Positions 1 to 64,000 of a stretch of 64,000 bases of DNA are shown here, piece by piece. Origin of the DNA: Tribonema minus (lineage: Eukaryota > Sar > Xanthophyceae > Tribonematales > Tribonemataceae); the NCBI GenBank assembly GCA_017506865.1, contig JAFCMP010000004.1, positions 310,001 through 374,000 on the forward strand. The letters are read 5' to 3'. The notes under the pieces were generated by a model that worked only from the letters and a program-made list of their open reading frames with translations, was not told the DNA's origin and ran no database searches. Position 1 is the stretch's first letter. Each line of letters begins with the position of its first letter. The position numbers were made by a program, and so were the translations under genes.

Positions 1-447
1 CGGTGGCTGTTGTGATTTCCGGCCCGATCCCATCGCCGGGCAGCAGTGTAATGGAGTACGAGTCCTTCTTCGTCACCGCCATGTGGAGGCCCTGCAAGCA
101 CGCCATGGTTGCAGCAAATGTGTGTTGTGTTGGCCACGCACACACGCATACAACGAGCAAAGCAGAGCCAGACATGATCAACAAGGGTTGACGGCAGGTT
201 GCGTACCTACTCTGCCTCCGCAGGCAACCTTGCAAGGATCCAGAACGCTGACCATGAGGACGGATGCAAATGCATCATGTACAGTCTCGCATAGCCAGTC
301 TGCAAGAAACATGCCCAAAATGATACATTACAAGCTCACCCTGGATCCCGCCCGCTGGGCTGCCCTGGGCAGGCTGGGTGTGATGAAGGCTGCGCAGCCG
401 GCGCAGAGCGCCCCTGCGGCCGCTACCGCCAGCGAGCGCTTGCCCAT
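1..447 (-). CDS. 3-isopropylmalate dehydrogenase-like protein, N-terminal part (cut by window edge)
   Basis: Two exons are visible: 447-340 and 91-1, joined in phase 0 (donor gtgagc at 339-334, acceptor cttgcag at 98-92). Exon 1 encodes 36 residues starting MGKRSLAVAAAGALCAG, rich in Ala/Arg/Ser and without acidic residues, which looks like a plastid or mitochondrial transit peptide. Exon 2 gives MAVTKKDSYSITLLPGDGIG followed by PEITTAT, the Gly-rich N-terminal loop of the isocitrate/isopropylmalate dehydrogenase fold. In plants and algae the leucine-pathway enzyme has this loop just after the transit peptide. NAD-isocitrate dehydrogenase shares the loop, so the exact enzyme is an inference; Lys-Lys-Asp before the first strand and the plastid-like leader favour isopropylmalate dehydrogenase. 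The rest of the protein lies outside the window. The gene is divergent from the SERINC-like gene. Confidence 0.65.
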
Positions 448-1323
448 GATACCAATCGTATGAAACGAAATTTTTAGTGGCTGCGGAGTCAGCTGAGCAT
501 CACGACAGGCAACTTCAACAGTGGCTGGTGTACCCCTGACAGCAGGGGCACTGGCAACACTACAATTCAAAGCCTAGCCTCATGACACGGTGTTGAATTG
601 CAATTACGACTGCTGAAGTGTGTCGGTCGCAAAGCGGCGGTAGCGTTACTAGGTAGGCCCTAGCGGTGCTTGGCCAACGTAACCTTCAGAAGCATCATTG
701 TCGATATTAGAAATAATGATATTGCTTGCCCCGCACTTGCAATGCACACCAGATACGGTCACGTGCCGTTAAAAGCTTGACAGCCTGGTATTCTTGACGT
801 CAAGAGCGTCCGCACCAATCCCCCAAAAGACTGTATCTATTATTTTTATAAGTATTACTGTGAATACGTACATTTCGAAAGTCACTCAAACCTGCGCATT
901 TGCCGCAGCCAATGTCTGCCCCTAAGACAAAGCCACAAATGCTCAGGCTTAGTAAAATGTGGTCACTCGGACAGCAAAGCGGTTGACCGCCATCGCTGCC
1001 TCTAGAAAACGAAGAGATATTTGTTCGTCAGCGCTGCAGAAGGTGGTCATTCAGACACGCTGACTCTGGCTGCTACTTTAGAAATAATACGAGGTGCTCA
1101 TATTCATCTCCACCTTCATCCTCATCATTATCAATCATTATCATTATGTGAACTCCAAGTCTATTGAACTTCAAGTTCACTTGTGAACTTGAAGTTGAGT
1201 TTTGAGAGAAAAGAAAAGACCAAGACGACGCGAGCGTGCAGCGAAGACGTTGCGTTTGCTGATGGTCAAAGCTTTCGGCTTCTCCATCACATCAACACCG
1301 GCAGGAGTATCAGGGGCCGAGGC
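448..1323. promoter_or_regulatory. Intergenic region between two divergent genes
   Basis: This 876-bp gap separates the starts of the dehydrogenase-like gene (-) and the SERINC-like gene (+) and must hold both promoters. No convincing ORF is seen. It has an AT-rich stretch at about 835-870 and, at 1162-1198, an inverted repeat built from the AACTTCAAGTT word that is common in this genome. No specific factor site can be named. Confidence 0.45.
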
Positions 1324-4300
1324 ATGGGCATCCTACAATCATGTCTGCTGTCCATGGCAGGCTCAATCGCTGTGTCAGTGTCCACCGCTGCGCTGAGGCG
1401 CACCGGCTACTTTGGCCTCATCGCGTACACGTTTCTGCTGGCTCATGCGGTGTCCACTGACCTGGTTCTCAGCAAGGTGCGGTGCAAAGACGTAAATCTG
1501 GAAAGTCACGGTTGCTGCATTCTAGACTCACAAAGCGTGATCCTTTCGCACGACATGTACATGCCTGTCGTGCACGTCAGTGTGGGCCATCAAGGACTTG
1601 CATCTCTATGAATTTTCGTGTACACGAGCCAGACTCACAGTGCGTTTTGTGCTTTGCGCGCAGGTCAACATGGCTCACACCTTAGGCAGGTTCAAAGGAC
1701 TGATGGAAGTGAGCGTAGGGTGCAATCCCACGGAGCTGATGTCATGTGAGTGCGTCATGGATCTGCGCAATTTTGCTCCAGCACATTTGTCGCAGCGGTG
1801 CTGGCCACGCTTGATGTGTGTGGGTTCACGCGCGCAAGTGCCAAACAAGTGGGGCTGACAGGGTGCGCCACCAGTCTACCAAAGCTGCACATGGGTAATC
1901 AGTACTCAGACGCGCTTGTGTGAGCCAATACTCGTACAAAAATGGGTCGGTGAAGAAGCACGCATCCCCTGTGAGATGCCACTTGTTTGCGCAATTCACG
2001 CATTGAGCGTGCATGCATGATGCCGCTGACGTGCAATACTGCAGCACGGTAGCTGAGATCATCTGATGACATGTACCATTGGGTTCCGCGCAGGCGAGAA
2101 GGCTCAGGTCATGTATCGCGCGAGCATGGCGCTGTTCATAGTGTGCCTGGGGCTGGCTTCCTTCAGCTCTCTTTTCAGGCAAGCTTGCACAACCACCGGT
2201 TATCTGCTAACATTGCATGACACCAGTCTGCGATGACTTCAGTATGTGCTTGGTCATACACACTGTCGGGTGCCCGACCTCCCCATGACTTACCACAAGT
2301 GATTGCGGACCATCGCTGTCAAAGCCATAGTCTACACCACTGCTGCAGTTCACGATGGTTGTTGTCAGAGCATACATTTCAACATCAGAAAACAGGAAGC
2401 AAACGGCTGACATGGTGGGCAGTGACTGGGGCCACGCGCTGATGCGTCGCTCGCTACGTTGTGTGATGAGCGAAGGCCTCATTTTTGCATGTGCCGTTGC
2501 TGCAGTGTAGTGCAACAGACGCAACAAAGCGCAATTGCATCCCTTAGTACTTATGTGACAGAACTTTAAAGACGCTAGATGCTTGCAGTGCATTGCACTG
2601 TTGATACCGCAGTTGGCACTAGTGGCAACTTCAAGTTGATGTTGAACCATCCCTGCTGAAGCACTTCTTTTAAAAAAACTTTGAAACTTGATGTTGTTAA
2701 ATTCAATGCCCATCAAATGGAAACTTGATGGCATTGTTCGATACTTCGTTTCGATTTATGAATGACTCCAGCTGTGCACAGCAACGCATTTCTCAGCGCA
2801 GGTGACATGACGAGCACATACTGTACGTATCTCGCCCTTGGCCCTACCAGCAGGTATGCCATAAGAGGCCTATGGGTCATCAAAGCGGGCGTCACGACAG
2901 TGCTGCTAGCGTGCCTGCTGCTCTGGGCACCCAATGGCGCCTTTATACACTGGGCAGGAGCAGCGAGGCTTCTGAGCCTGCCTTGGCTACTAATGCAGGG
3001 ACTGGTGATGCTAGATGCAGGGTATGCTGCCCATGAAGCGCTCAATGCCAAGGCAAGTGACTGGCCTATTTCACCTTCAACTTGCGCAGCGCTGATCAAC
3101 TGCGTAGACTCCGCACTGGCGCATCAGGTGCCCTCTCCTTGATGTGACAGTCAGTGAGCAAAGCCTGCTTGCACCCTATTCTACTTCTCGCTTAGGGCTC
3201 GAAAAAAAAAAAATTGATGCACACGTCAAGCAAATGCTGTGCGCCACCTGCCATCGATGCTTGTTTGACGCAGCAGTGGGTGTGTTCCACCATATACTTG
3301 TTCCCTTCCCAAATGCAGAATATGATTGTGCTTCTGACTGCCAAGCGCAGTTTTGCCAGCTGGTGATCGCGGGATGCGCATGCAGAACACACCGTTGTTG
3401 TTGCCACTTTAACACTGCCAGTTTCAACTTCAACTGCATTTCCGACCTTACTCATTGAGCAGCTGCATCACTCGTCCACCAATGAGATCCCCCGGTTCTC
3501 AGTCGTGCCATAGCTTTTGGCAGCCTCGCCACTATATGACACGAGGTACTGACGCTTGGTGTACGCGAATGTCATGTGCTGCTGCAAAGGCGGACCGAGT
3601 GGAGGCAGTGGGGGGCACAGCGGCCGCAGCAGTATGGCGGTCAATCTACCTTGGCACATGCATGCTGTAAGTGTTGTCTGTTGCCCGATTATGAAGTCTG
3701 CTATGTCAAGTCCAGTCTCGCGCAAGATCACATGTCGTCTGCACCGCTTTCGTGAGCAACACAATGTGTCTCCGCCTGTGTAGCCCGGGACTCTTGCCAG
3801 AACTCTTGTGTTACACTTCAAACACATGTTGCATTTTAGCGTGAATAACATGATATGCGTCCCTTACCTACCCACTCCAACTTGTCCAACAGGCACCTCT
3901 ACGGCGCAGTGGCTAAGCCACAGAGCCCCATCAATGAACCTAACTCTCTGTGTCGCAAACGTCAAAAATAGGTTACGGTGCAGCACAAAGTCGCACGATT
4001 CTCTACACAACCTCATGAGCGACATGGTTTTCTTTGCCGCCATCACGAGCAACTCAACGCCACATCGTGCTACAGGCTAATCGGCGGCGCCCTCGAATAC
4101 AGGATAGTGCAGCGCAAAAGTCACACAAATCTTGACACAAACACATAAGCGACATCATCTTCTACGCCACCATCACAAGCAACTCAATGCCACATCGTGC
4201 CACAGGCTACTCGGTGGTGCGGTCGCAACGCTGGCGCAGCTACAGGGCCCCGCAGCTGCCTGCGGCGGCGGTTTAGGCTCTGCCATGGTGGCGTTGACAC

Positions 4301-7300
4301 TGGTATGGGGCGTACTGGCGACAGTGGCAAGCATGCTCAACTCAGTCGGCGCTGGGCTGCTGCCGCCGAGCGTTGCCTTCGCCTACAGCGCGTTGCTGTG
4401 CTGGTACGTAACCCGAACTCTAACCCGAACCGCTAACCCTAACTCTAAGCCACCAAGTACCTACATACTCGATCGATGAGACTGTTTGTTGTGGGTGACA
4501 CTTGCCGCCTAGCGGTGGTCACTCTTATGCACTTTGTGTCATGTTGTCGTGGTGTGCATGTCCTGAGGTCGTTGTTTGCGGCACGTTGGGGAATCTGTTA
4601 TGAATGCTGTCAGCTTCAAGTGGGGATGAACCGTGCTCAGACATCAACTTGCTGCGTGACGTTCCTCAGTCAGAGGGCTCGTGTGCCTGATGCGGCAGTT
4701 ACTGGCAGTTACAGAGCCAACACTGCTCAGCGTCACTGCATAGAAAAAAAACATCATGGCGCTGGAGTGCGAACGCACTGCTCATGGTATTTGTCAGCTT
4801 CATTCCTCAGCATTAACTTACTGATGGACGAGTAAATTACATCCACGACTGAGACTTGACCAGTGTTTTGCAATGGCGACCACGTCAGCATTGGGTGCTT
4901 CATACAACAATTCGGTGTTCACAGTGCCGCTTGATGCTGTTGCCTCGAAGTACTGCTTGATGTACTGCGGTGCGCGATGGGAACCCTTGTCTAGTCTTGA
5001 TGAACAAGCACGCGTAGACTTTGCCTTTTGACAAATTGCCAGCACTTGCAAGTGACCGGTTGCTGAGTGTGGTTGTGCACATTTGGACACTTTGCCCCTC
5101 TGACATCATCCCAATCATCAACTTCAGTGGAACACCATCACTTCAGCAGCTTGCCAATATCAACTTCTTTGCACCTTCACGTCTGAACATCTACTGAAGA
5201 TGCTTGTGCACATTTGTGCATAACCACAGGCACTATCTGCCACTGGATGGTCACGGCGATACCTGCGCTCAAACGGAGCTGACATGCATTGCTTCAAAAA
5301 CTCGCCAAGATCAACTGCTGACACCTTCAAGCCTGGAATATGTACTGAACATGCTTTTGCACCTTGTTAATTGCTGCAGGCATTACCTGCCATTGGATGG
5401 TCACGGTGATACCTGCGCTCAAACGGAGCTTCATGCTTCCAGCACATCGTCCAAGGTCAGCATGTTCAGAGCTGGCTCAAATCAACCAGCTGGCCAAGCT
5501 ACAAGCTATCATACTCGAGCTCAGTTGTCTGAGGCGCCATTGCGCAGAAACAATCTGATTACTTGCGATTTACAGTGTATTTTGGTACTTCTTATGTCGG
5601 AAATGAGGATCGCGGCAAGCACGATGCAGAGGAAGAGAAGCCGCGCGTTGCGTGTAGAGCGAGAGTGATATTCTGTGTAGGTCGCAAGCCTGAAGAAGGA
5701 AAGGCGAGAAAGTGCCAAAGGAAAGTTCTGGGGAGACCAGAAAATATGTGACACACCCTGAACTACGAGTCATTTGCTGTGCCCCCCGTACTGTATAACT
5801 GTGGCCAGTCATGACCCTGCATGGCTAATGTACTGCAGACCTTATGAGAGGCTGCTTTTCCCACAACTTAATGCATCTTATTTTAGAGAGAAGCTTGGCA
5901 CCTCTGCTTTGCTGCAACTCCCCTGACATCTCACACTACTCACCGACCCCTTGCTCTCTTTGCAGGCACTGATGGCACTGGTATTCCTGACAGTAGCGCG
6001 CTGTTCTCTGCGGCAAGGCGGTATCCTCAGCCTGCTCGGTCTCACTGACACCAACACCATCGCCCTAGAACAAACTCACCACAATGGAATCACCGGCGGC
6101 AGCAGTATTGGCGCACCCGCAGCAGCATATGGCAGTACTGCCTCCATAGGCTCAGTGGCGGTTACAGCAGATGTAACTGTTGAGGAGGTGGCCTTTGTGG
6201 AGGATGCCGCCATGTGTGCTCTGGTCGCAGTTGCGGGGTTGTCAGTGGCCATGTTTGCGACTGGGTGGTCCAAGCCTGATGGGACGCCGCAGGTGAGCAT
6301 CAAACTTCAAGTTCTTACCCTTAAGGCAGTAACATCATGTAAACCTCTACAACGGAACTAGCATCACTGCGAACATGCGTTTCAAATCAGGTTTGCAGCA
6401 GATACCTCTAGTTGCGCCGAACTACATGTCAGATTCTACATCAGCACATGAACCTTAAGCTAAAGTAGTCGTCATCACACTTGGCGATTGACTCACTCAC
6501 TCGACTCGACTACTTGCAGGCAGGCATATGAGATCAGGGCTGCAGCAGTTGCTACTTGCACAAGGACAGCATTGAGCTGTTGTAGTAAAAATCTTGCAAG
6601 TGCCTGTGAACATGCACATGAGATCATCAAGGTGCCAACTTGATTATTGTCGTTGTTGCTAGTGTTGTGCGTCCACGTGTTTAGCCCAGCACTGTCACTT
6701 GCTGGACTGTGACGCAACAGCCTGTTGCGTAGGGTTAGGTTAGGGTTAGGGAATTGCCAGTCAGTCGCGCATGGCAAGACAAGTAACACTTACCACATCA
6801 CATCATCTCCTCAAGTGTAGCCTTGTTTACATGCGGTAATGCCCGGCTCTGTTGTGGTCTTGTCGGCTGATGCTGATACTGTAGTCAATGCAGACCCTGC
6901 GTTGTCACCTGTTACAATGTGCCCGCTCAGAGTCACATCAGGGCAACAAAGGTTGCAAGAGTCAGCTCTTTGCCCTTTGAAATCACCTTCGCTTCTTTTC
7001 CTCCTGCCCATGTTGTCTGTGCAAGCAGGAAGGCTTGGGTGGTGTAGCATTCTGGACCGTGCTGTTGGGCCAAGTGGGCACTGCCGTCATGCATGGGTGA
7101 GCAAGAAACGCACTTCAACATTGTACTTTTGTACTTTTTATCAATTCTCGCTCAACATTAAACTTCAAAAGTGAAGCACTTGACTTTCGCCAATAGGTGT
7201 GGATGCATCGTCCCGGATAATACGTGGTACTTTGATATTGATGAGTGTCAGTCATACTTGGCTCATGAGCCTCGTGGTGCATTGTAGAGCACCGTGTTCA

Positions 7301-7416
7301 GCATGACACATACATTAACCAATGCGAGCTGCTGTTGCCTGCTGGATCGCTTGCGCAGGTGTGCACTGTGGAATGCCTACACCGAGGAAGCTGACGGCAT
7401 TTACGCCACATTCTGA
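1324..7416 (+). CDS. SERINC/TMS1-like multi-pass membrane protein (some middle exons unresolved)
   Basis: Supported exons are 1324-1476, 1664-1745, 2094-2178, 2797 to about 3080, 4206-4403, 5966-6292, 7029-7096 and 7359-7416. Phases agree for the first four and the last three; at least one exon is missing between about 3080 and 4206 and between 4403 and 5966. Hydrophobic segments and landmarks follow the serine-incorporator family: MGILQSCL start, YRASMALFIVCLGLASF (family YRVSFAL-type helix), the APNGAF loop after a helix, an LLMQGLVMLDAGYAAHEAL helix, GLLPPSVAFAYSALLCW near the middle, and a late helix ending ATGWSKPDGTPQ before a final FWTVLLGQVGTAVMHG segment. SERINC proteins are roughly 10-helix membrane proteins linked to phospholipid handling at endomembranes. 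Intron 3 has a GC donor (CAG/gcaagc) and exon 4 may also end at a GC donor. It converges with the valyl-tRNA synthetase gene, ending 431 bp from its stop. Confidence 0.78.
3980..4233 (+). repeat. Tandem duplication covering the acceptor of SERINC exon 4206-4403
   Basis: Positions 3980-4095 and 4111-4233 are two diverged copies of one unit. Both contain a run like CACATCGTGC(T/C)ACAGGCTA followed by CGGTGG/CGGCGG. The second copy carries the real acceptor and the first bases of the exon; the first copy keeps the CAG/GCTA junction but hits a stop (TAA) at once. Confidence 0.75.
5226..5433 (+). repeat. Direct repeat in a SERINC intron
   Basis: A unit of about 58 bp beginning GCAGGCA(C/T)TA(T/C)CTGCCA occurs at 5226-5283 and again at 5376-5433, with few differences. 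Both copies start at a CAG that could serve as an acceptor, so one of them may be an unresolved SERINC exon edge. Confidence 0.75.
6729..6752 (+). repeat. Interstitial telomere-like TTAGGG run
   Basis: About four imperfect TTAGGG units (TAGGGTTAGGTTAGGGTTAG) lie in a SERINC intron. It is too short to be a chromosome end. Confidence 0.7.
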
Positions 7417-7847
7417 AGCACGCCAGAGCTCCGATCAGCACCACTCGACACAAAAGCACAAGCAAGCCAAGAATTTGCCACCATGCAAAATACCGGGCGC
7501 AATTGGCCACTGCTGCATGAATGGATACCGCCGGCAATATCAGGGGCACTATCAGCAGCATTGACTGCACGAGTACCCATGGCCCGGTGTCACTGCGCAC
7601 GCAATGGCATCCGGTGCATGCCGCCACCCAGATTTTCGGCAGTCGTGGCACACAGCGCGAGCAGCATTGCAAGTGCATACAACACAGTGCTCAACAAGCC
7701 AGCACAAGTTTTGCAGCCAGAAAAAGGCACAAACAGAGCCCTGTTGCATTCCAGACGGTTTGATGGTGAGGGTAATGTCCTCAATCGGCAATGGGCAGCG
7801 GCGGCCGCGGGCATTTCGATGTGCTGCTGTGCTGAGCAGTGCTGCAA
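7417..7847. other. Gap between convergent genes
   Basis: This stretch holds the 3' ends of the SERINC-like (+) and valyl-tRNA synthetase (-) genes. ORFs across it on both strands have no protein-like character. I see no clear polyadenylation signal of either the AATAAA or the green-algal TGTAA type. Confidence 0.5.
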
Positions 7848-10800
7848 CTACAATTTCATGGTCTTGAAGTTGTCGATGGCCTTGATGATGCCATCCGCCT
7901 GCGCCTGGAGCTCCTCCAGCTTCTTGGTGTTGGTGTCGCGAATGCTCTCAGGCACCTTCACCATGTAGCCTTCCATCGCCATCTGCACGGCAGAGGTGAA
8001 TGCAAATGGGAGCATGTGACCGTGAGGCAAACACCAAGTGATGCCTGTGCCTCCCTGTTCTTCTTGACCGCTGCGCGATTTCATGTTTGCCCTGCCACCG
8101 CTTTACATTCAGCAGGCCTGCACAGTGCCACAATTGCTGCTCATCGAACCAAGTTTTGTTGTAGAACCTTTTTGCTTCAAGCCTCGTGTGTTGTATTTTC
8201 TTTTGATTCTCGCTTGGGGCACGAGAGCCCGGATGGTGGATGTCAAGCTTGCATGCACCAGAATCTAAACATCATGTGACCCGTTGAAAGCGTCTCAATG
8301 CGCTTTGACGATCACATCAAAACGAGCGTGTTGTACATGCGCTGCAAACGCGCTTGGTGCCACACTTCCTGGATTTCGGTGCCATGCTGTGCGCACGACG
8401 CAGCTCCTCACACAATCAGACCACAAGCAGATCTGCCTGGAGGTGCGCTGCAAACTTACTCATGCCTACATGTTGTAACACACACCGCGCGTACCAGAAA
8501 CTTCAACTTTAATGCATCATCGTCGAAGGCCGTCAAACACTCCTACTTCAAGTACATTGCGCGTACTGCACCAGGACCTTCAACTTGAACGCACCATCGT
8601 TAAACGGCCGTCAAAAATATTATTTGCGTACATCCATACCTTCTTCTGCAGCTGCTCTATGGCCGGCTTGACCTTGGTCTCCAACTGTCCCTCCAGCTTG
8701 GCGATCTCTGCATCAAAGTCCACCAGACCCTTGAGCTGAACGTACAGCGACAGCGTGTTGTCGACGATTTGCACGGCGCAGCCTGCTGGCGGCTCCTCAT
8801 TGCCCACGAGAACACCGCAGTCGGCGGCCTTTGCAAGAGTTGAGAAGTCGTCAGCCTGGGCAGAAAGGCACGAGGGGCGCAATGTGAGCGTCGGCAGAAG
8901 GCTGAAATACGCACCCGGCGAGTCGTCGTATAGAATTGGTAGATGGCAATTTGTGAGGGGGGGCTGTGTCCATGGCCATGCGAGCAAGCGTACAAACGTT
9001 GACTGCAAACCACCAATGAGAGCTGCTTAGCCAGTGGCAGCTGATGCTGAACTCAACGGCGCAGTGCGCACTTCGCAGTTCTGATCGGGGTGCACGGCAG
9101 TTGGACATGATGCAAAGCCTGCGGTAGCGTTGCGCCTGGCTTTTGTCGGCAGCACAACAGCACGGGAGGCACGTTGCCAATACAGCTACATAGGTATGAC
9201 AGATTGTGCCGTCAAAAAAAATAAAATTGGGGGACTGGCAACTGCCACTTGAGAAACACGATGCAACAAACAAAGCACTTGCCTGCGCGCGCATGATGTC
9301 TCCGCTCTCGCTGGTGTCCGTCCTGATGAGGAATGAGGCCTTGACCTGGGGCGTGAGCCCATAGGTGGCGCGCAGCGATCGCGCCGTGTGTATGGCCGTC
9401 TGTAGAGGGGAAAAACACAGGCGCATGAATCGACAAGGTCAGCTGTGAATGACTGAGGTGTGATCTGATGGTCCGGTGACAAAACAGAGGCAGGCGCATG
9501 AATCGGCAAGGTCGGCTGTAAATAAACAACGGTCGAGCCGATGGTCTGGTGGTGCATGCGGGCTACGAGGAGCATGAGCGAACTGAACGGGGTACAAGGG
9601 CGTGCCTTTTCTAGAAGTCGACAAGGCCACAAGTCGTACGCAGACTGCGCATTGCATACAGCTGTCTGCAAGCGGATGGAATCTGCAGTGAAAATACACG
9701 CGAAATTGTCACATCAAGCCATTACACATAGCAAGCGTGAGCCATGGCATCGGTGTATGTATGGGAAAGCTCAAGTCCCATCACTGTTTCATGCCCTGGA
9801 TGTCGGTCTGGAGATATGTGTGCACACCGCAAGCACGTCGACGTACTATGTATATGCATTCTACAACTTGTGCGTGCTGAGAACATGTTAAGAAAAAACC
9901 ATGCGTTTGTACTGCGCTTGATTCAATGCACTCTGAAACTGCCCTGACGACGCATAAAATTTACTCCAGCAAACACTGAAGCGACTGTTGATGGAAAGAG
10001 GCACCATCAATGCCACGACATCATTCAGATGTCAAAGTATGCAGGTATGTCACCTTGACCATATCGTACCAAACACTCAATCAAAAGTGACGACATGATT
10101 GCCCTGGCATCATTCAACACGCAACAAAAGGGTATGTACCGTAGGAAACGGATTATAATACCCCCCCTTGTATAAGACCCACCCTTTGTATAAGACCCCC
10201 CCGTCTTGTTGTTTTGTGCTTCTTGTTGCTAAGACACGGGGCACTTTGTATAAGACCGCCCCCCTCTTGTAAGCTGATGCAGATGATCAGAGACCAGACA
10301 AAATGGAGTTTGTCTCCTGAACCTTTTCCATCAGCCAAATTCAAGTTGCCCTGCAATGTCTTGTTGAAGTTCGTGGCGCACGCACCTTTTCAGTGGCGCC
10401 TGTGCTGATACTTGCATGCACCACCAGCGCAGCGAGCTCTGGGTAACGCGCAGCATGGCATAGGTAGTGCTGTGCGCTTGCTGCACACAGCCTACATACT
10501 GTGGCTCAGCCAGGCTAGGTAGCAATCTGAATCTGAGTACATGTACGTTCGGTGAGCTGAATGCCGTGATTGTGCTGCACGATGCGGCAGATATACGTGA
10601 AAACCAGAAGGCTGGTGTTCCCACCATCACGATCGCTTTATTGACCAGCAGATGAGCCTGTCGCTGCCTGCTCCAGAGCGCAAATTGAGTAGATAAATTT
10701 GCCAAGGACGGGGGGTCCTGTCAACACGAGGCTTGGAAGGATGCTAAGACAGGGGGAACTCAGCATAAGAGGGGCTACTTTGTAGAGTACCCCCCCGTCT

Positions 10801-13800
10801 TAGCAATAAGGGCCTGAAACTGCAAGACGGGGGGGTATTATAATCTGTTTCCTACGGTAGGTATGCTTACCTTGACCATCTCATACCGCCTCTCGGCCTC
10901 CGGGTCGTCCATGGCGGGCATGGCCTCTGGGTACTTGGCAAGCATGATGGACACAGACTGCAGCAGCACGAGGGCACAAATCGAGTGTTTTAGACAAAGC
11001 AGTAATCTGATGTATACGTGGAGAGAGCAGTGAAGAGCCATGTGTACAAATGATGGCGCAAGCGCATGACATGAAGGACAATCACAAGCACTGCACATGT
11101 TGAAGGGTGAGAAGATCGTACTCTAGAAGTATGTACGCAAAGGGCAGCAGTCCGCCTGACAGCCCAGAAGACGTCACCACAAATTGCCCCTCCGTTGCCA
11201 CATACCGTTGGCTCATGAACGCCTCAGTGCAATTCAGCAAAGCTTTGAAGTGCGCAGTCACTCAAGTGTGGCACAAAATAACTGCATGTGAACCTTACAC
11301 AGCAAGTGCAGTTTTTCCTGTCATAGGAGTAATCATGCCCAGTCCTCGTCACTGCTGTGCAACATGAAGTGCTCTGTTTCCATTGCCGAAGGTGCCACCA
11401 AGCCCAGATGGTCAAAAAAATGCTTCAAGGTTTCGACCTTTTGCCGCCACATTACACAATGCTCAAGCAAGTCACAGCACATCGCCACACAGGGCCTGCC
11501 CCATATATACAGTTCTTCTGAGAGCCCTGCAGGAAATTCTGGGCCGTCGATTCTCACCTCCCCTTCGCCCATGGAGCCCCTCCCAGGCAGACGCTGCCAC
11601 AGATCCTCCGTGACAAAGGGCATGATGGGGTGCAGCAGGCGCAGGCCAAAGTCCAGGCACAGGTACAGGCATCCCTGCGCAATCTTGCGCGCTTCCGCAT
11701 TGGCCTCACTCTGTTGCAGGGGAAAGCAAAACGAGAATACAAGTTGAGCTCGCAGTTCTGAAAACAACTGTTGCCGTTGGTGTTGTTGTGGGTGACACTG
11801 GCGTTTTCAGGCCATGGTTCAAGCACAGGTACAGGCATCTCTGCTGAATCTTGCGGGCTTCCGCATTGACCTCGCTCTGTTGTAGGAGAAAGTAAAGAAG
11901 AGAAGACACGTTGAGCGAGAACTGGAGACAGAAGTGCCGTGGTGGCAGACCACACACCGTACCGCAAGTACAACCTCATTGCAAGTACAACTTCAATCAT
12001 GCCGAACCGCAAGTACAACTTCAAGGGGAAGGCACAGGCAGCGGACAGCATGTTCGTGCCCTAGACCTAACCCTAGTGCACTTGCATGGGCTTCAAAGGG
12101 CGCAAGTGGCAAGGTGGTACGCGTTGTTCCATGACTGAAGCCAAGCAACTGTTGACCAATATCTGGTTGAACCAAAATATCATCAAGTCAGCGCATGCAC
12201 ACCCTCGCAGTCATTCGACTACAGTGTGCAGTGTCGGCGCCTCCTTACCTTATCGTTCACCACGGGGGCTTGATGAGCTCCAGGTGTGTGCTAACTGATT
12301 GTCGATCCAAAAATAACAAAATGGCATAGTCAGCGCATGTTCTCTTGTTATCACAGCCAATCGACCGAACTGTGCGGTGTCGGTGACTCCTTACCTTATC
12401 GTTCACCACGGGCTTGATCAGCTTTAGATAGTGGCAAGGTCGTTTGTGCTGCTCCGTAGATGAAGTTATGTAATTGTTAGCTAAATATTGGTCAAAGAAA
12501 ATAACAAGCGCACGATCTCCTGCTGGCACAGCCGTTTGATAAGCCGCTGCATTGTCGGTGACTCCTTACCTTGTCGTTCACCACGGGCTTGATGAGTTCC
12601 AGGTAGTGGTCACACAGCTCGTACAGCCAGAACTGGTACAGGCAGGTCGTGAGGCCGCCAAAGTCATACGCCGTGAAGCACCTGCAGCAACGCAAGGTAA
12701 ACATGGTTTTGTTACAAATGGAAGTGCTACCAAGGCATGGTAAATCAAGTAAACACCTGCTCCCTGATGAAACCATTTGAAGCAACAGAAGGCAGCAGAG
12801 GGGCACCGTCATTCATGTCAAGGTTGTAGCGAAGGGTGACGCTGTTGCGGCCATGGCGATATATACATATTTACTGAACAGCACGTGTACATGTGCATCG
12901 TGTCAAAGCATCAGAAGGCGATGCACAACGGCAAGCGACAACTCAGTTTGATCATTGTTGTGATGACGCTCCACACTTCACACACATGCAAGTGCATAGT
13001 ATTCATTCACCAGCAGCATGCAATTCATTCACCAGCTGCTGTCAGCAAGCGCACGCAGGTCAACACAGCAGTGTGTATGTCCGCAATAGATGGGAGCAGG
13101 TTTAGCAACTGGTACGGCAGGTCGTGAGGCCGCCAAAGTCATACGCCTGAAGCACCTGTAGAGACCCTAACAAAACATGGTGTTGTTTTGAGCACATAAG
13201 CCACGGTACGTGTAGGCCGCATTAGGTAGAATTAGGGTTAGTAACCCTAGCCTGCCTGCGCGTCTGCAGGACTTCCTCTGAGGGTTAGGGTTAGGGTTAG
13301 CAACACCAGGCGGCGAGTCCGTATACTATGCTGGTGACGAGGTGCTTGCTGAGCAGCTTTTGAGGCAGCAAAGGCCACAAAGCTCGTTTAAAGACTCCTG
13401 AAGCTCAGCAAAAGGCTCAGACTAGGGTAAGGGTCGTCCCGCAAGGGCGGCTTCCTGAACGGCAGAGCAGTGGACTGCAGCGTTGAAACTTGCCAGCATC
13501 CGCTTGTCTCTTGGCGCTTGTGTGGCGTGATGCCACAACAGTATACTTGAATTTTTGCAACAGCACTCTCGTTGCAAAAGCCACACAGGGGTATGTATCA
13601 GTTTTTTTCTTCATACATACATACCTGTTGGACTCGGCCACGGCAGCGTTCAGGCGCGACAGAATCCACTTGTCCCTGGGCGCCTTGTTGGGGTTGGCGG
13701 CCAGTTCTTCCGCCAGCGCCAGCGATGGCCGCAATTCGGTGACGTAGGTCAGGGCGAAGCGCGTGGCGTTCCAGAGCTTGTTGCAGAAGTTGCGGTAGCC

Positions 13801-16800
13801 TGAAAGAGGGCGTCAGTGACAGCCAGCAGTGGGAAAGTCAGGCGTAAGTGCATACGATGCCTCGTTACAGGCTTCGTGTGAGTGTGTGCGTCAAACTCGC
13901 GCCAGTTAACAGGCAAGCTATACCATGCCTCAGACGCACTGCACTTCAAGTGCGACGCTCACGACGCCGGTGATGTTGAGGTTTGATGTCTGATGCCAAA
14001 GAGTGGTGGGGGATTCTCTCATCTGCGCGCATACGTAACCGCTTCACTGCAAAGCTGAAGAGCCCACGTCAACATGCTTCACCGACTCCTATGCAAGTTC
14101 AAGTTCATGGGTTAGGGTTAGGGTTAGGATTATCAAGTTCATGCCTCTGTCTAGATATGCAGGTAATCCGACGGCTCATTGCGCACTTCACATGCAGTTC
14201 AAGTGTGGCGCTCCGCAATGACGCGGTCGATGTCGATGTCTGATGTCTGATGCCAAGGAGCGGCTAAAAATACTCACATGACCATTTTGTAACCGCATCA
14301 CCTCTTCCTCGTCATGCAGGTGATGCGACAGCGCGAAAGCGCACTGCATGGGCACCTCGAGCGTGTGTGCCGCTCGTTGACGACGCAAATTATAAGTGAC
14401 GCCAAACGCGTGTATTTGAATCAGTTGACTACCACCAAACAAACCTGTGGTCCATGCCCCGCCGCCGCCAGCCCCTTCTTCACAACAATAAAAACTTCCC
14501 ACATCACCCCCGCTTGTGGACGCTTAGAAGACACCTGTCTTCGCGAGAGATGCAGACCTGCCGCTTCTCTTACTTGAAGAGTGACGCCTTGCACTTCAAA
14601 TAAACTTCAAGAGTGACGCTTACCAATGACACGACAATGTCGATGTTGATGTCGCGTGACAGTCTGTAACCTCCGAACCTCTGCCTAACCTTGCAGATAA
14701 TGTAATGATTCGAAAACACGCAGTTCACACGCACTCACGCACACACATTGAGTGTGACGCTCAAACTTCAAGTGCAAAGCTCACCGATGACGCGGTTGAT
14801 GTCGATATTGATGTCGCATGACAGTCTGTAACCGCCGCACCTCTGCCTAAACCAGGCAGGCAACGCAACCCGACTCGGATAAACGCATTTCACACGCACT
14901 GAAAGTGTGATGCTCACACTTCAAGAGTGACGCTCACCGATGACGCGGTTGATGTCGAGGTTGATGTCGCGCCCCTGCACCGTGTACGCCAGCAGCCCGA
15001 ACCGCAGCGCGTCAGTGCCGCACTCGGGAATACCCTCGGGGAAGTCAGCAGTCTGAGCCTTCTTGGCCGTGGCGACCTCCTTAGCGGGGAGGTTGCCTGC
15101 GTCCAGTTTGGCCAGCAGGTTGTCGAGGCTGCAGCCGAGGATGACCTCCAGAGGGTCGATCACGTTGCCAAGCGACTTGCTCATCTGCAGAATGAACGCC
15201 AGGTGCGCACACGATGTGTGAGAAGATGTTCAATAGGAGTGCATGCGAGGCGGTGGCTGTGAATCACCTTGAGGCGTTGATCACGGCGACTAGCAAGCAT
15301 ACAACTCGGACTAATGCATAGGCATGTATGTGGGTGCTTGTGTTTGAGGATGGCAAAAGCTTGGAAAGCTCAAGAAGCGTCAAGGCTGCAGCCAGGAATT
15401 TTTCAAGGCAGAATATGTGCGCGTTGCGCATGCTCAACAAGCTGCCTACATGCCTTGCACCTGATATACCTACATACCTTGCGCCCGCGCTCGTCGCAGA
15501 CCACCGGCTGCCACACCAGCTCATTTCCAGTGCTTCAACGCGGAACGCAGTGCTCAGTGCTCAACTCGACGATTCAACATACACTATGTACACACCTTGC
15601 GGCCGTGCTTGCAGCGGACCATCGGGTGCGAGACGAGGTCACTTCCAGGTTCAACTTGAAGCAGTGCTCAGATACATGCAGTACATGCACACCTTTCGAC
15701 CGTATTTGTCGCTGATCATCGCGTGCAGGACCAGCTCATTTCCAGCGATTTCAACAAGCAGCAGCGCTCAACGATATACCTACATACCTTGCGGCCGTGC
15801 TTGTCGCGGACCACCGGGTGCACGGCGACTTATTTCCATTACTTCAAACATGACAGCAGTGCTCAAAATACATACAGTACATGCATACCTTGCGGCCGTG
15901 CTTGTCGCGGACCATCGGGTGCAGGAAGACTGTTGTGAAGGGCAGCTGCCCCGTGAGCTGCAGCCCCATCATGACCATGCGCGCGACCCAGAAGAACAGT
16001 ATATCCATGCCCGTCTCCAGCAGTCTGCGGTAAGAGTAGAGTACAGGGAGGGTGAGGGAGTGAGTCAGTGAGTGAGTCTGCACCCGAGTCACATATGCTT
16101 GCCAACGTCTTTAGATGTGGTGAACATACTCTCGCCCTTCAGAAACTAGATGAGTGGTCAATGAAAACCATGACATGTGTACACGTGGTAATTTAGACTG
16201 CCTTGAGCTCGAAGTCGACAGGTACGACGACAGTCAGCGGCATTTGCATCGGCAGTTACAGCGGCAGTTACTCACGTGGTGGGGTAGAATGCCTTGAGGT
16301 CGTCCGTCTGTTCCGGCCAGCCAAAGACGGAGAAGGGAAACAGTCCACTGCTGAACCATGTGTCCAGCACATCAGGGTCCTGCTCAAGCTCCAGCTGCAT
16401 ACACAGGATTGGAACAGGGCTAGAGTGTTGAGTATAATAGAGTCCGAGTTGCGTCATGAGCACACCACACACTTCTGTCTACCTTACCGCCGTGAAGAAC
16501 TATAGAAGCCGAGAATGACAGCTTACTACGCAACTGCACCTGCCGCCGCTTTGAGACATGAATGAAGCTGAAACCAATGGCTTACTGAGCAATGCTGCTG
16601 ACTACATAAACGATGGCACTGTTTGACTCATGGCCAATGACTGCAGCAGCGGCGACCACGGTCACTGGTGGAAGGCGCTTGCAGCTCACCACACTTTGTT
16701 AGAGCTTGACGATCTTTTGATTCGTTTCCATGAACCCACCTCCGCTTCTGCGCAGCCCAGCGCCTTGGCGGCGAGCACTGCTGCCTCCGCCTGGCTGCGC

Positions 16801-19800
16801 GCGACGAACCACCTGTCGTTGTGAGTCGAGTCATTGCGGTCGAGTCCCTCCCCCTTGCGCTGCGCAAAGTAGGCGGGGATGCGGTGCCCCCACCACAGCT
16901 GCAAAGGGGGTGAGGGGGGGGGGGGGGGGGGGGGGTGAGGGTCTTTCGCAGCAACGCAAGCGTGGCCACAGTAAGAGTGTGTAGTGTGTTGCAACGTAGA
17001 GCCACCACAGCTGCAAAGAGGGGAAGGGGGGGGGGAAGAGTGAGGGTATTTTGCAGCAACGCCAGCGTGGCCAGAGTAAGAGTGTGTTGCAACGAATAGC
17101 CATAACAGCGTCGAGGGGCTTTCGCAGTAACGTGTGGCCACAGTAAGATTGTGTTGTATAGTAGACAGCTGCTGCTCACAGGCCGAAGCCAGTCGTGCCC
17201 TGCTATAACTGCCGCAACCGTCAAGCGTGCTTACAGCAATTGAACATGTAACTGCCACATGCTCCATCAGAGTGGTTGTCTAGCAGCGAAGGGATGCGTG
17301 TTGGTGATTAGCCATATGCAGCATGCGGCCAATCACACTTCGAGTACTTGGAAGTCACTTGAGTACTCGAGAGGCATGAACCTCTGTGTTTGGGGCTACC
17401 GGCTGGAGCTGGCCTACAGAACACGTGAGACCTTTCCATATTAAACACCCATGCCTCGAACGCTAAAAAGCTTGCACACAGAAGTCTTTTTGCCTACTGT
17501 GGTCATGGTGGCACTGTTTGACTCGTGGCCAATGACTGCAGCAGCGGCGACCACCGTTATTGGTGGAAGGCACTTGCGGCTAACCATCCCTTGTCACCTG
17601 GAGCTCTACGATCTTTTGTTTCGTTTTTCACATCTATAACATCAGCCACATTAACGAAGGCTTTGACGCTCGACAGCTGTTGTGGCTAGTGGCTGTATGG
17701 GCAACAGTGCACTTGGACATGAGCATCTAGCACAACTTGTTGTGAGCATAAATTTGTCGTGACACATTACGCAACACCAGTCACGTGCATTTTCCAATTG
17801 AACTTCAACACACCATCAAACCTCAACACACACTCAGCACAGGCGTTGTGCTTCCTGAGTAGCAGTACCTGTCGTGACACACACCAGTCGCGTGCGTTCT
17901 CGAGCCAGCGGTACCAGGTCTTCTCGTGCACAGGGGGCTCAATCTTCAAACGGCCCTCGCGAACCTCCTTGACAGCCGCCGCCGCCATGCCCTCACAGCG
18001 CACGTACCTGAATACAGAAGGTGTAAGAACGACAGTGTGAGCATACCGTATGAGACAAAGTTCAAATATGAAGTATGTGCAGCGCACGTCACCTGTAGCG
18101 GAATCAACACGCTGTGCGTATGCTATGGGAGAACCTGAAAGTCAACTTCAGGTCAACTTCAGGTACATAGTGTGGTTGTGAAGTTCACTTAGTGTGCACA
18201 TGCCATCGCCGCCATGCCTTTGCAGCGCAGGTGGACGCGGAGAAATGCGGAAGCAGCGCGCGCCATAAGACAGAAACTACGACACATTGACGCATGCGCG
18301 CCCCTTGACATTGCCGGCGTTTCATGTCCATGTGTGTGCAAATGGCGTGAATGGACGAGAGCTGAAAAAAAATAAAAATGGCGCAGACCGCCCCGCAAGG
18401 CTGCTTATGGTGCTGTCAAAGGGAAGAGACCATTTTGCTGTGAGTCAGACTCCGAGTCAAGCTCCAGTCAGTTTCAACCTCAACAAACCCGACCGTGAAA
18501 ACAGGTTTCCGCGAACTACTACTGGTATATCAGATTGCAAGGCTTGTATGCACACGGGCTAAGCCAACTACCTTTACTGTGCGTTCTTTCCAATGAGGTG
18601 CCAAGAAAGGCTCAATCATGTCGCCAAATAGCAACTGCAGATGCTTGCAAGCAGATATAGATGAAGACTACGCTGTATGAAGCGCTTGCATACATGTAGA
18701 AATCTCAATACTTGGGCTTTCAAGGTTTAGACTATACGTTCAGCCAAGCATGCACGAACCACTGATATTGTTATCATAGAAAAAGCGCTTGTGTTATCGT
18801 AGAATTCTCAATACTTGTAGTCCAACAGTATCAGATTTAGCCAACCCTGAACTCACCACTGATAATGAAATCGTAGAAAAAGCGCTAGTGTAACCGTAGA
18901 AATTTCAATACTTGGACTCCAATAGAACTCACCACTGATAATGTAATCGTAGAAAAAGCGCTCGGAATGGTAGAAATCTCAGTACTTGGGACTCTGAAGG
19001 TTTACAGTTTTAGCCGACCCTGCACTCACCACTGAGGCGCCAGGAACGGCTCAATCACGTCGCCAGAGCGACTGCAGATGCCGAGGCGCATCTTGTTGTC
19101 CTCCTTGCCGCGCAGCAAGCCCTTCTTATCCAGCTCCTCCTCGCAGGCAATCTGCGGCAGCAGAATGTGGACGCATTGCGCGCAGCAGCAACGGAGAAAT
19201 AACAGGATACATGCATTGGTATTATGTACCACTTGTGATTAGGTAAGTAGTGGAGACTTTACGACAAGTGTCCCTGTGATAGATGGCAGGCTTGCAGGTG
19301 ACAAGAAATGACACGCTGTAGCCTGGGTGCCTTTGGGTTAGGGGTAGGTTCAGGCTAGGGTTACTTCAAGCAGCCTGTGGCGGATCTCCGACGTTGCCAA
19401 GCGTCGTCACAAGGGTTCCTGGTGGTTTCAAGTGCTTGAGACTGTGCATAATACACTGCTCGCATGCGGGTGCCGCTGAGAGACACATCTCATGCAAGTT
19501 CCTCCTTACACACAATCTTGGGACTGGAGATTGCCGGAAGGCAGAAGTTCAAGTTGAAGTGCTGATTCATCCGCAAAGGCTGTGATAAAGCACTCCCACA
19601 GTCCCTCTCCGAACCAAGTAAGCATATGCGACCAACCATACTTTCAACACCAGGTATGCATGCATACTCACCCTGGCGTCGTAGCGAAGCATACCCTCAA
19701 AGGGCGCCGCGGCGGCGTTCATACTCCCATCCGGGTTGAGTATGTTGATGGACTCCAGGTTGTTGCGCTTGCCGCATTCGTAGTCATTGGGGTCATGCGC

Positions 19801-22800
19801 TGGCGTGACCTTCACGGCGCCTGTCCCAAAGGCCATGTCCACTAGAACGCCGTCTAGAACGATGGGGATCTGCGTAGGGCGAAGCATGAGTGAGTGAGCA
19901 CGCGTAGCACCAAACCTGTTTCACGTGAGTGAATGTCGGCCAGCATGTTGTCCAAACGCAGGCAGAGCAGGTTTGCTGTGGTTGACCACTCAGGGTACAC
20001 TGGTCTGCATGCGCTGCGGCGCATCCCTTCTGCCGTTAATGTGACCGTGTACATAAGTCACAATGTGTTACGACAACACCTCACAGGCACCTCGATGAAA
20101 CTGCCACCTTGAAGAATCGGTCACCGGCTCCTCTTTGTTCCTCACGCCGCGCGGTGGCAGGACCTCAAACAACACCACTTCAACGCATGCAGCCACCTTT
20201 CTGCCGTTGACGGGGTGTGCAGGTGCTTCGCGTGCAAAAATCTACCAACAACGATGAGCATTTTCCTCATAAACGTCGTCATGCCACTTCAACATATTTC
20301 TTCAACGTGGCGGGTCACCTTTCTGCCGTTGAAGGGGTGCACCAGCGACTTCCCGTGCAGGTGTGTGTAGCGGGGGTCATCAGGGTGTACAGCAACGCCC
20401 GTATCGCCGAGCATCGTCTCCAGACGCGTGGTTGCCACCACCAGTTCTTCATCACTGCGGGCGAATCACATAGGGACTAAGCACAAATGAGACAATGGTG
20501 GCATGCATGTGTGTTAGCAAGTGCGCAACGACACTGCCGAACATTGTCTCGAGAGGTGTGGTGGTGACCACAAGTTCCTCATCGCTGCGGGCAAACCACA
20601 TGGGATAAAGCGCGAGTGATACAGTGGTGGCGTGCATATCCACAGGCACATACGCAATGGCAACAAGTGAGTCGCGGAGCATGGTCCCAAGACGCGTGGT
20701 GGCGACCACAAGTTCCTCATCGCTGCAGGCAAATCACATGGCGATTGAGCATGAATGAGACAATGGTGGCGTGCAGATGCGCTGGCAATCACGCATTGTA
20801 AGTGCGTTGCGAGATCGCTACGCGCGCAGTGCGACCAACCACGGTGGGAAGCGCGAACGAGACTATGGTGGCGTGTATATGTGCTAGCAGTTGCGCAACA
20901 TCATTGCCAAGCATCGTCTCCGGATGCATGGCGGCAAACACGAGTCCGTCGTTGCTACACGCTCAGGGGGAGGGTTGGCAGGCAACGTAGCTACACACTC
21001 GGTGTTAGGGTCAGCAGGCAAATGTGAAGCTGCAGCACAGTCAGGACAAGCACGAGTATCTTTTAGGAAAAAGGAGTGGGTGTACCACTCTATTACTTTG
21101 AGTATACAGATCAAAGCATGTGCTTAAAAGCAATTCAACATCCATCAGACCTGCTCTCCACCTTGTACGCAAAGTGCGTGAGCGTGCCAGATTGATCAAC
21201 ACTTGTACACGGCGTACTTGTAGGATCTCAAGATCATCTTTGAAAATTGACCTTTTATAAATAACATTGATCAACTTGCACAACTGTTTGATAAGTTGCT
21301 CCACAATATATATGGTATGTATGCAAAACTGCACATACCTGCCCTCCACCTTGTAGGCACAGTGCGTGAGCGTGCCAGACTGAGTATAATCTAATACTTC
21401 AAAGTATATGGTGTGTATGAAAAATTGCACATACCTGCCCTCCACCTTGTAGGCAAAGTGCGTCAGGGTGCCAAACTCGTACTTGGCGCGCTTCGTGTGG
21501 CCAGGCACGGACAGCAAGGTCCTCCCCTCCAGTTCCAGGTAGTCAACCTCAATGTCGCTGATTGCTGACTGCAGCAGCACGGCAACAGCATGGCATAGCT
21601 CAGCAACAAACTGCAACATTGCTCAACAGTAGCCATGACGTGCAATGTTGCTGATTGCGGACTGCAGCAGCACGATAACAGCATGGCAATGCTCGGCATC
21701 ATTGTTCAACAGTGAGCATAATCGTTCAGCGGTGCCAATGACATGCAGTCAGCGACAGCAACATTGTTCAACAGTGAGCATCGTCGTTCAGCAGTGCCAA
21801 TGACATGCACTGTTGCTGGTTGCCGACTGCAGCAGAACGATAACAGTTTGGCGTTGCTCAGCAACAAACCGCAACATCGTTCCGCAGTAACAATGATGTG
21901 CAATTGTCGCTGAGCCAACTTCAATGTCGCTGACTGCTGAACTGTAACAGCACAAACGAGGCATAGCAACGCTCAGCAGCATGCAGGCGACATTGCTCAA
22001 ACGAGATAAAAAAAGTCGCTCTATTGCAAGCACCATCAATGAAAAAGTCTCATCTGCTGGACAATAAGGGCAGCTCCAGTCCACCAGGCGCACATCCCTG
22101 TACACTGTACCCACCACCCCTACAGCTAAGTTGAAGTTGTTCTTGCAGCATAAACCTTGTCTGCTGATCACCTTCAGCGCGCAGCTCCAGTTCGCCAGGC
22201 GCGTCCCCCGTACACTGTACCTACATACCCTGTGGCTGAGTTGAAGTCATGTTTGAAGTACAAATAATCACCTTGAGTGCGCACCTCCAGTTCACCAGCC
22301 GCGTGACCCTGCACACTGTGCAGTACCTGACCCAACAGCTGAGTTGAAGTTATGATTGAAGTAAGAATTTGCTGAGCGCTCCCGTTCACCAGGCGGGTGT
22401 ACACTGCACCTACCTACCCTTCTACAGCTTAGTTGCACAAGCGATCACCTTGAGCGCGCAGCTCCAGTTCACCAGGCGTGTGTCCCTGTACAGCAGGCCG
22501 TCCTCGTGAAACCGCACAAACGCCTCAAGCACGGCTCTGCTCAGGTTAGGGTCCATAGTGAAGGCCTCCCTTTCCCAGTCCACTGACGAGGCCAGCTTGC
22601 GGATCTGCAAACAACAGCGAGTTCCGAGCAAACGCCGCTGCTTACACACTGAGGATGCAGCATACATACATCAAGGTACTCATGGACTTGTATTCCTACA
22701 GGCCCCGAGGGAGGCCTGCCACAGTCCACTGACGGTGCGGGCTTGCAGGCAAGGGCGAGTTCACGAAGATGCCTGCTACTTCACAAGGATGCAATGCATT

Positions 22801-25800
22801 CAGAGTACTCATGGAATTGGGTTTGTGTAGGCCTCAAGTGGAACCCTAAGGCGGGGTATCCAGTGCGTTCCTAGGGTTATCAGCAACCTTCACAAAAACG
22901 GGTGCAAGTACCAGACGTGAAGGAACAGTACGCTACCGAGTTGCTCGTTGTGCATCCCAACCCCTAAACCTAAGCCAGCGCAACAGACCCATCTACATCT
23001 TGCCATGCTTCATGGTGCCACACAAAGGAAAAACGTATGGACGCACTGCGTCTAACCCCAAGTTTAGGGTAGGCTGCCCCCCATACTCTAATGCAATCCG
23101 CAACTGGCAAGTGCGGCAGGGCAACGCCGAGTAGGTCGCAATGGCAATACACCTCGAAGTACATAACAGTACGACTCCATTTCCTGCCATGATTTATCTT
23201 AGACTGCCACCCCGTTGGCAATTTATCTTAGACTGCCGCCCCATTGGCTTATAGCTCTGCATGATGCCGCTAGTCAAAGTCATATTGCCGCCCCATTGGC
23301 TGATAGCTCTGCATGATGCCACTGCAGCCATGCTGCTCAGTTGTGCAAGCGGATATACTAGCAGCACCTGGCCGTAACCCTAACCCTGGATGAGTGCGCT
23401 GGCAAGCCTACGCCTTACTGCAAGGTTGCCTTGGTAACATTGCGGCGCTGGGCGTGCACACTGCCACACTTGCCAGGATGCTTGGTTTGAGAGCACATAC
23501 ACGATCAGTACCCTACTCAGTGTGCGTAACCTCAACCCTGATGCAAGTGCATGCGACGAAGAGCAGAGCTCTCTGACCGTGTACAGACAAGATCAGCGAA
23601 AAATAAGGCTGACGTGCTCGCAACCTATGACATACCATGCACATTAGATACGGCTTGCACAATTCCCCGTACTCACTTCACCATGTGTTTAACGCCAAAG
23701 AACAATGAACTGCCTTAAACAAGTTCAGACACTGGTGGCTCACCTGCTTGGTGATCTTGCCACCGTATTCCTCCTTCCATTGCCAGACGCGCTGCCAGTG
23801 CAACAGAGCAAAGAAGAAGAGTCGGAAACGGTTAGGGTTTGTTGGCTTCCAGCAAGGTACAGTAGCAGCGTTGCGACGGTGGTGCTCAAGGTGTGATAAC
23901 TTCACGCTTTCTGACTTGAAGTTAGACAAGGTGTAAGAAACACTACGCAGTATTCTACTGTGTATGGCGTCTACAAGACAAGTCAATTTGTGGGAGAGCT
24001 TGCACTCAGCATTAGCATGGTTTGTTCCGCAGCATTGAGCTCGGTCTGTATGTGATCGTCATAGTGCAAGTCCCCCTTTCGCTTCACAGCGCAAAGCACT
24101 ACATCAAGGTGGTAACTTCAACAATAAACGTGTACCTATAATAGACCGTGCCTCCATCTACGTATCCGGCTGCACACTGCGTGTGTGCATGGCAGCAGCG
24201 GGGAGTGTCGCCAGCGCCAGTTGCAGCAGCGCCCTGTGCACCCACGGCCAATGCGTCTGCACGCCGGTTGCTGTCATAGTGGCTATTACCAGTGAACAGC
24301 AGCTCCATCGCGGCACCTGCGCCATTTTGTTTTATCAAGTACACTACATAGAACTTCACTAAGTATGGCGTCTTACAAGACTCTTCAATTTGCGGGAGAG
24401 CCTGCACTCAGCATTAGCATGGTTTGTTCCGCAGCATTGAGCTCGGACTGTTTGTGAAAGTATGGCGTCTTACAAGACTATTCAATTTGCGGGAGAGCTT
24501 GCACTCAGCATTAGCATGGTGTGTTCCGCAGCATTGAGCTCGGACTGTTTGTGATCGTCATAGTGCAAGTCCCCTTTTCACAAAGCACAAGACAACACTT
24601 CAGGTAGAAGTACAGGTAGAAGTACATCTTTTGACAAACGAATGTACTAGATCTAACGACCGACTCGACTCGGTTCTCTACATGACAACACTTCAGGTAG
24701 AAGTACATATTTTGACAAACGAATGTACTAGATCTAACGACCGACTCGACTCAGTTCTCTACATGACAACTCAATATGCGGGAGAGCTTGCACTCAGCAT
24801 TAGCATGGTTTGTTCCGCAGCATTGAGCTCGGTCTGTTTGTAATCGTCATAGCGCAAGTCCCCTTTCCACTTCGCAGCACAAAGCACTTCAAGAATGAAT
24901 GCACTAGGTCTGACTACACTGACACGACTCGGTTCAACCGACCAGCCTAGTGACGGAGACAATGTTTGATGCAGCAATCAACAGTTTTCGGTCAGTTTTC
25001 CAGAGAGACACGCAAACAATTGACCTGCGAACAGCTCCTATATTTTATACCAGCACCTCTGTCATGCCTTGAAATATTCTTGACGAGATCTGCAAGAGCT
25101 CTATGCATAGGTCGGATCGCGTGGGTCATTCTCAGTTCCGTTCAATCAACCGAGCATATGATACAGGGCTCGAAGCTGGTGGCGCACGACCCCCCTCTGG
25201 GAGCAGCAATAGTACCCGATGCCTTGGAAAACTTAGCAGCACCCATGATGGGATGAGAAGACTTTCAAACATGGTACGGGTGACGCACGGTGCAACATAA
25301 TTAGCTTCAACTGGACCCTTGACAGACCTCTCACTTTCCCAACTAATGGCGCATGACCCTACATTGTTTGTGTATAATTCAATAGTTGCGGCGCAAGGCA
25401 ACTCCCAGCAAAGCAACGTGTGCACACAATGGCGAAGTTTCCGCCCCCCAGCCGGTCATTAACTTCAATGAGGGTTGTCGCATTGACTTCAAGTGCGCAC
25501 CTTGAGGACCCCATCTCTTCCCAGCTGGTCACCATCTTCAATTGAGGTTTTGACATCAACTTGAACTGCGCACGTTGATGATCTCTTCCTTCCCCAGCTG
25601 GCAATAAACCACAACAGGTTCTGACATCAACTTCAACTGTGCACCTTGACAAGTTCTTATCTTCCCAGCCGGTCATCAACTTCAATTGAGGTTTTACATC
25701 AACTTCAAGTGTGCGCCTTGACAAACTCTTCTCTTCCCAGCTGGTGGCGTGTGACCCCCTCGTCCTTGGCCAGCTTCTTCTCACATCATCAAGTTCAACT

Positions 25801-28800
25801 GAGGTTTTGACATCAACTTCAACTGCGCACCTTGACAAACTCTTCTCTTCCGAGTTGGTGGCGCGTGACCCCCTCGTCCTTGGCCAGCTTCTTCTCCACT
25901 ACGGACTGCGTGGCGATGCCGGCGTGGTCAATGCCGGGGACGTAGAGGGTGACGTCGCCGCGCATGCGGTGCCATCTGCGCAGTGAGTTGAAGTTGAAGA
26001 TAGTTCAGACGAATGTGCGTGGTGGATACCACATGGCGAGCTGAGGGCAGATGAGTTGCATGCACTATTTTGCACAGAGGCTGCATTGTATTGCAACTCT
26101 CAAGTACACCGTGTACTTCAGGTATATGCATTTACACCGATGAAGTGTTGTAGCACAGAGGGGTCATGCCACCGTGTCACTATCCGCCAACATGCTTGGC
26201 GCTTTGAAGAAGAGCAGAAGAAGTGCGGCGAGGCTGCATGTACTTTACGTGTACAAGTGTAACTGCCCCAGCTGCTTCCAGTCATGGTGAGAGTAAGAGC
26301 TAAGGACAGAGTATGGGGCTTAAGGACAGAGTTGGGGCTAGGTAGCGCACCAGTTCTGCGTTGAGGATCTAGAGTGCGCACTGTGAAAGGTGGGGGTATG
26401 ACCGCATGCTCTGTGCAATGGTCTGACGCCGAGCGATCTCCTGCATACAAACATTACCTGGTCAGCCCATCTTCAATGGCGCTCGTGAGCGCGTGCCCCA
26501 GGTGCAGCGAGCCCGTTACGTTGGGCGGCGGTATCACCATGACAAACTTCTTATCAGGGGCGGCCTGTAGCCCCTTCTGCGTGTCTGCACTGTAGAAGCC
26601 GCACTGCTCCCTGCGCGAATAACAAAGTCACGCAGCAACACTGTCAGGGACCCTGGTCGAGTTGTGCTGCAAGTTGCTGTATATTTGTGAAGCGCCTCGT
26701 GAACGCGGAGACAATTTTTAGAATTGAGTGTTCATCGACGCTGTAGTGTAAAAACCACACTGATCTCTGCGCATGCCACAACAGGTAGAGAGCAGCGGTG
26801 ATGAAAACTGGAATACCGCCAAACTCAACATGTGCTGCAAGTCGTTGATCCCTGATGAGATTGTGCCGGATAGGCATACTGTACAGAACAATATTCAGTG
26901 ATCTGATGTATAATTATGGCTTGCAAAGCAGCGCTGCAGACTTGCGAGTGGTAGACACAAAAATGTTTCAACACTTGGAAATGTGTAGCATGTGCATGTG
27001 TGTGTGTACACAAATGCCTCTGAGTGTATGTACAGTACGCACACATAGATATAGTTTGTACCTGCACCTCACTCAAAGTTCACAGGATGTTGTTGAGTTT
27101 TTTGTGACGCTGTTTGCAAGTTATGCAATAACCATGCAAGTATCGCGGTGACAAATTATAAGCCACACTCACCGCCACTCTTGCATGTGCCCATACATGT
27201 ATGCGCGATATGTTACCTCAGACACTTGAATGTTTGTGCCAATTTTACATACCTCGAAGTATGTACTTTAATGCAGAGGGTGCTTGTGCATGTGTGCCTC
27301 ACTCATTGCCGTTCTTCCAAACGCTGCTTCCACTATACACGTGCATGTATTGATGCACGTCCAGAGATTGTGCGCATGTGTTTCAGATATGTGAAACTAT
27401 CACTTGCACGCTTGTATGCATCACTCATCACCACTCTTGCCACGCCGCCTCCACATCCCCTCGCATCATTGCGTACCTGGTATACACATACTAGTACATG
27501 TACTGTAGCAACAATAAATATACTGATTGGGCGGTTGTGTCTTCATGTCATATTGTGTGCACTACTCACCACCACTCTTGCCACGCTGCTTCCACATATC
27601 CCGGCTGGTACGCTTCCGGCATGTCATGGTCGCCTAGCACCTTCTTTGTGCCATCCCTGGGCCCCTCATATATGGCCACCTTGGTCTCCTGTGCACACAC
27701 ACGACGGCAAGCTTGAAGGGTTACAACAGTGGCCGAAAGCAGAAACTGGCAGAGCAGGGTTACTGTCTTGATACCTGAGAGTGAATAGACCTGGTATAGT
27801 AGCGTGGCCTCTGTGATGACTCATGAGTATAGATGTGACAATACTGGAGACTTTCGGGACCTGCCAGTGCACAGTGCATCAGCTTGCACATTGCTGCAGG
27901 CAACATTGAAAAAGTCGATGCAGCACTGCAAGCACTTTCCGCAACTGTGTTGGAATACTGCAAGTCACAGCAGGCAATGGGCAGGTAGGTCACGCTAGGA
28001 AAGTCACCTGGCATCCTCTCCAAGGTGAAAAATTGCAGCAGTCTTGATTGAGTTATTATTGTTCTGTTGTCACATGTTGGCATGTAAGTACGTTTTGACA
28101 TTGGCGCTGCTTCAACTTGTCTCCAAGGGCACCTAGTCCATATACAGTCCAAATATTGGACAGCGTTGTCGTTGAAGGTGTGCTGAGTGAAGCGAGCGTG
28201 ATGCCTAGCCCTAACCCTAACCCTAACCCTGTAGCTGGCGCTTAACCTTGGAGGCCCTCCAACGGCGGCTCCACCAGTAAGCGTCGACGGTGTGAAAATC
28301 AAATCAGGGCTGTGCTATGGGTGTTGCCGAGCGTGTGCTGCCATGTTCGAGTTACTGAGCATGTTTGCATACATACATACATAAAGTTTCTGTTTGAGAC
28401 CTCTGCCCACCAACATGCCGCCGCGCACTGACGCGACGATCACCCGAATGGCGGAGTCAAAACGGAGCTGTTGCATGTCACGCGCTAAAGATTATGCGGA
28501 TGACATGGACTACAATTGACAGCATCACGCCAGTGGCGCCACACGGAGGGATCTACCTTATGACAGCACTCCTGTCTGGTTCTAGTCACTGATCCTCATC
28601 TGAACTGCTGCATGCCCCGTGCAAGAACCGATGAGAAGTATTTCAACCAAACGTGCAATCCAAAGTGGATCAGGTCATAAAGGGTCACCTTCTTGTCCTT
28701 TTTCCTCTTGTCCGAGGCTCCTCCCTCCTTTTTGGCCCACTTGTTGGGATCCTTCTCCTTCTTCTCCTTGATGGCAGGTCCTCCCTGACAATGACGAGCA

Positions 28801-29600
28801 GCATGCACTGATGATGGCAGTCTGTGCACAATTGAAACCGCACGAATTCGTGGGTGGCGGCACTGCGTGCGACTGCAATGATTTGACGTCATCAGGAAGA
28901 AGTAACCAGCACAGTTTCAGAACGCCATTGTGCTTGCGGTGCCGAGTTCATGATGCAAGTATCGCAGCACCTGGAGAAGCAGACACCAGCTTTCGATGCG
29001 AACAGGTGCGTGCAGTGAATACCAAAGGCTGAACTGCAGGCATGCTAATCTGAAAGAATCTCCGGATCAAGAAGATGGCTGAGCACATAATTGTACTGCA
29101 TTGCGCAGGTGCGTTTCTGTAGTCGTACGCCATGCACATGGCCTTGAAATGTACTGCTGGCAGCACGTGTGCGAGCCCGTACCTTGGCAAGCTTCTTCAG
29201 CGCATTCTTACTCAAAGGCTGTCCATCAAGCTCTGCAGAAGGTTCGGATCCTGCAACCGGACCGTCCTGCAGTCAGGCCAATGCACGGCAGCAGCACATG
29301 GTGGAAACACATGGATCATGAAGCAGCATAAAGGAGCAAGACTACAAAAAAATGTGCACTAGCCTTGCCTGTTGCCAAGCATGCAAGTCATGCATGAGGC
29401 GATGCTATTAATTTCCGGACGGGCGTGTAGCTATGGGCACCCCAACTCAACCAGACCAACCAGAGCAACACTCATGTCACCAAACATCAACAGCACTGAA
29501 AGTTGAGATGGCATCAACGCAGACTCACAATGCCGTCGATCTGTTCCATGTACTTCAGCATGCGGGCATAGCCCTCGTCGTTCTCCCAGAGGTCACTCAT
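7848..29600 (-). CDS. VARS: Valyl-tRNA synthetase, complete, 24 exons
   Basis: The enzyme charges tRNA-Val with valine; this is the long cytosolic form. Exons in transcript order: 29600-29529, 29266-29183, 28784-28689, 27688-27570, 26610-26458, 25975-25831, 23791-23744, 22604-22449, 21568-21435, 20454-20319, 19869-19672, 19151-19030, 18007-17869, 16898-16740, 16394-16276, 16024-15889, 15184-14938, 13799-13625, 12681-12570, 11710-11558, 10957-10871, 9399-9283, 8855-8640, 7982-7848. All phases agree, giving 1085 residues. Start [20 protein letters not shown]; Lys-rich segment about 55-84; HIGH motif as HLGH at 160-163; editing-domain [16 protein letters not shown] near 396-411; DTWFSS; KMSKS at 672-676, split between two exons; anticodon-binding domain from about 755; C-terminal coiled coil about 970-1085 ending NFKTMKL. 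Intron 22 uses a GC donor (CAG/gcaagt). Coding bases are only about 15% of the span because introns hold arrays of duplicated exon edges and a transposon. Its start is 91 bp from the divergent prenyltransferase start. Confidence 0.97.
8458..8638. repeat. Tandem duplication beside ValRS exon 23 donor
   Basis: Two diverged copies (about 8468-8540 and 8550-8638) share the words CTTCAACTT.AA.GCA, CATCGT and GGCCGTCAAA, followed by TTGCGTAC or ACATTGCG. The second copy abuts the exon 23 donor. Confidence 0.6.
9420..9560. repeat. Tandem repeat upstream of ValRS exon 22 acceptor
   Basis: A unit of about 70 bp starting GGCGCATGAATCG(A/G)CAAGGTC occurs twice, at about 9420-9488 and 9491-9560, each followed by a GATGGTC(C/T)GGTG word. 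Confidence 0.7.
10137..10859. mobile_element. Non-autonomous DNA transposon with 31-bp terminal inverted repeats and 6-bp target duplication
   Basis: The left end (10137-10167) begins TACCGTAGGAAACGGATTAT and runs into seven C. The right end (10829-10859) is its reverse complement with one mismatch in 31. The element is flanked by GGTATG on both sides (10131-10136 and 10860-10865), a 6-bp target-site duplication. Subterminal zones hold several copies of TTGTATAAGACC followed by C-rich runs at the left and AAGAC-GGGGG words at the right, as is usual for transposase-binding regions. No recognisable transposase is encoded in its 723 bp. It lies in ValRS intron 21, and its target duplication overlaps the sixth base of the exon 21 donor. 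Confidence 0.88.
11640..11885 (-). repeat. Duplicated 5' edge of ValRS exon 20
   Basis: The real exon edge at about 11655-11716 is copied at 11818-11885: both share CAGGTACAGGCATC.CTGC, the CAATCTTGCG/GAATCTTGCG word and GCTTCCGCATTG(G/A)CCTC followed by the acceptor. The copy also has a usable acceptor complement (CTCTGTTGTAGG), so it is a decoy exon start in the intron. Confidence 0.85.
12236..12600 (-). repeat. Three copies of ValRS exon 19 donor edge
   Basis: The sequence CTCCTTACCTTATCGTTCAC followed by CACGGG and GCTTGATGAGCT occurs at about 12238, 12387 and, as the real donor, at 12561-12602. Spacing is about 150-170 bp and each copy keeps the donor complement (TTACC). Confidence 0.9.
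13108..13180 (-). repeat. Partial copy of ValRS exon 19 including its acceptor
   Basis: Positions 13108-13180 match the acceptor half of exon 19 (12629-12706): GGCAGGTCGTGAGGCCGCCA, AAGTCATACGCC and GAAGCACCTG, continuing into intron bases AAACATGG. One base is missing (CGCCTGAAG for CGCCGTGAAG), so the copy would shift frame. Confidence 0.88.
13216..13300. repeat. Interstitial TTAGGG-type repeats
   Basis: AATTAGGGTTAG and GTAACCCTAG lie at 13226-13252, and GAGGGTTAGGGTTAGGGTTA at 13279-13300, inside a ValRS intron. The units occur in both orientations. Confidence 0.75.
13950..14985 (-). repeat. About five copies of ValRS exon 17 donor edge
   Basis: The donor edge GCTCACCGATGACGCGGTTG with ATGTCGA.GTTGATGTC is real at 14931-14975 and copied, with drift, at about 13958, 14208, 14615 and 14778. 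The copies at 14615 and 14778 keep a donor complement (CTTACC or CTCACC) and share a tail CATGACAGTCTGTAACC-like not found in the exon, so they expanded together. Confidence 0.9.
14109..14131 (+). repeat. Interstitial telomere-like repeat
   Basis: GGGTTAGGGTTAGGGTTAGG, just over three perfect TTAGGG units, within the exon 17 edge array of ValRS. Confidence 0.8.
15470..15930 (-). repeat. Five tandem copies of ValRS exon 16 donor edge
   Basis: CATACCTTGCGGCCGTGCTT followed by GTCGCGGACCA.CGGGTGCA is the real edge at 15885-15924; diverged copies start near 15474, 15592, 15690 and 15784, about 100 bp apart. Each copy continues into a shared CTCATTTCCAG..CTTCAA intron segment. Most keep the ACCTT donor complement. 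Confidence 0.92.
16614..16733 (+). repeat. Dispersed 120-bp repeat, copy A
   Basis: Begins GGCACTGTTTGACTCATGGC, continues CAATGACTGCAGCAGCGGCG, and ends near GACGATCTTTTGATTCGTTT. It matches copies at 17509-17629 (same strand) and 55631-55750 (opposite strand) and ends within 10 bp of the ValRS exon 14 donor. Confidence 0.85.
16914..16935 (+). repeat. Poly-G tract (22 G)
   Basis: An uninterrupted run of 22 G just upstream of the acceptor of ValRS exon 14. In the transcript it reads as poly-C, so it may act as an extreme polypyrimidine tract. Confidence 0.9.
17509..17629 (+). repeat. Dispersed 120-bp repeat, copy B
   Basis: Shares GGCACTGTTTGACTCGTGGC and the CAATGACTGCAGCAGCGGCG core with copy A, and CTTGCGGCTAACCA, TTGTCACCT, GAGCTCTACGATCTTT with copy C. 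Lies in ValRS intron 13. Confidence 0.85.
18580..19085 (-). repeat. ValRS exon 12 donor edge copy plus a 70-bp satellite
   Basis: The real edge CACTGAGGCGCCAGGAACGG with CTCAATCACGTCGCC (19029-19067) has a diverged copy at about 18592-18632. Between them a unit with CTCACCACTGATAAT, CGTAGAAAAAGCGCT, GTAGAAAT.TCAATACTTGG repeats about four times (18690-19010), each with a donor-like CTCAC. Confidence 0.85.
20190..20345 (-). repeat. Copies of ValRS exon 10 donor edge
   Basis: CACCTTTCTGCCGTTGACGG at about 20192 duplicates the real donor edge CACCTTTCTGCCGTTGAAGG at 20316-20340. Confidence 0.85.
20400..20990 (-). repeat. Four tandem copies of ValRS exon 10 acceptor edge
   Basis: The real edge (about 20406-20460: GAGCATCGTCTCCAGACGCG, TGGTTGCCACCACCAGTTCT, TCATCACTGCGGGC) is followed by diverged copies starting near 20537, 20675 and 20908. 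The acceptor complement (CTGCGG or CTGCAG) is kept in the second and third copies, and downstream intron bases (AAATCACATGG) are duplicated as well. Confidence 0.92.
21148..21480 (-). repeat. Three copies of ValRS exon 9 donor edge
   Basis: CTGCCCTCCACCTTGTAGGC followed by AAAGTGCGT.AG.GTGCCA is real at 21435-21475 and copied at about 21152 and 21339. Copies keep or nearly keep the ATACCTG donor complement. Confidence 0.92.
21545..21965 (-). repeat. Four copies of ValRS exon 9 acceptor edge
   Basis: CAATGTCGCTGATTGCTGAC followed by TGCAGCAGCACG is real at about 21551; copies begin near 21641, 21809 and 21923. Each carries its own acceptor-like CTGCAG or CTGTAA and the shared intron words GGCATAGCTCAGCA and TTCAACAGT. 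Confidence 0.88.
22055..22495 (-). repeat. About five copies of ValRS exon 8 donor edge
   Basis: The real edge GATCACCTTGAGCGCGCAGC with TCCAGTTCACCAGGCG (22443-22480) has copies near 22068, 22168, 22268 and 22375, each followed by a CCCGTACACTGTACCTAC-like segment and a CAGCTGAGTTGAAGTT-like segment. Confidence 0.9.
23960..24900. repeat. Tandem and nested repeats filling ValRS intron 6
   Basis: A unit of about 100-130 bp with GTATGGCGTCTTACAAGACT, GCGGGAGAGCTTGCACTCAG, CATTAGCATGGT and GCAGCATTGAGCTCGG occurs at about 23964, 24363, 24461 and 24770 (the last incomplete). Between the last two copies a second 80-bp unit with TTTTGACAAACGAATGTACT occurs twice (24600-24690, 24695-24770). I find no match to the adjacent exons. 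Confidence 0.92.
25170..25900 (-). repeat. Five to seven copies of ValRS exon 6 donor edge
   Basis: The real edge GCGCACCTTGACAAACTCTT with CTCTTCC (25825-25851) is copied near 25495, 25568, 25639 and 25711; the last copy extends 60 bp into the exon (GACCCCCTCGTCCTTGGCCA). More worn copies lie near 25182 and 25318. Units are linked by TTGAGGTTTTGACATCAACT. Confidence 0.93.
27160..27600 (-). repeat. Copies of ValRS exon 4 donor edge
   Basis: CTCACCACCACTCTTGCCAC with GCTGCTTCCACAT is real at 27565-27597; diverged copies lie near 27168, 27300 and 27424. Confidence 0.75.
28206..28233 (-). repeat. Interstitial telomere-like repeat
   Basis: CCCTAACCCTAACCCTAACC, about four CCCTAA units, in ValRS intron 3. 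Confidence 0.85.
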
Positions 29601-29691
29601 CGCTCGGTAGCGGTGTGTGCACGCGCTGCCGCAGATTTGCCAACTTCAATCCCAACTTCAATCGGGATGGATGACCTAAACCTGTGTCCTA
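29601..29691. promoter_or_regulatory. 91-bp bidirectional promoter, ValRS / prenyltransferase
   Basis: Only 91 bp separate the two divergent start codons, so the promoters and 5' leaders of both genes must share or overlap this sequence. It contains two AACTTCAAT words (29640-29660). No TATA box is evident. Confidence 0.6.
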
Positions 29692-32600
29692 ATGCCTACA
29701 ATGCCGTCGCGCAAGAGGCCCAGGCTGCCGCTGCCTTGCGGCTCGCATGTGTTTCTGGCCGGAGCAGCACTGCTAGCTGGGCTCCGCGGTTCGGAAAGCT
29801 TTGTAAGCAGTTTAACGCTGGTGCCTGGGAGGTGCGCCTGCCGCTGCAGCAGCAGCAACTGTCGCTTGGGCACTGTGATGGTACAACAGTTGCCAGAGCG
29901 AAGCGCCACCTCCCAGGAGAGCACGTGGTCGCCGCATCACCACCAGCATCACGATGCCAAGGGCGGCCTGCGTAGAGTGCCCAAGCACGTGGCCTTCGTG
30001 CTCGACGGCAACGGCAGATGGTAAGCCAGCAAGCTTTCTCTTGTCGTGTAGCATCAGGTGCTGCGATGAAACGTTATGCCTGATGCGCGACACTTTGGAC
30101 CCTGCTGTGCTTTCACACGTGTCTGACGTTCTTCTCATTGCGAATTGCAGGGCGACTCGGCGTGGACTGCCACGCACAGCCGGACATATTGAGGGCGCTA
30201 AGAGAGCGCTGGAGGTCATTGAGCTTTGTCGTGAATTAGGCGTACAGGTGAGCGCTCTGATTGCTGGTGGTTGGTGGAAGCGATTTGGCTTGCTTGAAAG
30301 CAGGTGCTGCAGCACCAAAGCGACTGAGAGAGCTACGTGGATTGACAAACACACTAGGTCACGAAAGCCACATACACCAATTTATGCCGAGATATGTTCT
30401 CAAACACTGCAGGGCAGCGAATGAAGTTGGCAGCACTGCGGTTCGTCCATACCTGTCTGCACCCCCAGGCTATACTCCAACACTTGAAGTTATAACCCGC
30501 ACAGACTCAGAGCTTTGCCCCTTCCCATTTTCATGGTGTCCTGTATGAACGGTAGTGGCACACGGTGTGCCTCGATCATCAATCGCGCCATGCTGCAATC
30601 ATGTGGGCGGCAGAGCGTTCAGTGAATGTACAGTAGAAGGGTAGAAGGGAATCAAACTCTTGCGCTGAACTCTTGTGCGAGCACCCTGCCCATGCCTGGA
30701 CATCTCTGGCTACACCATCTGCAACAACTGAACACGAAACCGACTGTAAGCCACGTTGGCACAGCGCCATGTGCCCTAGTGGCTGTCTCACTTGCCCCCA
30801 TTACATAGAAGTATGCAACATCATTGCAAGCGGAGTAACGCTCAAACCTTGTTCTACTGTGTGACTCGGTGCTGCCAGATGTACACCATGCACGCACAGT
30901 GGCTTTGATGGGAGGCATGCTGTCAAATGCATCACCACCCGCAACTGTGCTTCAGGTTACGCGTACACTCGTATTTGCTTGGCAGCTGATTGTGATGCAT
31001 TGGCCATTCCGTTCCCGATGCATTGCAGTATGTCACGCTCTTCACGTTCTCTACGGAGAACTGGAAGCGCCCCGCCGCCGAAGTGGCCAGCCTCATGGCT
31101 CTGCTGGAGCACAACATAGAGGCCAACAGGCGCGCCATGCGCCAGAATGGCATACGGCTCGTTCTGATTGGTCAGAAGGAGAGGTTGAGCACTGGTCTGC
31201 AGTGCCTGGTGGAGGAGGTGCAGCGGGAGACCAGCGTGGCGGATGCTCAGCAAAGCGGAGACCAGGTACTTCAACTTGGACTGCTTTGTTGAGTACTTCA
31301 ACCTGAGGTTTGTGGATACTGCGCACTGGATCTCAGCATATGCTCAGAAGACGCGCTGAGCTTCACAACGGAGCTTGCAGACCCTCACTGTCCATGCAGT
31401 GATTAGTGGACTATGATTGCGGGCATCCCAGCGTGACTTACTACAATACATACAGTTTGAAGCAGGCTGTCTGTTTTAGTGGCAGCGATATCAACCGCAG
31501 TGCTTCCTTTGTGCGCCTTTCTGGCGTGTCAGATGACCGTGTGCCTGGCGGTGAGCTATGGCGGGAGGGACGAGATTGCACGCGCAGCCAAGGCCGTGGC
31601 GCTGGCGGTGGCGGAGGGCAGGCTGAGCGCTGATGACGTTACCGAGGAGGTGCTACAAGGTACGTAGGCATGCGTGCACGTTGACTTCGGGTTAGGGCAG
31701 GTTGAGCGTTGATGATGGCACATCGCTGATACTGTCATTGAGGCAATGCTGCAAGGTATGTAGCAACACGTGCACTTTGACCTAGGGTTAGGGCAGGCTG
31801 AGCGTCGATGACGTCATTGAGGCGATGCTGCAAGGTATGTAGGCATGCGTATGTGTCTAGGCAATGGTTAGGGCAGGTTGAACGCTGAGGATGGCACAGT
31901 TAGGGCAGCTTGAGCGCTGGGAATTGACACTGAGCGGGCTCTGCCACGCATGTAGTCTAGGCACATGCGCATGTTTCAGCTAGAGTTGGGGCAGGCTAAG
32001 TGCTGATGACGTCTAGGTATGTAGGCACGCAAGTGTGCACGTATCTAATCTAGGGTCAGGGCAGGTTGCGTGTTTGAGGATGTCAGGGCATGTAGGCATG
32101 CGCATATACTGTCTTATCTAGGGTTAGGGCCAAGTTGGACGTGACCCACATGCCATGACAGTGTGAGAGCATTGGGCTCAATGTGTCTGCATCTACGGTT
32201 GGGGTTGAGGATATGGTACACAGCTTATGCAGAGGCTGAGCCTTTTGCCGACGTAGCTAGCCACATCTGTTTGTTTGGCACAGTCTTGGAAAACGGTGTT
32301 GGCACAGGACAGAGCGGTTCTGGCGCGGGGAGGCTGAGGACTATGCGCACAGTTTGGGTTGTACATGGGTGCTGCCTACAGCTTGCTGCTGCACCTTATC
32401 TGCCGTACACGCGTTGCATGATGCTAGAGCTCTACGATCTTGTGATTCGTTGATATGTACTGCAAGGGTGCGATTTCACACTTGCAGCAAATGCGGCAGC
32501 AGCAGCTGCAGCTCTGCAGTCAGGGTTAGGTCAAAGGGTAAGGTTCGTGTTGAGGGCAAGGTAGGGTTGAAGTTAGGGCTTGCAGCGGTCGCATACAGGT

Positions 32601-33890
32601 CTGCACCAGCATGCTTCTGCGCTGAATATGCGTCTGACACAGATGGGACTGCAGCAGAGGTACAAGGCGGATACCAGCGAGTGTGTTGGAGTGCGTGGAG
32701 AGGCGGGCTAGGTACAACAGTGTATGTGTGCACTTCATGTTTGTACTTCAAAGTACGTAGACAATAGTAGGCACGTAGTTGGGAGTGTGCGTCAAAGAAG
32801 CACAAGCGCCGCCAACTCTTTTACTGCAGCTTCACTCAAGGCTCTCCGGCAGGTTTGAGGCTGCCACTTAAACTGTAACTGCTACATTTCACTGTGCCCT
32901 TACTTTTGCCAATGCACTGCTCGGCTCGCCTCCCTCGCAGGCTACCTCAGCACAACGCAGGCGGGCGTGCCTGACCCTGACCTTATCATCCGCACCTCCG
33001 GCGAACACCGCATCAGCAACTTCCTACTATGGCAGGTACGTGCATGCGTGTGTGAGGCTGAGAACGCAGCGGGTCCGTTGACGCTGCCCCCCCCCCCCCC
33101 CCCCCCCCCGCTATTCGTTGCTCGATTCGTTGATTGTCTGCCTGCTGGTCAGAGCCCAAGACGCAGGGAAGGCGCATTGAATACTGCTGGACCTAACCCC
33201 CCAACCCTGATGTGGCAACCCTAGCTCTGGTCCATCGCCGAAGCCCTAACCCTCAATTCTGACCTGGCTTTTCACTATTCCCTCAAGGAATACACCATCA
33301 CTGGTGGGCAGGGGCTGGTGCTTGCGCTGTGAATGCTCAAAACTAAGGTTTGGCAGAAGCGTTGAAAATAACTTGGGGGCATGCATGGATTGCATGACAT
33401 CACTGTTAAGTACTAGAAGTCCAGCTTCAGTCAGATCAGTCAGATCACGTCCCAATGTTTGGAACGCGAGTTCCTCATCAAAGATGGCAAGTCGACCAGA
33501 CAGCTTGATGAGTCATGAGTCAACGTGAGTCACTCACCTCGACGAGTCAAATTTGAATCGCCAGCGTGCACTGTTCTTCCAATTGTCGCCATTGCACTTG
33601 CGCGCGCGATGACCCCTTCTATTCACTCATACGGCATACCACGGCCCGCACTCCTGCACTAGACTAGGTGATGTTGCCGCATCACCGCCACTTACTCCCC
33701 TGTTGCATCTCATTACCGCCGCTGCGTCATTGCGCACCTGCAGGCTGCATACTCGGAGCTGTACGTGAGCGCGAAAGCATGGCCAGACTTCAAGGCAGCA
33801 GACCTAGTAGAGGCGTTCCAAGACTTTGGCACGCGGCAGCGCCGCTTTGGCGGTGTTGCCGCCAACAGCCCTTCGCAATCACAACAATGA
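29692..33890 (+). CDS. cis-Prenyltransferase (undecaprenyl/polyprenyl diphosphate synthase family), 6 exons
   Basis: The enzyme adds isopentenyl units in cis to make long polyprenyl diphosphates. Exons: 29692-30020, 30151-30247, 31029-31265, 31533-31659, 32941-33035, 33744-33890; every phase agrees and gives 343 residues (an in-frame ATG at 29701 is an alternative start). The first 95 residues are basic and hydroxyl-rich with a hydrophobic stretch, probably a plastid or ER targeting region. The catalytic domain has [12 protein letters not shown] with Asp at about 105, [22 protein letters not shown] and [18 protein letters not shown], and ends near RRFGG, the RxG-type end of self-sufficient homodimeric enzymes. 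It resembles bacterial and plastid UPPS more than eukaryotic DHDDS/NgBR pairs. Intron 4 carries about six worn copies of the exon 4 donor edge. Confidence 0.95.
31610..32120 (+). repeat. About six copies of prenyltransferase exon 4 donor edge
   Basis: The exon 4 end, GGGCAGGCTGAGCGCTGATG then ACGTTACCGAGGAGGTGCTA and CAAGGTACGTAGGCATG, is repeated with drift near 31692, 31790, 31870, 31990 and 32056. Two copies keep both AGGC(A/G)ATGCTGCAAG and the donor GTATGTAG. The linking intron words are TAGGGTTAGGGCAGG. Confidence 0.9.
33087..33109 (+). repeat. Poly-C tract (23 C)
   Basis: An uninterrupted C run in prenyltransferase intron 5, about 50 bp past the donor. Confidence 0.9.
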
Positions 33891-34528
33891 GCAACACATT
33901 TGTACTTTGAAGTACTCGTTTTGGATGTCATTTGCACCGGTGCAGCGCTCATTCCGCATGTGATGTAGGTGGTGCGGTGAGGGCCGTGCTCTGATGTTTT
34001 CTACGCATTATGCCATGATGCCATTGAGGACAGAAATTGACCTGAAAAGCTTGTGTTCATGAGGCTGTTTGCTCTAAGAGCATGCCGGCATGCAGAGAAC
34101 ATGCCATTGCGAATTTTGGGGACACCTGCAGCACCCTCGCGTGCCATGCCTACGGCATGACTGTGAGTGCTTTGTGCGCGGCTCTTCAGAGGGACGGCAT
34201 TGCAGCACAGCATCTGCAGCATCATTTGACCGTTGCAATCCTATGTTGTAGTGGTTGCGCATCATACGTTGACGTCATTATGTGTGTTGTGAGACCAAGG
34301 CCCAGATGATCACCATGAACAGCACCAAGCAACGTGGCATTTTGATAGACTGACAGGCACAGTGGCAGCAGTGCAGCCAGAGAGTGCATTGAATCCATGG
34401 TGTGCTTGTTGTGTATAGACCAGCAACTGTGCTCATTTGGTCCTTTGCTCTTTGCCACGAACATACGTCAACTGTGTACACACAGCTCAGGACACAGACA
34501 TAGAGACAGGAATTGAGACCAGCTTTTC
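33891..34528. other. Gap between convergent genes
   Basis: Holds the 3' flank of the prenyltransferase gene and that of the minus-strand membrane-protein gene. No ORF here looks like protein; no repeat arrays seen. Confidence 0.5.
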
Positions 34529-34856
34529 CTAGTAGACTACCATGTACTCTCCGAAGGGGTCAAGGGTGCGATGGCCCTCTTGATAGAATCGCAGCACCTT
34601 ATTTGCCTGTGATATGACATGGAATGCTTATGGCGAGTGGCACGGTTGTGGTGCCGCTACAATCAGCTCTGACCATGACGCACCACTGCGCGCAAAGCTA
34701 GGCACTGCGCTTGCCACGCGTGTCGACATAGTGCATGGCATCGCGACAGGCTTGCAATAACACCTACCCTAGGAGGCACCACAACCCTACACATACATTG
34801 CCTCCAGCAGCACCTGCGAAATGTCCTTCTTCCCTTCACCCGTGGCCACAGACCCT
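34529..34856 (-). CDS. Candidate extra 3' exons of the membrane-anchored protein gene
   Basis: Two short blocks look coding. Block 34856-34814 reads GSVATGEGKKDISQ and ends at a donor (gtgctg). Block 34606-34529 follows a good acceptor (tatcacag) and reads ANKVLRFYQEGHRTLDPFGE then YMVVY and a stop; the two join in phase 0. I could not find a phase-compatible join from the long upstream ORF, which has its own stop at 34978, so this may be an alternative 3' end or a separate small gene. Confidence 0.35.
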
Positions 34857-34977
34857 CTAGAGATACTTCAAAGTACGTCGGTGTGTGAGGGCCAGTATAC
34901 GTGCGCCGTACCAGCTTACCAGCAACAAACACACAACGTCACGGCGCGCCGAAACCGTCAACAACGCATCACGCACG

Positions 34978-36387
34978 TCACGACAACTCGCCGCTGTCGC
35001 TGCGCTCCCTGCACGGCGACAGCGGCGGCTGCAGCGCGCGCCCTGCGCCCGTCGGCGACCCCCCCCTCCCCCCTCCCTCCCCCCCTACCCCTTCCGCAAC
35101 AGCAGTCTGCGCCGCCGCCGCCGCGAACAGCGCGTCGCGCTTCGCAAGCGCCGCCGGCGACGGCACCGCGACGCCCGTGAGCAGCCGCGCCAGGTTCTGC
35201 GGCGCTGCGGGCTGTGCGTAGTCACGCTGCAGCGCCGCCATGCCATCCGCCATCGACGCCAACCACGGCGCAGTGCGCGACGGCTCCGCCAGCTGCTCGT
35301 ACAGCCAGTCTCTGCGCTCTGCTGCGCTGTCGCCGCTGCTGCTGGCGTCGCTGGTGGTGGCAGCGCCGTCGTTGGCGCCGTTCGTGGCGCCGCCGCTGCT
35401 GCTGGCGTCGCTGGTGGTGGCGGCGCCGCCGTCGCTGCTGGCACCGTCCTTGGCGGCGGAGGCGCCGGACTCGTGCTGTGCGCACGCGAGCAGGACGTCA
35501 CGCGCGTCCTGTATGAGCATCGCTGCGAGCGCTGCCGGGTAGTCGCGCGGCGCGGCGGCGAGCAACAGCAGGCCGCTGACGGCGCGGTGGTGCACTGTCA
35601 CTTCGCCCTTTGTAAGAAAGCTCTCATCGTGTTCTGCGTCGTCGGCTCCGCCTGCTTGCGATGCGGCAGCGGCGTAGGTGGCGACAAGCTCGTGGAGGCA
35701 CGAGATGGCAGCCTGCCGCCCGAGCTTGCCACCTGGCCACTCGAGCTCCGCGTTGGCGCTCGCCAGCAGTATCAGGCCGTCCGCCGCCCTGCAGAGCATG
35801 AATTGGGGGGTAACGTGCTCCTCTTGCAGCGCCGCCGCTGCGCCGGGTGCTAGGTCCATGCTGGACTGTAAGCTGTGCACGTTTTGCGAGCTCAGGGAGC
35901 TGCGCCTGCTGGTGGTGGTGCTAGGCGGCCTCTGAGACCCAGACAGGCCTGCACTCGATCCGCGTCTGCTGCCGCAGTAGGATCCGCGTCTGCTGCTGCT
36001 GTATGTGAAGGCTGGCTCGAAGTCTTCTGCCCCCTCATCTTGAGCATTTGTGGCGTCCGTAGCTGGATCTTCGTCGTGAGGGCTCTCGTCCGCATCCGCA
36101 TCTGCAACCACCTGCTCCATAATCGACACCGTCTCCGGATGCAGGTCTCCTACATCTATGTCCAGCTCGGCAGCTATGTCCTGCATCTCTGGCGTAGGTT
36201 CAGCCTTGACGTCATTGCTGCCAGTGCAGGTGCTGCGGCTGCAGCAGTCGTCGATTACATCAAGGCTGTTGGCATCTTTGGCTGGAGGAATGGACAGGTA
36301 CACAGCCAGCAGGGCTATTAATATGACGCCGAAGGCTGTGCCCAGCCATTGAGGCAAGGCCTCTGCATTGGCGCCCTGCCAGTTCAT
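34978..36387 (-). CDS. Membrane-anchored low-complexity protein of unknown function
   Basis: An uninterrupted 469-residue frame. Residues about 14-33 (LGTAFGVILIALLAVYLSIP) form one hydrophobic segment close to the N-terminus, suggesting a single-pass anchor. Next come an acidic zone (about 60-115, with ADADADE), a Ser/Arg-rich zone with SSSRRGSYCGSRRGSS-type phosphosite-like repeats (about 128-165), a helical Ala/Leu-rich part (about 180-290) and a Gly/Ser/Ala-rich tail. A 20-residue block ending TTSDASSSG occurs twice in tandem, matching a direct DNA repeat at about 35335-35450. I do not recognise a family. Strong codon bias and the nearby divergent gene support it as real; a long frame on the other strand is its shadow. 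Where the C-terminus lies is uncertain (see the candidate exons downstream). Confidence 0.6.
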   Translation of the reverse strand: MNWQGANAEALPQWLGTAFGVILIALLAVYLSIPPAKDANSLDVIDDCCSRSTCTGSNDVKAEPTPEMQDIAAELDIDVGDLHPETVSIMEQVVADADADESPHDEDPATDATNAQDEGAEDFEPAFTYSSSRRGSYCGSRRGSSAGLSGSQRPPSTTTSRRSSLSSQNVHSLQSSMDLAPGAAAALQEEHVTPQFMLCRAADGLILLASANAELEWPGGKLGRQAAISCLHELVATYAAAASQAGGADDAEHDESFLTKGEVTVHHRAVSGLLLLAAAPRDYPAALAAMLIQDARDVLLACAQHESGASAAKDGASSDGGAATTSDASSSGGATNGANDGAATTSDASSSGDSAAERRDWLYEQLAEPSRTAPWLASMADGMAALQRDYAQPAAPQNLARLLTGVAVPSPAALAKRDALFAAAAAQTAVAEGVGGEGGGRGGSPTGAGRALQPPLSPCRERSDSGELS

Positions 36388-36534
36388 GCTGGTGCAGGAG
36401 ACGAGGCCTTGCCTTCAAGATTCGGCGATCGCACAAAAAACCAAAAAGCGTTACACTATTCGAAACGTGAACCGCCCTAATACCCCTTTTTGGCGGGACG
36501 ATCCGTCTTTGCCGATCTCTTGCATACTGGCACG
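36388..36534. promoter_or_regulatory. 147-bp bidirectional promoter with an E2F-like site
   Basis: Separates the start codons of two divergent genes. Positions 36487-36498 read TTTTTGGCGGGA, which fits the E2F/DP consensus TTTSGCGS; function is not shown. Confidence 0.45.
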
Positions 36535-37501
36535 ATGACGAACGGCAAGGGCAGCAGCAGCTCCAGCGGCGGATCTCACGGCACCAATTCTCAGGGCAAC
36601 AACTACACGGCCGGGCCTTACGAGTCCTCGAGAGGTAAAGGTCGAGCCATGAAATCTTTTGCAGCATTTCTTTGTGCATGCTCCTATGCCGAGCAGCAGC
36701 ATCTGCTCGCCTCAGCATGTTGCTGATCGGCAATGGTGTATGTCGCCGGCCTGTTCGTCGGCTGGTCAGCGCTGTCAGCCCCAGGGTATGCTTGCGAGGG
36801 GCACCTCGCTCAAAGATGAGCCGCGAAAGATACGTTTGCTTTCTTTCGAAGAGCTGGCGCGCTGCTGCTTTGCCTACGCTACCGCGTCGACGAATCTACG
36901 AGTTTCTACATTGTGCTGAGTTCACCGCCGCTGCATCGCCAGTTTTGTGCGTCAAATCAAGTCGGCGAGATTTAGGTCAGCACCGCGGGATACTGGGGTC
37001 TCCGCGAGGCGCAGTGCTTTAATTACTTTAAATGTGCACTTTAATTACTTTAAATGTGCACACACTGACTGTCGTCACACGGGCGGTGTCACATTTTCAG
37101 CTGTGCACACTCGGTGTCGCCACGACGGTGTCGTATATCAACTGTGCGCATTAAATGTCGTCACGAGTGGTGTGGATCATGCTGCTGCAACAGGCGGAGT
37201 GAGCTATCACTACTCCAACTGTGCCTTCTGACTGTCGTCACGAGCGATACCATATATCAATTGTGCACACTGACTTCAATTGTGCACACTGACTGTCGCC
37301 ACGAGCGGTGTCGTCTATCAAGTGTGCACTCTGACTGTAGTCACGAACGTTGTCGAACATGGTGCTGCTGCGACAGGCGGAGTGAACTACCACTACTCCA
37401 ACTCAAACGGGTCCTACTACTACGCCAACAGCAACTCCAGCACCTACTACAGCGATCCCTCGGGACGTGGGCACTATACCCCCCCTTCTGGCAACAAGTG
37501 A
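36535..37501 (+). CDS. Small Tyr/Ser/Asn/Gly-rich protein, 2 exons, 74 residues
   Basis: Exon 36535-36634 encodes MTNGKGSSSSSGGSHGTNSQ and GNNYTAGPYESSR; exon 37377-37501 continues in phase with GGVNYHYSNSNGSYYYANSN, SSTYYSDPSGRGHYTPPSGNK and a stop. The Tyr-rich repeats (YHYSNSNGSYYYANSNSSTYY) with small polar residues suggest an unstructured or RNA-interacting protein. As far as I recall, small proteins of this pattern occur across green plants and algae, but I cannot name the family. An in-frame ATG at 36490 would add 15 residues. The single intron contains a repeat array and a second, earlier copy of the last exon's start (37194-37231). Confidence 0.75.
37040..37350 (+). repeat. Tandem repeat array in the intron of the Tyr-rich gene
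   Basis: A unit of about 40-45 bp resembling TGTGCACACTGACTGTCGTC followed by ACGAGCGGTGTCGTATATCA repeats about seven times. One unit block also duplicates the acceptor and first 30 coding bases of exon 2. Confidence 0.88.
37194..37231 (+). CDS. Possible alternative last exon of the Tyr-rich gene
   Basis: After the acceptor GCAACAG at 37187-37193 the sequence reads, in the exon 1 phase, GGVSYHYSNCAF and a stop. It is a copy of the start of the main last exon (GGVNYHYSNS). Using it would give a protein of 45 residues lacking most Tyr repeats. Confidence 0.45.
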
Positions 37502-38588
37502 ACGATGTGATAATTGAGCGCCATCAGCAGCAGCCACCAGCAGCAGCAGTAGCACCCCTACAGGAGATGGCGGGAGAGACAGCACCAGGACTTGCTGATA
37601 GTTGTAGGTAAAAGCGGCGCACTGGACGCTGAAAATGCAGAAAAAGAGACAGCAGGATAGGCTAGAGAAGGAGGTGGAGCCGCAGCTGGTTTGCCCATAG
37701 CCAAGCCTGTAGATATGTGTATGAATAGACGATGACGCCAGTGATGCTCTTCCCCTTTTTCTCACTTGTCGTGCTTCAGTTGTTTCTGCTTCAATCACTG
37801 CGGCCATTGCTCGATTCCTGCGTGGGTGGAGCGTCAAATTTCAGCTTGATCAATGCGCCAGGACCGCTGACAGCGGCACAGTAACTCCAAGCAGCAGCAA
37901 TCTCAAGTGCACAGGCACTACACGCGTTTCAGGCCAGAAGCACATTATGATGTAATGCCTCAGAGGGTTCAAGCATATTGTGATGAAATGTACATCACAT
38001 GCTCCTAAATGACTTGTGCATCGCGACTCAGTGTAGAGGCAGCGCGTTCTTCTGGAGACCTCTGGGTTTGGTGGAGTGCCTCTCGCACAGCGTAAAGACT
38101 TGTGACATGCAGCGAACTACAATCACATGCAAGTATATGGTGAGACTTCACACACACATGGACATGTCAACACATGGCTAGCCGGCAAATTGCTCACAAG
38201 CACATGGTGAAGCTTCAAGATAAAGCTTCAAGATGAGACAATGCATGCCATCACGGACACTCGTGATGGCAGTACAGCAGGCAAGCTGGCAGAAAACACA
38301 GAAAGGGAACAACTCAACTCTAGCGTACAAGTTTGCACTCAGTGCGTCAATTTTTATAAAACAAGTCAGAAAGCCGTGATGGTCATCTAGTGATGGGCAG
38401 TGAGAGCAGGAAGCTTGCAACAGAGGGGCCGCTGAGCACTGCCCCTTGCGTTGTCGCTGCAGCGCTCAGAACAACGGCAGAACCTTCGATCCCTATGTCT
38501 GATCGCCACTACGTCTGCTGCGGAACGGGCGCTGTACAAGGACGTCCCCCCTCCCTAGATCTGCCGCTGACGCTGGTAGTGCTGCGAA
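37502..38588. other. Intergenic region between convergent genes
   Basis: No supported gene. It includes CAG-rich sequence just past the Tyr-rich stop (37525-37555) and a short direct repeat AGCTTCAAGATAAAGCTTCA near 38211. Confidence 0.45.
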
Positions 38589-41500
38589 TCACCGCATTGG
38601 GAAGCCTGCCGCAATTGCGCCCGCTGCTGCTGCGTTGGGCACTGGTTTCCGGATGGCTGCTGCTGGCAGCAGTGCTCCCCCAAGTGCCCGGACGACTCGC
38701 CTGCCGCGGCGCTGGCAGGCGCATGGCCATGGTGTACTGAGGTGATCTCGGTCTGAGACAGGCGAGGGGAATGTTGTTGTGTTAGCGGCGGTGTTGCCGG
38801 GACGCATGTTCAGCTGCTGCTGCAGTGCGTGCAACACTTGTGGTGCCGCGGTGCCATGCACGCGGTCAGTGCCGCAATCAAAGTTGATGTTCACGTGCTC
38901 TTCTCTGTTTTCGAATGTAGGCTGACACCGCGAATAGACCAAGTCGCTTCGGCTCCGTATGAGCTTGAAGTCAAACTTATGTGCCTGTGAGCGGCAGACC
39001 TGAGCACTGCCACTGCTTAATACCACTTGCATGACATTGCTTGTGGCAGTGGAAGTGGCCAATGCAGTGGGCGCTGAATGCTCATTGCCGATGTAGACTT
39101 CCGATCATCATACACCAGTGGTAATTTACGTTGTGTGTACATGCACTCGTGCAATGCATGGGTGCCTGCCTACAATGTAGTTGAGCACAGGTGTGCGCTC
39201 AACAACACTTTATTTACTTCTGCTTGAGGGGCGGAAACACGATAACATTTGCAAGTCATGCAGCACTTTTGCCTGTGCAACGCGTGTGCTCACAGCGCAT
39301 CTGTGAGCTCAGCTGAAAGCAATGCTCAGCCAGACCAGCTACAATGTTACGTTTAGGGTTAGCCAACCCAAAGACATTTACCACTCTTGAAGTACTGCAC
39401 ACACCTGATGGGCAAAGCAAGCCATTGTGCAGCGCTTCAACTATCCACGATCAGCACAGCAAAGGAGTCGATACGTATTGCACCCACCTGGTTGGTAAGT
39501 CCAGCCCCTGCAGCGCTGTCATGGGTCCAGGCGACATAGTTCCCACCAGTCTATGCTGCCAGATGCTGCCAGGGTCATGGGTCAGCAGAAACGCGTCCCT
39601 CCTGCTGAGCATCTGATGTGAAGAGGTGACGCTCCCATTCACAGTGGCAGGCCTGCCGCGGGTGTGACCGCCCTTTGGCGAAACAGAACGGCGCGCTAAC
39701 TTCAAGCACTCCTGACACAATGGCGTGGGCTGCAGGCAGGGGCGGCGGTGTTGTCCGTCTCTTGAGCAAATGTTGCTGCGGCAGCCGGGCCTGGTCTCGG
39801 CTGTGGTAGAAGCTGCATTATTTACACTCTGCTCTGCTGATGTGCCGGTGTCAAACAGGTCCCAGCCACCCTGCTGCAGTGCCTGTGCAAGCAGGAGGTC
39901 CATGTCCCTCGCGTGCCTGAGAGGGGTCGCAAAGCAGCATGCGTGTCATAATCATGTGCATGGAGGCAGTGTGTACTCATTTTTTGACATGATGTGTGCA
40001 TGTTGAGTGACACAAGCAGAGTAGCCAGACTTCAACCTGAAGTGCAGATATAAGTAGTCTACCTGTCCACCGAAAAAAGGCAAATTTTCCCAATCGCGAG
40101 CTGAGACTACTTCAAGGTGTTCTTGCACTTGCGTGTACCTGCGGGCAGGTTTTTTTACCTGCGGGCAGGTTTATGAATCACTTCCGCCTTTGCCTACTTG
40201 TGGTTTGTCTACCATATGCCAAACGACCTGAGGATATGCAGCTCGGTCTGTGTGTTTGCTGCATGAATGCTTGAGTCCTCAGGGGCCATTTCTATTCATT
40301 TGTTTGTTCACATACGCGAGTCTGCGCAACGATATGTTTAGGGGGTGTTCACAAGTGGCGGCGCACATAATGAATTACGCTGCAAAGTTGTACTTCCAGA
40401 ATCCATTCTCTAAGCAAATTGCAAAAGCTGACCATTCCTTCGCAAGTGAGTCAGCCGTAAATCATGCTGGCACAGATGGCAAGAAGTGAAAGCGGCCAAC
40501 CAGCACATTTTGCTTTGTGTCAAGCATGCACACTGTTGAGCTGGTGAGCACGCATTGAGGCTAGTCACAGACTCAGGCATGCAGAGTTCATCACTTTACG
40601 GTCAAGATGCCGTGCTACTGCAGCTTCTACAGTAGATTGTCCTGGCAGCACCTTACGAGCTCCCTCGACTTCCTAGATACGCAATTGACGCAGCCACTAA
40701 AAACTGCTGCAGTCCTTATCCTCCACACAGAGGCTGTGACGTTGCACACCAGAAACGCAGCCATCAAGTGTTAAACAACATGCTGATGCCTGGCGGAGGA
40801 GAGGGCCTCAGATCAGACGCACTTGCATGCAAAGCTACCTGTGTTCTTCGAGAACATCATATGTGTCTGGACCTGGCGTTGCCTCCCTGAGTGCAATCCC
40901 CTCCTCTTCAAATAGAAGCCCAGTCTCCTGCCTTGGATTGCTGCCATGCAGATATGCCCGTCTTGTGAACTTGCCCCCAATGCTGTTTGGCAGCGAGACA
41001 GCAGGGGCACACCATTTTCAACAAAAACGGCATTCTATAGGTATGTTAGAGCCTGTGAGGCATGTGCAGCTGACCTGCTGACCTTGCAGATCATTGCGGC
41101 ACTCACAGATTCGTGAAGACCGTTGCGTTGCGCCAGTGCAGTAGGTTAACATAATAATTTTGATTTATTATTGCTCCCCACAATTCCATGCAGGATGCAA
41201 GGCATGCGAGAGACCAGGTGGCGAAGCAGCCTTGTGCAAGCGTATTGGATGCTACCTGGGTTGAAACGTTGACAGGTACATGAGATCAATCTTATTCAAC
41301 TAGCCTGCTTGGGCACTCAGACACCAACTCACGTAATTTGCTGCAAAGTGGTGTTTAAGGAAGCCGGCTGCTTGCCAAGCACATGCGACGCAATGCAGTA
41401 CATTACATTAAGCTGCGCCGACTTGTTGGTACCTGCTCGCGCCGGTAGGGAGGTATATTGGCCCAGGGCTGTGCCCAACCGGAGGCCCGCCACTCTGCAG

Positions 41501-41746
41501 CTGGCCACGTATACCAAATGTAGAGCTGCCTGATTGTCGTCTCTGCCTTGGCACGTTATTTGAGGGCCTAGTGTGTGCTGTGAGCTTCAGAGGACACTGC
41601 CATTCCTGCCTCTGGTCGTAATTGGACAGCCAAGAGTAGTCTACGTGCTTGATGAGTCGGGGACGACTCCGCGCTCGTCTCCTGTTGCTGTTGCCATGGC
41701 GGCGTTGCTTGCTGCCACCACTGCTGGTCACGCTGACGCCACTCAT
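38589..41746 (-). CDS. Sperm-tail PG-rich-repeat (STPGR/SHIPPO-like) protein, 4 exons
   Basis: Exons 41746-41433, 40982-40839, 39916-39488 and 39012-38589; all three joins are in phase (AG split codons) and yield 436 residues. The signature is SPGPIYLPTGAS, split across the first intron and continuing SIGGKFTRRAYLHGSNPRQE, then ATPGPDTYDV: PGPxxY elements typical of sperm-tail PG-rich-repeat proteins, which bind axonemal microtubules. A further SPGP occurs in exon 3. The N-terminus is basic and Ser/Arg-rich; the C-terminus carries Ala/Arg-rich sequence. The gene is divergent from a Dpy-30-motif gene, another ciliary type. Only two clear PGPxxY units are seen, so the family call rests mainly on these and on the FG/GGKFT spacing. 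Confidence 0.62.
40137..40170. repeat. Two tandem hairpins
   Basis: ACCTGCGGGCAGGT, a 6-bp stem with a 2-base loop, occurs at 40137-40150 and again at 40157-40170, separated by T6. It lies in intron 2 of the STPGR-like gene. Confidence 0.85.
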
Positions 41747-41918
41747 GTATGAGATCTACAGTATTGAGTGTACAGTGTCTTGTGGGGCTCAAACAACCAC
41801 TTTTTTGGCGATCTGTACCCCTGAGAAAACCGCGGTTTCACGAAAACGCCTGCTGAGTTGGGATGGCGGTGTATTGTCACTGAGGCAAGGCGGACTCATC
41901 GACTGCTGATAATTTACC
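41747..41918. promoter_or_regulatory. 172-bp bidirectional promoter with a 12-bp palindrome
   Basis: Separates two divergent, probably ciliary genes. AAACCGCGGTTT at 41827-41838 is a perfect palindrome near the centre and a candidate site for a dimeric factor. Confidence 0.5.
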
Positions 41919-44108
41919 ATGAAGGTGGCAAACAATGCTGCCAGCGGTGCTCACAAAGTGCCACTGTTCAAGAGACCAGCTGCCAACGTGAGGCGCCTGC
42001 AACCTCTCAGCAAGTGCCCGAACGCCACTGTCACCAACTCTACCCCAGAGTCCAGGCATGAGGCTGAAAAGCTCCCAAGAAAGCTGGCGGCGCTACCACA
42101 CCAGCCACCTGAGCGGCCTCGCACCGTCAATCGACGATTGCAATACATGTACAGCGATATGAACAAGGTTTTCGTGGCCATACTACAGGCAAGCTCAGGA
42201 ATTGCTGCGCTACTTGCAAGCTGTGCTACTGGAGCCATACCGTTGCTGATTGATTGTATGAATGGCATGCTGCCTCCTGGTTTGTGCTTTCGAACTAGTA
42301 AAGAGGCGAAGTCGCAGCCCAATCACCATATTGCTACTGGAGACACCTTCACATGAGTATTACGACTGCTAGATCCTGACCGCATTGTCAGCTGCGTTTC
42401 AAGCTGCTGAAGCTACAGTCAAGCTGACGAGCGGTAATGGAAGTGAAACAATTTAGGCAAATTATTATTGTCTCAGATCAGTATCTGCCTTTGCCGCCAA
42501 CAGCAGTGAAACAATCACAGGTACTTGGTTCATGTCTCAGATCAGTGTTTTCCCTTGTGATCCACCGCCCTCAGGACCTGGCGGCAACGAGGCCATCTGA
42601 CCCAGTGACGTGGCTGGTGCAGCACCTTGCTGAAATGACGGGCAAGGACACCACTAGCGAATTGGCATGTCTAGAGCGAAGGCGGCGGTTGGCATGTCTC
42701 AAGGCAGAGGAGCGATTGCTGGCCAAGGAGAAGAAAGAGAAGAGCGTGGCCTTACTTTGCTTGCTGGTAAGTACAGTTGGGAGTTTCTAACCTTCATGTG
42801 TGCACTTCATGATGTTTGGCAGCGTGTTTAGTGTACTGTGTTCAACACTCAGGTGCCAGCAGCAGATGGACAAGGTTACAGCGTAGAGTGTACTTTGCAC
42901 TCGTTTGCAGTCTGAATCGAATGGCGCCTCATCGTGCTGTGTACTGCGCCTGTCATGCAGGGAAAAATCAAGGCAGCAAAGGAAGCAAAGGAGCAAGCGA
43001 AGCTGGCAGCCCACAGAGCTGCAGCAGAGGTACAGCGCACGAAGAACGCTGCGCCCTTGTCAACTGCCAACATGTGGTCTTTGAGGATGCTGTCCTCAAC
43101 ACAAGCATGCCAGACCTTGGTTTTCACAGCATCAACAACAGCAGATTCTCACAAGTGTCGACTTGAAGCATGTGTTTCTGTTGTTTTCGGCTTGCGAAGA
43201 GCCCTTGGTCTACTATTTTACAAGGCTTCATTCAGTTGTGCACAAGCAGCACGCGTTCACCTGGCCAGCTCAAGCTCATTCAGCATTCGCAATTGGGGTA
43301 GTGTGCTGAGGGGCACCCAGATCAGCTATGGTGGTGCAGCCCAATTTAACCTCATTTACTTGCTGGCAGTGCTCATTGAGTGTGCATTGGCCACGCAGCA
43401 CAGTCCAACTGTTTCTGATATGTAAACCTACCAGACCAGGTTCGTTGCTTGTGAAGCTTTGCTGGCAGCCACCGGCAGGCAGACTGAGGCAAAAGGCAGT
43501 ATGCTCTCTCCACCTGTCTCCAAGCACTCGGGGGTATTGCTGACTGCAGACATAATCCCGGCTCCACTGTCTGTCTGTCACAGGTCGCAGCAGCACAGGA
43601 GGCTGAGGCCACCGCTGCAGCCGCCCGCGCCACTGCTCGTGGACCGAAGCGCATGCAGGCAGGCGCAACAGCAGGAACTGCTGCATATGCTGGAGCTGCA
43701 GACGCCAACGCTGCTGCCAGCGGCGCCATCGGGGTGCTGCAGCAGTGCACGCGGCTGCTGCAGCGGTACTGCTTACACACTGCCTGCAGCGGCAGCGGCA
43801 GCGGCAGCGGCAGCAGCGGCGGTGTGCGAGCGTCGAGCGACGCAGCGCTGCACGGTGACGGCAGCGGCGGGGGCGGCGCCGCAGGCGTGCGCGCTCACTG
43901 CATCAGACTCGCTGAGCGCTATGTACTGAGCGCTGCAGCAGTGATGCACGCAGGGCACGTCACAGTCGAAGTTCAACCAAGCAGTTTGCGGTTGGCACAG
44001 CGGTACGGCGTTCACGGCGCGGAGTGTGTGGCGGCGCACGGCGCCGCGGTGTGCGCAAGCGCCGTGCGACTTGCGGATCGGTACGGCTCATGCACCAATA
44101 TGGCATGA
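41919..44108 (+). CDS. Dpy-30-motif coiled-coil protein with RLxxRY repeats, 4 exons
   Basis: Exons 41919-42188, 42575-42766, 42961-43029 and 43584-44108 join in phase 0 to give 351 residues. The first join brings together YMYSDMNKVFVAILQ and DLAATRPSDPVTWLVQHLAE, the two-helix dimerisation motif of the Dpy-30/RIIa class (family pattern: helix, RPxxPxxFLxxYL). Such motifs dock proteins in radial spokes and other ciliary complexes as well as in histone methyltransferase complexes. A Lys/Glu/Ala-rich coiled coil follows (about 110-190). The last exon holds four elements at about 45-residue spacing: TRLLQRY, IRLAERY, LRLAQRY and VRLADRY. Intron 1 uses a GC donor (CAG/gcaagc). A candidate further exon at about 44302-44424 reads ADIAAESGQSVARLLIGTYV and may extend the repeat series. 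Confidence 0.65.
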
Positions 44109-45077
44109 CAGGGGCAGAGCAAACAGGAGTGCCCTTTGTAGGATAAGTGGAGCAGGAATGAAGTCGGAAGGGGGGGTTGGAGTGATCGTGGTGAGGGGGG
44201 GAGGGGGGGGGGGTGCACATGATGAGGAGGAACACGTATATGACAATGTGATGGAACATTTGAGAAATCTTGTGAATTGCTCGTCACTGTGACAAACTTC
44301 AGCAGATATTGCTGCTGAGTCTGGGCAATCGGTGGCGAGGCTGCTGATTGGCACGTACGTACTGCACGACCTGCAAAGTTGTGGCAATATCAACAGAAGC
44401 AGGCAGGTTTTGGGTGGCCAGGGTTGACATGTCATAGATGCAACTAGAGGCAGCACTTGCATTGTAACAACCAAGCGTCAGTGGCAATGCGTCTGTGCAG
44501 CCTCACCTCCCCTGTCCCCACACAGAGCCAATGCACTGTTTGAATTGAAAGTGCTGCCGCAGCAAACCTTAGCGTCATGAGTCATTTCTAAACTTCAAGT
44601 AGTTTATAGCAACCAAGGCTTAAGCAATTGCATTCAATCATGCAGCCTCGTCTTGTCGTCATTGACAGCAAGTCAGGGCTGCTTTTACATCATGCACCAT
44701 GCTACAACGATTATGAGTGCTCCCGCACTCTCATGCAGGTGCGCTTGCATTATCATCATGATGATGCCAAGTGCATGCTTCACATCTGCAGGGCGTACCA
44801 CGAATCGTCATGTCTCGGTGTGTGGGGGCGTCCCTGATGTTCCAAGTGGACATTCTGAATTTGTGTCTGGAGCCGATGGCTGGTGTATCAGTGGTGCGCC
44901 CTGGAAGCCGGAGTTGCCGGATTCCTCAACCACTCAACTTCAATTGAACGTCATGGAGTTGAAGTACTGTGCAGACCCCGCCCCACTGGTGGAAGCTCCA
45001 GCTGCATTCACAGCTTAGGGCTAAGAGACCACCCTCCCCTTACCTGGAAATTGGAATGATCCTAAAGACGCATACAT
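44109..45077. other. Region 5' of the retrotransposon
   Basis: Contains a G-rich tract (44169-44214) and a frame at 44302-44424 (DIAAESGQSVARLLIGTYVL) that could be a further exon of the Dpy-30-motif gene. No other supported feature. Confidence 0.4.
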
Positions 45078-45091
45078 GTACTAAGGGTAGA
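45078..45091 (+). repeat. Target-site duplication, left copy
   Basis: GTACTAAGGGTAGA is repeated exactly at 46354-46367. The copies bracket the retrotransposon fragment. Confidence 0.85.
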
Positions 45092-46245
45092 CAGCTGCCA
45101 CATCTCTACGTGCAGCAACAGGTGACAAGCTGGAACATATACTGCCACCAGCGCTAACGCCACTGCAGCAGCAACCACCTACGCAGCAGCCGCCGCTGCG
45201 GCCGACAGCAGGTGGTGGCACTGGTGCGGATGCTGCTTGCGTACTTGACGCCAGTGCTCTGCAGTTGCAGTGTAGCCTGAAGCGCCCCAATCAGAGTGCG
45301 CTTGCAGATGCCGTCGCTACCGAGCTTGCAGATAAGGTGGAGGCGGACCTGCAACAGCTGCCGCAGGGCACGCAACGCACGCAAGCACTTGCTCGATTAC
45401 GGTTGCAGCGCCACATGCACTCGATCGGCATGGCATTCCTCAACGAGCCCATGTACTCCACAACGGCTTCGTTCGATGGCCTATCCTGGCAGCTGGCCGT
45501 CAAACGCGCCATCGGAGTAGAGGAGCAGACGGCAGGCTGCAAGCTGTGCGGGAAGTCGCCGGGCGGCACCCTGCATGCACGGCTGTGTCAAGCGCCACGC
45601 GTCAAGGCGCACGACACCATCGTCCACAATAGCGTCAAGAGGGCCACGCAGCGCATCCTGCGGCAATACCTCAAAACGGGACTGGTGGACGAGGACTACA
45701 CGCCGTTTCTGGGGTCCGCCGGGCCGCCGGGGAGTCGCAGGATGGACATCGTGCTGCCTGCCGACGCCTTCCCGGTGACCGGCTACGACGACCCGACACG
45801 CCACCTACCGCTCATGGTGGACGTTACCTGCTTCGAGGCACAGGTGGCGTCGCGCGCGGCGAAGACTGCAGCAGACCCCGAGCGATGCTGCCGCGACCAA
45901 GAGGCCGCCAAGACTACCCACTATTCTGGTCATTATGATCAGAATTGCTACAAACTTGCCACTTTGGCAATAGGGTCATTTGGCAGCATCGGGGAGCAGG
46001 GGCGGAAGCTGCTGGAGGCTGTGGCGACGGAGTATGCCAGCAGGATGTCAGTGCCCGGAGGAGCGCGCCCTAAAGCTCTCAAGGGCATCGCCCTGGCGCG
46101 CTTACGCTCGGCACTGTCGGCAGCGCTTCACATGGCGTACTGTGGCCGTGTCATGACACACATGGCAGAATCCAGGGGGGGGGGGCACATGGAGGAGGAC
46201 GTAGGGGAGGACCGCGAGATGCCATTTGGCGGCGGCGGCGTTTGA
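45092..46245 (+). pseudogene. C-terminal retrotransposon polyprotein fragment: CCHC finger plus PD-(D/E)XK endonuclease
   Basis: The 384-codon frame has no stop or frameshift, so the insertion is fairly young, but it lacks reverse transcriptase and a start. It contains a zinc knuckle CKLCGKSPGGTLHARLC (C-x2-C-x8-H-x3-C) and then an endonuclease core with RRMDIVLP and LPLMVDVTCFE, matching the RxxD...(D/E)VT pattern of restriction-like endonucleases of the site-specific or Utopia/NeSL/Dualen-like non-LTR elements. A helical Ala/Arg-rich end follows. In the full element this nuclease would nick the target for target-primed reverse transcription. The exact clade cannot be set without the reverse transcriptase. 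Confidence 0.8.
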
Positions 46246-46353
46246 GTGGTTGTCGTTGCGACACTTTCAGACTGTCATACGACATGTAGATTCCTTACAG
46301 CTAGATGCCAATCATCTGGGCTTTTTCGCGCCCTGAGCGAGAATTAATAAAAA
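45092..46353 (+). mobile_element. 5'-truncated non-LTR retrotransposon with restriction-like endonuclease domain
   Basis: A 1262-bp insertion bounded by the 14-bp duplication GTACTAAGGGTAGA. The open frame begins right at the 5' boundary without a start codon, as expected from 5' truncation during reverse transcription, and ends at 46245. A 3' UTR of about 100 bp follows, ending CTGGGCTTTTTCGCGCCCTG and then a short A/T-rich tail (AATTAATAAAAA). The same 3' UTR occurs at 57967-58066. Confidence 0.87.
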
Positions 46354-46367
46354 GTACTAAGGGTAGA
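46354..46367 (+). repeat. Target-site duplication, right copy
   Basis: Exact match to 45078-45091; similarity continues two of three further bases (TAG versus CAG). Confidence 0.85.
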
Positions 46368-46401
46368 TAGGATTAGGATTTTGTCCATCAAGTAGGGTTA
46401 G

Positions 46402-46593
46402 GTCCACCTCCAACTTATTGGGTCCCGAGACGGGCCCGATTTGCTCGGCATACAGAAAATGTCAGCTGCGAGGTCACGAAGCTGCCAGAAAAAGGCGCTA
46501 GGCATCGAGGAAGAAACTGCGCTCCAACTGCCTGTGACAGCACCGCTACGCCAGAGCTCCGCTGAGCCTGTATCCCGCACCGCTCAAGCTTAA
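46402..46593 (+). CDS. Small open frame, possible terminal exon of unknown gene
   Basis: A 63-residue frame follows an acceptor-like TTAG at 46398-46401: VHLQLIGSRDGPDLLGIQKM, then SAARSRSCQKKALGIEEETA, ending in TAA. An internal ATG (46459) would give 44 residues. It could be the last exon of the upstream gene, separated from it by the retrotransposon, or chance. Confidence 0.25.
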   Translation, partial: VHLQLIGSRDGPDLLGIQKMSAARSRSCQKKALGIEEETALQLPVTAPLRQSSAEPVSRTAQA

Positions 46594-46972
46594 GTCAAAG
46601 CGACGGTGAGTTTATGTGGGCGGAGCAAAGTGGCGCATTTAGTTTTTTGAACAGCGTCGTGAGTGTGGAAGGACGAAAGTGCGGTGTGCGTGCGGTAGGA
46701 CATTGACATTGACGGCGTCGACGCCGCCACATTGACTGACTGACCTCTTCTGAAAGCATTCCTTGTGGTGGTGTCCAACAAGTTGCTCCTAATTAAAGAT
46801 GTGGAGGATACGATTTGACACCTACACGCGTGCTGCTCCGCTTCCGCAGGCAAATCGCTTCCACCTACACACACTCCGCAGCTGCAGTAGCTGCATCTTC
46901 GCAAACACCTGATCAAGGGAGGCGTCAGCCTGTACAAAGCACAGGTCAGACAAAACGACATCGTTCACCACA
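46594..46972. promoter_or_regulatory. Upstream region of the 782-residue gene
   Basis: 379 bp before the start codon; no ORF of note. ATTAAAGAT at about 46791-46800 is the only AT-rich element. The promoter is expected here. Confidence 0.4.
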
Positions 46973-49900
46973 ATGGACGACGACGACGGCATGCAGCTCA
47001 ACCAGGAGCGGCTGAAGCTGATCCTCACTCAGCCCATGCCCTCGTACTCCTTCGCCGAGACCACCTTCAGCGTCTACTTCGCTCTGGTAGACCAGTACGA
47101 TCAGCCCCAGGTGCTACACGGCGGCACGGTGATAACCCTCCAACTGCTGCACGCCGACAGCAAGAAGCCCGTGAACCCCGCCATGCTGGTCATCGACTCC
47201 AAGCAGCCCCTGACCCTGAACTCCAAGGGCGGCTGCGAGGTGAAGCTTCGCGTGGCGGAGGACAACAAGCTGGGGGGTGCGGTGGGGGGGCTCCGCAAGT
47301 TTTCCATTAAAGCGGTTGCTCCGCACAGGGACGATGTGGATCCGATCATCACGGAGCCGGTCACGATCGTGCGGTATCGGCTGCAGGTGCGCTGGCGCTG
47401 AGCGTTGACATGCGCTGCGCGTTGATCGACGGCTGTTGGCGCAGTGTCTCGTTCTCTCAGATTGCGCACAAGAACTGTGCTGCGCGTTTGTGGCAGTTGG
47501 CTGTCCCGTTCATGTTTTCCGTACGCCTGCTGTAATTTCTGCAGCATTTTGAGTTGGGTCTTGTTGGCATCCGCGGCCTGCGTGTGTTGGCACCAGACTC
47601 ACGTGGTGTTTATTTATTTTTTTACGTTGGCGTAGGTATGTATGAGCTCATGTGATGAGCTGGCTCGCCACCGGCAGTTCAGCATTGCAAGTTGTCACCA
47701 GCGTTGGCTTCAACGGTGCCTCTAGTGTTGGTCGCATCAGTGCTTCCTGCAAAAGGCGTGGACTTCAGCGCAGCTCATTTCAACAGGCACACTATTCCCA
47801 GTGCCTAACTTCAACATCATAATTTCAACATTGCCCAACTTCAACACTGCGCCGCAGGTGCGCGACAACCCCGCGCGCCCCGTCCCCAAGGAGTGGTTCA
47901 AGGACGAGGGCGGGCGCGAGAACTGCGTGGAGATGCAAGTGCACCTGCTCGATAAGGACGGTCACGAGGTTACGACGCGGCGCGTGAAGCTGCGCCTCGT
48001 GCTGCTCTATGACAACCTGGGGCGCGTGCAGAACCAGGAGATATTGAAGTTGTCGCCCGACAGCAAGATGGCGATAGACGATGAGGGCAAGGCGATGCTC
48101 CGGCTGCGCATCGAGGAGGTCTCCAAGAACCACCAGAAGCAGGTGAGCGGTCAAGTAGGGTTAGCCCAGGGTCGGCATCACGCTTTCAGACAGTATGCCA
48201 CCTACTATCACACTGGCGACAAGTAGGGGTAGCCTAGGGTTGGCATCAGCTTTACAAACATTCTGCCCACCTACAGGTATGTGTGTGAGGTTAGGTTTCA
48301 GGGGCAACGTGGAGCTAGGCAACGACGGCGACCTACCTAACCACCAGCAGTGCTCAGTACTCTGAGCTTGCCGAGCCATGGTCATTTGTAGCTGCCGTCT
48401 TGCCGCAGGCGTCCGCATCAGAAGCAAGCACGGCATCAATGCTCAGTAATTGATCTGCTGCGCCGTGTCACCTTGTAACCGTTGTGTGTCCCCGCAGACG
48501 TTCCACATAGTCGGTTACTGATGACAGCCCTCGAATGGCGGAAGGGGGTGGCAGCAGCACTGCTCAACAGGCAAAAACCCACACACACAGACTGATCTGC
48601 GCCGTGTCGAAATGTAACTGTCGTATTCCCCCTTGCAGGCGTTCCGCATCAAGGTGGAGCCGGACACCGACGACAACCCCACAGCCGTGGACGTCTCCTC
48701 TGACGTATCACCGCCCATCGCCGTGTACTCCAAGCGCATCAAGAAGAAGGGCAAGAAGTCCAAGGACTCGGACGCAGCGGCGGCGGCGGCGGCGACCGCA
48801 GCCATTCCCCCCCCAGGCATGATCAACGGCGGCTTGCACCGTTTCATGGGGGGGCCGGGGGAGGGGGATGTCAAGGCCAGTCTGCCGGGGTTTGGAATGG
48901 GGTATGGTGCGGGGGAGGGGCATGGGGGGGCAGGGGGAGGGGGCGGGGGGGCGATGGGGGAGACGGTGCACGACATCCTGAACGCTGCCTCGCAGCAGCA
49001 TTTGGCGGACCCGGGCGGAGCAGGAGGTATGTGTGGATCGCAGGTGTCAGCATGATGTGCTGAGCACTGCGCCACGTCAGCGTGCGCGTGTGTATGTAGG
49101 TACTCTAAATGTAGACAGGGTGTTGGTCACTGTCCGCATGTGATGCCGAGCGCGGGCCAACGGTAAGTATGCATACAGGTATTGTAGCTGCTGTCATGTG
49201 ACGTACTGGGTGTTGCCTCGCAGCAGCACCTGGCGGACCCCCGGGCAGAGCGGGAGGTACGTACTGTATGTATATACAGCAGCCGATCAGGTATTAGCAC
49301 GAGTGATGACAGGCTGAGCGGTGCTGAATTGCAGGAGGTATGTATGTATACAGGCGTTGGCAGCATGTACATACCGAGCGCTGCCGCGCGAAGAGCGGGG
49401 GGTATGCGGGTATGTATACTTACAGTGTATGCTACAGAGGTATACCGAGGCAGCAGCGCACTAGCAGCTGCGCGCGAGCGCTGACTCCTGGAGGTAAGAG
49501 CGCGCCTGTGTCAGCCGTTGCAGGTGCTTGAACGGACTGAAGGACATCAAAAACCTTACGACGCAGTCGTGCACCAGTGATCGCTGAGCATTGCCACACG
49601 TGAGCTCCGCTGAGCATTGCCGCATGGGAGCTCCTGAGCGCTGCCATGCACAAGCCTTGAAGGTTAGGGTTACGTTGCATGCATGGCAGCCAGTGCGCGT
49701 GACAGGTCCACTAAGTACCCACGTAGGCGTGCTACACGTGTTGCACGTACTTCAACATGTAGCTGTACTTGCAGTATGTATGTGGTGATGTTCAGGCTGC
49801 CAACCGAGAACTGCCCTACATCAGCGCTTCCCACACCTCGGCAAGGCAGCAGGCGCAATTTCCATGTTACACACAGGGTGTGTGGCAGGACGTGTGTAGC

Positions 49901-52900
49901 GCTGAGCACGGAGTGCTACTTACATGTTTGTTGGTGTCGTGTTGATGGTTCTGCACTCTGTCAGCCTCTCGGCAGCGCATGGACCCACTTACCCTCCTAA
50001 CCTTGCTTTGCTGATATATTCCCATGACAGACAAACACACAAGCCTTGTTCCCACCGACATTGACACTTTGTAGCTGATACTGCTCCGGTACCCATAACA
50101 AAACTGGCAGATTGGGAACACCTGCACCACTGATATTTTGAGATGGAGCACGTGACACTGTCTTACAGGTTCTGCTTAATAACTCCAAAACTGTTGGATG
50201 GTTGCAGTTGCACTGACACTCTCTCACTGATTCTGCTCAACAACACCTATCATGTTAGACGTGACCCCTGTTGCACTGCCACTGTCTTACTGATGCTGCT
50301 CAACAGCACCAAACTGTCAGATGGCAGCTTATGCATGTTTAGTGGAAACGGTTGTTGTGCACTGACACTGTCTTACATATGCTGCTTAATAACACCACAA
50401 CCGTCGGATGGGAGCTGTTGCACTGACACCCTCTCACTGATTCTGCTCAACAACACCCATCATGTCAGACGTGACACATTTACACTTATACTGTCTTACT
50501 GATGCTGCTCAACAACACCAAACTGTCAGATGGCAGCTCACGCATGTTTAGTGGAAACGGTTGTTGTGCACTGACACTGTCTTACATATGCCGCTTAATA
50601 ACACTGAAACTGTCAGATGGCAGCTCGGGCCCAGCGCTCTATCACGCCCTCAAGAGCGTCATACAGTGGACGGGGACGGTGGTGGCGGGCTTGACTGCGA
50701 TGCAGTGGCAGCAGCTCGGCTTTGAGAGCAAGCCCGACGGGACGCCGGACTACAACCGGCCGCTGTACAAGATACAGGTGCGCGAGTGTGCGGCTGGAGT
50801 GTGGCAGTGCTCAGTACAATGTCACAACCGGCCGCTGTACAAGATACATGTGCGCGAGTGTGCGCTGTGAGTGGCACCGCAGATTGCATGCAGCTCTGTA
50901 GCCTAAGAGCGAGCGTGGCCGCTGTACAAGATACAGGTGCGCGTGTGTATTCTGCGGGTGGCTCATTACCGCAGTTGTGCGCAGTTCTGCAACCGTAAAC
51001 GCGAGCGTGGCCGCTGTGCAAGGTACAGGTGTGCATGTGTAGTCTGCGAGGGGCAGTGCTCATCGCAGCAGATGGGACCCCGGAGTACAACCGGCCGCTG
51101 TACAAGATACAGGTGCGCGAGTGTGCTTTGTGAGTGGCAGTGCTCATTAGCAGCGCTCATAGCAGTGCTTGCCCTGGCAGCAAGAGAGCGCGTGGAAGGG
51201 TGCTGCTTGAAGTAGTACTCGAAGAAGTACAGCAAGTGATGTTGCACAATATGGTTTGAATGCCATGCATGTACATGCGCGTAGCAACGCCTGACAGGGA
51301 TCGTGCAATGACACACGTCTGTAATCACGACACCATTGCTGTAGCGGCAACTTTCGGAGTTGTCTCAGACAGCATGCCTGAACAGAGCACTCGGAGTTAG
51401 TTTGACACGGCTGAACTCAGAGCATTCCTTGACTTCAGGAAGGACTCATGCTGCCGCCGCTGCCACTGCTGATGCTGCTGCTGTTGTCGTTAGAATCCCA
51501 ACCCCATCATTGATGGCATCATCCGCCAATACGCCAACGAGACCATGCAGGTGAGAGAGCCAGACATCAGCGCTCAACCAGCCGTTTGCGCAGTCAGCAA
51601 TGGCCTGCAGGGAATGGTGCTGCCGTACTGTTGTTAAAACACTTCTGCGGTTGTCTCACACAAGTTGAAGTTCAAAGAGGAGGTTGTGGGAGGTGGGTAG
51701 CCCACTGCACACGGCGAGTGCTCCACGCCGTCCAGGCCTCGGTGATAAGGTGAACATAATGCTTGATCAGCCAGCGCATAACCGTAACCCTAGTTCTAGC
51801 CCTAGGTCTTGCAGCACCAGACACTCGCAGTGGTTCGCGCCGTTCAATCCGCTGTACGCTTTGCTGTACTGGATTTGTCTCGCCATACGCACGGTAAGAG
51901 CTGCAGCTTGCCACTGGACAGCTAGTTTTGCGGCTGCATGAGGGCTTTGCATATGGCTGCATTGTGGCCCTACCGCAAGCTGTGACTCGCTGAACAATGT
52001 TGCTGAGCACTGTTGCGTCAAGGGCTGAACCTGCGAGGCTGCTACTACAGTTGACAGCACTATTCTGGCTTACTGTGACTGCAACTGTGGCTGCACGTGA
52101 GGCGTTGCACTCACGCAGCACGTCTGCTCTCTGGCCACTGCTGTTTTGCCTCTGCAGAATCTGCTGGTGCTGCTCAAGCGCATTGAGGCAGGGGGGTTTG
52201 ATGACTCCAACATGGGTAAGTTGTTGGCAATTCCATTGACTGAATGGGCGTGCATGCAACGCATACACCAAACACGGGTAGACTAAGCTGTCTATGTCAA
52301 CTGATCTTGGGCATTGACTTTTCCCCCGAAAAAATCGAAGCGCAAGTGACCACTGCTTGCAGAGAGGGAGTGGCCTTCATGTGGCGATGAAGCTCAGCAT
52401 GTTCATGACCTATTGGGCTGGGTGGCGGTATTTCCTGCGTATGCTCCAAAGCCGACCCCTCATTTATGATGCATGCGAATAGCGCTCTGATTCTGCACGC
52501 ATGCGTGCTTCGGGAGGTGTCAGTCTTCTTATTCATTGACGGTACATACTATGGTAAAACGACAACTGTGGATAGTAGGTATAGAGGCATCGCCTGCTCT
52601 CGCCACATGCACTACGCGCCACGCCAGCAGCCGCCCGCCAGGGACAACAACAATGTCAACTTCAACTCTGAACCCCGCATCACGGCGCGCGGCACACCTA
52701 CCCCAACTTCAACATCACCCTCGCCCCATTATTGCCCTTGCCGTGTTCAGATGCCGAGGGCGGCGGCGGCGGCGGTTACGCCAGCAGTAACGGCAGCGAC
52801 AACGCGCGCACGACGCGCGCCAGCAAGCGCGCGCGCGCCTCGCAAGGGGGCGGGGGAGTCTACGATGACAGCCAGCTCGTGCAGGTGGGGGCATGCGCGC

Positions 52901-54497
52901 AGGTTCAACTTGAAGTTCATGTCATGTGGCTCGTGAGATGGGGCTCGTGAGATTCTCCAGTCGTGCACTTGTATGCGATGCGTCAGATTTCTCAGTTGCT
53001 TGTGGGTATGTATTGTATGTGTTCAGTGCCACTCGGGAGCGCCTTTAACAGTACCAACTTCAACTTCAGTTCCCTGCGTCTTGCGAGGAGGCAGGGGGGA
53101 CGCTACGATGACAACAAACTCGTTTCGGGGCAAGTGCTTGCGGGTGCACGTGCCGCGTGTGTCTGAGCGCTGACAGCGAGGACGTAGGTAATTATGTATG
53201 CATGCGCCATCGACGATAGGTAGCATTGGCAGCGGTCATCGCCATGATCAACTTCAACATCACCCCCCGCACGAACCTCAAGTGCGACCTCACGTTACCG
53301 CCCAGGTGCAGCTGCAAGGCCAGCACAGCCTCGTCAGCGGCAGCAGCGGAGGCGGCGGCGGCGGCCGCGGCGACAAAACCCCCTCCGGGCCTGGATCTCT
53401 GCTCAAGCGCACGTCAGGCACCTGGGGCCTAGTGGGCAACGCCCCCCCTGGTGCAGACAGGCAAGGGGGTTTCGGCGATGGCGGACCGATGGCGGCGGCG
53501 GCGGCGGCAGGGCTGCCGACTACGGTTTACGACATGTCGACATTCGGCGGGGGCAGCGGGGGGAATTGGGAGGAGGGGGGGCAGGGGGGGCACCACAGGG
53601 GGGGCCCGGGGGGGCACCGGTCGCCGTCCCCCCCGCCCCCGTCCGGCATGCCCCCCATTGCGAGCCAGAACAGCTTCATGTGGGGGATGAATATGGGGAC
53701 GAGCTCTCAGGCGCTGGCGGTGCCCCCGCTGCTGAGCCAGAAGAGCATGCAGGTGCTGTTCGATGAGAAGAAGAAGGGGGGCGGGGGGGGCGCGGGGCAG
53801 GTGAGCGGAGGAACTGTCTGCGGAACACAACGTGGAACTGTCTGTTGCGTCAGAGCACAGGCAAGTGTACCCCAAATTTCGGTCCCGCGGCTGCCAGGCA
53901 CTCAGTTTTTGGGCCGAATCAGCGAGCACGACTCGTGCGGAAGGGTCCTTACTTGGTGAACACACCTGATCTGCATGATGACGTGCTTGTCGCTCTGTCG
54001 CATAACTTCAAGTTCAACTTGTCGCTGATCTTGCTCGCCATCAGACTCATACAGATGGAAAGGTGGCTATTCATGGGCAAACATGCTGTTACTTGCAGCA
54101 GCAACAGCAGCTGCGCACGTCCGTGTTACTGATTGTTTGCGTCAGAGCACATGACATGACATGATTCTAGCACCGTTGCAGAACTGTACATGGTTTTCGC
54201 GGTGTCGCAGAACTGTATATTGAAGCAACATATGGCAGCTATGCTCCTGCTGCGACGAAAGGTGCAGATGCTGCTTGACAAAGGCGAAGCCGATGCGGCG
54301 GCGGCGGCGGCAGTGGCACAAGCCGCAGCAGACAAAAGTGTTTGGGGAATGCTTTTCATGGCTGTTTACGCCGTTGCACGTGCCACGCATAACATCCTAT
54401 GGCTGCACTCAAGTACTCATCTGCAAACGCGTGGCACATCATGAAATCGAGACACTTGGAAGAAAAAGAAGCAAAAATGCTGCACGGCCCTGAACGC

Positions 54498-54528
<31 letters not shown>

Positions 54529-56221
54529 AACTTCGAGAGATAGACTACGAGTATCACTGACTTGGGGCTGATAATGGTTGCGTTTTACTTTCGTACAGTT
54601 CGCCTGCTCTGTCCTAGATTTAGCAAAACGCGTGTGATGCTGCATCACGGCCAAGAACTTAAACTCTGGCCCGCAACTGCCTGTAACTGCAGTTGCGCCA
54701 ACGACAAGCTGCACAACGCAGTCGCACTGGCCGCAAACTTCCACTCTGACTTGAAACTGCCTGTAAGTGCCTGCAGCCGCAGTACGCCGACGATGAGCTG
54801 CGCGTCGAATACATACTGGCCAAGAACTTCAACTCGGAGCAGCTGGGCATGCTGGGCCTGCCGGCGTATGACGCTGGCAAGTACCTGGTCGGGTTCTACA
54901 AGGAGGTGGAAGTTCAAGGGGGGGAGACGCGCATGGTGCTCATCACCACGGAGAGGGTGCACGGCCTGCAACCGCACGAGCAACAGGTGAATGTCGCACT
55001 GTACTGTGTGCATTTCGTGTGCATTTACACTGTAATGTGTGCATTCCAGATGCATGGGGGAGGGGGAGACGCGCATGGTGCTCATAACCACAGAGAGGGT
55101 GCACGGCCTGCAGCCGCACGAGCAACACGTGAGCATCGCCAGTGACATGTGCAATGTGTGCTTTGAAGACACATATGGAAAGACACATGTAGAGTGAGCA
55201 TTTGGCTCACCGCTGTGCCAGAGATATGTAGCCGATCAAAGGGCCCAAGCAGGCACAAGGCGTGTGGTTTGTGCTTGTCTTGCTTGTATCAGTGATCGAT
55301 CACCAGCTTGCAAAAACCTGGATGGACAGGAATCAGTGCTCAACAGGACCCAGCCTCGCGCTGAACTATGCGCTGCTCAAGTTGTTGGTCAGGTCACCTG
55401 CAGCAGCGGTATTTTGAAAGCGGTCAGAGGGCAGTCTGCATTGGATGCCGAGAAAGGCGATGGTGCTTTTGTACCACACGTACAACGGCAGCGCTGGAAA
55501 ACAGTGTGTTGATCCACTGCAGCACAGGTCTTCAGCTCTTGAGATGACCCAGCCGCTGGCTGGTGCGGCCACGTTGCGACTGTTCACCGCAGTCACCAGC
55601 TCGTCTTGTGCACCTGCCTCAGGACTACATGAGAACGATTCGAAAGATCGTAGAGCTCTAGGTGACAAGGAGTGGTTAGCCGCAAGTGCCTTCCACCAGT
55701 AACCGTGGTCGCCGCAGCTGCAGTCATTGGCCTACATGTTGGCAACGACGCTGCAATGACTTCAGACATAGCCAGGTTCAACTTTAGCCGCGACCGGGGT
55801 TCACAATGCGGCGCTGGTGTCTTTTTGAAGCAGTGTGTCATGACAGTGTTGCCTGACCGCATGGCAGCCCCATATTGTGGCGACACTGCGGCACCGCTGA
55901 TGCCTCAATGATACCTTAAAGCACACGTCATTCCTGGTTGCCAAACTCAGGCCATCAGGTTGGCACAATGGCTCGCATGCTCGCTGTTCACGCTTGCAGG
56001 CCGAACACCACTATGTATGGTGTTGCTGATTTCATGTTTTTTCTTCGTTTTTTGCCAATTCTGCCCCTGTGCAGTCTGCGACCACGGTGCTACTGGATGA
56101 AATGCGCAAGGGCAGCCAGAGCGTCTTCGAACTTCAGCGCTTCAACACGGTGGAAAAAATGAAAGAGGCCGCGGGGGTCTATTACTGGAAGAAAATGTCC
56201 AACATGGAACGGGGCATGTGA
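46973..56221 (+). CDS. Unrecognised, probably nuclear, 782-residue protein in 10 exons
   Basis: Exons 46973-47386, 47858-48142, 48639-49026, 50617-50777, 51494-51550, 52158-52215, 52751-52884, 53306-53800, 54777-54986 and 56075-56221; all phases agree. Residues 1-138 (YSFAETTFSVYFALVDQYDQ, then alternating beta-like segments to VTIVRYRLQ) and 139-233 (ENCVEMQVHLLDKDGHEVTT, RRVKLRLVLLYDN) look like a beta-rich, possibly Ig-like or DNA-binding double domain. A basic cluster KRIKKKGKKSKD (about 260) and KRARAS (about 485) suggest nuclear entry. A helical region follows (LYHALKSVIQWTGTVVAGLT, IIDGIIRQYANETMQNLLVL), then a Gly/Ser/Pro-rich linker, and a conserved-looking end (LRVEYILAKNFNSEQLGMLG, FELQRFNTVEKMKEA, YYWKKMSNMERGM). 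The layout recalls nuclear regulators such as STAT-like CudA or CBP60, but I see no diagnostic motif. Introns carry many exon-edge copies. Confidence 0.75.
48405..48655 (+). repeat. Three copies of the exon 3 acceptor edge (782-residue gene)
   Basis: CTTGCAGGCGTTCCGCATCA (real, 48632-48651) is preceded by CCCGCAGACGTTCCACATAG at about 48493 and GCCGCAGGCGTCCGCATCAG at about 48404. The block GATCTG..GCGCCGTGTC and TGTAAC..T upstream is duplicated with it. Confidence 0.9.
48990..49270 (+). repeat. Two or more copies of the exon 3 donor edge
   Basis: CGCAGCAGCATTTGGCGGAC with GGAGCAGGAGGTATGTG (real, 48991-49033) is copied at 49218-49262 as CGCAGCAGCACCTGGCGGAC with GAGCGGGAGGTACGT; weaker copies of the GGAGGTATGTATG donor follow near 49330 and 49400. 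Confidence 0.85.
50160..50640 (+). repeat. Tandem array of the exon 4 acceptor edge
   Basis: Units of about 60 bp (ACTGTCTTACTGATGCTGCT, CAACA.CACCAAACTGTCAG, ATGGCAGCTC) repeat along the 3' end of intron 3. Strong copies of the acceptor edge lie near 50305, 50520 and 50607 (real); weaker ones near 50188 and 50400. A higher-order duplication of about 215 bp is also present. Confidence 0.93.
50750..51130 (+). repeat. Five copies of the exon 4 donor edge
   Basis: CCGGCCGCTGTACAAGATAC then AGGTGCGCGAGTGTG is real at 50757-50791; copies begin near 50828, 50918, 51009 and 51085. All but the second keep the CAGGTG donor; the last copy also repeats the preceding exon bases CCGGAGTACAA and GACCCC. 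Confidence 0.93.
52842..53135 (+). repeat. Copy of the exon 7 donor edge
   Basis: TCTACGATGACAGCCAGCTC of exon 7 (52858-52880, preceded by GCGGGGGA) reappears at 53101-53121 as GCTACGATGACAACAAACTC, preceded by GCAGGGGG. Confidence 0.75.
54498..54527 (+). repeat. Poly-G tract (30 G)
   Basis: Uninterrupted G run in intron 8 of the 782-residue gene, on the sense strand. Confidence 0.9.
54640..54835 (+). repeat. Copy of the exon 9 acceptor edge
   Basis: AACTGCCTGTAACTGCAGTT then GCGCCAACGACAAGCTGC at 54668-54708 is a worn copy of the real junction AACTGCCTGTAAGTGCCTGC, AGCCGCAGTACGCCGACGAT at 54764-54802. TGGCCAAGAACTTCAACTC of the exon is also mirrored by CGGCCAAGAACTTAAACTC upstream at about 54650. 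Confidence 0.85.
54912..55135 (+). repeat. 80-bp duplication of the exon 9 donor edge
   Basis: Exon 9 bases GGGGAGACGCGCATGGTGCT through GTGCACGGCCTGCAACCGCA (54925-54979) and the donor are repeated at 55064-55132 with very few changes, ending ACACGTGAGC. The copy has a usable donor and is the least diverged copy in the window. Confidence 0.95.
55631..55750 (-). repeat. Dispersed 120-bp repeat, copy C
   Basis: The reverse complement reads GGCCAATGACTGCAGCTGCG, GGTTACTGGTGGAAGGCACT, TGCGGCTAACCACTCCTTGT and GAGCTCTACGATCTTT, matching copies A and B some 38 kb away. Lies in intron 9 of the 782-residue gene. Confidence 0.85.
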
Positions 56222-58319
56222 TGGAGGGTACCACAAGGCATACGTACCCCTAGGGGAACTTCAACATTGAAGTTGGCACTCTCGGATGGATGTGCACACC
56301 GCCCCCCCCCCCCCTTGCCAATGCCCAGGCAGCTCAGCAGCTGTCGGTGTGGTGATTGGTGTTTGCCTGTTGTGTGACCTGGCAGCACCGCTCAACACAT
56401 CCGCCATAGGCCGAGCAGACTTGTATTTGCCACGTGCGCTTGCCCCAGTATGCAAATCGGCACCCTCAGGCTCTGCGGTTGGGGCTTCAATCAAGCTGCT
56501 CACAATGCCCCACTGCCCACGTTGGTACAGCAACAGTGCGTATCTGTCTGGTGATATATGCATCCTGCATCTAGCCACAGCAGCAGTTGCCAGCACTCAA
56601 TATGTTCAACAGCACGCCAGGCGTCAGCTGTTGGATCCTGGCGTTCTGATCTACCCACGCTGGTGTTCTGCGTGTCGGGCATAATGTACAAATTGACCAA
56701 TGACGTGTCAATGTTGCATGCTGAGGTGTGCTGCCTGCTGCTTACACCCCCCTTGGGACCTCACGTGATGTGGTGCCGGCCGTGCCCATTGACGCGGCCT
56801 CTTGTGATATACGCCCGGACTTGACATGTCACATGATGACGGCGATGCAGATGGTTATGCCGCATTACTGTACATGAATGTACGTACGCATGTGAGCATG
56901 TGCCGCGTGCGACTTTTGGCCGCATTAACTTCAATGGCGGCGTTGCATGCGGATAACAAACAACGTGCGAGTCGCCGTGACCAATGTGATTGTGTGACTC
57001 TGTGCTTCATGTCAGTGCCCCTTGATGCCACGGCAACACTCAATCGCCTGGCTCAGCGACAGCACAATCACTGTTGCGGCTGCCTTTGCCATGGTCGCGC
57101 GAGATAAGTTCTCGGTTTGCGTCCATCTGGAGCTGTCTTCATGTATGCGCATGTGTGCAGCTCACGAGACCGCCCCCTTGACTTGCTTGACCGTTGACCA
57201 GGGGTTGCGTTGTGCAATGGTCACCACATCACGACAGGCAATGTGACTTTTTTTTAAAACGTGCCCCCGAACAACATCCTGACGATGCTATGGACCGGCA
57301 GTCGCCTCAATCAGATTATGGCTGAACGCAGCTCTTGTGCTGTGATGCCCTGACTTTGCACATATGCTTGAGCTGCTGGGGAACAGCTGGCTGCTGCCAT
57401 ACTATATATATGCTCACGGGCTCAGGTTTTGTCAGGGCCTGACACATAATGCAAACTTCAACTTGCTTAGCACGGGCAGCAACACTTGAACTTGCATTCT
57501 GTAAAACGCTTGCACAGATGATGGAGCAGCTGGCAGTCCACAGAGTCAAACGGCAGTTGGTGACTCATGTGTCTGTTACCTGATGCAGCTGAATTGTCCA
57601 TTGTCTGAGCACACTTTGTACGCTTGTTTGGTGATGATTGTTTATTCGGCCCTTGAATGACCAGAGGCAAACCGACGATGGCACAAGTATGTGCAGACAA
57701 CGAACGACTGGCAGCAGCAGCTGTGAAAAGCAAAGGCGCCTGCCATGTTGCTCTTATTTTGCACATCATGGCTATTACTAGGAGGTCAAGAGCTGCTCTG
57801 GTGACCTTGAAGCACAACTTGAAGCTTGCTCCTGACAGTGCTGATGAGAATGGTGTTCCGCGCCAGCATGGTTTCCATAGATGACAAGTAGGCCCATGAC
57901 GACTCCGGATCGCCCCGACGTAGTTCTGCGCACGCGGAAATAACAGAGGTTGAAATCAAAAGTACACGTTCAGCTCATCACATGAAACGTAGATTAGTGC
58001 TATAAGCTTCATAATAGGCTTTGATATCAATCATCTGGGCTTTTTCGCGCCCTGAGCGGAAGTAATAAAAGTACAGTTGCTGCACACCAAGTGACAAAGT
58101 TCAAAGATTACAGCAGATAGGCACCCGACAATCACGTCAGTGAAATTTGCAAGCGCACTTTCCAACACGAGCAACAGCGGCATAAAACTTCCACTGCCTC
58201 TAGCGCATGCAGCAGGTCCTGATGCACCAAGTTAGGGTCATTTGTCGACTCTGCCCCGCACAATCCCACACCTAACATGCCGTAAACCCAAACCCAGACT
58301 CTCAGCCCTAAACCTAATA
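56222..58319. other. Gap between convergent genes
   Basis: About 2.1 kb with a short poly-C tract (56301-56313), a fragment of the retrotransposon 3' end (57967-58066) and degenerate TTAGGG-like words near 58230-58325. ORFs here (for example 57657-57884) do not look like protein. Confidence 0.45.
57967..58066 (+). mobile_element. Short second copy of the retrotransposon 3' end
   Basis: TCAATCATCTGGGCTTTTTC then GCGCCCTGAGCG at 58028-58058 matches 46311-46339 with no differences; upstream similarity (CATGAAACGTAGATT versus CATGTAGATT) is weaker. It ends AAGTAATAAAA. A possible 9-bp duplication AAAAGTACA flanks it (57958-57966 and 58067-58075), which would make it a severely 5'-truncated insertion of about 100 bp. 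Confidence 0.75.
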
Positions 58320-61300
58320 CTAGGGCTCACCAGACGCCTGTACGAGCGCCAGCTCCTGCTGCACCATTCGCATCATCTCTGTGAGCGCTGCGCGGTGCGT
58401 TGCCACCAGCTGCTTGGTGGCGGCGCCGCCGCTGTCCCCATGCTCCCCCGCCCCCGCCCCCGCAGCAGCAGCAGCGCTCGGCGGCACGGCCGAGCACTGC
58501 TGCTTTGTGCTGATCGCTGCTGCGCTTGCCGCTGCAGCAGCAGCGCTCGGCGGCGTGGCTGAGCGGTGCTGCTCTGTGCTAAGCGCTGCTGAGCTATCAT
58601 CATCAGCAGCAGCAGCGCTAGCAGCAGCAGCAGTAGCAGCAGCAGCAGCAGCGGTAGCAGCGCTGGCCGGCACGGGCGAGCAGTGCTGCTGTTGAGCGAG
58701 CGCGCCTGCGCAGTCTGGTGGTGCTGCTGCGAGCAATGTCGCTGACTGATGCTCTGCTGCTGCGACGGGCGATGCCGGCTTCTGCTTGTGGCCACTCCGT
58801 TTCGCCGCGCTGTGGCATAGTCAACGAATGGTGGGGGGCGAATTTACCATTGTGAGAAGCACATTGCGTGCAGAGGGGGGTCACAGTAGGGGGGCACGGT
58901 AGGCGTGTGTGCTCACCACAAGCGGACCATTGCCTGACTGATAAAAAGCAAGCAAGCAAGTGAATGAGTGCAAGTGAATGAGTGTGTGAGCGGTGATACA
59001 ATACAGGTGCATTCGTTGTGTTCAGGATGGGTGCGCACAGTGGCATAGGGGTGCGCGGAACAGCGCAAGGGCAGGACAGTTGTCTGTCTCAACAAACGAT
59101 GCATCATGCAGACAGTGGTTGTCCTTCTCCTGCAGGCCTGGAGAGGACATTGCATCTATGACTGTTGCGGCTCCGTGAGGGTTTGTATTGCCCTCGCCTG
59201 CTCTGACTAGCCATCAACAGAAGGCCCAAATCGTAGAGTGAGCTGTACGTAGCGCAAGCACCCCCAACAGTCGGATCCTTCATGGAGAGCTGTTGTGCAG
59301 ACAGCAAATCACGTGCACACAACTGCCAGTGTGTAACTGCTAGCAAACACAGCGCATCGTTTTCTCACGCATGCCCCACCTGTATCGAGGAACTCCATTC
59401 AACGCGTGCTCCTGCAGCGGCTGCGGCTTCGCCTCAGGCCCGCCGTACCCCCCCGATTGGCTTGCGCTCTTCTTCCTCCCCTGCCGTCTCACCCCCTCCT
59501 CCTCCTGCTCGCCCCCCCCCCTTTCACCATCAGCCCCCGCTCCGATGCCGCCACCGCCGTCATCCGTCTTTACGCGCCGCAGACTCCTGCGCACGCACGG
59601 CGCCGGCGCCGCAGCAGCGCTCAGGGCAGCGACGCTCGGCGGCGACGCCGAACGCAGCGCGCGGCGGCAGTGCTCCACGCCGTTCGCCTGAATGACGCTG
59701 CCGTCGTCATCTGACTGACGCATGCTGCTGGCGTCATCTGCAGCGACGACGGCGGCGCCGCTGCCTCCGCCGCTGCCGCTGTGCGCGGCGGCGGCAGTTA
59801 CTGAGCGCTGCTGCGAGCGCATGCTGGCGCCGAAGGGCTGGCCGCGCCGCGCCAGCGGGCGGATGAGAGTCCTTGCCCTAGTGCTAGGGTCTGGCACTGG
59901 CGCCGCCGCCGCTGGCGCTGCAGCGGGCTCGCCATCGTGCTGCTGCGGCTGCGCTGCTGCTGCGCACTGCTGCTGCTGCTGCTGCTCAGCCGCCGGAGGC
60001 GCAGGCGGAGATCTTGTAGTGGGATGCTCAGCAGGAGGTGGCGGAGCATCTGCCTCGCAGCTGAAGGTGCCATTGGTACTGCAAGGCGAAGTGGCAGCAT
60101 AGCAATATTGAGGTTGTGTGCCATGTCTGGCAACGCTGACCCTGGACCACACTCTTAACCCTAGTCCAGGCATGTCCGACACTAGTGCACCTGTAGACTT
60201 AGTCTTGTCAGCAGTGCACTGTGATGCTTGTCGTAACATGCGATCTTGTTGTTGCGCCGCCCCATCAATGCGCCGTTTACAGCTACAAACTGCAACTGGA
60301 AGAGGGTGGCATTGCTCAGCAGAACACGGCAGCGCTGCAAAGCCTCATGCAGTGCGCAGGCCAAATAGTTGCAAGGAAATGCAGCGATATTGATGCGAAT
60401 AGACCGCTTGGCCAAGTCCGGAATTTGGATCGCAACAGCAGCGCCGTCTGCATGGTCATTGAGTAAGAGCGCTTTGCTTGTGGCACCTAGCAGCGAGGCT
60501 ACTGTACGCGAGTCGCAGTGTGCCACTGTTGATTCGTGGCCTGTACCTGGCCAAATATAGCGCTAGGAAAACCTCTAATTCCTCCTTCGGACGCTTACCT
60601 TGTGTGCGCAGTGGCATCCGGTACACTGCCACCAGTCTGGCTGCGCGCCAATAATGGCTTATGTACCGGGGCCCTTGCGCCATTCGCTTGGTGTCCGTGC
60701 GATTGTGCACCTCCTCCCCCCCTGTCCTCCCCATGCCTGGCGCTGCTGCTGCTGGCCTTACCGTCAGCAGCCGCCGCCAGCGCATCCTTCCGCGTCAAAT
60801 GAGCGCTGCTGCCTGCTGCAGCGCTATCTCCAGCGCAGTGCTCACTGCGTGGTGAACCACCCACGTTAATTCTGTAGCTGTTGCGCCTGCTTCCGATAGT
60901 GAGCTCATCCTGACCGGTGCTGCGCGCTGTGTTACCGTTGGTGGTGGCAGCATGGCCGTTTTGCTGATCGCTGCTGCTGCAGTTGTCGCCATCATGGCTC
61001 TCCGGGCAGTTCTCCGGGTCCTGTGCGGGCGAGGCAGCCGAGGGCAGGGAGGCTCTCTTGCCCTTCTTGTCCACCGCCAGGCGCACTCGCTGGACCAGGT
61101 AGAACAGCTGCACAGCAGGGAATTCACAGGTGCAGCGGAACAGGCATCAGCATGTTGGTGCTCCCAATCTGCTGAGCAAGCTCACACGGGAATGCCTGAA
61201 ACTCCTCGTCGAGTGCCAGAAGTCCCTGTTTTCCACGCCAGTGTGCTTTACCCTCAGCCGCAGCATCACCAGTGCTTACATGAGCTTGCTGCAGCATGTA

Positions 61301-61516
61301 CAGAGGGGTAAAATAGGTAAATGTTCGCCAGCCCTCCATTGCTAGCATATGTTCACTCACTTTCTTCCTGTCTTCCGTGTTGGTGACCCCCAGTCCCTCG
61401 AACTCGTCCAAGCTCAGGCGACTGAGCTTCTCAGGCACGATTACGCCTTGTGCCTTGAAAGTGGGAATAGCGTATCCCAAACCTATGCCCGACAGCCACG
61501 TCTCCACCAGCACCAT
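58320..61516 (-). CDS. SAM-domain protein with low-complexity linker and kinesin-13-like C-terminus, 4 exons
   Basis: Exons 61516-61361, 61107-60599, 60078-59380 and 58809-58320; all joins in phase, 617 residues. Residues about 5-66 form a SAM domain (WLSGIGLGYAIPTFKAQGVI, LSRLSLDEFEGLGVTNTEDR, KKLFYLVQRVRLAV), a protein-protein interaction fold. The middle 480 residues are disordered in character: Ser/Asn/Gly-rich, poly-Q (EQQQQQQC), poly-A and Arg-rich. The end, KQLVATHRAALTEMMRMVQQ then ELALVQASGEP, resembles the terminal helix of kinesin-13 (HRKxxEETMxxVxxEMxLL type). Some protist kinesin-13s carry an N-terminal SAM domain, but no motor domain (no P-loop GQTxSGKT, no SSRSH) lies between. 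It is divergent from an ankyrin-repeat gene. Confidence 0.72.
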
Positions 61517-61943
61517 GTCCCTCTCCTATGTACTCACTCAAGGGCAGCTCGGTGCAGTGCTCGTGAATTTACGAATCCTCGTATAAGCGACTACGCAGAC
61601 GCCTCAGAAGCAGTGGCCTGCTGCGCTGTTCCGGTAGCGCATGGCACCACACTGTCGCCTTGCGCCTGCTACCTTAATACCTCAGTGCCCGACTACTCTT
61701 ATGTGTGTCGTCAAAGAAACTCGTCAACTGCCAAAAAACCGTCTGGGCTGCTCTGCGAACTACTCCAGGTTGTGTGTGTTGTGACCACAAGCTGGTGGGC
61801 GGTGGTGGTGCGTGTAGGCAGTCCGCTAGGTGGCAGCATGCCCACTGTCGATGTCCAGCTCACGCATTGCGACAGCAGCGCCTGAATCCATCGTTGAGGC
61901 GGAGCACATCGTGGTGCGACACTAGGCATGCACGCTGCTTGTG
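61517..61943. promoter_or_regulatory. Bidirectional promoter region, SAM gene / ankyrin gene
   Basis: 427 bp between divergent start codons. ORFs through it have no protein character and no clear box is seen. Confidence 0.45.
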
Positions 61944-63836
61944 ATGTCCGGAAATACCACCAGCAAGGACCAAGATGTCGATCATCACAACAAAGGCAAG
62001 CCTCGTCATCAATCTCGCGCCAGGCAACGGCTGCTGGCTCACAGAGAATCTTTGCAACAGCTGGACAGCATCGGAGCTATCAGTCTCGAAGACTACAGCA
62101 GCGACAGTGCGGATCCTGACGACAGCTCGACCGCTGCTTCTTCTCTACAACTAGACACCTCCAGACCGGTATCAGCATGCATATCGGTGCAATGCGAGCC
62201 AACCCCAATGTCAGCCAGATCGAGCCACAGCAGGGCGCACTCGGAGAGCTCGTCATCGCAGGCGGCAGCCGCGGCGGACACGGCACGGTGCATTGTCAAC
62301 GCAGCAACCGTAAACAACCCCCTCCTGTCCATAATGAACACGGCAGCAGAGGCTGATCACGACGCTCTGCTACTGGCTGCGGAGAGAGGAGATTCGGCAG
62401 CGGTGGCGTCCGTGCTGGGTATCGAGGAGCATCAGGCATCTGCGGTGGCGCAGCAGCTGATAGCACCCGCGTTCCATCCGGATGATGCGCGCAGCGCAGG
62501 TCAGTACACCATAGCAGCAGCAAACATCGTGATTTGACTTGCTGTGATTCTTTGTCGGCATTCCTTCCAGTATTTCATCACTAACACGAGTAGCATGTTC
62601 CGAGCACTGCGCATCCGCCTCAGACTCCATGATCATGCGCGCGCATCATGCTACGGTGCTGCACTGCGAGGCCAGCGGCAGCCTTTCCGCTCAGTGCCTG
62701 CCGCTGCTGCGGGCGCAATGTGTGTAGCGATCGCGGTACTCTTTGGGGCTGAGTGTTGACATGCATGACTTCCAGTGAGTGCACTGCAGCGATTGCATAT
62801 GTTACATGACATGTACGCACATAATGACGTTGTTCTCCACATCTGCAGACAATTCGCAGCGCTGCATCTCGCCGCCAGTAGCGCCCGCTGCTCATTGCTC
62901 AGTACTTGCTGCTAACATAAATGATCGCGGTACATGTTGGGGCTGGTTGTTGACGTGCATGCCCGCACAGACAACTTCACGGCAGCAGCGCTCAGACTGC
63001 TGCTGAGCGCTGGTGCAGACGTCACCCACTCACAGTTTGTGTTGAAGTTGGTAGTAGAGTGTGCAGCGGCTGCGTATCACATCGCACACGCACACACGTC
63101 GCACGTCACGGAGAGAGAAGCAGAGAAGGCTACTGAGGCCGTCAGGGAGTCCGCAAGCAAGACCGCAGCAAAACTGCTCTCACCGTCACCATGTGCTCGC
63201 ATCCCCGTTTAGAGGCATTCACGGCAGGACATGAAGCTGTCACCCCCGGTGCAAAGGCGGAAGCCCCATCCGATCAAACCCCACTTGTCTGCCCCATCGT
63301 CTCGCAGACAACTTCACGACGCTGAACAACGCGGCCAGCAGTGTGTTGAAGTTGGCATGTAGTAGAGTGCACTTCTCATTTTCAGCGGCTGCACGTTACA
63401 TTGCACCCACTTCGCGCGTCCCCCAAGCCCGCCCGCCCGCCCTTGCGCCTCGCAGACGATTTTACGGCGCTGCACCACATGGCCAGCAGTGTGTTGTGAA
63501 GTCGGTAGTAAGAGTGCACTTCTCATTTTCAGCAGCTGCACGTTACATCACACCACTTTGCGCGTCCCCCAAACCCCCTTTCCCCCCGGTATGTCCCCCC
63601 ACGCCTCGCAGACAACTTCACGGCGCTGCACCACGCGGCCAGCGGCGGCCACGCAGCAGCGCTCAGGCTGCTGCTGAGCGCTGGCGCCAGCGTCAGCGCT
63701 CAGAACCGGGGCGCCGAGACCCCCCTGTTCCTGGCCTGCTACCACGGGCACAGGGAGGCTGTGCGGTGGCTGCTCGCGGGGGGGGCGCGGGTCGACGCGT
63801 GCAACGAGTTCGGCGAGACGCCCCTGTTCTATGCGG
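61944..63836 (+). CDS. Ankyrin-repeat protein, N-terminal part (continues past window)
   Basis: Exon 61944-62499 encodes MSGNTTSKDQDVDHHNKGKP onwards, a basic then Ser-rich leader followed by a degenerate first ankyrin-like unit (ALLLAAERGDSAAVASVLGI). Exon 63612-63836 joins in phase 1 and encodes two clear ankyrin repeats: DNFTALHHAASGGHAAALRL, LLSAGASVSAQN, then ETPLFLACYHGHREAVRWLL, AGGARVDACNEFGETPLFYA. It ends at a donor (gtgagg), so more repeats are expected beyond 64000. Ankyrin repeats bind partner proteins; no further domain is visible to give a role. The 1.1-kb intron holds at least four copies of the exon 2 acceptor edge. Confidence 0.75.
62840..63670 (+). repeat. Five copies of the ankyrin exon 2 acceptor edge
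   Basis: CTCGCAGACAACTTCACGGC with GCTGCACCACGCGGCCAGC is real at 63606-63644. Copies begin near 62846 (GCAGACAATTCGCAGCGCTG), 62967 (CACAGACAACTTCACGGCAG, including the coding word CTGCTGCTGAGCGCTGG), 63303 and 63450. The last two share a unit of about 145 bp containing ACTTCTCATTTTCAGC and GCTGCACGTTACAT. Confidence 0.93.
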
Positions 63837-63855
63837 GTGAGGCGTGCTGAGCACT

Positions 63856-63965
63856 GTCGCTGCTGCTGCTGCTGGTGGTGCGGGCTGCTGCTGCTGCTGG
63901 TGGTGGTGTTGGTGCTGCTGCCGCTGCCGCCGCTGCTGCTGCTGCTGCTGCCGCTGCTGGTGCTG
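63856..63965 (+). repeat. CTG/GCTGGTG microsatellite-like tract
   Basis: Nearly continuous CTG triplets with CCG and GTG interruptions, in the intron after ankyrin exon 2. Confidence 0.85.
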
Positions 63966-64000
63966 CGTGTGTTCGCCGGCGGTGATGCCATGTGTGTGCT

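Follow-up and report, generated by a model that had tools for sequence, protein, structure and literature searches.

The window, by which we mean the whole 64-kb stretch of Tribonema minus DNA analyzed here, carries a ValRS-type gene on its minus strand and, on its plus strand, a prenyltransferase gene, a Tyr-rich gene, a '782-residue' gene and an ankyrin gene (Table 1). The ValRS name is presumed, being taken from an earlier note on this DNA together with motifs of this enzyme; the model ends at exon 20. The earlier note had described introns holding diverged tandem copies of the adjacent exon's own edge, at donors and acceptors alike and in at least six unrelated genes.

In the ValRS-type gene, every edge named in that note was recovered (donors of exons 4, 6, 8, 9, 16, 17 and 19; acceptors of exons 9, 10 and 20), and the exon 19 acceptor and two donors, those of exons 10 and 12, are new, so that edge matches scoring at least 34 occur at nine of 19 donors and four of 19 acceptors. 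The copy of the exon 19 acceptor edge is identical to the exon at 49 of 49 aligned exon bases, gaps aside, and its flank is diverged. The copies claimed at the prenyltransferase exon 4 donor and at the Tyr-rich and ankyrin acceptors were likewise found. Both tabulated ankyrin copies have AG at the projected junction, and two weaker matches lie further upstream. Among the donors claimed for the '782-residue' gene, three have copies and the one near 48142 has none at threshold. In a putative SERINC fragment, which has no Pfam match, a 114-bp repeat pair (81%; 3978-4090 and 4107-4220) is a candidate for such a copy.

Table 1. Genes, exon edges and copies in the window.
Feature	Coordinates	Strand	Basis
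ValRS-type gene, 20 exons modeled, last open at donor side	11550..29602	-	frame open through modeled exons; class I aminoacyl-tRNA synthetase family matches in window
ValRS-type exon 20 acceptor edge and one copy (11808-11916), 84%	11642..11916	-	repeat pairs, edge match
ValRS-type exon 19 donor edge and two copies	12173..12609	-	repeat pairs, edge match
ValRS-type exon 19 acceptor edge (12631-12713) and copy (13107-13187)	12631..13187	-	repeat pairs, edge match
ValRS-type exon 17 donor edge and four copies	13940..14971	-	repeat pairs, edge match
ValRS-type exon 16 donor edge and four copies	15463..15931	-	repeat pairs, edge match
ValRS-type exon 12 donor edge (19029-19081) and copy (18590-18644)	18590..19081	-	repeat pairs, edge match
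ValRS-type exon 10 donor edge and one copy, projected junction about 20197, offset 122 bp	20197..20360	-	edge match
ValRS-type exon 10 acceptor edge and three copies	20404..20956	-	repeat pairs, edge match
ValRS-type exon 9 donor edge and two copies	21146..21477	-	repeat pairs, edge match
ValRS-type exon 9 acceptor edge, one over-threshold copy and more related repeats	21541..22000	-	repeat pairs, families, edge match
ValRS-type exon 8 donor edge and four copies	22070..22492	-	repeat pairs, edge match
ValRS-type intron 6, two young tandem duplications, units 97 bp and 81 bp, exon-free	24361..24770	-	
ValRS-type exon 6 donor edge, one over-threshold copy (57/60, exon part) and more related repeats	25447..25896	-	repeat pairs, families, edge match
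ValRS-type exon 4 donor edge (27553-27597) and copy (27412-27456)	27412..27597	-	repeat pairs, edge match
Prenyltransferase exon 4 donor edge (junction 31659) and three partial copies	31615..32032	+	joined exons match PF01255
Tyr-rich gene acceptor edge (junction 37377) and one copy (37194-37220)	37194..37436	+	
'782-residue' gene donor (49026) and copy (49214-49256)	49026..49256	+	
'782-residue' gene donor (50777) and three copies	50777..51112	+	
'782-residue' gene donor (54986) and copy (55069-55127), 56/59	54986..55127	+	
Ankyrin gene acceptor edge (junction 63612) and two copies (63308-63339, 63461-63487)	63308..63671	+	ankyrin match

Survey of exon edges in twenty genes

The edge survey covered 92 introns, with their 184 exon edges, in 20 genes on 14 contigs of Tribonema minus. 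The 40 terminal coding bases of each exon served as the edge probe, a match being a local score of at least 34 in the adjoining intron; for the null, the same probes were compared with equal-length introns from other genes. The null, interior-probe and repeat-family tests used the first 58 introns, and in the null and interior-probe tests four prenyltransferase junctions were placed one base off. Junctions were discarded before counting where the model score was 6 or less, the position was more than 4 residues off, or HMM gaps exceeded 22. Four overlapping HMM hits and one place on C68 were excluded from the gene models, C51 gave no usable junction, and intron 4 of C522a/b, placed by hand, stands outside the counts. 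The HSP70 sample comprises six genes among the HSP70 places found.

A copy lies in the adjoining intron at 43 of 184 edges (27 of 92 donors, 16 of 92 acceptors), whereas the same probes match introns of other genes at a rate of 0.0001. Copies of an edge on the wrong side of its exon, counted for exons of at least 90 bp with both flanking introns modeled, number 0 of 128, and copies of exon middles in the flanking introns, counted for exons of at least 130 bp, number 0 of 102. The spread among genes is wide, from 0/12, 0/10 and 0/8 up to 7/10 and 4/4, with no edge copies in eight of the 20. Outside the window, copies occur at 29 of 136 edges in 18 genes. The observation is confirmed as real and as recurring beyond the window, in many unlinked genes; the genome-wide reach proposed for it in the earlier note is supported only to the extent of the 20-gene sample.

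Comparison of the window with itself, at a threshold of 45 bits, showed a strong excess of same-strand local repeats: within 3 kb, 69 pairs are direct and one is inverted, and no pair is spaced 1.6-6.4 kb apart. A single edge may have at least eight copies, whose identities vary from about 75 to 100%. Most copies extend as far as the junction (51 of 62 at donors, 26 of 28 at acceptors). They are direct and local, with units that run across the splice site.

Introns with copies are also the longer ones, with a median of 920 bp against 498 bp for those without (p=3.5e-7); copies are present in 28 of 47 introns of at least 600 bp and in one of 20 introns below 400 bp. In the comparison of HSP70 paralogs (C190 and C522a/b), the introns of the copy-bearing gene are about three times as long as those at the same positions in its paralogs, and in HSP70, the one family examined in this respect, copies sit in introns whose positions are shared by paralogs without copies. 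The copies match the exons of their own gene at 42 of 49 diagnostic sites, which shows that they originated, or were refreshed, after the paralogs split. The intron growth claimed earlier draws support from the longer copy-bearing introns and from this own-gene agreement, but one HSP70 edge is equivocal, at 5 sites to 5. Two HSP70 paralogs further share a near-identical tract of about 825 bp that includes a whole intron, whereas their first three introns differ widely, so gene conversion in Tribonema minus is clearly visible independently of the edge copies.

Exon tract, intron flank and a proposed mechanism

The exon part of a copy is often far closer to the exon than the intron part of the copy is to its counterpart. 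Among copies with exon identity of at least 93% (18 edges), the flank scores 31.6, where simulated plain duplication predicts 87, or 62 if two indels are allowed per substitution (P at most 0.0003); in 6 of these 18 edges the flank is at or near the null. Across 69 copies the Spearman correlation between exon part and flank is 0.00; set against the model, the observed correlation is 0.01, where plain duplication predicts 0.5-0.7. In the most similar copies, then, exon part and flank do not share an age. Below an exon identity of 0.86, flank and model agree (32.4 against 32.2, n=13), and between 0.86 and 0.93 the flank deficit is nonsignificant if indels equal substitutions (P=0.067). Over the first 30 bp flank similarity beats the null in 68% of 31 edges, and it drops with distance in a manner compatible both with plain duplication and with recombination. 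Flanks of interior controls score 39.8 (46.7 outside edge families) against 33.7 at edges, a small difference in a comparison confounded by short units that end within the flank. A flank identity profile that leaves gaps unpenalized is uninformative, as random flanks also reach about 0.7.

One young array lies in a cpn60-type gene on C544. The exon tract of its copy E3 is identical (1.0) to that of E2, and the flank matches at 0.85 with nine gaps; this copy combines a recent exon tract with an older flank, which is suggestive of gene conversion. The oldest copy, E4, has exon part 0.90 and flank 0.84. Exon identity is not a measure of copy age. The earlier claim that copies differ in age, so that the process seems to continue, is weakened, since it was read from exon identity, which does not follow the flank; the cpn60-type array shows that a young array does exist. 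We read the pattern as continued recombination confined to the exon-derived tract, and short copied units could produce it too.

We consider it fairly probable that introns in this alga grow by short direct tandem duplication, that the duplications which cross junctions persist, and that their exon tract recombines. A duplication internal to an exon would alter the protein and be removed. One that crosses a junction would copy coding edge, splice site and some intron in a single unit, and would be harmless as long as splicing uses the outermost site, that is, the first donor or the last acceptor. The inner copy would turn intronic, add length and decay free of coding constraint. The exon, held fixed by selection, may keep recombining with its copies through the exon-derived tract, by gene conversion or unequal exchange, which would keep that tract similar as the intron flank drifts; exon-anchored copies would thereby stay visible longer than other duplications in the intron.

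The duplications themselves probably arise by repair of staggered breaks or nicks and not by homology-driven slippage. In 13 young arrays the repeat excess runs from -8 to 6 bp (median 1; 8 of 13 at 0 to 2), so little microhomology that the slippage suggested earlier is not favored, with the reservation that the set consists mostly of short arrays unlinked to junctions and that mismatches near the ends blur the measure. Spliced RNA is not favored as a template either, since donor copies continue past the exon end through the splice site and into the intron. Within edge families, best-matching copies lie 73 to 710 bp apart. The alignment spans at least 0.85 of this offset in 15 of the 34 families at edges and in 9 of the 11 in intron interiors; in the other 19 edge families no full tandem unit can be seen. 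The flanks near null would call for no recombination if the copied units were short and received insertions later.

Plain tandem duplication followed by neutral decay, in which the exon part seems conserved merely because the exon itself does not change, is an account that we regard as unlikely. It predicts junction-spanning units, a neutral codon pattern and intron growth, all of which are observed, and it fits both the flanks below 0.86 exon identity and the cpn60 copy E4; it fails on the flanks of the most similar copies and on the missing correlation. Copies compared with one another, where both partners are unconstrained, also have the closer exon part (0.54, against 0.19 for the flank and 0.105 for the null), a contrast measured on copies chosen by exon similarity.

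Junction targeting, templated repair and function

Junctions might instead be duplication hot spots, at which R-loops, polymerase pausing or nicks from transcription and splicing break the DNA. Repeat families touch an exon in 34 of 45 cases, where 14.3 are expected for units of the same size placed at random in viable places, and the excess holds at identities of at least 85% (8 of 10 against 1.6) and at least 90% (3 of 5 against 1.0, P=0.049). Such family counts are biased by the longer detectability of exon-anchored copies, which would have to be visible about 6.6-fold longer, by our arithmetic, to explain the edge enrichment alone. Donor and acceptor copies occur together in nine introns, above expectation (p=0.015), although intron length alone may produce this. 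Local copies are also found for 17.3% of 565 intron-interior probes (from other genes), and of the four young arrays with units of at least 80 bp two are interior, a third reaches about 4 bp into an exon and the fourth clearly lies across a junction. Special targeting of junctions is not established, and random tandem duplication with longer visibility of exon-anchored copies may suffice for the edge excess. We hold hot spots to be doubtful, and give similarly little credence to a combined reading in which junctions are hot spots and exons are master copies that rewrite the coding part of dead intronic copies.

Less likely still is templated repair that pastes local copies of exon edges into introns with no tandem duplication. 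The 19 edge families aligned over less than 0.85 of their offset, and the third or so of flanks near null, would suit it, and similar repair duplications are described in vertebrates (PMC2671141). Such repair should also hit exon middles, the wrong side of exons and both orientations, which disagrees with the counts given above, and in 15 of 34 edge families most of the unit is aligned. Random templated insertion is accordingly disfavored.

It is very improbable that the copies are functional, as alternative splice sites or as poison or mutually exclusive exons. Many do carry decoy splice sites, as claimed earlier: among copies that reach the junction, 30 of 51 donors and 13 of 26 acceptors score within 1 bit of the true site. 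Survival of the splice dinucleotides is about neutral, however (GT in 39 of 51 donor copies against 42.0 expected; AG in 22 of 26 acceptor copies against 21.4), and copies with the dinucleotide intact average 7.8 at donors and 6.6 at acceptors, below the 8.6 and 8.2 of true sites. The offsets do not keep the reading frame, 26 of 90 being divisible by three. Mismatches by codon position are 8.7, 6.4 and 13.8% (n about 1,300 each), as fits a copy that evolves neutrally while its exon gains synonymous changes. The copies are shown to lack coding constraint; given these codon positions, the frame and the neutral splice-site survival, a coding function is rejected, and so is duplication of alternative or mutually exclusive exons, for which coding constraint and frame would be diagnostic.

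An assembly artefact, with haplotypes collapsed or tandemly misjoined, is the least credible reading, as in the sample edges but not exon middles are copied, identities run from about 75 to 100%, copies occur on several contigs, and a misjoin would not respect splice junctions. A mobile element or introner is rejected within the sample on the near absence of edge-probe matches in other sampled genes' introns.

Relation to known systems and meaning

Tandem genomic duplication in a potato RdRp gene (PMC4974935; review PMC3443670) resembles the present case in being an in-gene direct duplication made harmless by splicing, with a unit that crosses the exon-intron boundary; PMC4974935 cites the Rogers model and Gao and Lynch 2009. 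In potato a new intron was born, whereas in Tribonema minus existing introns were lengthened, at 43 of 184 edges and with up to at least eight copies each. Repair-mediated duplications in vertebrates (PMC2671141) likewise consist of short copies of nearby DNA, splice sites included, but in human partial exon/intron donors account for only 4 of 824 and one case has the opposite orientation, against 69 of 70 direct pairs in our window and 34 of 45 families touching an exon. Fill-in at staggered breaks with end joining (PMC8355091), for which dependence on Pol alpha-primase, CST and NHEJ would be diagnostic, yields direct duplications with no requirement for homology, and our young arrays show little microhomology, within the limits of that measure given above; those duplications are described as shorter than 100 bp, and offsets here are often larger. 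In gene conversion between paralogs, of which stress-inducible Hsp70 genes are an example (PMC5865164), similar tracts recombine and diverged flanks are spared, as we see between two HSP70 genes, but the partners proposed here are an exon and the dead copies in its own intron. Introners (PMC9860276) also reshape the introns of one genome on a large scale; they are one element in many genes, whereas within our sample the copies are private to each exon. Among the matches listed from the open PMC literature, no title or abstract opening described introns that had grown at numerous junctions through copying of the adjoining exon edges.

The copies are a visible record of intron lengthening without transposons, affecting about a quarter of the examined edges. 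Introns lengthen, the protein is unchanged and decoy splice sites accumulate, and in genomes of this kind reads could be misaligned and genes mispredicted. The arrays are natural experiments in splice-site choice, setting a true site against near-identical decoys of often near-equal score. If junctions were hot spots and exons master copies, a process targeted to junctions and templated by exons would set intron length, and the spliceosome would face the task of picking the true site out of many nearly identical decoys. If recombination of the exon tract is real, coding constraint would shield non-coding copies, and selection acting on an exon would shape the intron beside it in an unusual way.

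Copies of exon edges in adjoining introns

The assembly holding the window (G000:C4:310001-374000) comprises 158 Mb in 554 contigs. When the window was compared with itself, direct repeat pairs scoring at least 45 bits and lying no more than 3 kb apart numbered 69, and inverted pairs one. Direct pairs thin out with distance, from a density of about 2-3 per million position pairs at separations below 400 bp to 0 at 1.6-6.4 kb. The repeats thus lie close together and on the same strand. The ValRS-type gene was modeled with 20 exons in an open frame, and other genes of the window were examined individually for edge copies. For replication, further genes for class I aminoacyl-tRNA synthetases, Cpn60/TCP-1, and HSP70 were found through Pfam hits; reading frame, splice signal, and continuity of the HMM match served to place their exon junctions. 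The final sample holds 20 genes with 92 introns on 14 contigs.

Each exon edge, represented by 40 coding bases, was searched against its adjoining intron at a local score of 34. A copy was found at 43 of 184 edges: 13 of 38 in the ValRS-type gene, 1 of 10 in the prenyltransferase gene, and 29 of 136 in the remaining 18 genes. Twelve of the 20 genes have at least one copied edge, with extremes of 0/12 (C279a) and 0/10 (C548) against 7/10 (C135) and 4/4 (C445). The earlier note had allowed that such matches might be no commoner than in random pairings of edges and introns; edges from the first 58 introns, paired with introns of equal length from other genes, reached the score at a frequency of only 0.0001. 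In the ValRS-type gene, copies adjoin the donors of exons 4, 6, 8, 9, 10, 12, 16, 17, and 19 and the acceptors of exons 9, 10, 19, and 20, which includes every edge of this gene previously named and three more. Wrong-side copies, with a donor edge repeated in the intron before its exon or an acceptor edge in the intron after it, numbered 0/128, and exon middles were copied into a flanking intron in 0/102 cases; the copied unit therefore includes the splice junction.

At least 90 copies occur at the 43 edges, 22 edges having one copy and two having eight or more. Mismatches between copy and exon amount to 8.7, 6.4, and 13.8% at codon positions 1, 2, and 3, which is what is expected of an unconstrained copy combined with synonymous change in the exon. 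Offsets are spread over all three frames (26 of 90 are divisible by three). Of the copies extending to the junction, the 51 at donors keep GT in 39 cases (42.0 expected from divergence) and the 26 at acceptors keep AG in 22 (21.4 expected). Intact copies score on average 7.8 against 8.6 for true donors and 6.6 against 8.2 for true acceptors, and 30 of the donor copies and 13 of the acceptor copies lie within 1 bit of the true site. The introns thus hold many decoys, as the earlier note had described, and these decay at close to the neutral rate; acceptor decoys sit upstream of the acceptor used in our exon models.

Other sequence features were also seen. The 7-mer ACTTCAA/TTGAAGT occurs 371 times in 293 kb, the introns of the window among them, where trinucleotide composition predicts 39; in the 92 introns, 33 of 77 occurrences of the TTGAAGT form lie in the first fifth of the intron, as if it were a donor-side mark. 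The 12-mer TTAGGGTTAGGG was counted 23 times in the 293 kb, where 0.0 were expected. Several of the TTAGGG-type runs listed below fall within ValRS introns. The long open frame, for which a Pfam search gave no match, resembles the endonuclease end of non-LTR retroelements.

Coordinates of features in the window and on contigs C522 and C544
Feature	Location	Strand	Remarks
Short interstitial TTAGGG-type runs	window 6738-6751, 13283-13300, 14110-14128, 23375-23385, 28212-28228, 49662-49672		
Long open frame	window 45240-46245	+	no Pfam match
Direct repeat	window 16614-16727 / 17509-17626		118 columns, 85%; encloses whole ValRS exon 16740-16898
Young array of exon edge and intron, cpn60-type gene	C544:160001-170000, 6039-6570		unit ~150 bp
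HSP70 gene pair	C522:953001-960000, C522:980001-987000		inverted, ~24 kb apart

Intron length and HSP70 paralogs

Introns with copies have a median length of 920 bp, against 498 bp without (p=3.5e-7; 92 introns), and copies are present in 28 of 47 introns of at least 600 bp and in 1 of 20 below 400 bp. This difference alone does not prove growth, because longer introns favor both the existence and the detection of copies. The HSP70 gene of contig C190 and the pair on C522 have intron positions in common. At these positions the C190 introns measure 1726, 786, 793, 957, and 971 bp, and those of the C522 pair 493/531, 204/198, 450/323, ~330 (hand-placed), and 278/279 bp; copied edges number 5 of 12 counted in C190 and 0 of 16 counted in the pair. 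At sites that distinguish C190 exons from those of C522, the copies in C190 match the C190 base 42 times, the C522 base 5 times, and a different base twice; all seven exceptions fall at a single acceptor, which splits 5 to 5. In two further HSP70 paralogs the corresponding counts stand at 13 to 1 and 8 to 1. Judged from these bases, the copies, save at that acceptor, postdate the separation of the genes, in origin or in refreshment. Identical scores were also seen across contigs, for one HSP70 hit each of C179 and C90 and for GTPase places on C364, C24, and C166; these may be either very recent duplicates or uncollapsed haplotypes.

Divergence of the exon tract and the intron flank

In a simple tandem duplicate, the flank (the intron part of the unit) should diverge about twice as much as the exon part. 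The most similar copies have flanks far more diverged than this. At 18 edges with a best copy of at least 93% exon identity and an offset of at least 130 bp, the flank score averages 31.6 and reaches 57 at only two, while simulated flanks average 87 when indels are few and 62 when there are two for every substitution (P<=0.0003); at 6 of 18 edges with at least 93% exon identity the flank is at or near null. Exon identity and flank score correlate at 0.01 over 35 edges, against 0.5-0.7 simulated. For copies of 0.86-0.93 identity the flank still falls short when few indels are assumed (23.2 observed, 54 and 41 simulated), but not clearly when indels equal substitutions in number (P=0.067); copies under 0.86 show no deficit relative to simulation. 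Flank similarity declines away from the junction: of 31 edges, 68% stand above null in the first 30 bp, 55% in the next 30 bp, and 29% between 61 and 90 bp. Between copies in the same intron (58 pairs, picked by exon similarity), the exon-derived part scores 0.54 and the flank 0.19, against a null of 0.105.

We favor recombination confined to the exon-derived tract as the source of this pattern. Conversion or unequal exchange between an exon and its intron copies would keep the copies similar, and changes entering the exon would be purged unless harmless. A near-identical tract of ~825 bp shared by the HSP70 genes on C522 takes in one whole intron; their first three introns are widely different, although the exons differ at only 11 of 398 third positions compared. 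The tract is a clear case of gene conversion elsewhere in this genome. In the cpn60-type array, the best place we found for studying duplication while young, copies E1 and E2 hardly differ from the true edge in either exon part or flank. E3 shares their exon tract but has an old flank, and in E4 both parts are older.

The chief rival reading has copied units frequently stopping just past the junction, with insertions arriving later. Alignments span most of the offset in 15 of 34 families touching an exon and in 9 of 11 interior families. In a control at intron-interior sites flanks scored 39.8, or 46.7 with edge families set aside, compared with 33.7 for edges (identity at least 0.93), which does not separate short copied units from exon-tract recombination. 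On either reading exon identity is unfit as a measure of copy age.

Origin of the duplications

Repeat families touch an exon by at least 10 bp in 34 of 45 cases (first 58 introns), against 14.3 expected for same-size units placed randomly where the message stays intact; among families of at least 85% identity the count is 8 of 10 (1.6 expected), and among those of at least 90% it is 3 of 5 (1.0 expected). Exon-anchored copies stay recognizable longer because one partner hardly changes, and by arithmetic a 6.6-fold longer visibility would cancel the excess. Intron-interior probes in other genes have local copies in 17.3% of 565 cases. A TRF survey of 293 kb at a match of at least 93% found four young arrays with units of at least 80 bp: two intron-interior, one overlapping an exon by ~4 bases, and one spanning a donor, in the cpn60-type gene of C544 (donor placed by frame and GT). 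On these counts the junction is at most a possible target of duplication.

Homology-driven slippage, which the earlier note had suggested as one possibility, is not favored because the excess of repeat over unit in 13 young arrays, mostly short and away from junctions, is small, at -8 to 6 bp (0 to 2 in eight). These arrays would fit duplication by end joining after staggered breaks are filled in (PMC8355091). Overall, we think it fairly probable that junction-crossing tandem duplication, intron growth, and exon-tract recombination act together, a confidence slightly lowered because the edge families aligning through the whole unit were recounted.

Tandem duplication of gene segments is a known source of new introns, one unit crossing an exon-intron boundary (PMC4974935), and among short repair duplications in vertebrates partial exon/intron donors account for 4 of 824 (PMC2671141). 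In Tribonema minus it is existing introns that are lengthened, by junction copies recurring at donor and acceptor sides alike; the case also differs from these in scale and in the uncoupling of exon tract and flank.
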